This document shows positions 1 to 38,955 of a DNA stretch of 38,955 bases, piece after piece (the stretch's first letter is position 1; every line of letters begins with the position of its first letter). A program made the translations under genes and the position numbers. The stretch is from a bacterium (lineage in GTDB: Bacteria > Desulfobacterota > S145-22). Where the stretch lies: assembly GCA_029934085.1 (NCBI GenBank), contig JAOZMY010000010.1, positions 1 to 38,955 on the forward strand. Reading direction: 5' to 3'. Below the pieces are notes generated by a model. The model saw nothing but the letters and a program-made list of their open reading frames with translations, ran no database searches and was not told where the DNA came from.

Positions 1-142
1 CCCTCGTCCTGTCCGTCGAGTGCCCATCGATCACGAGGATTTCATCCGCGTAAGGCTTACACCCCTCAATGATCTCGGCTATAGTCATCTCCTCATTTCT
101 TGTTGGTATGACAACCGTTACTTTTTGTTGCCCGTTCTCCAC
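1..142 (-). CDS. Family 2 glycosyltransferase, N-terminal 47 residues only (cut by window edge)
   Basis: Translating the minus strand from GTG at 142 gives an open frame to the edge with the usual start of a GT2 (dolichol-phosphate-mannose-synthase-like) transferase. A beta strand with VVIPTRNEE (about residues 10-18) is followed by EILVIDGHSTDRT (about residues 34-46), the nucleotide-binding part of the GT-A fold. The GTG start is supported by AGGAGG four bases upstream. GT2 enzymes of this type move a sugar from a nucleotide donor to a polyprenyl phosphate or nascent glycan at the cytoplasmic membrane face. It is the last visible gene of the long minus-strand glycan run. Acceptor and sugar cannot be told from 47 residues. 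Confidence 0.8.
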   Translation of the reverse strand, partial: MENGQQKVTVVIPTRNEEMTIAEIIEGCKPYADEILVIDGHSTDRTR

Positions 143-169
143 AACTCCTCCTATTTATGTTTCCTGTGT

Positions 170-198
170 AATATATGCTTTTTAGCACACTCCTTCAA
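170..198 (-). promoter_or_regulatory. Possible sigma-70 type promoter before the GT2 gene
   Basis: On the minus strand, TTGAAG (198-193) and TATATT (175-170) are separated by exactly 17 bases and lie about 30 bases upstream of the GTG start at 142. They sit in the 99-base gap between the methyltransferase stop and the GT2 start, so GT2 could be transcribed on its own as well as by read-through. This is pattern matching only. Confidence 0.35.
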
Positions 199-241
199 AA
201 TTTAGAACCTCACACTACTTTTAAACTCTTTCGCACCAGTT

Positions 242-952
242 TTAGGCCTTCCGGCATATAAATATGTTATTCGTGCCCGTGATATCTCTGTCATTCGTAT
301 TCACCATTTTTCCACTTAAAAAGATACTCGAAAAGATAAAACTCAAATAAACCATAAATATCGGCTTTGTAATAATAGGCGTTTGAGAAAAAACCTTTTC
401 GACCTTGAAATACCTTTCAAGCAGTTCGCACAGGCTATCCTTATATAAAAGATTTATGTGGTGTGGGTTGTCGAACAGACGATCCTCCACGATCTTATCC
501 GGCGAAGAAATCACCAGGATTCCATCCCGCCTCAAAACCCTTTTAATTTCGGACAAAAATCTTTCATGATCTACAAGATGCTCGATCGTCTCAATCGTCA
601 CAACAGTATCAAAATACCCCTCTTCAAAAGGGATTTCGTAAACACTTCCCACCAGATATTTCAAATTCTTACGCTCTGCTCCATATTTCAACTTCGCCGA
701 TCGGATAGCTTTCTCAGAAATATCCATACCCCAGATCACTGCATTTTCAGTCTTGACAAGAAGATCAGAACCGTAGCCATCACCGCAGGCTGTATTGAGA
801 ATTCGTTCCCCTTCTACATACCGTGACGCAAACAAGTATCTTGCTCGGTCTTTCGAGCGGGCATATCGATGAAGAAGTGAAGGTTTATCTTGACTCCTCT
901 CCTCCTCGTAAATCTTTCCCCGAGATAGTATTTTATTGAAAAAGCCTTTCAT
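242..952 (-). CDS. Class I SAM-dependent methyltransferase
   Basis: A 236-residue soluble protein with a Methyltransf_11/25 type Rossmann core. Motif I is ILNTACGDGYG (residues 51-61), the acidic end of strand 2 is WGMDIS (74-79), and the post-II/III region holds FDTVVTIETIEHL and an RVLRRDGILVISSP strand. Such enzymes transfer a methyl group from S-adenosylmethionine to a small molecule or sugar. Its position between a membrane spermidine-synthase-like gene (30 bases upstream) and GT2 suggests a glycan or lipid-linked acceptor, but nothing in the sequence fixes the substrate. A hydrophobic stretch near residues 195-215 could help membrane association. Start ATG at 952; the Shine-Dalgarno is weak. 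Confidence 0.85.
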   Translation of the reverse strand: MKGFFNKILSRGKIYEEERSQDKPSLLHRYARSKDRARYLFASRYVEGERILNTACGDGYGSDLLVKTENAVIWGMDISEKAIRSAKLKYGAERKNLKYLVGSVYEIPFEEGYFDTVVTIETIEHLVDHERFLSEIKRVLRRDGILVISSPDKIVEDRLFDNPHHINLLYKDSLCELLERYFKVEKVFSQTPIITKPIFMVYLSFIFSSIFLSGKMVNTNDRDITGTNNIFICRKA

Positions 953-982
953 CTTTCACTCTTAATACTCAAAACAAGTTAC

Positions 983-3364
983 TCACATTTCCTTCAAAAC
1001 AAGTAAGGCACTCAAGTAAAGAATACTTGCAAAAACGAGAACGGCCGAAAAACCCCAATAAAGAGCCATTAGTACCGTCAATACCGAGCCAACGACCGTT
1101 GCGAATCCATTGATCCCCCAAACCCAACCCACAAGATTTTTTGAGCGCTCGTGCACCAAAACCAATCCAAGCGGGAAAGGCATCCCCATAACGATTCCCA
1201 GCGGGAACAGAAGCAATACCGTTATAATAGCCTTAACTGCAAAGGGCGATCCAAGGAAAATCGGAAAAACTTTGGGAATCAAGAGCATCAATCCCATACT
1301 AACGAGGAATATGAGAGGGAAAACAATCTTTAGAGACGACTTTATTCTCTGCTGAAATCTTTCTGCGATAAAACTACCAACACCAGTAAAAAACAGAAGG
1401 ATTGCGATAATCAAGCTTATGGAAATCGCTGGATATCCCAGAAAAAGCACAAACTGCTTCATGAGACACAACTCGATCATGATAAAACCCATCCCCAGGA
1501 TGGTGAAATAATACAAAAAAGGCCATTTCTTATACTCGTTAGTCTCCCTTTTGCCAACCCAAAGCAATGGAATGAAAATGAAAAAGAACGACATCACAAT
1601 GCTCTCTATAGCCAGTGAAAACACGGGAAGATCCGACTTGGTAATGACTCTTCCCCCTTCCTTTCCCATCTTCTTAGCAAAAAGTTTATAAATCCATTTT
1701 AACTCTGTCACCATAAATGGATTCTGCTTATCAATCAACGACCCCATTTTTAAAAAGTGATTGAAAAAAGGCTTGTCATCCGTCGGAGGCGATAGTTCGA
1801 AACCAGCAAAACGATAGTAAGCTTCCGGGTTATCTCCCTTTAAAATTTTGGCGTACAAGTTCTCTTCTTTTGTCATGTGGGGGTGATATAATACCTTGAA
1901 ATGCTTGATCTTGGCATATTCCTTAATCCACCCGACCTCTTTCTCGCTAAAAGGTGAGTTTTTGTAGTAAAATCCGTTCAGCATCCAGGTCTCACCTGTT
2001 AAAATAGCCACGTGTTTCCATACGTCTTTTCGCCCCAACTCTTCGAAAGCTTTCCTCAAGGTAGTGCAAAGTCTCACACTTCCCCAGCGATTCAACGCCA
2101 AAAAACCGTCCGGAGTTAGGTGCTTGATATAATCCTTGAAACCTTCCACGGTAAGGAGATATGTTTCCGACAGGTTGATAGAACCAGAGGCAATAGCAAT
2201 AGGGGTAAAATTGTTCTTCATTTGGATGAGATCATACTTATCATCCGTATTAATGACAAAACTCCTCCCCTCATCATTGTGGAGATGGACGTCTTTCCGC
2301 CTAAAAAGATTTCGATTGTATTGCCTAAAATTATCCCTCACGATCTTGCAAATCAAAGGATCCATCTCCACCGCATCCACGAGACTGCTACGATGACTCA
2401 AAGCGTAAACAACCTCCGTCCCACCGGATGAGCCAATAATCATCACCCTTGGTTTTTTATGACGCATGAAGATATAAGGGAAGTTGATTGACTCCCCCCA
2501 ATTGGGTCTTTTGATCGCTCCCTCATTGGGCCCCAAAACAGCAAGAAACGACTGATTCTGTCCACCGTTAATCCAGATTTGAGCCCGTATGTTGTCTCCT
2601 ACTTTTCTTCCAATTACATCAATCTTCGAAAGAGGACTCCAACCGGAGAAAAAGACCGTTTGGCTCTTAACAAGTCTTGTAAAGTTACGCTTGTTTTGAT
2701 GCGGATAAATTTTAAAAATCTTTTCCGAGACAGGAATCAAAACAAGAATCCCGATGAACACCAATGCGAAAAATACCTTCATCGGCGCAAGCAACCTTCC
2801 TTCCAAGAAAACAATCGAAGCCACAACACCTAACAACGCTGAAAACAGCAAAGTTCCAGTGGCTCCTAAAGGCGTAATCAGCAGGATAATAACCAAAGAT
2901 CCTATCGAGGCACCAACCAAGTCAAAAAAGTATAATCTATTCACTTCCTTTTTGCTGGATGACAAAAGGATAGAAATAGACAGCCCAGCAAAGAAAAACG
3001 GTGCCATAATTGAGATAAAAATAATAGCGAGATAAACCCATGTCCTAAGCTTATCAAATCGACTCACATCCAACGGCACCCAAATAATCATCAGAAGGCT
3101 AAAGATAGCTGTCACGGCAAAGCAAAAGGAGAAAACAGATACCCTGCGGCCCCTGTTCTCCGCGGTATTAAGTCTCTGAAAAATATAGAGAAACACGCCC
3201 GCTACCCCAAAACCAAACAGGGCCGTCGACACGATCATAAAAGCGTAATTCGACCAAACCGTATACGAAAAAATCGACGTCAACACCACTTCGTAAAGCA
3301 AGGTTCCCATTGCCAGGAAGAAAATACCCCATAGTTTCCTATCTTTGATTATCTCAAATCCCAT
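983..3364 (-). CDS. Membrane-embedded spermidine-synthase-like protein
   Basis: A 793-residue protein in three parts: about seven N-terminal membrane helices (residues 10-215), a cytosolic SpeE-like Rossmann domain (about 225-590), and a further block of six or seven helices (about 595-793). The SAM-binding loop is seen at RVMIIGSSGGTE (306-317) with EMDP at 333-336 closing strand 2. Where true aminopropyltransferases carry a catalytic YDVIxxDxxDP motif, this protein has YDLIQMKNNFTP (377-388), so the catalytic aspartates are missing and polyamine synthesis is unlikely. Proteins of this architecture are known as transmembrane spermidine-synthase-like proteins of unclear function. GGAGAAGG lies just before the ATG at 3364, and the gene follows the GT-C gene by 17 bases, so it belongs to the same transcript. 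Confidence 0.82.
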   Translation of the reverse strand: MGFEIIKDRKLWGIFFLAMGTLLYEVVLTSIFSYTVWSNYAFMIVSTALFGFGVAGVFLYIFQRLNTAENRGRRVSVFSFCFAVTAIFSLLMIIWVPLDVSRFDKLRTWVYLAIIFISIMAPFFFAGLSISILLSSSKKEVNRLYFFDLVGASIGSLVIILLITPLGATGTLLFSALLGVVASIVFLEGRLLAPMKVFFALVFIGILVLIPVSEKIFKIYPHQNKRNFTRLVKSQTVFFSGWSPLSKIDVIGRKVGDNIRAQIWINGGQNQSFLAVLGPNEGAIKRPNWGESINFPYIFMRHKKPRVMIIGSSGGTEVVYALSHRSSLVDAVEMDPLICKIVRDNFRQYNRNLFRRKDVHLHNDEGRSFVINTDDKYDLIQMKNNFTPIAIASGSINLSETYLLTVEGFKDYIKHLTPDGFLALNRWGSVRLCTTLRKAFEELGRKDVWKHVAILTGETWMLNGFYYKNSPFSEKEVGWIKEYAKIKHFKVLYHPHMTKEENLYAKILKGDNPEAYYRFAGFELSPPTDDKPFFNHFLKMGSLIDKQNPFMVTELKWIYKLFAKKMGKEGGRVITKSDLPVFSLAIESIVMSFFFIFIPLLWVGKRETNEYKKWPFLYYFTILGMGFIMIELCLMKQFVLFLGYPAISISLIIAILLFFTGVGSFIAERFQQRIKSSLKIVFPLIFLVSMGLMLLIPKVFPIFLGSPFAVKAIITVLLLFPLGIVMGMPFPLGLVLVHERSKNLVGWVWGINGFATVVGSVLTVLMALYWGFSAVLVFASILYLSALLVLKEM

Positions 3365-3381
3365 TCCTTCTCCTTCAAGTT

Positions 3382-5100
3382 TTATTCAGGCTTTACTTTA
3401 AAAAGTATGGCCCAAGCATTTTTAATTCTATATCGTTCCATCAAAACCAATCGTTCTTTAATGAATCGACGTCCTAATGGTCGCATTAACATCTTGAGTT
3501 CGGCGTCACGGTTCCCTCTCCATAAAAACACGTGGGTAAAATGATAAGTTTCATAAGGCTGCTTTTCATTCAACCACCCTGAGGCTACCAGCAAAGCCCT
3601 ATTCTTATTCTCCATACATACCATAGGGGACCAAAGACCCACGATGACCCCATCTTTCACCAAATCCCCCACCCTTCTCGAGGTATTAATCTCATCAAAT
3701 GTGGGGTGGGAAACCCATTTTGCATACAGCTTCACATTGTGGAACAGCGAAATAACAAGAAACGACAGGATAATTACCGTCCGACCCAGCCTAAAGCGCC
3801 CCTTCACCTGGGCAAGAAACCTCAATACAACCAAAACAGTTATGATTACAACAGCGAGTCCGAGGGCAACTAATCCCTCCGTCTTGTCGAAATGAATATA
3901 CTTACCGCCTAAGAAAACTGTTAGGCAAATCCACGCCACAAACAAAACAGAAAACACCTTATGATTCAAAACTTCAGAATATTCAAGTTCGTAAAAAAAA
4001 CGACAGGCCAGCCACGCCAAAATGGCCACAGGAGGAACCAGAGATATAAAGTACCGGGGAGGCCTATAATGTAAGCCAGAAACAGCGAAATACCCGATCA
4101 CAAACCATCCCAGGATAAGAACTTCAAAGGCCGTAATCTCTTCCGAACCAATAATAAACCGATAGAAAGAAATGGGGAAATATAACCACGCAAGGAGAAG
4201 GACAAACGGGAACCATCTGAAATGCTTAAAGACGATGGGCGAATACTTGCCAAAAACACGAGAGACATATTCCCCCATATCCCTTGGCATCGCGAGCCGC
4301 TTCCAGCTTGCCGAAAAACGGCTGATTTCCCCATGATTAGGGATATAAAACACGATCAACCAAATCAATCCCGCCACTCCAACACCCAAGATAAAAGGAA
4401 AGGCCATTTTTACACCATAGCTCAAACATTCTTTGAAACCTCCTCCTCGATTTTGGAGCATCCTTTTTTCCCTAAAAAAATGGAAGACATAGGAAGCAAA
4501 CAAAATAGTTAAAAAATAGATTGCCGTTGGTTTACAGCTGAAAACCCCTACCGAGGCAAAAGCTGAAAAAAACATCGCAACCTTGTAGCGTTTTCCCAAT
4601 ACCCAAAGAAACAACGAAAGGATCATCCAATTCGTCAACATGGCATCCGACAGACTGATCCTCGTATACATAAGAAAGAAATAATTAGCCTCAAGAAAGC
4701 AAAATCCCAGAAGCGCCCACAAAAAAGACCGGCTTTCAAAATATAAAGCCCAAAAAAACAGAATCATACTTAAACCCGCCCACAACAAAGGAACCATCCT
4801 CAGGGCCTTAAATCCAGTTCCGAGGATCGTGAAAGAGGCAAAATCAAAGAAAGTTAAAATAGGATTGAACAGATACGGATTCCACTCATCCGTTACCCAT
4901 TTGCCAAACAATACCTTATTGCGCGCATTATGAGCATACATGAATTCATCGCCATAAAGACCCCCGCTCCAGCTTAAGTCTGCCGGAGGATCGGCCAATA
5001 AATGAACCGTTCGTGCGGCAAAAAAAATGGAAAACACCAAGATCAAACCAATCAATAAAAGATATCCTGGCTTTTGCCCCTTGAGTAAAGAAAGGCTCAT
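3382..5100 (-). CDS. GT-C family glycosyltransferase (PMT/ArnT-like, GT39/GT83 type)
   Basis: A 572-residue polytopic membrane protein with about 12 predicted helices. The first periplasmic loop carries the acidic pair typical of polyprenyl-phosphate-sugar transferases: LYGDEFMYAHNAR places Asp51-Glu52 shortly after the first helix, as in PMT and ArnT proteins. Family members move a sugar from a polyprenyl phosphate carrier to an acceptor outside the cytoplasmic membrane. The short soluble C-terminal end (about 460-572) is smaller than in ArnT. Its ATG overlaps the stop of the upstream hydrolase gene (ATGA, 5097-5100), showing translational coupling. Acceptor unknown; the operon suggests a surface glycan or lipid. 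Confidence 0.85.
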   Translation of the reverse strand: MSLSLLKGQKPGYLLLIGLILVFSIFFAARTVHLLADPPADLSWSGGLYGDEFMYAHNARNKVLFGKWVTDEWNPYLFNPILTFFDFASFTILGTGFKALRMVPLLWAGLSMILFFWALYFESRSFLWALLGFCFLEANYFFLMYTRISLSDAMLTNWMILSLFLWVLGKRYKVAMFFSAFASVGVFSCKPTAIYFLTILFASYVFHFFREKRMLQNRGGGFKECLSYGVKMAFPFILGVGVAGLIWLIVFYIPNHGEISRFSASWKRLAMPRDMGEYVSRVFGKYSPIVFKHFRWFPFVLLLAWLYFPISFYRFIIGSEEITAFEVLILGWFVIGYFAVSGLHYRPPRYFISLVPPVAILAWLACRFFYELEYSEVLNHKVFSVLFVAWICLTVFLGGKYIHFDKTEGLVALGLAVVIITVLVVLRFLAQVKGRFRLGRTVIILSFLVISLFHNVKLYAKWVSHPTFDEINTSRRVGDLVKDGVIVGLWSPMVCMENKNRALLVASGWLNEKQPYETYHFTHVFLWRGNRDAELKMLMRPLGRRFIKERLVLMERYRIKNAWAILFKVKPE

Positions 5101-6077
5101 TTGTTCACATCCACCCTTTTACTCCTTTTGACCCTTCTCAGGATATCTTTCAACGCGGGCTCATCATTCCTAAGCCACGCATCAATCGTCACTACAAGAA
5201 TATGTATCGCCACGGGAAAAACCACTTTCGTCCCGTTAGCCGTTCCTATCCAGTGATTCGTGGGTAAGATGATATGGTCTTTCCGGTTCAAGACGTAAAT
5301 ATCTTTAACAAAGCGTGTCAGATAAGCGATATCCTTCGGTTCTTCATAAGTCCCCTCGATAAAGAGGATGGGTTTCAAAAAAATAAAATTCCTGTAACTC
5401 TCGATAACGATCGGTAAAGTAACCTCTTTCAACAAAGGCAGTGAAATCGAAATCTTTTTTGACATATCCTCATGCATACGATCCAAAATCCACTGCAATC
5501 CAAGAGGTGCCTTTTCCTTGAAAAATAACTCGTTCACTCTTCTTCCGGGAGAAATGGACACAATTTGTGAAATCCTATGGTCTCTCACTCCTGCACTGAC
5601 AGCCACACCTCCACCCATGGAATGACCTATCATGATGATTTCCTTCATGGGAGGCGTCAGTTTTTCAAGGGTGGTTATAGCGGAGATGGCATCCTCGGTA
5701 AAATCGAGGTCTTTGAATGAAGTGACCCTGTCCGGACCCTCGGATTTTCCGTAACAGCGAAAATCAAATGTGAGACAAGCATATCCCAATTTTGCGAACC
5801 GCTTGCATATTTCCGGGAACAATATATTACTACATCCCTTATCATTCGCTCCCGGACATAGAACGATTCCTTTACCATTGAAATCCTTCTTTCCAGGGAA
5901 AAAGTAATTGCCATAAAGCTTGTAAGGACCACTTTTAAAATAGACACTTTCCCCCATAATCTTCCCGTTTGCACTACCAAAAGAAAGTAGAGGAAAGAAA
6001 AGAGAAAAAAGCAGAATTAAACCTCCATAAAGAGGTGCTCTCAAGGTCGTTCTATTCAAGAAACTTCTCACCTTCAT
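5097..6077 (-). CDS. Exported or membrane-anchored alpha/beta hydrolase
   Basis: A 326-residue protein of the alpha/beta hydrolase superfamily. Residues 14-36 are hydrophobic and look like an uncleaved signal anchor or signal peptide. The nucleophile elbow GHSMGGG (151-157) gives Ser153, the DFRCYGKSEG segment (105-114) is the usual strand-loop of serine aminopeptidase/esterase-like members, and the oxyanion region lies around LCPGANDKG (73-81). A late DHIILP segment may supply the catalytic His, which I cannot assign firmly. The N-terminus overlaps the end of the upstream YbhN-type gene by 26 bases. In this cluster it could deacylate or trim the product, an inference from context only. Confidence 0.82.
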   Translation of the reverse strand: MKVRSFLNRTTLRAPLYGGLILLFSLFFPLLSFGSANGKIMGESVYFKSGPYKLYGNYFFPGKKDFNGKGIVLCPGANDKGCSNILFPEICKRFAKLGYACLTFDFRCYGKSEGPDRVTSFKDLDFTEDAISAITTLEKLTPPMKEIIMIGHSMGGGVAVSAGVRDHRISQIVSISPGRRVNELFFKEKAPLGLQWILDRMHEDMSKKISISLPLLKEVTLPIVIESYRNFIFLKPILFIEGTYEEPKDIAYLTRFVKDIYVLNRKDHIILPTNHWIGTANGTKVVFPVAIHILVVTIDAWLRNDEPALKDILRRVKRSKRVDVNK

Positions 6078-7041
6078 CCACTATTTCTGAAATCGCCTCC
6101 TTTTCTCCCTTCCGCAACATATAAATTAAACCACCAATTAAAGCATAAAATAGTATCATAACAAACGCCATCCACGCAATGGCCAGGCTCTTTTCCGGTG
6201 ACACCGAAACCTTGGCAAAAAAATAGACAAACAGGTTTTCACGGACGCCGATGCCATTGATCGATACTGGAAGCATGGACAGGAGAAAAATCACCGGGAT
6301 GACCACCATGAAAAAGCTAAAGGGAAGATCCAGAGAAAAGGCGATGGATAATAGATAGTAGTGCAAAATAAACAAGAGTTGGAGAGCCAGCCCCAACAAA
6401 ATCACCTTCACTAAAGGCCAGGGATGCGAGCGAAATTGAACAAGGATGTCAAGAACCGTGGAAATCTTGTGAACGATTGCCTTTCCGATCCGGAAGGGAA
6501 TCTTACGCTCTAAAAAGGCCAGATCGATCCCCTCTTTCCAGAGGAAAATAACCATCCCAACAACAAGAAAACCGAGGACGAACACCGGCCAATAGGAAAC
6601 CTCTTTGAACCTTCCTATCTGAAGGGCAATCCCAGTACTCACCAACATGAGCAGCACAAGGATTCCGGTGAATCGCTCGAACAGGATAATTGTCAGAGAT
6701 TTGGTCAAGGATCCGCAGGGCTTCGCCGTATCCATACCCCGCACCACATCCCCACCCACAATCGTGGGCAGGAACTGGTTGAAAAAGGTCCCCACCAGGT
6801 AGGATTTGATCGTTAAGCTCAGGGGGACATCCACCCCTTGCGCCTTCAGTAGCACCTTCCAGCGTTCTCCACTGACCCAGTACCCAAAGATATGCAGCAA
6901 AAGCGCGGCCAGCAACCACCATCCTTTGGCCCGCTGAACAATCTCCCAAACCTTAGCGATATCGACCTTATAGACGATCCATCCAATCAGGATAATACTA
7001 ACGGGGATCTTGATGAAGACCGTGCTCTTGAACCCCTTCAT
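6052..7041 (-). CDS. YbhN/AglD-type (UPF0104, LPG synthase TM region) membrane protein
   Basis: A 329-residue integral membrane protein with about eight helices. The family hallmark is visible in KSYLVGTFFNQFLPTIVGGD followed by RG, roughly residues 75-96, and in GIGVRENLFVYFF near the C-terminus. These proteins match the transmembrane half of MprF; family members are proposed to move lipid-linked compounds across the membrane or assist glycosyl transfer (AglD, YbhN). A longer reading frame runs upstream to 7086, but the ATG at 7041 is chosen because it forms an ATGA overlap with the acyltransferase stop. A second copy of the fold occurs at 8783-10600 fused to a methyltransferase. Confidence 0.85.
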   Translation of the reverse strand: MKGFKSTVFIKIPVSIILIGWIVYKVDIAKVWEIVQRAKGWWLLAALLLHIFGYWVSGERWKVLLKAQGVDVPLSLTIKSYLVGTFFNQFLPTIVGGDVVRGMDTAKPCGSLTKSLTIILFERFTGILVLLMLVSTGIALQIGRFKEVSYWPVFVLGFLVVGMVIFLWKEGIDLAFLERKIPFRIGKAIVHKISTVLDILVQFRSHPWPLVKVILLGLALQLLFILHYYLLSIAFSLDLPFSFFMVVIPVIFLLSMLPVSINGIGVRENLFVYFFAKVSVSPEKSLAIAWMAFVMILFYALIGGLIYMLRKGEKEAISEIVDEGEKFLE

Positions 7042-7781
7042 GACCTCTCCGCCACAACCTTTGCGGGAATCCCCGCCACCACACAATTCTTCGGCACGTC
7101 CTCCGTCACCACAGCGCCTGCCCCGATCACGGACCCGCTATGAACGGTAACCCCATCCAGGATGGTGACCCTCGCCCCGATCCAGACGTTATCCTCAACA
7201 ACGATCCCCCCCTTATGGAGATTGGGCTGTTCGATGATGGGAATGTCCAACCGGCTGTAATCGTGGTTTCCGCCGCCCACGATATAGGTATAGGCGGCAA
7301 TGATCACCTCATCTCCGATTTCAACCTTCTCCTCGGAATGAATAAGGCAGTTCTGGGCGATGTTCGTGTGATTCCCTACCTTGATATATCCCCCCTTACA
7401 GCTCAGGATATTGTTGCGGCTGATCACCACCTCGTCTCCGACGGTAATCCGTCCCGACTCTACTCCCTTGGCATCGAGAACCACGTTGTCGTCTACCACG
7501 ACCCGGCTCCCGACAAAGATCTTCGAGGGGTTTCGGATCATCATGTTCCTTCCAAAGGCCGTCCCCCTCCCCACAGATCCCATCATCCAGGGATATGTTA
7601 CCTTCCTAAGCCAATATCCCACCGCTCCCGGAACCGGTGCGGCAAACATCATAAGGCACTCGTAACGAAACAGTTCCCACCATCCCCCTCGTCCAATAAC
7701 CAATTCCCGGTACTTGGCGAAGCTGGAACGATTATCCGCCGTCAAAAGATGGCCGAATTCCGTCTGTTTACGTTCGCTCAT
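7038..7781 (-). CDS. Left-handed beta-helix (hexapeptide) O-acyltransferase
   Basis: A 247-residue protein whose residues about 85-240 follow hexapeptide rungs ([LIV]-G-x4): for example VGSRVVVDDNVVLDA, VGDEVVISRNN, VGNHTNIAQNC, IGDEVIIAAYT, and a final IGAGAVVTEDVPKNCVVAGIPAK. The GGGNHDYS segment after the third coil holds the His expected to act as catalytic base in acetyltransferases of the WcaF/LpxA-like group. It probably transfers acetyl or another acyl group from acyl-CoA to a sugar hydroxyl or amine of the glycan. About 60 N-terminal residues precede the helix and contain a hydrophobic segment. It lies between the epimerase (3 bases upstream) and the YbhN-type gene (4-base overlap). 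Confidence 0.9.
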   Translation of the reverse strand: MSERKQTEFGHLLTADNRSSFAKYRELVIGRGGWWELFRYECLMMFAAPVPGAVGYWLRKVTYPWMMGSVGRGTAFGRNMMIRNPSKIFVGSRVVVDDNVVLDAKGVESGRITVGDEVVISRNNILSCKGGYIKVGNHTNIAQNCLIHSEEKVEIGDEVIIAAYTYIVGGGNHDYSRLDIPIIEQPNLHKGGIVVEDNVWIGARVTILDGVTVHSGSVIGAGAVVTEDVPKNCVVAGIPAKVVAERS

Positions 7782-7784
7782 CGT

Positions 7785-8777
7785 CTATAACCAGCCTTGG
7801 GATCTATACCACGCGACCGTCAACCGGACTCCTTCAGGCAAATTTATCTCCGGGACGTAGCCACAACACCTCCGTGCCAGGGAGATGTCGAAGGACTGAT
7901 CGCGCAGGAAAAACCCCAGTCTCCTCCTGTGAATTGGGGGTTGCTTCCGCAACGGCTTATACAGGATTTCACACCCTATTGCAATCACGGAGGCCACGGG
8001 CACTGGGATCTTTAGAGGAAGGGGAGACACGCCCGTTGCCTCGGAAATGAGGCCAACCAGGTCCTTCAGGTGTACAGGAGACTCCCCCGCCAGGATCACG
8101 CAACGTCCAACCGTCTCTCCCGATCGCGTGCATTGGAAAATCCCCCTCACGAGATCACTCACATAAACGGGGTGAATCCAGGTTTCCCCCTCCCCAATCA
8201 TAACAAACTTTCGCCTCGCAATCATGGAGAAGATGGGAAAGGTCCGCTTGTCTCCGGGACCATACACCCAGGCGGGCCGCACCGCGCTTACCGGAACGCC
8301 CCGGCGGCGCCCCTCCTCCAGCACCCACAGTTCAGCCTCCAATTTTGAGCGCTCATACGCGTTGGTAGGAAAACAGGGGGTCTCCTCGTTCGCAGGGATC
8401 TCTCTCAGATATCCCATGACACCTACGCTGCCGCAATACAAGAAACGCTTCAAAGGCTGTCCGGACGCAAGCACGGCGGAAAACAGGTTCTTCGTCCCCT
8501 CCAGATTGACCTTGAAAAACCCCTCTTCCTCCCCGGGAGGCAAATTGATCAGGCCGGCCAGGTGAAAAATCACGTTCACATCCCTCACCGCCGGGGTCAG
8601 GCTTGACAAATTGGTGATATCTCCCTCGACCACCTCCACGCGGCCATGCCACGTCTCGGGAATCCTGGAGCGGTCCCGCGCGAGAACCCGAATCTGCCGC
8701 CCCTCATCCAAAAGACGTTCCACCAGATGATGCCCGATGAATCCCGTAGCTCCCGTTACGAGATAAAGGTCTTCCAC
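7785..8777 (-). CDS. NAD(P)-dependent epimerase/dehydratase (extended SDR)
   Basis: A 330-residue extended short-chain dehydrogenase. The dinucleotide loop is TGATGFIG (8-15), the active site is YERSK with Tyr141 and Lys145, Ser117 lies in the preceding CGSVGVMG strand, and the substrate segment begins RPAWVYGPGD. Members act on nucleotide-sugars (epimerases, dehydratases, reductases) or on dihydroflavonol/sterol-like substrates, and the HpnA-type hopanoid epimerases look similar. With glycosyltransferases around it, a sugar-nucleotide substrate is the best guess. Only 5 bases separate it from the upstream YbhN-methyltransferase fusion and 3 from the downstream acyltransferase. Confidence 0.88.
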   Translation of the reverse strand: MEDLYLVTGATGFIGHHLVERLLDEGRQIRVLARDRSRIPETWHGRVEVVEGDITNLSSLTPAVRDVNVIFHLAGLINLPPGEEEGFFKVNLEGTKNLFSAVLASGQPLKRFLYCGSVGVMGYLREIPANEETPCFPTNAYERSKLEAELWVLEEGRRRGVPVSAVRPAWVYGPGDKRTFPIFSMIARRKFVMIGEGETWIHPVYVSDLVRGIFQCTRSGETVGRCVILAGESPVHLKDLVGLISEATGVSPLPLKIPVPVASVIAIGCEILYKPLRKQPPIHRRRLGFFLRDQSFDISLARRCCGYVPEINLPEGVRLTVAWYRSQGWL

Positions 8778-8782
8778 TCCCT

Positions 8783-10600
8783 TTACCCCTCAATCTTCCG
8801 AGAACGTATTAGAAGAATATATCCCCTATTTTTTGGGATCAGATAATCCAACAGGGAAAAAACTTTTAGGAATGGATAAAGGATCTTATACAAAAGCAGT
8901 GAAAAACGGTGCTTCTGGACATCTTCTTTTTTCCTTGGCGCGATATTCCCCTTGATCCCATCATGGATGGACTTTTTCTTGAGGACAAACTGATACAAAT
9001 AGTTGAGGATCAGTTCGATTCCCTCAGTAAAAAACCGACAGAAGGTTCGTGTTTCAAACGGTTCAAAGCCAGTCTCCTCCAATTTCGACCTCAACGCATC
9101 CACCGAATACCCGTCTCGGACATGACCATAGTATTCCTTTTTGAACCCAAGCCGATAGGCCAACCAATTTAACGGCATCCCCTCATCCCAGTGGGGAACC
9201 GTCACAAGGAGCTCGCCCCCATTTTTAAGCGCGCGGCGCAATTCCCACAAACAAGCCGAATCATCCTCGATATGTTCCAAAAAATCGACACAAAAGATAT
9301 GATCAAATACCTCCCTCTGAAAAGGGAAGAGATCTTCGGCTACCATCACAACACCTTCTCCTAAAAGCGCTTTTGTATCGACTACATTCTGATGATCCGC
9401 GTCCACGCTGACCCACCAGCCGCCTTTCTTGCGGAGAAAGTATCCCACTACTCCCTTGTCACACCCTACCTCGAGAAACCTCCCGGATCCTTTAACGTAT
9501 CCGGAAAGGACTTTCACCTTCTCCATCTTTTTCAGGGAGCGTTTCGATACGGAGAGCTGCCACGGCTCTTCTTTCTTTGAAGCGGGCCAGAAAAGAACAA
9601 TCAAAGAAAGAATACCCAAAGAATACTCCGTTATCTGCGTAATCCAGTGTACGCCGATGCCGGAAAGGATAGCTGTCTCTCGCTTGAAACCAAAAAAGAC
9701 AAAAACGGCCGCCCAGGTTGCCTCCCACGTCCCCAATCCAGCCAACCCCTGGATCGGAAGCAGACTCGAAACCTCTGTAAACGCCGTCCCCGAAAAGACC
9801 GTAAAAGGGTTGAGACTATGAAGGGTGTATCCCATGCTTCTAACAACGGCGAAAAAGAGGAAAAACAAAGAAATATACTTCGAAAGACGCACACCTAAAG
9901 AGAGAAGAAAGAGCTTGCCGCCAATCCCTTGTTCACCAAGAAGAATAAGCTGCCGAATAATCTGTATTCCTTTCTCATAAACAACTCCCATGAAGCGGTA
10001 CCGTCTAACAAATGAGCGAATCTTGGGATGACTCAGTAAGTCGATGACAAGGGGAAGAAACCGCTTGGCGAAGACCACAACAACACTCAAAAATACGAAT
10101 GCCCCGGTAAAAAGGATCATTAGCCATTTACCCGTTTCCTGCGCGCGAAGAGGAGAAAGGCCAATCGCGATTACAAGTAACGGGAACAGGGCTATCAAAT
10201 CGTAGACAAAGGCCCCGATGAAGGCGGAGCCCCCCAGTTCCACGGCGACCTTGTAGCGTTTGTTCAAGACCCAGATGAACGAAAGCTCCCCAAGGCGCGC
10301 GGGGAGAAAATCGACGAAAAGGTTCCGAATAATCGTCACGCCAGCCAGCCCGAAAAAACCAATCGGAACCCCCGGAAGCATTAGCTTATACCGCCACGTG
10401 CGAAAGGCGATACCGCTCACGAAAAGGGCAAAATAGACGAGGATGGCCGGATAATAGAGGTTTAAAAACAGGTCTTTCAAGGTATGGAAGTTAATGTAAC
10501 GGAATAGAAAAATAAGCAAACCTACTGATATCGCAACTGAAACAATAAAGCTTATAATATTTTTTCTGGTTTGCGGCCTGTTCTCAATAGACATCGACAT
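8783..10600 (-). CDS. Fusion of YbhN/AglD-type membrane domain and SAM methyltransferase
   Basis: A 605-residue two-domain protein. Residues about 15-345 are a complete UPF0104/LPG-synthase-TM domain with about eight helices and the family signature NLFVDFLPARLGELSFIW (93-110) plus GLAGLGTWEATWAAVFVFFG (285-304). After a charged linker (342-365) comes a class I methyltransferase with motif I FLEVGCDKG (375-383), a strand-2 acid at VSVDAD (397-402), and HIFCVDFLEHIEDD (434-447). The start is taken at ATG 10600 because AAGGA lies 5 bases upstream; a longer frame would overlap the upstream gene by 71 bases. ATG at 10594 is also possible. The likely role is coupled modification and membrane handling of a lipid-linked product. 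Confidence 0.85.
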   Translation of the reverse strand: MSMSIENRPQTRKNIISFIVSVAISVGLLIFLFRYINFHTLKDLFLNLYYPAILVYFALFVSGIAFRTWRYKLMLPGVPIGFFGLAGVTIIRNLFVDFLPARLGELSFIWVLNKRYKVAVELGGSAFIGAFVYDLIALFPLLVIAIGLSPLRAQETGKWLMILFTGAFVFLSVVVVFAKRFLPLVIDLLSHPKIRSFVRRYRFMGVVYEKGIQIIRQLILLGEQGIGGKLFLLSLGVRLSKYISLFFLFFAVVRSMGYTLHSLNPFTVFSGTAFTEVSSLLPIQGLAGLGTWEATWAAVFVFFGFKRETAILSGIGVHWITQITEYSLGILSLIVLFWPASKKEEPWQLSVSKRSLKKMEKVKVLSGYVKGSGRFLEVGCDKGVVGYFLRKKGGWWVSVDADHQNVVDTKALLGEGVVMVAEDLFPFQREVFDHIFCVDFLEHIEDDSACLWELRRALKNGGELLVTVPHWDEGMPLNWLAYRLGFKKEYYGHVRDGYSVDALRSKLEETGFEPFETRTFCRFFTEGIELILNYLYQFVLKKKSIHDGIKGNIAPRKKEDVQKHRFSLLLYKILYPFLKVFSLLDYLIPKNRGYILLIRSRKIEG

Positions 10601-12107
10601 ACCGATCCTTACTGAATCCCCGCGTGACCTGGAAGGCACCCGTGCCGTCCGCATTGATTCCCCAGAGATGCCACGGGGCTCCCCAGTGTTTCACCGATTT
10701 CGAGAAGTAAACTCGCCTACCATCACGGGACCATGCGGGATAATACTCCCAGTGAGCCGGATCCTTCGTAAGGGAGTGAATTCCAGTCCCATCCGGACGC
10801 ATTAAAAAGATATCACTCTTTCCATGACTTTCCGAGACAAAGGCAACCCATTTCCCATCCGGAGAGACATGGGGACGGCAATTTCCCCTCTTGTTTGTCA
10901 GCTTGGTAATCTTTTTCGTTTCCATATCCAATTTATAGATATGCCACCCCAAACCACGATTTCCCGTAAACACAATAGTTTTACCGTCAGGGAAGCAGTC
11001 GGGAAGAGTATTGGTTCCCATCGTATCCGTGAGTCTCACAAGCTTTTTTGTCTTCAAATTATAAATGACCAGCTCTGATTTTCCCCAAATGTCTGCGGCA
11101 AAAACCACCCGCTTTCCATCAGGGTACCAAGCGGGGTAATAAGTGTTCTTATCTTTCAAATCAACCGCGGTAACCGATTTGCCTTCCTTGAGTAAATAGA
11201 GATTCAGCTTCCATGTTTTACCCGGCTTCGTCATGTATAAAACCTTGGTTCCGTCGGGGGAAAAAACGGGATACTCATCAGGGATGGTATTATCCGTCAG
11301 CTTCTTGATCCCTTTCGCCGTCAGCAGATAGATCTCCGTGTCCCCGTCCACGTCCGATTGGAACACCAGCTTATCATGGAAATTGGGGGGCAATGAAAAA
11401 TGGATGATCCCGAAAACCCTCGATAGGGCGGGCAACACCGCTTCCGCATAGACTTCGGCCAGTTTTCGGGTGCCTGTTTCATTGGGATGGATTCCATCCT
11501 TATCATACCATTCCGGATGGCCCTTAAATGCCTTGTATACGTCCACCCATGTACACCCCAGCCTCCGCGCCAGACGAACAATAAAGGGATTGATCTCCTT
11601 GGAAACCCTCGCGCGTGAGGTCCAGTCGAAATACCCTGAAACATCCTTCAAAACCGGGGGAATCGTGGCAATGAAGATCCGGGCCTTTGGATGTTTTTGA
11701 CGTATAAGACCCACAATCTGCTCCATATTTTTCTCAAAGGTTCGGGTATCCGTGTGATCGTGGTCGATACGCACATCGTTCGTGCCAAGCTGAATTAGAA
11801 CCACATCGACCCGTCCCTCCAGGACCTCTGGATTCGCTCTCAGATATTTGAGATACTCTCCGCTCGTGTCACCGGAACGGCCGAGATTCTTTACACAAAT
11901 ATCCTTGAATCCCTTCTCCCTTAGAACTTCCCGAAGCCTCTCCGGATAACCACCGGCCGTAATACTGTCCCCCATACAAAGGATGGTGAGATAGCCTGCC
12001 TTGCATGGATTGACGCTACGGTGTTTTTTCGCCCAGAAAGTGTATCCCGCCCCTACGATGCCAAGAAAGAGGAAGATGCAAAAGGCGAAGATAAGTTTCT
12101 TTTTCAT
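10584..12107 (-). CDS. SGNH/GDSL hydrolase fused to TolB-like beta-propeller
   Basis: A 507-residue protein. Residues 4-25 form a signal anchor. The SGNH domain (about 38-232) shows block I MGDSIT (45-50, nucleophile Ser48), block II Gly76, block III GTND (108-111, Asn110) and block V DKDGIHPN (202-209, Asp204 and His207), so all catalytic residues are present. From about 245 to 500 follow about six WD40-like/PD40 repeats of the TolB type with recurring SPDG, YPDG, FPDG and SRDG turns. The protein probably acts outside the cytoplasmic membrane as an esterase or acyl-handling enzyme, with the propeller as a docking platform. The ATG overlaps the stop of the radical SAM gene upstream (ATGA). 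Confidence 0.88.
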   Translation of the reverse strand: MKKKLIFAFCIFLFLGIVGAGYTFWAKKHRSVNPCKAGYLTILCMGDSITAGGYPERLREVLREKGFKDICVKNLGRSGDTSGEYLKYLRANPEVLEGRVDVVLIQLGTNDVRIDHDHTDTRTFEKNMEQIVGLIRQKHPKARIFIATIPPVLKDVSGYFDWTSRARVSKEINPFIVRLARRLGCTWVDVYKAFKGHPEWYDKDGIHPNETGTRKLAEVYAEAVLPALSRVFGIIHFSLPPNFHDKLVFQSDVDGDTEIYLLTAKGIKKLTDNTIPDEYPVFSPDGTKVLYMTKPGKTWKLNLYLLKEGKSVTAVDLKDKNTYYPAWYPDGKRVVFAADIWGKSELVIYNLKTKKLVRLTDTMGTNTLPDCFPDGKTIVFTGNRGLGWHIYKLDMETKKITKLTNKRGNCRPHVSPDGKWVAFVSESHGKSDIFLMRPDGTGIHSLTKDPAHWEYYPAWSRDGRRVYFSKSVKHWGAPWHLWGINADGTGAFQVTRGFSKDRYVDVY

Positions 12108-13120
12108 CGCTCGAGCCAGCGTTTCAGCTTTCCATAGCCAACGAAATTCTCGGACAGGTAGGTCTTGAGATTACTGGTAGGTACACCCAAAAAGGTCTTT
12201 CGAAAGATCATATCGCACTTCTCACAAGGTTCAACACCCTGATAATTTCTCTCCTTCATCTGCCGTCGCAACTCCACCAAAGGTTCCCCGTGCCAGATCT
12301 CTTCCAGGGTTTGGGTATTGAAATCCCCTATTTTCAACTTCCCGAAAAAATCCTGAGGACAGGGGTAAACGGTTCCGTCATAAAAAATCACCAAAGCATA
12401 CCACGGGAAGGTGCAAGGAACAAAATAGCTGGGATTCCCGATCATCGATTCTTCCCCCTCTACCTCGAATTCACCGCTCCAGTTGTGGGGTTCCTTCACG
12501 ATAAAACGATTCAGTCCCAGCTTCATCAGGGGAGCCTTGAAGGCCTCGATCTGCTCCTTTGTTCCTTGGGAGAAATTGATGACCTCGAAGATGGTATAAG
12601 GTGTTTCATACCCCTCTTTTTGCTTGATCTCCAAGAATCGTTTGATGTTGTTCAGGGTCTTTTCGAAGTCCGCCCCGCGGCGGATCTTCTCGTAAGTCTC
12701 CGCGTCGTATCCATCGAAGGAAAAAGAGATTAGGTCGAGACCCGCCTCGATGAGGTCCCTTGACCTCTCTTCATCCAGGAGCGTGGCATTGGTGTGGAGC
12801 CGGGTGTAAATCCCCGCCCCTTTCGCAATCCTCACCATCCGGGAAAGCTCGGGATGAAGGAGGGACTCTCCCGTGTGATGCAAGTTGGCGTCATAGACGA
12901 CCCCCCGCACCTGGTCGATGATTTTCTCATACAGGGCCATGTCCATGAATCCCCGCCTCTTGATTTTGTCCGAGCTGTTGGGACACATGACACACCGGAG
13001 ATTGCACCGATTCGTCGGTTCGATCCAGAGGCGAATCGGAGGATAGGATGGCCGTAACACCCCTTTCCGATACGCCCAATACATCTTCATCAAAGTCTTA
13101 TACTGATCCAGTTTCTTCAT
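12104..13120 (-). CDS. Radical SAM protein with SPASM-like C-terminal cluster
   Basis: A 338-residue radical SAM enzyme. The SAM [4Fe-4S] ligands are Cys39, Cys43 and Cys46 (NRCNLRCVMC), followed by a TGESLLHP glycine-glutamate motif (83-90). The C-terminal part carries Cys236, Cys254, Cys299 and Cys302, including the YDGTVYPCPQDF block and the EIWHG helix typical of SPASM/twitch domains, so one auxiliary Fe-S cluster is likely. Proteins of this class modify peptides, sugars or lipids; HpnH and MoaA-like members are relatives. It follows the B12-type radical SAM gene after a 118-base gap filled with short tandem repeats, and overlaps the SGNH gene by 4 bases. Substrate unknown. Confidence 0.87.
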   Translation of the reverse strand: MKKLDQYKTLMKMYWAYRKGVLRPSYPPIRLWIEPTNRCNLRCVMCPNSSDKIKRRGFMDMALYEKIIDQVRGVVYDANLHHTGESLLHPELSRMVRIAKGAGIYTRLHTNATLLDEERSRDLIEAGLDLISFSFDGYDAETYEKIRRGADFEKTLNNIKRFLEIKQKEGYETPYTIFEVINFSQGTKEQIEAFKAPLMKLGLNRFIVKEPHNWSGEFEVEGEESMIGNPSYFVPCTFPWYALVIFYDGTVYPCPQDFFGKLKIGDFNTQTLEEIWHGEPLVELRRQMKERNYQGVEPCEKCDMIFRKTFLGVPTSNLKTYLSENFVGYGKLKRWLER

Positions 13121-13146
13121 TTATTCCCATCCTCAACATCACAACA

Positions 13147-13195
13147 CTTCAAGCTTTCCGCTTCGAGCTTCGAGCTTTGAACTTCGAATTCCCGA
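13147..13195. repeat. Degenerate heptamer tract, consensus CTTCGAG
   Basis: Seven 7-base units lie in perfect register on the plus strand: CTTCAAG, CTTTCCG, CTTCGAG, CTTCGAG, CTTTGAA, CTTCGAA, TTCCCGA. The unit is nearly palindromic around TTCGAA, so strand orientation is not informative. It occupies the part of the 118-base gap nearest the start of the 12104-13120 gene. No reading frame is supported. Confidence 0.75.
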
Positions 13196-13216
13196 CACTT
13201 TAACGCCCTACAGGTT

Positions 13217-13279
13217 TTCACCTTTTACCCTTCACCTCTTACCTTTTGCCTCTCGCCTTTCCCCTACTACCTATTACCT
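13217..13279 (-). repeat. Degenerate heptamer tract, consensus AGGTRAA (sense strand)
   Basis: On the minus strand, nine heptamers follow one another without a register slip: AGGTAAT, AGGTAGT, AGGGGAA, AGGCGAG, AGGCAAA, AGGTAAG, AGGTGAA, GGGTAAA, AGGTGAA. The first part lies inside the radical SAM gene and encodes its last dozen residues, and the sixth unit contains the TAA stop (13241-13239). The rest is in the gap. A period of 7 is not a multiple of 3, so the tract passes through all reading frames. Confidence 0.85.
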
Positions 13280-14735
13280 TTTTCCTTACATATCTCCACC
13301 CCAACATCCACACGTGCTTGAAATCTTCCCACGACCGCACGTTCCTCAAAACCTCTGGAAGCTTCTTCCAGGGGGAGATACCCTGATACTGCGCCCACTG
13401 AAGGGTCAGATCCGACAGTTCGTCCCAACTCAATCGGTCGATGAAAATAGGGGATTCCCCGTGGGCGGCACTGAACTGATTGGGAACCGGCTGGTCGTCC
13501 CGGGACCAGGAAAAATCCTCGGGAAGAATTCCCCGTTCGCGTGCTACCTCCTCGATACGCGTCCCCGGATAGATGCGCAGTAAGCTCATGGAGGCAATCC
13601 CACCCACCTTTTTCATGAAGTTTAGGGTCTCTTCGGCATCTTCCCGCGTCTCATCGGGAAAGCTGATAATATATCCAGGATTCTTCTCGATTCCCAAATC
13701 GTCCAGCCACTTAGATACGTTTTCCACCTGTTCCAGTGTAATCTGTTTCTGGCAAACCTCATCCAAGATCCTCGGCGATCCCGATTCCACACCAAAAAAG
13801 ACCTTAAAACAACCCGCGTCCCGCATCTTCTTCAACAGGTCATAATTGACGGTGTCCACCCGAATGGAACAGGTAAAGGCAATATCCAGTTTCCGCTCCA
13901 TGATCCCATCACAGATGGCCTCAACGCGGCGTTTGTTCATGGTAAAGGTATCGTCATAAAACCAAACCGCCTTGACCTTCGGCTGCTTCTGAAGGATGTC
14001 TTCCAATTCGGCCAACACATTTTCCGGAGACCGGTGCCGCCAGCGCCGTCCCGAAAGCTTACTTGTGGCACAGAAAGAACAGTGGAAGGGACAACCACGG
14101 CTGGTGATGATGTGGGCGGCCGGCAGGCTCCCCTTGCCCGGCACATCAAGTCGAAAGTCATACCGGTCCATATCCATCAAATGCCGGGCCGGAAACGGCA
14201 AGGCATCCAGATCGGCGGGTAGCTCCGCGGGAAGGTTGTGTATGATCTCCCCGTTCTTTCGATAACTGATCCCACGAATGCCGGAGAGATCCTTCCCTTC
14301 CCATAAGGCGTAACAGAGCTCCAGGAAGGTGTATTCCGCCTCTCCTCGCACCACCACGTCGATCTCGGGCTGAAAGCGCATGGTATCGTCCGCCGTAAGG
14401 GAAACATGCGGTCCTCCCATCGTGATGGGAACCTCCTTCTCCAGAACTTCCCGCGCGATCCGCGCCGTTTGGAATGCCTCATAACGAAACTCCGTCAATG
14501 AGGTGATCCCGACGATATCCGGTGAAATCTCTTTGATCCTCTTTTTGAGTTTCCGCCAGGAAAGATGCTCCACCGCCGCGTCCAGAATCTCCACGGGAAT
14601 CCCGTCCCGCTCCAGCATGGCGGCAAGATAGATCAAGCCCAGGGCCGGAAGGGGTTCCTTCGATGAAAATCCCTTGGGGGGAAAGATGAGAAGAACCTTT
14701 GGAAGACTAATGAGTGAAACCTCCTTCTTGCGCAA
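13239..14735 (-). CDS. B12-binding domain radical SAM protein (BchE/HpnJ-like)
   Basis: A 498-residue protein. Residues about 13-150 form a cobalamin-binding-like Rossmann domain (KVLLIFPPKG, then LDAAVEHLSW, GITSLTEFRYEAF and MGGPHVSL), although the classical DxHxxG motif is not evident. The radical SAM core starts near 205 with Cys215, Cys219 and Cys222 (SRGCPFHCSFC). Family members catalyse methyl transfer to unactivated carbons, ring contraction or ring formation. The frame opens at TTG 14735, overlapping asnB by 29 bases; a strong AGGAGG inside that overlap points instead to ATT at 14711, nine codons in. The last dozen codons and the stop are built from a heptamer repeat tract, giving a Lys/Arg/Gly-rich tail. 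Confidence 0.87.
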   Translation of the reverse strand: MRKKEVSLISLPKVLLIFPPKGFSSKEPLPALGLIYLAAMLERDGIPVEILDAAVEHLSWRKLKKRIKEISPDIVGITSLTEFRYEAFQTARIAREVLEKEVPITMGGPHVSLTADDTMRFQPEIDVVVRGEAEYTFLELCYALWEGKDLSGIRGISYRKNGEIIHNLPAELPADLDALPFPARHLMDMDRYDFRLDVPGKGSLPAAHIITSRGCPFHCSFCATSKLSGRRWRHRSPENVLAELEDILQKQPKVKAVWFYDDTFTMNKRRVEAICDGIMERKLDIAFTCSIRVDTVNYDLLKKMRDAGCFKVFFGVESGSPRILDEVCQKQITLEQVENVSKWLDDLGIEKNPGYIISFPDETREDAEETLNFMKKVGGIASMSLLRIYPGTRIEEVARERGILPEDFSWSRDDQPVPNQFSAAHGESPIFIDRLSWDELSDLTLQWAQYQGISPWKKLPEVLRNVRSWEDFKHVWMLGWRYVRKKVIGSRGKARGKR

Positions 14736-16635
14736 AATGATCTTTCCACAGCCGGAACACCAGAAGTCCCCAGAGACGATGGCTATGATTCGCTTCCCCG
14801 TTCACATGCTCCTGGATCAAGCGGTTCACCGTCTCCCACCGGAAAATCCCCTCTTCCCTGACGGAACGCTCATCCAGCGTGTCCATCAGAAACTCCTTCA
14901 TGGGACCCTTTAGCCAGTTCTTGATGGGTATGCTAAATCCCTGCTTGGGACGTTGAAGAATCTCCTCGGGCAGGTAAGGGGTCATGGCCTTCTTGAAGAT
15001 ATACTTTGTCTCCTTCATCCCGCGGAGTTTGAGGTCGCCGGGGAGGGAGAAGGCCCATTCCACCACCTTGTGATCCAGGATGGGAACCCTTACCTCCAGT
15101 GAGGTGGCCATGCTCATCCGGTCCACCTTGGGCAGGATATTATCGGTCAGATACGTCTTGACATCCGTGTAAAGAAGCCGATTCAAGGCATCTTTTCCAG
15201 GGTAGCTTTCCATGATCCTCATTATACAGGCCTGGGTCTCCTTCGACAACGCCTCGGCCGCATCTCCCTGATAGAGCGACTGTTTCTGGTCATCATCCCA
15301 GAAGGTCATCCAACGAACATGGCCTAAAGCCTCCGGCAGGGCTATCCCCTCGAAGAAGCGGCTCAGATAATTGGCCATCCCCTTCTTCTTCTCCGTGACA
15401 GGAATAGCCGATGCTAATGCCTTACTGGCCTTCCTTCTCATCCCTTCGGGAACGACACTTAGATATCTCGCCAGCCGTTCCGCCACGTAGGTTTCGTATC
15501 CGGCAAAAAGCTCGTCCCCTCCGTCTCCGGAAAGGATAACGGTCACATATTCACGTGCCATCTTGGAGACGAGATAAGTAGGAAAGATGGAAAAATCTCC
15601 GATGGGATCGTCCATGTGGTGAATGAGCTTCGGCAACAGATCCAGAACATCCGGCTGAATGACGAACTCTGTGTGCTCTGTTCTATACCGTTTCCGGACC
15701 ATCTCCACATATCTCCCCTCGTCATAGGTCCGGTCTTCAAATCGGATGGAAAAGCTCCGGATGGGGAGATCCGAGGCCTGGCTCATCATGGCCACCACAC
15801 TGCTGGAATCGACCCCACCGCTCAGAAAAACGCCAAGGGGAACATCGCTGATCATCCGCATCCGGACGGATTCCTCCAACACCTCCACCAGTTCTTGCTT
15901 CAGGGCCTCCTCTTTTAGGTCCCGGCGCGTTTCCCCCGGCACCTCCCAATAACGCTCCACACGGATGGTGCCCTTCTCGTAAATCATGGCGTGCCCCGGC
16001 GGGAGCTTCCGGATTCCCTTGAAAAGGGTCATGGGGCTGAAGATGTACTCGTGGGTCAGGAAGGCATCCAGGGCCTGAAGATCAAGGGAAAGATCTAACC
16101 CCTCCCCGAAGGCAAGAATCGCCTTGATCTCGGAGGCAAAGATCAGGCCTTTCGCTGTTGAAGCGTAATAAAGCGGCTTGATCCCAACACGGTCTCTCGC
16201 CAGGAACAGGCGTTGACGTTTCTTATCGAGAAAGGCGAAGGCGAACATCCCCCGCAGCTTTTCACAAAGTCCTTCCGGATCCTCTTCATAGAGATGCAGA
16301 AGAACCTCCGTGTCGCTCCTGGACCGAAAGGTGTGTCCTTTTCCCTTCAGCTCGGGAATAAAATCCTGGAAGTTGTAAACCTCTCCGTTATAGGTGATCC
16401 AGAGAGACCCATCCTCGTTGCTCATGGGCTGATGCCCCGCGGGGGAGAGATCGATGATGGAAAGCCGGCGATGTCCCAAACCCACGATCCCCGCATCCCC
16501 ATCCAGGGGAAAGAGCCGGGCCTCACCATCATCCGGGCCCCGGTGACGCAGCAAGGCCGTCATCCTCTCCAGGCGTTCCTGAAGAACCTCCCTCGACTCA
16601 TGATGGGTTGTGAAAAAACCGCAGATTCCGCACAT
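14707..16635 (-). CDS. asnB: Asparagine synthetase (glutamine-hydrolysing) type amidotransferase
   Basis: A 642-residue class II glutamine amidotransferase plus synthetase. The start is ATG 16635 because processing exposes Cys2 (MCGICGF) as the nucleophile; the glutaminase domain (2-200) shows HRGPDD (31-36), the HRRLSIIDLS loop and YNGEVYN. The synthetase domain has the ATP pyrophosphatase loop LSGGVDSS (271-278) and ends with a C-terminal region after PKQGFSIPIKNWL. The classical reaction converts Asp, ATP and Gln to Asn. Inside glycan and exosortase-type clusters, paralogues are thought to amidate other carboxylates, which fits this location between radical SAM genes. Seven bases separate it from the upstream gene. 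The gene symbol refers to the family, not to a proven housekeeping role. Confidence 0.88.
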   Translation of the reverse strand: MCGICGFFTTHHESREVLQERLERMTALLRHRGPDDGEARLFPLDGDAGIVGLGHRRLSIIDLSPAGHQPMSNEDGSLWITYNGEVYNFQDFIPELKGKGHTFRSRSDTEVLLHLYEEDPEGLCEKLRGMFAFAFLDKKRQRLFLARDRVGIKPLYYASTAKGLIFASEIKAILAFGEGLDLSLDLQALDAFLTHEYIFSPMTLFKGIRKLPPGHAMIYEKGTIRVERYWEVPGETRRDLKEEALKQELVEVLEESVRMRMISDVPLGVFLSGGVDSSSVVAMMSQASDLPIRSFSIRFEDRTYDEGRYVEMVRKRYRTEHTEFVIQPDVLDLLPKLIHHMDDPIGDFSIFPTYLVSKMAREYVTVILSGDGGDELFAGYETYVAERLARYLSVVPEGMRRKASKALASAIPVTEKKKGMANYLSRFFEGIALPEALGHVRWMTFWDDDQKQSLYQGDAAEALSKETQACIMRIMESYPGKDALNRLLYTDVKTYLTDNILPKVDRMSMATSLEVRVPILDHKVVEWAFSLPGDLKLRGMKETKYIFKKAMTPYLPEEILQRPKQGFSIPIKNWLKGPMKEFLMDTLDERSVREEGIFRWETVNRLIQEHVNGEANHSHRLWGLLVFRLWKDHFAQEGGFTH

Positions 16636-16642
16636 GTCACAC

Positions 16643-17740
16643 CTACTTCTTCCGTTTCCCGCGATAGGAGATAAAACAGCATCCCTCGCACCCGGGAAAG
16701 ATCTCCGCCTCCCGCAATTTTCGGCGAAACTCCCGAAAAACAGGACCGTTCCACGCCTCGTCGAAAGACTTCTCCAGAAGATTCCCGCAGTTGATACTGT
16801 AACAGGGAAAAAGGTTCCCCGTCGGACCGATATGGGCCGTGGACCACGGCACGTAGCACCCGTAATCCTCGATGTGAACCGCATTTTGGTAACGCTTTAC
16901 GATCTCCTCCGGCGGTAGGATGGGGTTGAACCGGATTTCGAACGGAACCTTTTTGCGCCGTTCCTCAATCTTCGCAAGCTGCGTCCTCAGGGCGTCAATC
17001 TTGGTAAACCTGACCGGCGGCGGGGGCGTCTGGTAAGCCTCTTCCGGAACATCCTCGATCCCGTAGGAGGAATCCTGGGTATTAACGATCTGGAATGTGC
17101 AGAAATCCGCCCCCATCTCTTCGGCCAAATCCACCAGCTTGTCCATCTGCTCCACGTTCTCATCGGTAATAACCGACTTGATGTCGAGAAGCGGGAGAGA
17201 CTTTCCCCACTTCTTCCTCTCCTCCCTAAATTTCAAGAGATTCGCCCGAACCTTGTCAAAGGCCCCTTTCACCCGCACCACCGCGTCATGGACCTCCCCG
17301 ATCCCCTGCACGGAAACACCCACAAGGATCAATCCTTTTTGAAAAACCCGTTTCGGCGCGAGAGCCAAAAGCTGGCTGATCTTCTCGTCGTTCAGCAACA
17401 CCCCGTTCGTAATCACATTGATACGATGGTTCCGAGAGGCATGATGCATCAGGTCGATGATATCCCTCCTGACAAACGGCTCCCCTCCCGTAAAGGTAAT
17501 CAAGGTCCGGGAGGGAATCTTATGGAGAATGAGCTTCAGCTCGTTCGTGCTCAAGTCCTTCTCCCGCAACTCCGCCTCTCGCTCCACGATCATGCACATG
17601 GCGCACCGGAGATTACAACGATGGGTCACCATAAGGGCGACTCGAAGGGGCGTAAAGGCCCGTCCACTCTTAACGAAATGATAGGGAACCAGCGCCGTTG
17701 AAAGGTCTATTAAGTGATAAAGCCTTCCCAGATATCCCAT
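16643..17740 (-). CDS. Radical SAM/SPASM domain protein
   Basis: A 365-residue protein with radical SAM ligands Cys42, Cys46 and Cys49 (HRCNLRCAMC), a TFTGGEPFVRRD motif (82-93) and TNG at 111-113. The SPASM-like end contains Cys295, Cys313, Cys318, Cys351, Cys354 and Cys355, with the PTGNLFPCYSINCGNLLEKS block followed by DEAWNG, enough ligands for one or two auxiliary clusters. This layout is typical of enzymes that modify peptides or sugars by hydrogen abstraction. Its ATG overlaps the stop of the upstream family 4 glycosyltransferase (TAATG), so the two are translationally coupled. Substrate unknown. Confidence 0.87.
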   Translation of the reverse strand: MGYLGRLYHLIDLSTALVPYHFVKSGRAFTPLRVALMVTHRCNLRCAMCMIVEREAELREKDLSTNELKLILHKIPSRTLITFTGGEPFVRRDIIDLMHHASRNHRINVITNGVLLNDEKISQLLALAPKRVFQKGLILVGVSVQGIGEVHDAVVRVKGAFDKVRANLLKFREERKKWGKSLPLLDIKSVITDENVEQMDKLVDLAEEMGADFCTFQIVNTQDSSYGIEDVPEEAYQTPPPPVRFTKIDALRTQLAKIEERRKKVPFEIRFNPILPPEEIVKRYQNAVHIEDYGCYVPWSTAHIGPTGNLFPCYSINCGNLLEKSFDEAWNGPVFREFRRKLREAEIFPGCEGCCFISYRGKRKK

Positions 17741-18954
17741 TAATGCTTCTCCTTAAGAATTTCTTGAATCTTCCCAAACAAGGTCTTCATCTTTTCCATA
17801 TAAGCCGCATTGCTGTAGCTCGCCTCTGCCACGCTCTTCGCCCTCATGGCCCGCTGCTCGGCTGCCTCCGGATTATTCAAGGCCTCCAGGACACCTGCGG
17901 CGAACTCTTCAGGGGACAACTCGGTCAAAAAGGCCGTTTCATCACTCAGAACCTGCGTGTGAGTCAGGTGTCGGGTCGCGACAATCGGCCTTCCCGATTT
18001 CATGTAGCTGTAAATCTTCAAAGGCGTATTGACTCCCTGCTTCCTGACGGAAACCAACAGGGTGCAGGCCTCAATGTAACACGGGATCTCTTCAGGGGGA
18101 AGATTCCCGGTAAAGTGGATATTTTTCTGTATGCCCCGCTCATCTACAAGCCGGCGAACCTCTTCAACCTGCGCCGGACTTCCCCCCACGAGGACAAAAT
18201 GAACATCCGGTCTCTTCTCCAACACCCCCGCCGCCGCCTCAACCAATATATCCAGCCCCTGATACGCTTCGAATGTTCCCGCGTACAGGACCATAGGGGC
18301 ATCTCCAATCCCCAAGCCTCCACGGATTTTCGCCGCTTTTTCGGCCTCACAAGACACCTTCTCCTGATCCGTGTAGGTATTCTCTATCAACAACGGTTCC
18401 TTATCCGGCACCACAGACTTTACCACGTCACTCAAATGGGGACAGATCGTGATGATGATATCAGAATTCCGCAGCGTAAGACGCTCCAGCCATGTGAACA
18501 CCCTAACCACAAATCGGTTCTTGGTATATTCAAAGTTTTCGAACTGCTCCGGCAGGCTCGAATGCATGTCATACACGTGGGGAAGCCGCCATATCTTTCT
18601 CGCCAAGACCCCGATGAGACATCCCTCCTCGTGTGTGTGGATGAAATCGTAGCGTCCCCGGATCAGCATCCAGATGGCCCGGAAAAAGAGGAAGAAATCG
18701 AGATAAATCTTGGTTAGGGAAGGACCGACCGGGACATTTTTCACACCCGGTGGGCGGAAACTCCGATGGATCGTGAGGCCGGGAATCTCCTTATCTTCTC
18801 CGATGGGATAAGCCAACAGGTCCACCTGAAGCCCCATAGACGAATAGGCCTTGATCCTGTAATACTCGCTGAACGGCGTTCCCCTCGGCTGAAAAAATGG
18901 CTCCGGGGCAATCATCAAGACCCGGAGGCCATTTGTTGTTTTTCTTTCTTCCAT
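17740..18954 (-). CDS. Family 4 glycosyltransferase (GT-B fold)
   Basis: A 404-residue GT-B protein. The N-terminal half begins with VLMIAPEPFFQPRGTPFSEY (about 13-32), a glycine-containing acceptor-side loop seen in GT4 enzymes of exopolysaccharide and exosortase loci. The C-terminal donor half contains VLYAGTFEAYQGLDILVEAA (about 219-238) and a VSVRKQGVNTPLKIYSYMKSG segment in place of the usual EGFGL-type nucleotide-sugar motif. It adds a hexose or similar sugar from a nucleotide donor at the inner face of the membrane. Start ATG 18954 with AGGA upstream; 64 bases separate it from the stop of the 994-residue membrane protein. Confidence 0.88.
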   Translation of the reverse strand: MEERKTTNGLRVLMIAPEPFFQPRGTPFSEYYRIKAYSSMGLQVDLLAYPIGEDKEIPGLTIHRSFRPPGVKNVPVGPSLTKIYLDFFLFFRAIWMLIRGRYDFIHTHEEGCLIGVLARKIWRLPHVYDMHSSLPEQFENFEYTKNRFVVRVFTWLERLTLRNSDIIITICPHLSDVVKSVVPDKEPLLIENTYTDQEKVSCEAEKAAKIRGGLGIGDAPMVLYAGTFEAYQGLDILVEAAAGVLEKRPDVHFVLVGGSPAQVEEVRRLVDERGIQKNIHFTGNLPPEEIPCYIEACTLLVSVRKQGVNTPLKIYSYMKSGRPIVATRHLTHTQVLSDETAFLTELSPEEFAAGVLEALNNPEAAEQRAMRAKSVAEASYSNAAYMEKMKTLFGKIQEILKEKH

Positions 18955-19018
18955 TTATCATTCCTACCCACCTCATCATGCAGGCGGGAAATCCATTAGA
19001 AATTAAGGGGATTTTATA

Positions 19019-22003
19019 TCACGGACCAGATATTCTTGCAACCTCGACACGATCGACCCAGAGGATCCCCCTCCCCTGGTAATAGACGGGAAACCGCATG
19101 ATGGACGGACGCTTCAACACGAATCTCAGAGAGAAGCTCACCACCTTTCCGGTGGAACCAAAATCTCCCAAGGCCACCCTCTTTTCCGCAAGCACCTCTC
19201 TCTGATGGCCACGTGCCACGCGCAGGATGGCCATGGGTAACTCGGGCCGTTCGCTTCCCTCCACAGCCAGGTAAAACGTCGCCGTGTAACGTCCCGACAT
19301 CAACCGATGCAGGGGGCCACCCACGCCCCGGTCGTTGAGAACCTCCGGCGAAAAACGCACCCCCATCCCGCTTCCATCCGGAAGGGGACGAGTCGGGGCC
19401 AGGTGGAACAGATCCTCCGCCTGGAAAACCGCGGGGCCCTCCCCTTTCCCCCTGAACGCGATGAAGACGTAATCGAGGCAAAGAGAGGCCTTACCGTTGG
19501 AATAGACGACACACTCGATCTTCTGGGCACTGGGAACGTGAAAGGCAAATCGGATGTCCGAATATTCACCACCCTTCAGGTCTTCCGGGGAAATCTCCCT
19601 TTTCGTCAAGGTCACCCGCCGGTGACGGCCGGTCACCAGAAGGGCCGCCAGGGCCTCCTCCCCATTGCACTCCTTCCCATTGGCCAATTTTATCCGGGCC
19701 ACCCCCTCGTACCATCCGCGGGGAAAGAACCGTTTCTGGTTACCCATCATCATTCCCCGCTTCTCCGACTCAGAAACCAGGAGGGCCTTGCCCGCCGAAG
19801 CCTTGGGGTCCGAAACAACCTTCCCAATGAGGTGCCGGCTCCGTTCTGCCTCCCAGAGCACCCCCACCGGGGAATCGATCGCCTCCAGGGCATCTGGCTC
19901 GAGCGGACGATCCAAACCCGCTTCATCGACCCGGAAAAGAAACTTGTCATCCGATGTGCGAATCTCCTTCAGAAACGGCAGCGTCCGCAGCCGCTTCAGC
20001 GTCATCCATGATGGAAACGGGCAGATCTTATAGGGATAGGCGTTTGCGTGAAACGTTACGTACTTGACACGGAGCCGTCGGAGCATCGCCCTCGCCTTCT
20101 CACTCGGCTCCCCCACGTCCATGGGATAAAGCCCATAAAAGACCTCATCCACATAGTCTTTCGCCACCACCGGAGAATACCCGTTGACCATGGGGTACCG
20201 GTATCGGGTCACGTAATACTGATAGAGGGTAGACCAGGCGGAATCCCCCGGCCAGACGGGAAGCTCCAGAAGGGTTCGGGGCGGCATCCCCTCCTTTTCC
20301 ATCCCGTCATAGACGGTTGCCCCCCGTTCCAGGAGGCAGAGCCCCAAAGGGCGGGGAGGAAGATAATCAACCACGATACCAACGGCGGCAAGCAGGGCCA
20401 GCCCCCACTTCCACCCGTCCCTCTTCAAGGGCAGGCGGTCCAAACCCCATGCCACGCAAAAAGCCATAGCGGCATAGGCAATGAAGATAATCCTCCCCGG
20501 AACACGTGGATACTTGAAATAGGGAATCACCTTGTAGAAGAAGGCGTAGAGGGGAACCTGCGGCACCGACAACCCGAGGGAAAGGAAGGTGAAAAAGAGA
20601 AACGACCCGAGCCAGAAAGCCGCTTGCCCGTCACCCTTTCCCTCCCTACGGCGGTGCCAAACAAACACGCCACCGCACAGAAGCACCAGCGCCAAGGCCA
20701 CCATCCCCAGGTAGAGCATCGACTCCCCCTGATAGTTGGTCCTCCGAAGCAGATCTCCCCAATGGGGAGAGAAATAGCGAACCTCGGCCAGACGCCGCCC
20801 CCGCTCGGCAATCGTCCCCCCAAGGACGAATTTCTTGATGGCTATGACGATCCCCCCCGACAAGATAACCAGCGGAAGAAGCGGAAGAAACCGCCCAATG
20901 GCCCTTCGCACCACGGAACCTTCCAAGCCAACCCCTATCAAGTCTCTCCAAAAGCGGACAAAATTTATCCCGACCAGGATCACGACTATAGCGAAAAGGA
21001 GGTGTCCATACTGGGGAATGGGAAGCCAAAACTTCACGGGATAGAGAATCAACAAGGCAAGGGGGAGAAAGAGGGAGGCGAGTCGCCTGCTCACGGTCCC
21101 CGCGTCAGTGCGGGTCACGCCCGCCACGATTCCGGCAAGGGCACGGAAGAGAAAGCAGGCCCCCACGGCAAAGACCGGAACGAGAAATGGATAGGTCGTG
21201 TGGTAGGGCCATCCCTTCTGAAAGGCGAAAACGGCCACGCCGACCCCGAGTCCAGCTCCCTCAAGGAGGAAAAGAAGGGTTCCGTCTCCCCCTCCCGTTC
21301 CCTCCTCCTCGGGGACCACGATCCTTTTCAGCAGGAAGAGGCCGTAGGGAACAAGAAAGAGGACCGTGTAATAAAACATGTGATATTCCGTCCACGCCAT
21401 CAAAATCAGCGTAATCCCCACGAGGATCGGATACCGCTTCTTCGAAGACCGCACCATCCCCTCGGCGAAGTAAAGCAGCATGGGAAAGGAAAAATAGAAA
21501 AGCCCGTTGATGTGGCCGCACATCTGGCTGAGCCGGTGGGGCGCCAGCGCAACGACCATCCCCCCCACTACCGCGGGAAAGAAAGAAATCCCCGTCCTTC
21601 GCAGCCACAGAAAGGTGAATCCTCCCGCCAAAACAAACGAGAGGAGAAAAACCAGGTTGAAGGCAATCACATCTCCAAGGGGAGAAAAGGCGGCAAAAAG
21701 AAAGGAAAAGAGGGCGATCTGGGGGTTGAAGAACCGTTTTCCCCAGTAATAGAACTGGTAGGGATCGGAAAAGGGATTCCGAAAATGGGTTAAGTTATCC
21801 TTGAGCAGCCAGAAATTGTAGTAGAGGTTGAGATGATCCCCCATGTTCATCCGCTGCACCTCGTATCCCGGTACGGGAAAGCGGATGTAAGGGATCGAGC
21901 GGTCGAAATGGCGGATCAGAGGGACATTGTAAATCCCTCCGAGGAGAAAAAAGAATAAAAAAACCGCGAGGATTCGCCACTTTTTATCGATTCCGCTTGT
22001 CAC
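19019..22003 (-). CDS. Large GT-C/YfhO-like membrane protein with C-terminal soluble domain
   Basis: A 994-residue protein. The N-terminal half (about 10-570) contains some 12-14 membrane helices and an early loop with MGDHLNLYYNFWLLKDNL, where the Asp is placed as in GT-C glycosyltransferases. The remainder (about 575-994) is soluble and beta-rich, without a family I recognise beyond a resemblance to carbohydrate-binding folds, and probably faces the periplasm. YfhO-like proteins glycosylate teichoic acid or other surface polymers with polyprenyl-linked sugars. The start is GTG at 22003; ATG at 22005 is followed at once by TGA in its frame. A good promoter ends only a few bases upstream, so this gene is probably the head of the glycan transcript. 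Confidence 0.75.
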   Translation of the reverse strand: MTSGIDKKWRILAVFLFFFLLGGIYNVPLIRHFDRSIPYIRFPVPGYEVQRMNMGDHLNLYYNFWLLKDNLTHFRNPFSDPYQFYYWGKRFFNPQIALFSFLFAAFSPLGDVIAFNLVFLLSFVLAGGFTFLWLRRTGISFFPAVVGGMVVALAPHRLSQMCGHINGLFYFSFPMLLYFAEGMVRSSKKRYPILVGITLILMAWTEYHMFYYTVLFLVPYGLFLLKRIVVPEEEGTGGGDGTLLFLLEGAGLGVGVAVFAFQKGWPYHTTYPFLVPVFAVGACFLFRALAGIVAGVTRTDAGTVSRRLASLFLPLALLILYPVKFWLPIPQYGHLLFAIVVILVGINFVRFWRDLIGVGLEGSVVRRAIGRFLPLLPLVILSGGIVIAIKKFVLGGTIAERGRRLAEVRYFSPHWGDLLRRTNYQGESMLYLGMVALALVLLCGGVFVWHRRREGKGDGQAAFWLGSFLFFTFLSLGLSVPQVPLYAFFYKVIPYFKYPRVPGRIIFIAYAAMAFCVAWGLDRLPLKRDGWKWGLALLAAVGIVVDYLPPRPLGLCLLERGATVYDGMEKEGMPPRTLLELPVWPGDSAWSTLYQYYVTRYRYPMVNGYSPVVAKDYVDEVFYGLYPMDVGEPSEKARAMLRRLRVKYVTFHANAYPYKICPFPSWMTLKRLRTLPFLKEIRTSDDKFLFRVDEAGLDRPLEPDALEAIDSPVGVLWEAERSRHLIGKVVSDPKASAGKALLVSESEKRGMMMGNQKRFFPRGWYEGVARIKLANGKECNGEEALAALLVTGRHRRVTLTKREISPEDLKGGEYSDIRFAFHVPSAQKIECVVYSNGKASLCLDYVFIAFRGKGEGPAVFQAEDLFHLAPTRPLPDGSGMGVRFSPEVLNDRGVGGPLHRLMSGRYTATFYLAVEGSERPELPMAILRVARGHQREVLAEKRVALGDFGSTGKVVSFSLRFVLKRPSIMRFPVYYQGRGILWVDRVEVARISGP

Positions 22004-22009
22004 ATGGTG

Positions 22010-22038
22010 AAAATACCCACCTACTCATGGATTGTCAA
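22010..22038 (-). promoter_or_regulatory. Strong sigma-70 type promoter for the glycan operon
   Basis: On the minus strand a perfect TTGACA (22038-22033), a 17-base spacer and TATTTT (22015-22010) lie directly upstream of the GTG start at 22003. Transcription would begin about 7 bases after the -10 box, at or next to the start codon, so the message would be leaderless or nearly so. No good Shine-Dalgarno is within normal distance: the nearest AGGTGG is 13 bases away and inside the promoter. Confidence 0.5.
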
Positions 22039-22056
22039 TGGACAAACCCCCAGGGA

Positions 22057-22077
22057 GATTCCCGCTTTCAGGGAATC
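22057..22077 (-). terminator. Hairpin just after the racemase stop
   Basis: GATTCCC (22057-22063) and GGGAATC (22071-22077) form a perfect 7-bp stem with a 7-base loop. It overlaps the racemase stop codon. On the minus strand it is not followed by a T run, so it is at best a weak terminator or an mRNA 3' end stabiliser separating mscL-racemase from the glycan operon. A second small hairpin, TTGTC-AATG-GACAA, lies at 22032-22045. Confidence 0.35.
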
Positions 22078-22771
22078 AATCAGACAACGCCAATTCAACC
22101 GCCTTCATGGCGTGGAGTTTCGTCGTATCGAACAAAGGAACCCGGGTATGTTCCTGCTTGACCAGAAGGGCAATCTCCGTGCAACCCAGGATCACCCCCT
22201 CCGCCCCCTTCTGTTGAAGGGCATCGATGATTCTCAAATACTCGTTTCGAGAGGCATCCTCAATCCTCCCCAGGCAAAGCTCGTCGTAAATAACTTTGTG
22301 AACCAGGTTCCTGTCGGATTCATCCGGAATCAACACCTTCAACCCGAATTTGTCCTCAAGTCTTCCCTTGTAAAAATCCTCCTCCATCGTGAACTTCGTT
22401 CCGAGAATCCCGACCGTCTTCACACCTTTCGACACAACGGCCTCAGCCGTGGCATCTGCGATATGAACGAGGGGGATATGGAGGCGGGCTTCTATCTCGG
22501 GGGCGATTTTATGCATCGTGTTGGTGCAGATCAAAAGGAAGTCCGCGCCGCATCTCTCGATTCCCTCCGCGGCCTCCCCCAAGATCTCGGCTGTTTTCGA
22601 CCAGTCACCCAGGTGCTGGAGCTGTTCAATCTCATCGAAATCGACACTATAAAGGCAGAGTTTGGCGGAATGATGTCCTCCCAATCGACGATGAACCTCC
22701 TCGTTGATCAACGTGTAATACGTCGTCGTGGATTCCCAGCTCATCCCGCCCAACAACCCTATGGTTTTCAT
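22076..22771 (-). CDS. Aspartate/glutamate racemase family protein (RacX/YgeA type)
   Basis: A 231-residue PLP-independent racemase. The N-terminus KTIGLLGGMSWESTTTYY is the family signature, and the two catalytic cysteines are visible as Cys82 in LICTNTMHK and Cys197 in ILGCTEIALL. Enzymes of this group interconvert L- and D-Asp, Glu or other amino acids and are cytosolic. It follows mscL on the same strand after a 66-base gap filled by a heptamer tract, the last unit of which gives the Shine-Dalgarno AGAGGT seven bases before the ATG. D-amino acid supply for envelope material is plausible. Substrate not determinable. Confidence 0.9.
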   Translation of the reverse strand: MKTIGLLGGMSWESTTTYYTLINEEVHRRLGGHHSAKLCLYSVDFDEIEQLQHLGDWSKTAEILGEAAEGIERCGADFLLICTNTMHKIAPEIEARLHIPLVHIADATAEAVVSKGVKTVGILGTKFTMEEDFYKGRLEDKFGLKVLIPDESDRNLVHKVIYDELCLGRIEDASRNEYLRIIDALQQKGAEGVILGCTEIALLVKQEHTRVPLFDTTKLHAMKAVELALSD

Positions 22772-22776
22772 TATTT

Positions 22777-22834
22777 TTACCTCTTACCTCTCGCGCCTCT
22801 AACCTTTTACTTTCTACTTTTCACCTTTCACCAA
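22777..22834 (-). repeat. Degenerate heptamer tract, consensus AGGTRAA (sense strand)
   Basis: Minus-strand units in register: TTGGTGA, AAGGTGA, AAAGTAG, AAAGTAA, AAGGTTA, GAGGCGC, then a 2-base insertion, then GAGGTAA, GAGGTAA. The tract fills nearly all of the gap between mscL, which ends TGATAA, and the racemase ATG. Confidence 0.8.
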
Positions 22835-22837
22835 TTA

Positions 22838-23242
22838 TCACGCCTTTTCCTTCAAGATATCCCGAATTTCGGTCAGAAGTATTTCCTCTTTCGGAGGCTC
22901 CGGCGGCGCGGCGGGTGCCTCCTCTTCCTTCCGCTTCATGGCGTTGATTCCCTTAATAAGCATGAAAATAGCAAAGGCGACGATAACGAAATCGATCACC
23001 GTCTGAATAAATATGCCATATTTCACGACCACGGCCGGGGATTTACCAACCGCTTCTTTCAAGACAAACGACAGATCGGAAAAATTCACACCACCCATGA
23101 GCATGCCAATCGGCGGCATCAGGACATCCTTCACAAACGAAGACACGATCTTCCCGAAAGCCGCGCCGATGACGATACCAACGGCCATGTCCACAACGTT
23201 CCCTTTCATGGCAAACTCTTTGAATTCCTTCATCATTCCCAT
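22838..23242 (-). CDS. mscL: Large-conductance mechanosensitive channel
   Basis: A 134-residue MscL, normal length for the family. The amphipathic N-terminus [20 protein letters not shown] leads into TM1 ([20 protein letters not shown], about 21-40), then [11 protein letters not shown] and a short periplasmic loop, TM2 ([21 protein letters not shown], about 75-95) and a charged C-terminal helix ending [15 protein letters not shown]. It forms a homopentameric pore in the inner membrane that opens under hypo-osmotic tension to release solutes. The start is ATG 23242 with AGGAGG five bases upstream. A second Met at residue 3 is an alternative. It is transcribed divergently from the DUF62 gene. 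Confidence 0.97.
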
Positions 23243-23280
23243 TGGCCCCTCCTCAGTCTAAAGTTAACATTTTACCCACC

Positions 23281-23341
23281 ATTACTGTCCGTAATTTCTA
23301 CCACTTCCGCCAATTTCCGTCAATGATAACCAGTAATCATT
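23281..23341. promoter_or_regulatory. Inverted repeats in the mscL/DUF62 divergent gap
   Basis: The 175-base divergent gap contains ATTACTG (23281-23287) and its inverse CAGTAAT (23331-23337), and nested in the right arm AATGAT (23322-23327) with ATCATT (23336-23341). These could be operator half-sites or chance in AT-rich DNA. No known regulator motif is recognised. Confidence 0.2.
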
Positions 23342-23376
23342 TCTAATATATTTGAGAAAATCGATTTCTTCTTTAG

Positions 23377-23405
23377 TTGACACTTTTTGTGAGGTCTGTT
23401 ATTTC
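23377..23405 (+). promoter_or_regulatory. Possible promoter for DUF62-aminotransferase
   Basis: A perfect TTGACA (23377-23382) is followed after 17 bases by TATTTC (23400-23405), a poor -10 box. Transcription would begin near 23412, leaving only a few bases before the ATG at 23418. If real, this argues against the upstream TTG start at 23352. Confidence 0.3.
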
Positions 23406-23417
23406 GCCATTAAGGAA

Positions 23418-24215
23418 ATGGAACACAATTCTATCATCACGTTTCTAACGGATTTTGGCACAAAAGATCCTTATGTGGGGATTATGAAAGGGGTCGTATT
23501 AGGTATTACACCGAACTGCCATCTCATCGACCTCACCCACCAGGTCAGGCCCCAAAACATCCTCCAGGCCAGCTATCTCCTGTCCGTAAGCTATCCCTAT
23601 TTCCCCAAAGGAACGTTCTTTGTCTGTGTCATCGACCCCGGCGTGGGAACCCAGCGAAAGGCCGTGCTCGTGAAAGCCGAGGGATACCACTTTATCGGCC
23701 CGGACAACGGCCTTTTCGGTTTTCTGAACAACACACCCCCAAAAACCATCGTTCACCTTCAAAACGAGAAATATTTCATGCGTCCTGTCAGCAAAACCTT
23801 CCACGGGCGTGATATCTTCGCCCCGGTCGCGGCACACCTCGCCACAAAGGGTGAAAAAATCATCCCTGACTTGGGACCCACGTTGACTCATCTCGTCGAG
23901 ATTGAACGGTTTAACCCCATTGAAAAGCCCGACTCTATCGAAGGCACCATCGTTCATATCGACCGCTTCGGAAACCTCATCTCCAATATCCACAGCAGAT
24001 TCCTCAAAGGCCTCACGCCGTCCGACATGACAATCCGTTTCAGGAGAGACGACATCCCCCTCGTCACTACCTTCGCCGAGGCTCCTGAAGGCGTTCCCGG
24101 CGCCCTGATCGGGTCATCCTCTCATCTGGAAATATTTGTCAGGAACGGCAGTGCGGAAAAAACCCTCAATGCAAAAATAGGAGAAGCCATCCATGTCCTC
24201 AAACATCACGGATAA
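23418..24215 (+). CDS. SAM hydrolase/hydroxide adenosyltransferase (DUF62 family)
   Basis: A 265-residue protein of the SAM hydroxide adenosyltransferase family, which splits S-adenosylmethionine into adenosine and methionine using an activated water; chlorinases and fluorinases are distant relatives. Visible features: LTDFGTKDPYVG (about 9-20), VIDPGVGTQRKAV and FIGPDNGLFGF in the N-terminal domain, HGRDIFAPVAAHLA, and the C-terminal-domain motif IDRFGNLISNI. Its length is normal for the family. The frame is open upstream to TTG 23352, but those 22 residues do not look like the family and contain the candidate promoter. It overlaps the aminotransferase start by 23 bases, so the two are coupled. 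Confidence 0.9.
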   Translation: MEHNSIITFLTDFGTKDPYVGIMKGVVLGITPNCHLIDLTHQVRPQNILQASYLLSVSYPYFPKGTFFVCVIDPGVGTQRKAVLVKAEGYHFIGPDNGLFGFLNNTPPKTIVHLQNEKYFMRPVSKTFHGRDIFAPVAAHLATKGEKIIPDLGPTLTHLVEIERFNPIEKPDSIEGTIVHIDRFGNLISNIHSRFLKGLTPSDMTIRFRRDDIPLVTTFAEAPEGVPGALIGSSSHLEIFVRNGSAEKTLNAKIGEAIHVLKHHG

Positions 24216-25341
24216 GGCCCTCAACATCCCCTCTTTCATTGTCATGGACGTCCTGGAACGCGCCCGTGTCCTCGAGGGGCAAGGTATCGACATCATCCAT
24301 ATGGAGGTTGGTGAACCTGACTTTGACACGCCGGACTGTATCGTCCAGGCAGGATGCCAAGCCTTGAAAGAAGGCAAGACCCACTATACGCACAGTCAGG
24401 GACTCCTTCTGCTCCGAGAAGCCATCTGCGAAGATTATCATAAGCGCTACGGCGTCTCTTTCGACCCGGATCAGGTCATCGTCACCATGGGAACTTCCCC
24501 TGCCCTTCTCATGCTCTTTGCCGCCATGCTCGACAAGGATGACGAGATCATCATGACCAACCCCTATTACCCCTGCTACGCTAACATGGTCAAATTCCTT
24601 GGGGGGGTCCCTCGACTCGTCCCGGTCACACCGGAGGAGAGCTTTCATCTAACCCCGGAAAAAATTAAACCTTTCCTTTCAAGAAAAACCAAGGCCATTC
24701 TCATCAATTCCCCTGCCAATCCCACGGGGATGTGCATGGACCCGGAAGTGATGGAAGAAATCGTGGGAATCGGGGTTCCCATCATCTCCGACGAAATCTA
24801 TCATGGGATTCGCTATGAGGGGAAAGATCACTCCTTTCTTGAATTTCAGCAGGAAGCATTCGTCATCAATGGATTCTCCAAACGTTACGCCATGACGGGA
24901 TGGCGCCTGGGGTATTTGGTTGTCCCGAAAAACTGGATCAGACCCCTGCAGAAAATGCAGCAGAACTTTTTCATCTCCGCCTCTGACTTCGCTCAATGGG
25001 CAGGACTCGCCGCCCTCCGGGAGGCTCAACCCGACGTGGACCGCATGGTTCAAACCTACCGGGAACGTCGGGACTATCTCTACACGGCCCTCAACAACCT
25101 CGGGTTCAAGATCTACGATCTTCCCCAGGGGGCCTTTTATCTCTTCGCCGACTGCCGGGAGTTCTCAGAAAACGCTTACACATTCGCCTTCGACATCCTG
25201 GAACATGCCCATGTGGGCATCACACCGGGAATCGATTTCGGCCCCATGGGAGAGGGCTACGTCCGCTTTTCCTACGCCAATTCTCTCGAAAACATCAAAG
25301 AAGGCGTAAAAAGGATCCGCGAATACCTCAAAAATTCTTAA
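24193..25341 (+). CDS. Class I/II PLP-dependent aminotransferase
   Basis: A 382-residue fold-type I aminotransferase. Landmarks: VGEPDFDTP (39-47), the NPYYPCY strand (123-129), NSPANPTG (172-179), SDEIYHGI (199-206) and the Schiff-base lysine Lys230 in GFSKRYAMTGWRLGY, with Arg238 for phosphate binding and a C-terminal VRFSYANS arginine for the substrate carboxylate. These residues indicate an active enzyme of the aspartate/aromatic/alanine aminotransferase group. The exact amino acid pair cannot be read from sequence. AGGAG (24179-24183) precedes the ATG. No clear terminator follows; a 9-base repeat tract begins ten bases after the stop. Confidence 0.92.
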   Translation: MSSNITDKALNIPSFIVMDVLERARVLEGQGIDIIHMEVGEPDFDTPDCIVQAGCQALKEGKTHYTHSQGLLLLREAICEDYHKRYGVSFDPDQVIVTMGTSPALLMLFAAMLDKDDEIIMTNPYYPCYANMVKFLGGVPRLVPVTPEESFHLTPEKIKPFLSRKTKAILINSPANPTGMCMDPEVMEEIVGIGVPIISDEIYHGIRYEGKDHSFLEFQQEAFVINGFSKRYAMTGWRLGYLVVPKNWIRPLQKMQQNFFISASDFAQWAGLAALREAQPDVDRMVQTYRERRDYLYTALNNLGFKIYDLPQGAFYLFADCREFSENAYTFAFDILEHAHVGITPGIDFGPMGEGYVRFSYANSLENIKEGVKRIREYLKNS

Positions 25342-25350
25342 GGCAACACC

Positions 25351-25412
25351 ACAAACCAAACAAACCCAATAAACGAGACAAACCAGACAACCAGATAAAC
25401 GAAACAAACACA
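25351..25412 (+). repeat. Degenerate 9-base tandem tract, consensus AYAAACSAR
   Basis: Units in order: ACAAACCAA, ACAAACCCA, ATAAACGAG, ACAAACCAG, ACAACCAG (one base short), ATAAACGAA, ACAAACACA, then a decayed ATAATCCCA. The tract begins ten bases after the aminotransferase stop and ends before the coaBC promoter. The sense strand contains almost no T. Confidence 0.8.
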
Positions 25413-25444
25413 ATAATCCCACCTACGAATTCAACCGCGTTTTA

Positions 25445-25473
25445 TTGTTTATATCTCGTTTCCGTGGTATATA
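25445..25473 (+). promoter_or_regulatory. Probable promoter for coaBC
   Basis: TTGTTT (25445-25450), a 17-base spacer and TATATA (25468-25473) lie about 35 bases before the TTG start of coaBC, giving a short leader that contains the AGGGGA ribosome site at 25496-25501. Confidence 0.5.
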
Positions 25474-25507
25474 AAGAACGGGATTCTAATTAATTAGGGG
25501 AAACGAC

Positions 25508-26722
25508 TTGGATCAGTTGAAGGGTAAAAAAATACTCATTGCCGTCACAGGCGGTATTGCCGCCTATAAAATACCTGAGCTTACCCGTCTATTTATCAAA
25601 GCCGGATGTGACGTTCAGGTGGCACTGACAGAAAACGCAGTCCGCTTCGTCCAGCCCCTTACCCTGGAAACCTTGACTCATCATCCTGTTCTGATGGATG
25701 ACTTCATCCTCCTGGACGAAGGGGGGATTCCTCACATCGAGGCGACAGCCTGGTGCGACATCCTAATCGTGGCCCCCGCCACGGGAAACGTCATTGGGAA
25801 AGCGGCCGCGGGGATAGCGGACGATATTGTCAGCACCCTTCTTCTGGCCGCGTCGAGGAAACCGGTGCTGTTCGCTCCGGCCATGAACTCACGTATGTAT
25901 CTAAATCCCGTAGTCAAGCGGAATATCGCGCTTCTGCGGGAGATGGGATACCACTTCATCGGCCCCGACGAGGGCGAGATGGCCTGTGGCGAGGAAGGCA
26001 TCGGACGCCTCTCCGACCTGACCTGCATCGTGGAAAAGGTCAAAGACATCTTTACGGTAAAAGACCTTCAAGACCTTACAATCCTCATTTCAGCCGGCCC
26101 CACTCAAGAGCCCATCGACCCCGTCCGCTTCATTACCAACCGCTCCAGCGGTAAGATGGGATACGCCATCGCCAACGCGGCCAAACGCCGGGGCGGGCGA
26201 GTGATCCTCGTCAGCGGGCCCACACGCCTTTCCGTTCCCAAAGAGGGTATCACCCTGATCCGCGTGAAAACGGCCTTGGACATGGAAAGGGAAATCCTGG
26301 AACACTTCCCCTACTCCGACATCGTCATCATGGCCGCGGCTGTGGCCGACTACCGGACGGACAAACCCTTTCCGCAAAAACTGAAAAAATCCGACAAGTC
26401 CTTCAAACTGGAACTCGTTCGGAACCCTGACATCCTCCAGGCCCTGGGCACCCAGAAGACCCATCAGATCCTGGTGGGATTCGCCGCGGAAACAGAAAAA
26501 TTCGAGAAAAACGCCATCCAGAAAATCAAGGATAAAAACCTCGATCTCATCGTGGTCAACGACGTGAGCCAGCCCGACGCGGGCTTCGAGGTGGACACCA
26601 ATCGGATTATGCTGATCGACCGCTTCAACAAGATAAGGAAGTTCCCCCTACAGAGTAAGGAAGATGCGGCCGATACCATCTTAGACAAGATCTTAAAAAT
26701 CAAGAGAAAGGTAGCAGGATAA
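25508..26722 (+). CDS. coaBC: Bifunctional phosphopantothenoylcysteine decarboxylase/phosphopantothenate-cysteine ligase
   Basis: A 404-residue CoaBC, normal length. The N-terminal flavin-dependent decarboxylase (about 1-185) shows GGIAAYK (15-21), the catalytic His76 in GIPHIEATA, the PAMN substrate motif (124-127) and Cys160 in the lid GEMACGEEGIGR. The CoaB ligase half (about 190-402) has SAGPTQEPIDPVRFITN and SSGKMGYAIA, the AAVADYR motif and KLKK. It converts 4'-phosphopantothenate plus cysteine to 4'-phosphopantetheine for coenzyme A. The start is TTG 25508, supported by AGGGGA at 25496-25501. The stop overlaps the next gene's ATG (TAATG). Confidence 0.96.
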   Translation: MDQLKGKKILIAVTGGIAAYKIPELTRLFIKAGCDVQVALTENAVRFVQPLTLETLTHHPVLMDDFILLDEGGIPHIEATAWCDILIVAPATGNVIGKAAAGIADDIVSTLLLAASRKPVLFAPAMNSRMYLNPVVKRNIALLREMGYHFIGPDEGEMACGEEGIGRLSDLTCIVEKVKDIFTVKDLQDLTILISAGPTQEPIDPVRFITNRSSGKMGYAIANAAKRRGGRVILVSGPTRLSVPKEGITLIRVKTALDMEREILEHFPYSDIVIMAAAVADYRTDKPFPQKLKKSDKSFKLELVRNPDILQALGTQKTHQILVGFAAETEKFEKNAIQKIKDKNLDLIVVNDVSQPDAGFEVDTNRIMLIDRFNKIRKFPLQSKEDAADTILDKILKIKRKVAG

Positions 26723-28131
26723 TGGCAGCAAAAAAGAAACCGAAGGAAATAGAAAAGACACTGAAGCTGAGCCCCAAACCCGTATGGGATGTTCTGACCC
26801 AAAAGGAACGTAAGACGGCCCTCGACTTTTCCAAAGGCTACAAAAAATTTCTGGACGCCGCCCGGACGGAACGTGAAGCGGTTCGGGAAATCGTCACCAT
26901 GGCGAAGGCGAAAGGTTTCTCTGAAACTCCTTCAAAAAAACCCTTGAAGTATCTGAAAATAAACAGGGAAAAAAGCATAGCACTCGCGGTCATAGGTAAA
27001 AAACCTCTGACAGAGGGCTTTCGCATCGTCACCTCCCACATCGACGCGCCGAGGCTCGACCTGAAGCAGAATCCCCTCTACGAAGACGTGGATCTCGCGC
27101 TTCTTCGGACCCACTATTACGGAGGTATCAAGAAATACCAGTGGGTCGCCATACCCCTGGCCATTCACGGCACCATCATCAAGAAGGACGGAACCAAGCT
27201 GAACCTGGTCCTTGGAGAGGACGACAAGGATCCCGTCTTCACCATCTGCGATCTCCTCCCCCACCTCTCCCATAAAACGCAGGACACAAAGAAACTCCGC
27301 GACGCTATCGTGGGAGAAAAGCTCACCATCTTGGTAGGCAGCATCCCCTTTCCGGATGAAGAGGCAAAAGAGCGCTTCAAGCTCAACATCCTTGACATCC
27401 TCAACAAGCGCTGGGGACTGGTGGAAGAGGATTTCCTGAGTGCCGAGATCGAAGTAGTGCCGGCCTTCAAGACACGGGACGTGGGTTTCGATGAAAGCCT
27501 GATCGGGGGATACGGACAGGACGACCGGGTCTGCGCCTATTGCAGTCTTCAGGCCATCCTCTCCGTCGAAAAACAGCCCGAATGGACTTCCATCGCCCTC
27601 TTCCTGGACAAAGAAGAAATAGGAAGCGACGGAAACACGGGGGCCAAATCCACCTTTCTCGAACTGGTCGTCAGCGACCTGTTCCGACTCCAGAAAAAGA
27701 ATCCCACCAGTGAGGCCCTGCGCCAGGCCCTGTTCAACGCCAAGGCACTCTCCGCCGACGTCAATGGAGCCATCAACCCTAACTACCAAGACGTCCACGA
27801 GAAACAGAATGCCGCCAGGTTGGGATACGGCGTCTGCGTCACGAAATTCACGGGCTCGGGCGGAAAATACAACGCCAACGACGCCAGCGCCGAATACGTG
27901 GGCGAGATCCGACGTCTCTTCAACGAAAACGGCGTCGTCTGGCAGATGGCGGAACTGGGCAAGGTGGACGAAGGCGGCGGCGGTACCATTGCCAAATACC
28001 TTGCCGAGTACGGTATGGACATGATCGACTGCGGCACGGTTCTTTTGGGCATGCATTCTCCCTTCGAAATCTCAAGCAAAATGGACGTGTATGAAACATT
28101 CAAGGCATACAAGGTGTTTTATATAGGTTAA
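26722..28131 (+). CDS. M18 family aminopeptidase
   Basis: A 469-residue metalloaminopeptidase of the M18 group. Zinc ligands are seen at SHIDAPRLDLK (His106 and Asp108), at DKEEIGSDGNTGAKS in the middle, and at GMHSPFEISSKMD near the C-terminus. The family forms dodecameric tetrahedral cytosolic peptidases that remove N-terminal, often acidic or neutral, residues. A basic N-terminus (AAKKKPKEIEK) precedes the fold. Its ATG overlaps the coaBC stop. Its own TAA stop lies within an AGGTTAA heptamer that begins the following repeat tract. Confidence 0.93.
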   Translation: MAAKKKPKEIEKTLKLSPKPVWDVLTQKERKTALDFSKGYKKFLDAARTEREAVREIVTMAKAKGFSETPSKKPLKYLKINREKSIALAVIGKKPLTEGFRIVTSHIDAPRLDLKQNPLYEDVDLALLRTHYYGGIKKYQWVAIPLAIHGTIIKKDGTKLNLVLGEDDKDPVFTICDLLPHLSHKTQDTKKLRDAIVGEKLTILVGSIPFPDEEAKERFKLNILDILNKRWGLVEEDFLSAEIEVVPAFKTRDVGFDESLIGGYGQDDRVCAYCSLQAILSVEKQPEWTSIALFLDKEEIGSDGNTGAKSTFLELVVSDLFRLQKKNPTSEALRQALFNAKALSADVNGAINPNYQDVHEKQNAARLGYGVCVTKFTGSGGKYNANDASAEYVGEIRRLFNENGVVWQMAELGKVDEGGGGTIAKYLAEYGMDMIDCGTVLLGMHSPFEISSKMDVYETFKAYKVFYIG

Positions 28132-28218
28132 ATGAGGTTAAAGGCTTACCCCGTGAAGTTGGCAAAGCCACCGCGAAGCGGACTTCACTGGGGTTAAGGG
28201 TTAGAGGTTAGAGGTAAA
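28125..28218 (+). repeat. AGGTTAR heptamer tract interrupted by a palindromic element
   Basis: Plus-strand heptamers AGGTTAA (28125-28131, containing the aminopeptidase stop), AGGTTAA (28135-28141) and AGGCTTA (28142-28148) lie left of a structured insert. GGGTTAA, GGGTTAG, AGGTTAG and AGGTAAA (28191-28218) lie right of it. The right arm is in perfect 7-base register. The unit matches the AGGTRAA family at 13.2 and 22.8 kb, again on the sense strand of the flanking genes. Confidence 0.8.
28145..28198 (+). repeat. 54-base element folding as a three-way junction
   Basis: The outer stem pairs CTTACCCCGTGAAGT (28145-28159) with ACTTCACTGGGGTTAAG (28182-28198), with an uninterrupted 7-bp core (GTGAAGT/ACTTCAC), 4 G-C pairs and two single-base bulges. 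Inside are two perfect 4-bp hairpins with three-base loops, TGGC-AAA-GCCA (28160-28170) and CCGC-GAA-GCGG (28171-28181). Only the bulges and loops are unpaired. It could be a REP-like mobile palindrome or a structured RNA in the aminopeptidase-hsp20 interval. There is no coding frame and no T run for a terminator. Confidence 0.7.
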
Positions 28219-28236
28219 AACCTTACCCTTTAAATA

Positions 28237-28264
28237 TTGATTCCTTGTTACACATGATTATATT
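28237..28264 (+). promoter_or_regulatory. Possible promoter for hsp20-lon
   Basis: TTGATT (28237-28242), 16 bases, then TATATT (28259-28264), about 19 bases before the hsp20 ATG. The leader would be short, containing GGGAG at 28271-28275 as ribosome site. No complete heat-shock operator (CIRCE) is present. Confidence 0.4.
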
Positions 28265-28282
28265 TTTCACGGGAGTGTTAAG

Positions 28283-28744
28283 ATGTCTGCGAAATACCAG
28301 CGAGACAACCGAACCCTGATATGGTTAAACCGCGAGATCGACTCGCTGATGCGGCGGATGTTCGAGCTTTTAAACAAGGGAGAAGAGGAGCAGCTCATCG
28401 AGCTGCCTCTTGATATTTTTGAGACAAAAGACGCGCTGGTAGTCATCGCGGACCTTCCCGGCGTAACGAAAGACAACATCGATATCATCGCGCACGGACA
28501 GTGGATTGTCCTGGCAGGAAAGAAGGAAAACACGCAGGACGATATCGAAGGCAAAATCCTGTATCACAGGATAGAAAGGCGGTTCGGGAAATTCATACGG
28601 AAAATCAACATTCCGGAACGATACGATCCGGATGGCACAAAGGCCGAAATGCGGAAAGGAACACTGATCCTCACGATCCCACTGAAACAGAACGTCCCCC
28701 ATCATATTGCCATCACTAAGGAAGAGGAGGAAGAAACCCATTGA
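28283..28744 (+). CDS. Small heat shock protein (Hsp20/alpha-crystallin family)
   Basis: A 153-residue sHSP. The alpha-crystallin domain spans about residues 46-135: [18 protein letters not shown] is the first strand pair, [11 protein letters not shown] the conserved middle, and [14 protein letters not shown] the GxLxIxxP-like final strand. A short N-terminal arm with [14 protein letters not shown] precedes it, and a basic/acidic tail without a clear IXI motif follows. It is an ATP-independent holdase for unfolded proteins. Its TGA overlaps the Lon TTG start (TTGA), so holdase and protease are coupled, consistent with a protein quality control operon. Confidence 0.93.
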
Positions 28745-31338
28745 GCACCAAAGAATCTGAACAGATCCACAACACAGAACCGGAAGAAGAAAAGAACCGT
28801 GCTGAAGAGGTAACGGAAGAGGAGTCCCCTAACCTCTCCCAGCAGAGCGATACAAAGGCCGAAAATACGGCGGAACCGGAAGAGTCGGACGATTCACAAC
28901 CCTCTGAACCGGCCAGCAATACCTCCAGCCCCGATGAAGAGTCTCCCAAAGAAGAGATAAAGACGGAAATTCCCGATATCCTGCCCCTGCTTCCGGTTCG
29001 GGATATTGTCATCTATCCCTACATGATTATTCCGCTCTTCGTGGGCCGAGAGTCGTCCATACAGTCGGTGGACGATGCCCTTTCGAAGAACAGGCTCATT
29101 TTTCTCGCCGCCCAGAAGGTCATGGCCGAGGAAGAGCCCAAACCCGAGGGCATCTACTCCGTCGGCACCGTCGCCACCATCATGCGAATGCTGAAACTCC
29201 CCGACGGCCGCATAAAGATCCTCGTTCAAGGCCTGACAAAGGGGAGGATCATCGACTACGTTCAGACGCAGCCCTACTACGTGGTCAAGATCGAAAAGAT
29301 CAAGGAAACCCCCGTACCCGAGATCACCCTCGAGATAGAGGCATTGATGCGGACAGTCAAGGAGCAACTGGAAAAGATTGTTTCCTACGGGAAGATTCTG
29401 TCTCCCGACCTGGTCGTCATCCTGGACAACATCGAAGACCCGGGCAGGCTGGCCGATCTCATCGCCTCCAACCTGGGGCTCAGCGTCGAGAAGTCTCAGG
29501 AGATCCTCGAGATTCAAGACCCCATCCAGCGCCTCAAACGCCTCAACGAGGTCCTGGGCAAGGAGCTGGAAGTCCTGGAGATGCAGGCCAAGATCCAGTC
29601 CCAAGCCAAAGAAGAGATGACCAAGATGCAGCGGGAGTTCTTCCTGCGGGAGCAGCTCCGGGCCATCAAGAACGAGTTGGGTGAGGGAGACGAAAAAACT
29701 AAGGAAATCAACGAGTTCAAGAAGGCCATTGAAAAGGCCAAGATGCCCAAAGAGGTCAAGAAAGAAGCCCTGAAACAGCTTTCCCGCCTGGAACAGATGC
29801 ACCCTGACTCGGCGGAGGCCTCCATCATCCGCACCTACCTGGAATGGATGGTCGAGCTTCCCTGGAAGAAAACAACCAAGGACAACCTCGACATCAAGAA
29901 GGCCAAAGAGGTTCTGGACGAGGACCACTACGACCTGGAAAAGATTAAAGAACGCATCCTCGAATACCTCAGCGTCAACAAACTCCGTAAGGAACTCAAG
30001 GGACCTATCCTCTGTTTCGTGGGGCCTCCGGGTGTGGGAAAAACCTCTCTCGGTAAATCGATCGCACGTGCCCTGGGGCGCAAATTCGTCCGTATCTCCC
30101 TCGGGGGCATGCGGGACGAGGCAGAGATACGGGGACACCGCCGCACCTATGTGGGCGCCCTTCCCGGCCGGATCATCCAAGGCATCAAACAGGCGGGAAC
30201 CAAGAACCCCGTCTTCATGATGGACGAGATCGACAAGATCGGCACCGACTTCCGGGGAGACCCGGCCTCCGCCCTGTTGGAGGTCCTCGATCCCGAGCAG
30301 AACAACGCCTTCAGCGACCACTATCTCAACGTGCCTTTCGACCTCTCACAGGTCATGTTCATCACGACGGCCAATCTCATCGACCCCATTCCGTCCGCCC
30401 TGAAAGATCGGATGGAAATCCTTCAGCTTTCGGGCTACACCGACGAGGAAAAACTCAAGATCGCAAGGAAATACCTCATTCCACGGCAGATCGAAGAAAA
30501 CGGTATCTCGGACAAAGACATCGAAATCTCCGACAAGGCGATCCTCAGCATCATTCATCACTACACACGCGAAGCGGGGCTGCGAAACCTCGAGCGTGAA
30601 ATCGCCAACATCTGCCGCAAGGTGGCAAAGAAGATCGCCGAGGGGAACCACAAAGGGAAAACCAAGATCACCACCGCAAACCTCCACAAATTCCTCGGCG
30701 TCCCGAAATTTCTTGACGAAGAAGGCGTTCATGAAGACCAGGTGGGTGTCACCACAGGCCTTGCCTGGACTCAGTATGGTGGTGAGATCCTCCACGTGGA
30801 GGCCTCCATCATGAAAGGCAAGGGTCAGCTCACCCTGACCGGGCAGCTTGGAGATGTCATGAAAGAATCGGCACAGGCCGCCCTCACCTACGCGAGGGCC
30901 AACGCCAAGCGCCTGGGGATCAAGGAATCCATCTTCAAGGATCACGACATCCACATTCACGTCCCCGCCGGCGCCATCCCAAAGGATGGGCCTTCCGCAG
31001 GTGTTACCATGGCCACATCACTCATCTCCGTCTTGACCAATACCCCGGTCCATTGGGACGTGGCCATGACCGGTGAGATCACCCTCCACGGACGTATCCT
31101 GCCCATCGGGGGGCTGAAAGAGAAGCTCCTTGCGGCAACCCACGCGGGGATCAAAACGGTGCTCATCCCGTTCGAAAACAAGAAGGATCTCAGCGAAATC
31201 CCCAGAAACGTCAAGAACAAACTCAAGATCATCCCGGTTAAAAGGATGGACGAGATCCTCCCCATCGCCCTGACGAAAGACATCTTCAAAAAATCGAGCG
31301 GCTCAAAAAGGAAGAAAACAACCGACAAGGAGCCATGA
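28741..31338 (+). CDS. lon: ATP-dependent Lon protease with acidic N-terminal extension
   Basis: An 865-residue LonA. Residues 1-76 are a low-complexity extension rich in Glu, Ser and Pro not found in standard Lon. The substrate-binding N domain starts at [13 protein letters not shown] (81-93). The AAA+ module has Walker A GPPGVGKT (428-435), Walker B VFMMDEID (491-498) and the [19 protein letters not shown] loop. The protease domain contains Ser752 in KDGPSAGV and Lys795 in GGLKEKLL, the catalytic dyad. It degrades damaged and regulatory proteins in the cytosol as a hexamer. The start is TTG 28741, overlapping the hsp20 stop. Confidence 0.97.
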
Positions 31339-31341
31339 GGC

Positions 31342-32349
31342 GTGGGGGACAAAACATGGAGCGAGTTTGAGATTATCAACCGCTTCTTTCGCACCATAGG
31401 GAATCAGTCAGCCGAAGGCGTCATCACCGGTATCGGTGATGACGCCGCGGTTATATCAGAAACGAGGGAACGACCCCTTCTCATCACCCATGACATGATG
31501 ATCGAGGACATCCACTACAAATCCCGGTGGATGTCTCCTTATCAACTGGCCCGCAAGCTCGTTGCGGTCAATGTCAGCGATATCGCGGCCATGGGAGGAA
31601 AACCCCTTTACGCTCTTCTCGCCCTCGCCCTTCCGGATCCCATGGAAAAAGGCTGGATAGAAGGCTTCAGGAAAGGCCTGGAAGACGCCCTCGACTCATT
31701 CGGCATCACCCTCATCGGCGGAGACACATCCCAATCTCCCGGTCCCGTCATGGTCGCCCTGACGCTCCTCGGGAAGAATGACGACGGCACCCCTATTCTT
31801 CGGCATCACCCGAAGGTGGGGGACACCCTTTACGTCACGGGAACTCTCGGGGACGCCGCCCTCGGCCTGATCATCCTGAATCAGAAGGGGCAAAGCCCCG
31901 CCCTGACGGAAGAAGAAGTCTTCCTCACCCAACGCCATCTCGACCCCATCCCGCGGGCGGTCCTTGGGCAGGAAATCGCCTCGAAACAAATCGCCACCGC
32001 CATGATCGACATCAGCGACGGGTTGATCGCCGACCTGGATCATCTCCTCGAAGAAGCCTCCATCGGCGCGGAAATCCATGTGGAGTCCCTCCCTTATTCG
32101 GAGGCCTTCAAACACGTCGCGTCCCACTACCACGAGTCACCAGAGACCCTGGCCCTCACAGGAGGGGAAGACTACGAACTCCTCTTCACCTCCCCCTTAC
32201 CGCCAGATAGGCTCAGCTTTTCCTCTCCAACAGCAATTACCCCCATCGGCCAAATCACCGACACCCCGGGGATCAAGATATTGAAACACGGAAACCCGGT
32301 GTCCCTGGACGCCAAAGGATTCCAGCACCTCTTTCATCAGAAAGGATAA
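31342..32349 (+). CDS. thiL: Thiamine-monophosphate kinase
   Basis: A 335-residue ThiL of the PurM/AIRS fold, normal length. Features: FEIINRFF near the start, GIGDDAAVI (about 27-35), THDMMIEDIHY with the metal-binding aspartates, NVSDIAAMGGKPLYALLALALP, GGDTSQSPG and DISDGLIADLDHL, and GGEDYELLFT toward the C-terminus. It phosphorylates thiamine monophosphate to thiamine diphosphate with ATP, the last step of cofactor synthesis. The start is GTG 31342, four bases after the lon stop, with AAGGAG at 31327-31332 nine bases upstream; this ribosome site lies within the end of lon. Confidence 0.95.
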   Translation: MGDKTWSEFEIINRFFRTIGNQSAEGVITGIGDDAAVISETRERPLLITHDMMIEDIHYKSRWMSPYQLARKLVAVNVSDIAAMGGKPLYALLALALPDPMEKGWIEGFRKGLEDALDSFGITLIGGDTSQSPGPVMVALTLLGKNDDGTPILRHHPKVGDTLYVTGTLGDAALGLIILNQKGQSPALTEEEVFLTQRHLDPIPRAVLGQEIASKQIATAMIDISDGLIADLDHLLEEASIGAEIHVESLPYSEAFKHVASHYHESPETLALTGGEDYELLFTSPLPPDRLSFSSPTAITPIGQITDTPGIKILKHGNPVSLDAKGFQHLFHQKG

Positions 32350-32353
32350 GATA

Positions 32354-33340
32354 ATGAACAAGGTTTTCATCCAGGATTTACAGGAAAATCAGAACATCGA
32401 CTCCCTCTTTCTCGTGCAGGACAAGCGCGTCCTGGAAACGCGGAACGGGAAACCTTACCTGAGGATTCGTCTGCAAGACAAAACGGGGGAAATTGAGGGA
32501 CGGGTCTGGGAACAGGCCAACGAATACGCCCGTCATTTCAAGATCAACGACTACGTCCGCGTCAAGGGGATCATCACCCAGTTTCAAGGGGAACTTCAAA
32601 TCAACGTCTCCTCCATCCACAAGGTTCCCGTGGAAAAAGTCAATCCGGAAGACTTCCTCCCCGTGGGGAAAAAGGACATCGAGGAGATGACTCAATCCCT
32701 CAAAAAACTCATCGAAAGCCTCGAAGACCCTGACTACAAGGCCCTGCTTTCCGCCTTCTTCGACGACGAGGGATTCATGAAAACCTTCGCACGATCTCCC
32801 GCGGCCAAATCTATGCACCACGCTTGGATCGGGGGACTTCTGGAACACACCCTCTCCATCGCCAGGATCGCGGAACGCATCGTCCGTCACTACGACAAAG
32901 AGGGACTCCCTCTCAACCGGGATCTACTCATCACCGGGGCCGTCCTCCACGATGTGGGCAAGACGAAAGAGCTGGCCAGCATGCCCTCTTTCGAATACAC
33001 CACCGAGGGAAAACTGATCGGCCATCTGGTTATCGGCGTGGAGATGATCGATAACATCGCCGCCAAGATCCCCGGCTTCCCGGAAAAAAAGCTCCAGCAG
33101 ATCAAGCATCTCATCCTGAGTCACCACGGGGACTACGCCTTCGGATCGCCCAAGCTTCCCATGACGTTGGAAGCTATCGCCCTTCACTTCATCGACAATC
33201 TGGACGCCAAGCTCATGGGGGTCTACAGCCACATCCGGAAACACGCCACCGAGGACTCCGATTGGTCTCCCTACCACCGCATCTACGGCCAGATGTTTTA
33301 CGGAGCGGAGATTCCCGAACTGGACGACGAAGAAATTTAG
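32354..33340 (+). CDS. YhaM-like 3'-5' exoribonuclease (OB-fold plus HD domain)
   Basis: A 328-residue protein. Residues about 1-100 form an OB-fold nucleic-acid-binding domain (VFIQDLQENQNIDSLFLVQD, then RIRLQDKTGEIEGRVWEQ). The HD phosphohydrolase domain (about 150-310) shows HHAWIGGLLEHTLSIA, the HD pair in GAVLHDVGKTKEL, and LILSHHGDYAFGSP. This layout is that of YhaM/CbpA-type manganese-dependent exoribonucleases that trim RNA or DNA 3' ends. It is four bases after thiL with AAAGGA before the ATG. An oligoribonuclease role is likely but other nucleic acid phosphodiesters are possible. Confidence 0.9.
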   Translation: MNKVFIQDLQENQNIDSLFLVQDKRVLETRNGKPYLRIRLQDKTGEIEGRVWEQANEYARHFKINDYVRVKGIITQFQGELQINVSSIHKVPVEKVNPEDFLPVGKKDIEEMTQSLKKLIESLEDPDYKALLSAFFDDEGFMKTFARSPAAKSMHHAWIGGLLEHTLSIARIAERIVRHYDKEGLPLNRDLLITGAVLHDVGKTKELASMPSFEYTTEGKLIGHLVIGVEMIDNIAAKIPGFPEKKLQQIKHLILSHHGDYAFGSPKLPMTLEAIALHFIDNLDAKLMGVYSHIRKHATEDSDWSPYHRIYGQMFYGAEIPELDDEEI

Positions 33341-33349
33341 CCAAACCCC

Positions 33350-34381
33350 ATGGACCTCTTCAACAAACTCCCCATCTACATCCGGTCCAAGATAACCTAT
33401 CACGGAACGCTTGTTCTGTTTCTACTCTTTTTCTTACTGGCTATCGGGACCATCGGCTACCACTTCATAGAGGGGTGGGCCTGGCTCGACTGCCTTTACA
33501 TGACCATCATCACAATCACCACGGTCGGCTATCGCGAGATCGGTCCATTAAGCACCGTTGGGAAATACTTCACCATGGGACTCATTCTCTACAGCGTCAT
33601 CACGGTCGCCTACATCGTGGGATATTTCACCAAACTCCTGGTCGAATCCGAAATCTTTCTCTTCTTTGGGAGGAAAAAATTGGAAAAACACATTCAAAAC
33701 CTCAGTGACCACACAATCATTTGCGGCTTCGGGCGCATCGGCGGTTTCATCTGTCAGGAACTTAAAAACGCCAACAACCCCTTCGTTATCATCGAAAACA
33801 GGCCAGAAGCCATCACGGAAATCGAAGAACTCGGCTACCTCTACGTCATGGGAGATGCCACCCACGACGAAACCCTCATTCATGCCGGCATCCGCAGGGC
33901 AAAGGCCCTGGTCACCGTGGTGGAAACCGACGCGGACAACCTCTTCATCACCCTGACAGCCCGGGGGCTCAACCCCAATCTCTTCATCCTCTCCCGGGCA
34001 AGTGACGAAAAGACCGAAAAGAAACTCCTCCTCGCCGGGGCCACCAAGGTGGTCTCTCCCTATAAAATGGGCGCTCAGCGTATGGCAAACATCATCCTGC
34101 GTCCCGCCGTGGTCGATTTCGCCGAGGTGGTCTTCCAGAAACGAGGGCTGAACCTCCAGATCGAGGAATTCACCCTCTCCTCCTCCTCGAAATTAGTAGG
34201 AAACACCCTAAAAAAATCAAAAATGCGGGAACGCTTCGGCGTCATCGTAGTGGCCATCAAACGCCCCGCTGAAGGCATGCTATTCAACCCCCCGCCAGAG
34301 GAAACCTTCAATCCAGGAGACACCATCATCGCCCTCGGTGAGCCCGAAGGCCTGGAAAAACTCCGCAATATGACAACTTAG
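33350..34381 (+). CDS. Ion channel with RCK/TrkA domain and atypical selectivity filter
   Basis: A 343-residue protein: two membrane helices (about 18-36 and 76-96) with a pore loop between, then an RCK-N Rossmann domain (about 118-240, nucleotide loop ICGFGRIGG at 124-132) and a RCK-C domain (about 255-340). It looks like an MthK/Kch-type potassium channel gated by a cytoplasmic ring. The filter reads TVGYRE (58-63), encoded with CGC at codon 62, where K+ channels have TVGYGD or TVGFGE. The arginine replaces the last filter glycine, so conduction or selectivity may differ. It sits nine bases after the YhaM gene. Confidence 0.9.
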   Translation: MDLFNKLPIYIRSKITYHGTLVLFLLFFLLAIGTIGYHFIEGWAWLDCLYMTIITITTVGYREIGPLSTVGKYFTMGLILYSVITVAYIVGYFTKLLVESEIFLFFGRKKLEKHIQNLSDHTIICGFGRIGGFICQELKNANNPFVIIENRPEAITEIEELGYLYVMGDATHDETLIHAGIRRAKALVTVVETDADNLFITLTARGLNPNLFILSRASDEKTEKKLLLAGATKVVSPYKMGAQRMANIILRPAVVDFAEVVFQKRGLNLQIEEFTLSSSSKLVGNTLKKSKMRERFGVIVVAIKRPAEGMLFNPPPEETFNPGDTIIALGEPEGLEKLRNMTT

Positions 34382-34399
34382 CCCGGAAAGGAGACACCC

Positions 34400-35182
34400 A
34401 TGAATCAAGGACCCTTCATCAACGCGCCCTTCGACATCCTCTACAACAAGCTGGACCTCCTCTGCGCCATGAGACTCATGCCGGAAATCTATTTTGACGC
34501 GAAAATCCTGGACACCTACGGAGACAAGGATTACGAGACAGTGGCAAACCGCCTGGCGGAAAACGGCATCGCCTGCACCTTTCACGCGCCCTTCGAGGAC
34601 CTTCAGCCCGCTTCCTTCGACGACAAAATACGGGAGGTCAGCATGGAACGCCTCCACGCCACCTGCCGCATCGCGGAGGCCTTCAAACCCCTCACTATCG
34701 TCTGCCATCCCAACTTTATGAAGTGGATCTACTACGAAAAGGAAGAGGCGTGGCTTCAACGTTCCATCGAAAGCTGGGGCGAAATTTGTGAAACCGCGAA
34801 ACGATACGGCACACGCGTTCTGCTCGAAAACGTCTTCGACGATTCCCCGGAGATGCTCTCCCGCCTCGTCGAGGGCATCGGCACGGAAAACACCGGAATT
34901 TGCCTCGACATCGGGCACCTCACCATCTTCACAAAGCAACCGCTTAGCGAATGGCTCGATACCCTCGGTCCCTACATCGAGGAGTTGCACCTCCACGACA
35001 ATCATGGGGTCTTCGACGAACATCTGGTAATGGGCCGCGGCACCATTGATTTCACCCCCCTCTTTGAGTATATCAAGAAACATGGAGTAAAACCGATCTT
35101 CACCCTGGAACAGCACCGGGAGGAAGACATCGAACCCAACCTGCGGGCACTGCACGAATGGAGGGAAAGATTCGGGGTATGA
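34400..35182 (+). CDS. Sugar phosphate isomerase/epimerase family TIM barrel
   Basis: A 260-residue protein of the xylose-isomerase-like AP-endonuclease-2 superfamily. Segments following the barrel strands are visible: CTFHAPFEDLQP (about 56-67), TIVCHPNF, VLLENVFDDSPE with a metal-binding Glu, CLDIGHLTIF, ELHLHDNHG and FTLEQHRE. Residues at the barrel mouth (His, Glu, Asp, His, Glu) are consistent with a divalent metal site. Family members isomerise or epimerise sugars, inositols or related compounds, or act as endonuclease IV. The substrate is not determinable. AAGGAG lies seven bases before the ATG. The stop overlaps the sirC ATG (ATGA). Confidence 0.85.
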   Translation: MNQGPFINAPFDILYNKLDLLCAMRLMPEIYFDAKILDTYGDKDYETVANRLAENGIACTFHAPFEDLQPASFDDKIREVSMERLHATCRIAEAFKPLTIVCHPNFMKWIYYEKEEAWLQRSIESWGEICETAKRYGTRVLLENVFDDSPEMLSRLVEGIGTENTGICLDIGHLTIFTKQPLSEWLDTLGPYIEELHLHDNHGVFDEHLVMGRGTIDFTPLFEYIKKHGVKPIFTLEQHREEDIEPNLRALHEWRERFGV

Positions 35183-35859
35183 AACTCTATCCTCTGATGG
35201 CCAATCTCGAAGGCCGCACCGTCCTTGTGGTGGGGGGTGGCACGGTCGCCACGCGAAAAGTCAAGGCCCTCCTCGACACGGGGGCGGAGATCCGCGTGGT
35301 CAGCCCCGCCTTCACGGACGAAATCCGGTCCCTCATCGATGAGAAAAAAATCAGGGGATTCCAACGTAACTTCACCCCTTCTGACCTGGACGGTGTCTCT
35401 CTCGTCTTCGCCGCCACCGACGATCCAGCGCTCAACGAAAGCATCTCTCGGGAGGCCAAGGCAAGGAATATCCCCGTCAACGACGTCACCAACCCCGAGC
35501 AATGCGGTTTCTTCGTCCCCTCCCATATCCGCCGCGGAGATCTCATCCTCGCCATCTCCACCTCGGGCAAAAGCCCTGCCCTGGCAAAATGGCTCCGGCA
35601 AAAAATCGAAGAGGAAATCGGACGGGAATACGAAATCTTAACGGAATGGATGGGAATCATCCGGGATTACCTTCTCGCGCACGGCTACAGCCATGAACAG
35701 ATCCGGAATCTCTCCGAAGCCCTTTTACGGAAAGAACTGGTCGAAAACCTAAGGTCAAACGACAAGGCCGCCCTGTCGAAAGCCCTTGAGGCGGCCTTCC
35801 GATCCGCCCTGAACCACGGCGTTCCCCCCGATCTGGCAACGTCATTAGGAGTATCGTAG
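35179..35859 (+). CDS. Precorrin-2 dehydrogenase/sirohydrochlorin ferrochelatase (SirC/Met8p-type)
   Basis: A 226-residue protein matching the N-terminal part of CysG. The NAD-binding domain has VVGGGTVATRKVKALLDTGA and VVSP (about 17-45), followed by VFAATDDPALNESI and VNDVTNPEQCGFFVPSHIRRGDL, with ISTSGKSPALAKWLRQKIE as the conserved CysG dimerisation/catalytic segment. It oxidises precorrin-2 to sirohydrochlorin for siroheme and, in some anaerobes, alternative heme synthesis. The frame opens at 35158, but ATG 35179 is chosen because it overlaps the previous stop and starts with the typical MKLYPL. With ccsA and hemA it makes a tetrapyrrole/cytochrome cluster. Confidence 0.92.
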   Translation: MKLYPLMANLEGRTVLVVGGGTVATRKVKALLDTGAEIRVVSPAFTDEIRSLIDEKKIRGFQRNFTPSDLDGVSLVFAATDDPALNESISREAKARNIPVNDVTNPEQCGFFVPSHIRRGDLILAISTSGKSPALAKWLRQKIEEEIGREYEILTEWMGIIRDYLLAHGYSHEQIRNLSEALLRKELVENLRSNDKAALSKALEAAFRSALNHGVPPDLATSLGVS

Positions 35860-35867
35860 GAGTCGCC

Positions 35868-36695
35868 ATGTATCTTTACATCACCATCCTGGCCCTCGCC
35901 CTATACGCCATCGGCATGACGCTCGCCTTCGTCTATGTCGCCAGCCCGAAACCCCACTACCTCAAGTGGATCGGCAAGATCCTTCTGATCGGCTTCATCT
36001 TCCATACCTTCACCTTTCTGCTGCGTTACTACCAGGCCGGGCGCTTCCCCATCACCAACCTGCACGAATCCCTTACCTTCTTCGCCTGGGGGCTAACCCT
36101 CTTCCTGCTCATCCTTCACTACAAATACAAAGGCATCTCCGTCCTCTTCTCCTTCGCCACCCCTATCGTCGTCCTCTTTCTGCTCCTCAGCCTCTCGGTC
36201 CCGACGGGCCTCTTCCCGCTGGCGCCCATCCTCAAGAGCATCTGGCTTCCCATCCACGTGATCCTCGCCTTTCTGGGAGACGCCATCTTCGCCCTCACCT
36301 TCTGCATCAGCATCATGTATCTCATCCAGGAGCACCGCATCAAAAAGAAAAAAATTGGCAAGATGACCAGCCTCCTGCCCTCCCTCACACTGCTGGATCA
36401 GCTCAACTACCGACTCCTGACCATCGGGTTTCCCCTGCTTACGCTGGGCATCATCACTGGCTCCATCTGGGCGGAATACGCCTGGGGCTCCTACTGGAGC
36501 TGGGACCCTAAGGAAACCTGGTCGCTCATTACCTGGCTCGTTTATGCCGCCCTGCTCCACCAACGGCTCACCGTGGGATGGCGCGGCAAAAAGGCGGCCT
36601 GGGTCGCCATCATCGGGTTCGGACTCATCCTCTTCACCTTCCTCGGCGTCAACCTCCTCCTCTCGGGGCTCCATAGCTACGGAAGGTGGTCATGA
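35868..36695 (+). CDS. Cytochrome c assembly protein CcsA/HemX-like
   Basis: A 275-residue integral membrane protein with about eight helices. The signature tryptophan-rich motif of heme handling proteins is present: WAEYAWGSYWSWDPKETW (about 201-218). Conserved histidines are visible in FHTFTF, near NLHESLTFF, at HVILAF and in the last helix region LLSGLHSYG. In the Ccs (system II) pathway the protein delivers heme for covalent attachment to cytochromes c. Next to hemA, the same family is called HemX and can affect HemA level. It follows sirC by eight bases, with GGAG before the ATG, and overlaps hemA by 4 bases. Confidence 0.92.
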   Translation: MYLYITILALALYAIGMTLAFVYVASPKPHYLKWIGKILLIGFIFHTFTFLLRYYQAGRFPITNLHESLTFFAWGLTLFLLILHYKYKGISVLFSFATPIVVLFLLLSLSVPTGLFPLAPILKSIWLPIHVILAFLGDAIFALTFCISIMYLIQEHRIKKKKIGKMTSLLPSLTLLDQLNYRLLTIGFPLLTLGIITGSIWAEYAWGSYWSWDPKETWSLITWLVYAALLHQRLTVGWRGKKAAWVAIIGFGLILFTFLGVNLLLSGLHSYGRWS

Positions 36696-37960
36696 GGGAC
36701 CTCATCACAGTCGTTGGCCTGAACCATAAAACCGCGCCGGTGGAGGTCCGGGAAAAACTCTCCTTCCAGGAATCGCAGCTCTCCGACTCCTTCAGCCTCC
36801 TCAAGCAGTTGCAGGGGGTCAAAGAGAGCGCCATTCTCTCCACCTGCAATCGCGTGGAAGTCTATACCGTCTTCAAATCCGACACCTCCAACACGGAGGA
36901 TATTCTCACCTTCCTCTCCGAGTTTCATCAGGTGCCCGTCGAGACGTTCAAGGATTGTATCTACGCCCTCTCCGATGCCCACGCCATCCGGCACATCTTT
37001 CGGGTCGCCTCCAGCCTCGACTCCATGGTCGTAGGCGAGCCGCAGATCCTGGGGCAGTTCAAGGATGCCTACGGGCTCGCCACCCAGAACAAGGCCACCG
37101 GCCTCATCTTAAATCGCCTCTTTCACAAAGCCTTCTCCGTGGCGAAACGTGTGCGCACCGAAACACGCATCGCCAATTCCGCCGTCTCCATCAGCTTCGC
37201 CGCCGTGGAACTGGCCAAGAAAATCTTCGACGACCTCTCCGCCTGCCGGGTGCTGCTCATCGGCGCTGGAGAGATGTGCGAACTGGCGGCAAAACACTTC
37301 ATCAACGCCGGCATCTACGAGATCTACATTACCAACCGCACCTTCAACCGGGCCATCGCACTGGCGGAGGATTTCGGCGGCCAGGCCGTCCCGTTCACCG
37401 ACTACGCCGCCCTCTTCGAGAAGGTCGATATCATCCTCACCTCCACCGGCGCCACGGAGCCCATCGTCACCGCCGACGTGGTAGCCGCCGCTATGAAAAA
37501 GCGGAAAAACCGGCCCATGTTCTTCATCGACATCGCCGTTCCCCGGGACGTGGAAGAAAAGGTCAACGACCTTGCCAACGTCTATCTCTATGATATCGAC
37601 GACCTCAAGGAAGTTGTCACTGCCAACCAGCAGGAACGGGAAAAAGAAGCTCGCAAGGCGGAGGCTATCATCGACGAGGAGGTCGCCCAGTTTCTCCACT
37701 GGCTCGACAACCTCGAAGTCGTCCCCACCATCAAACAGCTCAGAGATCACGCGGAGGCCATCCGCCAGGCGGAGCTTCAGAAAACCCTCGGCAAACTCAA
37801 AAACCTCTCCGAAAAAGACAAGCAAGCCATCGAGCGCCTCACCCAGGCCATCGTCAACAAGCTCCTCCACGGCCCCTCCGTCATGCTCAAACAGACGGAA
37901 CAAAACGGAGCCGGTAGCGCCGTCGTCGAAACCATCCGCAAGATGTTCAACCTGGATTAG
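36692..37960 (+). CDS. hemA: Glutamyl-tRNA reductase
   Basis: A 422-residue HemA, normal length. The catalytic cysteine is Cys52 in STCNRVEVYT; NHKTAPVEVREKL (11-23) and GEPQILGQFKDAY are family hallmarks, the NADPH domain shows VLLIGAGEMCELAAKHF and ITNRTFNRAIALAEDFG, and the C-terminal dimerisation helices run to the end. It reduces glutamyl-tRNA(Glu) to glutamate-1-semialdehyde, the first committed step of C5 tetrapyrrole synthesis. ATG 36692 overlaps the ccsA stop; GGAAGG lies five bases upstream. GTG at 36686 is an in-frame alternative. No hemC follows in this window. Confidence 0.97.
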   Translation: MRDLITVVGLNHKTAPVEVREKLSFQESQLSDSFSLLKQLQGVKESAILSTCNRVEVYTVFKSDTSNTEDILTFLSEFHQVPVETFKDCIYALSDAHAIRHIFRVASSLDSMVVGEPQILGQFKDAYGLATQNKATGLILNRLFHKAFSVAKRVRTETRIANSAVSISFAAVELAKKIFDDLSACRVLLIGAGEMCELAAKHFINAGIYEIYITNRTFNRAIALAEDFGGQAVPFTDYAALFEKVDIILTSTGATEPIVTADVVAAAMKKRKNRPMFFIDIAVPRDVEEKVNDLANVYLYDIDDLKEVVTANQQEREKEARKAEAIIDEEVAQFLHWLDNLEVVPTIKQLRDHAEAIRQAELQKTLGKLKNLSEKDKQAIERLTQAIVNKLLHGPSVMLKQTEQNGAGSAVVETIRKMFNLD

Positions 37961-38087
37961 GCACTACATCCCCAACAAACTTGGATGCCATCGCCGACGA
38001 AATCAAGAAAATCAAGAAGTGAAGAAAAACTTTCTTTTCCTTTGATACAACAAAGCCCCGTTCGCTATTTAGAGGCGCCCTGCGGTA

Positions 38088-38118
38088 CCCCACGAGTGGG
38101 GACTTACTTATTATTTTT
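38088..38118 (+). terminator. Weak hairpin between convergent hemA and DUF4143 genes
   Basis: CCCCA-CGAG-TGGGG (38088-38101) forms a 5-bp G-C-rich stem with a four-base loop, followed on the plus strand by an AT-rich stretch with a short T run (38113-38118). It could end hemA transcription. The 157-base convergent gap otherwise holds a 14-codon coding-like remnant (37981-38022). Confidence 0.35.
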
Positions 38119-38955
38119 CACAGAAAAAACCATGGACGAATAACCACTTTTGAGCGGATTTGCAACTCGTCGCCACCGTAAATCAAAGCAGCGGACGTAT
38201 TTTCTTCCCCCACAATCCTGAACCAGAAATCCAGATTTTTGAAGAAGGAGGAATTGATTGTCTGGGCCGACTTTATCTCGACTGCTACAAGTTTGTCCCC
38301 AAATGGCATCACCACATCGATTTCATGACCGGCAGAATCGCGCCAGAAGTAGACATCCGGTCGTTCGCCACGATGTATAAAGTTCTTTACCAGTTCGGAA
38401 ATCACAAAAGCTTCGAAAATCGCCCCCCTCTCAGAGCGGTGAAAAAGGTCATCGGGATTTCGTATGTTGAGCAGGTAACAGAGCAAACCGGTATCCAAAA
38501 AATAGAGCTTGGGACTTTTCACCAACCGCTTCCCGAAATTTTGATAATAAGGCCGGAGTAAGGTCACAATATAACTGGCCTCCAGAACCGAAATCCACTG
38601 CCTGGCGGTGGTATGAGATATGCCGGTATCCAATGCCAGTGAAGAAAGATTGAGTAGTTGCCCGCTCCGGCCAGCACACAGCCGAACGAACCGGGAAAAC
38701 GTCTCAAGGTCTCCCACCCTTACCACGTTTCTCACGTCTCTTTCGATGTAAGTCTCATAATAAGAGGCAAGCCATTCTCTCGGATCGAGCCCCTGGTGAT
38801 GGATACGGGGATAAAAACCGGCATAAAGGGTCTCGAAAAGTTGACGCCCGGTCTTATATTTACGAACCTCCGGCTTTGCTATATCAGGATCGCCCATTTT
38901 CTCGATTTCAATAGGCTTGCGGTTCTCCAGCTCGGCCAGGGAGAAAGGCAAAAGT
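38118..38955 (-). CDS. DUF4143 ATPase-like protein, C-terminal part (cut by window edge)
   Basis: About 279 residues are visible; the N-terminal AAA ATPase domain with Walker motifs would lie beyond the right edge. The visible part begins inside the typical LPFSLAELE segment, then YYETYIERDVRNVVRVGD, a winged-helix-like region, and the DUF4143 end with PKLYFLDTGLLCYLL and a PD-(D/E)xK-like site: GHEIDVVMPFG and LVAVEIKSA. Such proteins are common, often mobile, and of unknown role; some have been proposed to be toxin or defence related, without good evidence. It is convergent to hemA and shows no link to the tetrapyrrole genes. Confidence 0.88.
   Translation of the reverse strand, partial: LLPFSLAELENRKPIEIEKMGDPDIAKPEVRKYKTGRQLFETLYAGFYPRIHHQGLDPREWLASYYETYIERDVRNVVRVGDLETFSRFVRLCAGRSGQLLNLSSLALDTGISHTTARQWISVLEASYIVTLLRPYYQNFGKRLVKSPKLYFLDTGLLCYLLNIRNPDDLFHRSERGAIFEAFVISELVKNFIHRGERPDVYFWRDSAGHEIDVVMPFGDKLVAVEIKSAQTINSSFFKNLDFWFRIVGEENTSAALIYGGDELQIRSKVVIRPWFFL

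Follow-up and report, generated by a model that had tools for sequence, protein, structure and literature searches.

The genes at the left-hand end of this contig raise a simple question: what might a bacterium be making with glycosyltransferases, an AsnB-type glutamine amidotransferase, flippase-like membrane proteins and three radical SAM enzymes encoded in a single run? We find that the pathway they represent is real, conserved and uncharacterised, and that it brings ordinary enzyme families together in an unusual, cross-phylum combination. The best reading is that the operon encodes a form of lipid-linked glycan biosynthesis. The sequence studied (the window, a stretch of 38,955 nucleotides) is contig C128 of a 2.4-Mb assembly in 170 contigs that is 94% complete.

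Gene content and boundaries of the operon

Along the minus strand, from position 22003 to the contig end at position 1, lie 15 genes in full, followed by a GT2 gene of which only the start is present because the contig ends within it (Table 1); of the sixteen co-directional genes described in an earlier note on this DNA, the first fifteen therefore stand as complete genes and the sixteenth only as a beginning. The intergenic spacing is mostly -71 to +72 bases, with one gap of 118 bases (13121-13238). Pfam, together with NCBIfam, backs most of the family assignments of the run, GT-C excepted, and the GT4, B12 radical SAM and AsnB proteins, the two YbhN domains, the epimerase, the acyl- and methyltransferases and the two hydrolases named previously were all confirmed by Pfam. 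Rfam and tRNA scans of the whole window gave no matches. The AsnB reading frame as originally drawn (to 16884) is over-extended, as the conserved start MCGICGFF lies at 16635, which leaves a 7-base gap to SPASM_A. The SGNH/PD40 protein carries a GDSI motif and a TM-like segment at residues 1-26, and is probably exported.

Table 1. Genes of the operon in order of transcription, with window coordinates
Feature	Coordinates	Strand	Evidence
GTC1, 994-aa polytopic protein with C-terminal soluble region, putative GT-C; first gene	19019..22003	-	13 TM-like segments
GT4 glycosyltransferase	17740..18954	-	PF13692/PF00534
SPASM_A, radical SAM, twitch-like C-terminal Cys motif	16643..17740	-	PF04055+PF13186
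AsnB-type glutamine amidotransferase	14707..16635	-	PF00733/PF13537; Cys2 and SGGVDSS present
B12-binding-domain radical SAM (B12rSAM), HpnJ/BchE-like	13239..14735	-	PF02310+PF04055
SPASM_B, BtrN-type twitch radical SAM, core signature gene	12104..13120	-	PF04055+PF13186
SGNH (GDSL) hydrolase with TolB-like PD40 propeller, N-terminal TM/signal	10584..12107	-	PF13472, PF07676
YbhN/UPF0104 (LPG_synthase_TM) flippase-like domain fused to class I methyltransferase	8783..10654	-	PF03706, PF08241
Extended SDR / HpnA-like NAD-dependent epimerase	7785..8777	-	PF01370
Left-handed beta-helix (hexapeptide) acyltransferase	7038..7781	-	PF00132
Second YbhN/UPF0104 flippase-like protein, last constant-core gene	6052..7086	-	PF03706 146 bits; TIGR00374 above cut-off
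Alpha/beta hydrolase, variable low-GC tail	5097..6077	-	PF12146
GTC2, 572-aa polytopic protein, putative GT-C	3382..5100	-	10 TM-like segments; no Pfam match
Spermidine-synthase-like domain in multi-TM protein	983..3364	-	PF01564 28 bits
Class I methyltransferase	242..952	-	PF08241
GT2 glycosyltransferase start, cut by contig end	1..142	-	PF00535 29.9 bits over 42 positions

Six genomes of the family to which the assembly belongs were compared. The order of 11-14 genes is kept in two of them, G003 and G005, at 47-89% identity, and eleven genes in particular follow one another as GTC1-GT4-SPASM_A-AsnB-B12rSAM-SPASM_B-SGNH/PD40-YbhN/MTase-epimerase-acyltransferase-YbhN (G003:C27 and G005:C306, 60-89% protein identity), so that the AsnB-radical SAM-SGNH/PD40-YbhN/methyltransferase block for which the earlier note had proposed a conservation search does keep its order in both. 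In G001, a member of the same genus, the first five genes are present before the contig ends. The YbhN/methyltransferase fusion is 73% identical in G003 and G005, and the acyltransferase 84-85% identical within the family. Since this order is kept in other MAGs, the clustering of the genes is not a matter of chance.

GTC1 is the first gene in G003, G005 and G001 (64-71% identity). The operon's upstream neighbours are an Asp/Glu racemase and MscL here and other genes in G001 and G005, and because they differ between genomes we take GTC1 as the 5' boundary and leave the racemase and MscL out. A promoter-like site, TTGACA-17-TATTTT, lies just upstream of GTC1; the count of such sites is near chance. 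At the other end, the alpha/beta hydrolase is present in G005 and not in G003, which has two copies of GTC2 (L025/L026) and, after its spermidine-synthase-like gene (69% identity), a DUF2079 protein and an SGNH lipoprotein. The GC content of the 3' part is 0.41-0.45, as compared to 0.47-0.62 for the core, in all three genomes. Given that the 3' part both differs between relatives and is lower in GC, the constant unit comprises about eleven genes (6052-22003) and positions 1-6077 form a variable extension; the idea that all sixteen genes form one unit does not survive.

Recurrence of a smaller core in a second phylum

A scan of genome contigs returned three loci only, and the distribution described here is taken from separate genome searches. 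With an SPASM_B profile, strong relatives were found in f10, a distant family that belongs to the same phylum, in whose loci SPASM_B clusters with an epimerase, a GT4 and AsnB, the larger loci adding YbhN, an acyltransferase, PD40 or a B12 radical SAM. The B12 radical SAMs neighbouring SPASM_B in f10 are not orthologous to B12rSAM (27%, in a separate clade), so the full gene set is not fixed. In two related loci, L079 and L092, AsnB and SPASM_B are separated by genes for a GT9 heptosyltransferase-like protein and for a GT2 of the AglJ/DPM-like kind, and L092 also has an HpnK-like deacetylase; these additional genes point towards lipid-linked sugars.

The core is also found in the phylum that includes Ca. 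Aminicenantes. There, one Ca. Aminicenantes MAG (JAUYDS010000043.1) holds within 10 kb relatives of SPASM_B (50%), GT4 (43%), the acyltransferase (43%) and the epimerase (35%). Of 149 genomes of the Aminicenantes phylum, 18 have SPASM_B (E<1e-100), 19 have B12rSAM and 29 have GT4, and SPASM_B and B12rSAM are found together in 17/149 (Fisher p 3e-19), a co-occurrence that is strong but not formally clean, as the p value ignores relatedness. In most carriers the two genes are on different contigs, which makes their association more than linkage; in several genomes of the phylum B12rSAM adjoins an SMC-type gene. The gene order of the window, GT4-AsnB-B12rSAM-SPASM_B-methyltransferase, is seen in G169, while G183, G170 and G196 share B12rSAM-GT4-epimerase-SPASM_B-methyltransferase, with an adjoining acyltransferase in G183 and G196 (AcT-B12rSAM-GT4-Epim-SPASM_B-MTase). 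In all four the methyltransferase half of the YbhN fusion stands alone beside SPASM_B, at about 38%.

Orthologues from the Aminicenantes phylum are 38-47% identical for GT4 and 42-49% for the acyltransferase, AsnB is 52% identical to the G169 copy, and a 32% homologue of the spermidine-synthase-like protein lies near B12rSAM in G059. In a maximum-likelihood tree, B12rSAM of the family and the Aminicenantes-phylum proteins form a 99/99 clade that includes no same-phylum paralogues, and gene transfer between the two phyla may plausibly be inferred. What recurs, then, is a smaller core of a twitch-type radical SAM, a B12 radical SAM, GT4 and AsnB, often accompanied by an epimerase, acyltransferase or methyltransferase, with every homologue lying in uncharacterised MAGs. 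It is because this core recurs in a second, distant phylum that we regard the pathway as real and conserved.

Radical SAM enzymes and a proposed pathway

The cysteines of SPASM_B, C39/C43/C46 (CX3CX2C) and C236-C254-C299-C302, are all invariant in 11 sequences, and the 17-44-2 spacing of the auxiliary-cluster cysteines is identical to that of BtrN (PDB 4m7t, 189-207-252-255). With CX3CX2C and four further cysteines for one auxiliary cluster at the BtrN spacing, SPASM_B is a twitch enzyme of the BtrN type, and BtrN is its best PDB match both by sequence and by fold. Its nearest folds include BtrN, DesII and BlsE, three radical SAM enzymes for which a cyclitol or sugar moieties have been published as substrates. 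The likeness to BtrN, the twitch dehydrogenase of butirosin biosynthesis, extends to the fold class, yet identity over the structural alignment is about 20%, and the setting differs: BtrN works in an antibiotic pathway, on a free cyclitol, and SPASM_B belongs to a glycan operon. In SPASM_A, C42/C46/C49 and C295-C313-C351-C354 are likewise invariant (four sequences). The two proteins had been described as SPASM-type radical SAM enzymes; radical SAM enzymes they are, but each has the single four-Cys, BtrN-type auxiliary motif of twitch rather than SPASM proteins.

B12rSAM scores 210 bits with the HpnJ model (cut-off 578), and its nearest named relatives are HpnJ, ApyD and BchE. As the B12 radical SAM enzymes nearest to it span more than one functional class, with no methylation assigned, the C-methylated product suggested earlier is unsupported. 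The two presumed GT-C proteins are polytopic by hydropathy; neither GTC1 nor GTC2 found a match in Pfam, NCBIfam or a PDB sequence search, and the AlphaFold model of GTC1 (pLDDT 42) is unusable, so that their GT-C assignment follows from topology only and is unproven. Of the two YbhN/UPF0104 copies, the one joined to a methyltransferase keeps this fusion throughout the family, and the stand-alone copy falls within TIGR00374.

Taken together, the families in the operon suggest sugar chemistry that takes place on a lipid carrier, the linkage to lipid being indicated by the YbhN and presumed GT-C proteins only. We think it fairly probable that the conserved operon serves to assemble and chemically tailor a sugar or short glycan that is linked to a lipid and comes to lie outside the cytoplasmic membrane. 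In such a scheme the lipid-borne sugar would be built in the cytoplasm by GT4 together with the truncated GT2, the BtrN-type twitch enzyme would oxidise or otherwise activate a ring carbon, and the HpnA-like SDR would then reduce or invert that carbon; SPASM_B directly adjoins an HpnA-like SDR gene in several distant loci, and this adjacency suggests an oxidise-then-reduce pair. B12rSAM might alter the sugar by radical chemistry a second time, AsnB could amidate a carboxylate on it, and its decoration would fall to the acyl- and methyltransferases. The YbhN-type proteins may carry the lipid-linked product across the membrane, where GTC1 and GTC2, if GT-C, would use polyprenyl-phosphate donors to attach further sugars, and where the alpha/beta hydrolase and the exported SGNH/PD40 protein may trim the product. 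The analysis itself establishes the gene families, their kept order, the return of the core in a second phylum and the metal-cluster motifs, and from these the steps of the scheme are inferred. No nucleotide-sugar dehydrogenase, as a source of the carboxylate for AsnB, is encoded in the operon. Amidation of a lipid-linked sugar, a part of the earlier proposal that retains support, has a precedent in the same AsnB family: mutation and mass spectrometry demonstrated that P. gingivalis PGN_1234 is needed for conversion of glucuronic acid to glucuronamide in a lipid-linked sugar (PMC7468200).

Alternative readings and implications

Among the closest known systems, the TIGR03108 amidotransferases (XrtA/PEP-CTERM; PGN_1234) are the closest curated family to AsnB, in a like glycan context, and since the best NCBIfam models are TIGR03108 for AsnB (628 bits, cut-off 817) and TIGR04063 for GT4 (104 bits, cut-off 442), with a weak match of the alpha/beta hydrolase to exosortase hydrolase 1, the operon might be an XrtA/PEP-CTERM (exosortase)-type EPS locus. 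All three matches fall below the curated cut-offs, however, and of the 12 genomes tested 11 lack exosortase PF09721, among them this one (G000), G001, G003 and G004, with G005 alone having it, on another contig; we consider this explanation largely refuted and highly improbable. Hopanoid side-chain biosynthesis (e.g., cyclitol ether formation) is brought to mind by the epimerase and B12rSAM, whose best models are HpnA (146 bits, cut-off 368) and HpnJ, and by the HpnK-like deacetylase of L092, but both scores are less than half of their cut-offs and the genome (94% complete) has no full-length squalene-hopene cyclase gene, only partial, repeat-level matches in short ORFs of 320-360 aa and one of 401 aa. 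A hopanoid locus is accordingly very unlikely. With both readings rejected by the exosortase and squalene-hopene cyclase searches, two absences stated in the earlier note were confirmed at the genome level, and its view of a coherent, conserved and uncharacterised glycan or glycolipid pathway, neither an exosortase nor a hopanoid locus, is supported.

Its further statement that Wzx and Wzy are lacking has a different standing. Neither is among the window genes, but their absence cannot be claimed for a locus that is cut by the contig end inside the GT2 gene, and a Wzx-family gene is present elsewhere in the genome (contig C17). This leaves, as an unlikely alternative, an O-antigen or exopolysaccharide locus of the ordinary kind that varies between strains and draws on common families, with Wzx/Wzy past the contig end, in keeping also with the low-GC 3' tail that varies between relatives and with the twitch radical SAM paralogues seen in an rfb-containing plasmid locus. 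Variable O-antigen loci, though, do not behave as this one does: throughout the family the eleven 5' genes stand in one order and remain highly identical, and the core turns up again in another phylum, where the phyletic profiles match. Alternatively, AsnB might serve as a lasso-type cyclase and the radical SAMs as peptide maturases of a RiPP cluster, as AsnB and SPASM/twitch enzymes are both known in RiPP systems and AsnB scores 247 bits with the lasso cyclase model. That score is well under the cut-off of 525 and under the 628 bits of TIGR03108, no RRE or leader peptidase is among the families found in the window, and the neighbours are glycosyltransferases and membrane glycan genes; we rejected the RiPP reading on the AsnB score and regard its chances as very small.

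Lipid-linked glycan biosynthesis remains our preferred reading, and a literature search, with most subscription papers outside its reach, found no pathway of this composition. A more specific form of it, which we hold to be rather doubtful, is that the family acquired an ancient pathway, common among bacteria of the Aminicenantes type, in which radical chemistry like that on hopanoid head groups (HpnA/HpnJ-like enzymes, with the HpnK-like deacetylase of one related locus), BtrN-like oxidation and amidation would act on a non-hopanoid lipid-linked sugar; if true, the product would be a bacterial glycolipid or glycan of a class not known before. Sugars of the cell surface or membrane have been little studied as targets of radical chemistry, and here is a compact, conserved gene set that recurs in two phyla and for which no characterised counterpart was found. 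Since their phyletic profiles nearly match, SPASM_B and B12rSAM can serve as paired markers by which to find a cultured carrier, and they give a concrete product to look for.

Genes beside the operon and an insertion within it

Outside the glycan operon, a 440-aa plus-strand ORF (window 22004-23326) was rejected as a shadow of real minus-strand genes. In L025, the operon copy of the same-family genome G003, the direct repeats flanking a PDDEXK_3 ORF are 84 bases long, 94% identical and 597 bases apart, and CGCAAAG is abundant in them. This insertion is found in the operon of G003 only, and in a second gap of L025 (9926-10599) sequence resembling these repeats is present and the ORF is missing; the repeat-flanked ORF may represent a small mobile unit.

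Coordinates of the additional features
Feature	Location	Strand	Remark
Asp/Glu racemase	window 22076-22771	-	real gene beneath the 440-aa ORF
MscL-like protein	window 22838-23242	-	real gene beneath the 440-aa ORF
DUF4143 protein	window 38118-38954	-	incomplete, truncated by right contig edge
PDDEXK_3 (GxxExxY) ORF with flanking direct repeats	L025:5450-6540 (G003)		between SPASM_A and AsnB
HpnK-like deacetylase	L092:3126-4007		197 bits vs cut-off 233; locus with SPASM_B/AsnB

Settings of the radical SAM enzymes

The HpnA-like and HpnJ-like pathway proteins, together with the HpnK-like deacetylase of the related locus L092, echo the hopanoid head-group route. In several Aminicenantes-phylum genomes (L099, L101, L102, L108) an SMC-like gene adjoins the B12 radical SAM gene, and this housekeeping-like position suggests vertical inheritance of the latter within the phylum. 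The 36-kb Brachyspira hyodysenteriae plasmid NZ_CP019601.1 (L115) carries rfbF, rfbC and a glycosyltransferase alongside at least six radical SAM/SPASM genes, the product of one being 28% identical to SPASM_B; surface-sugar loci are thus a recurrent setting of this enzyme family.
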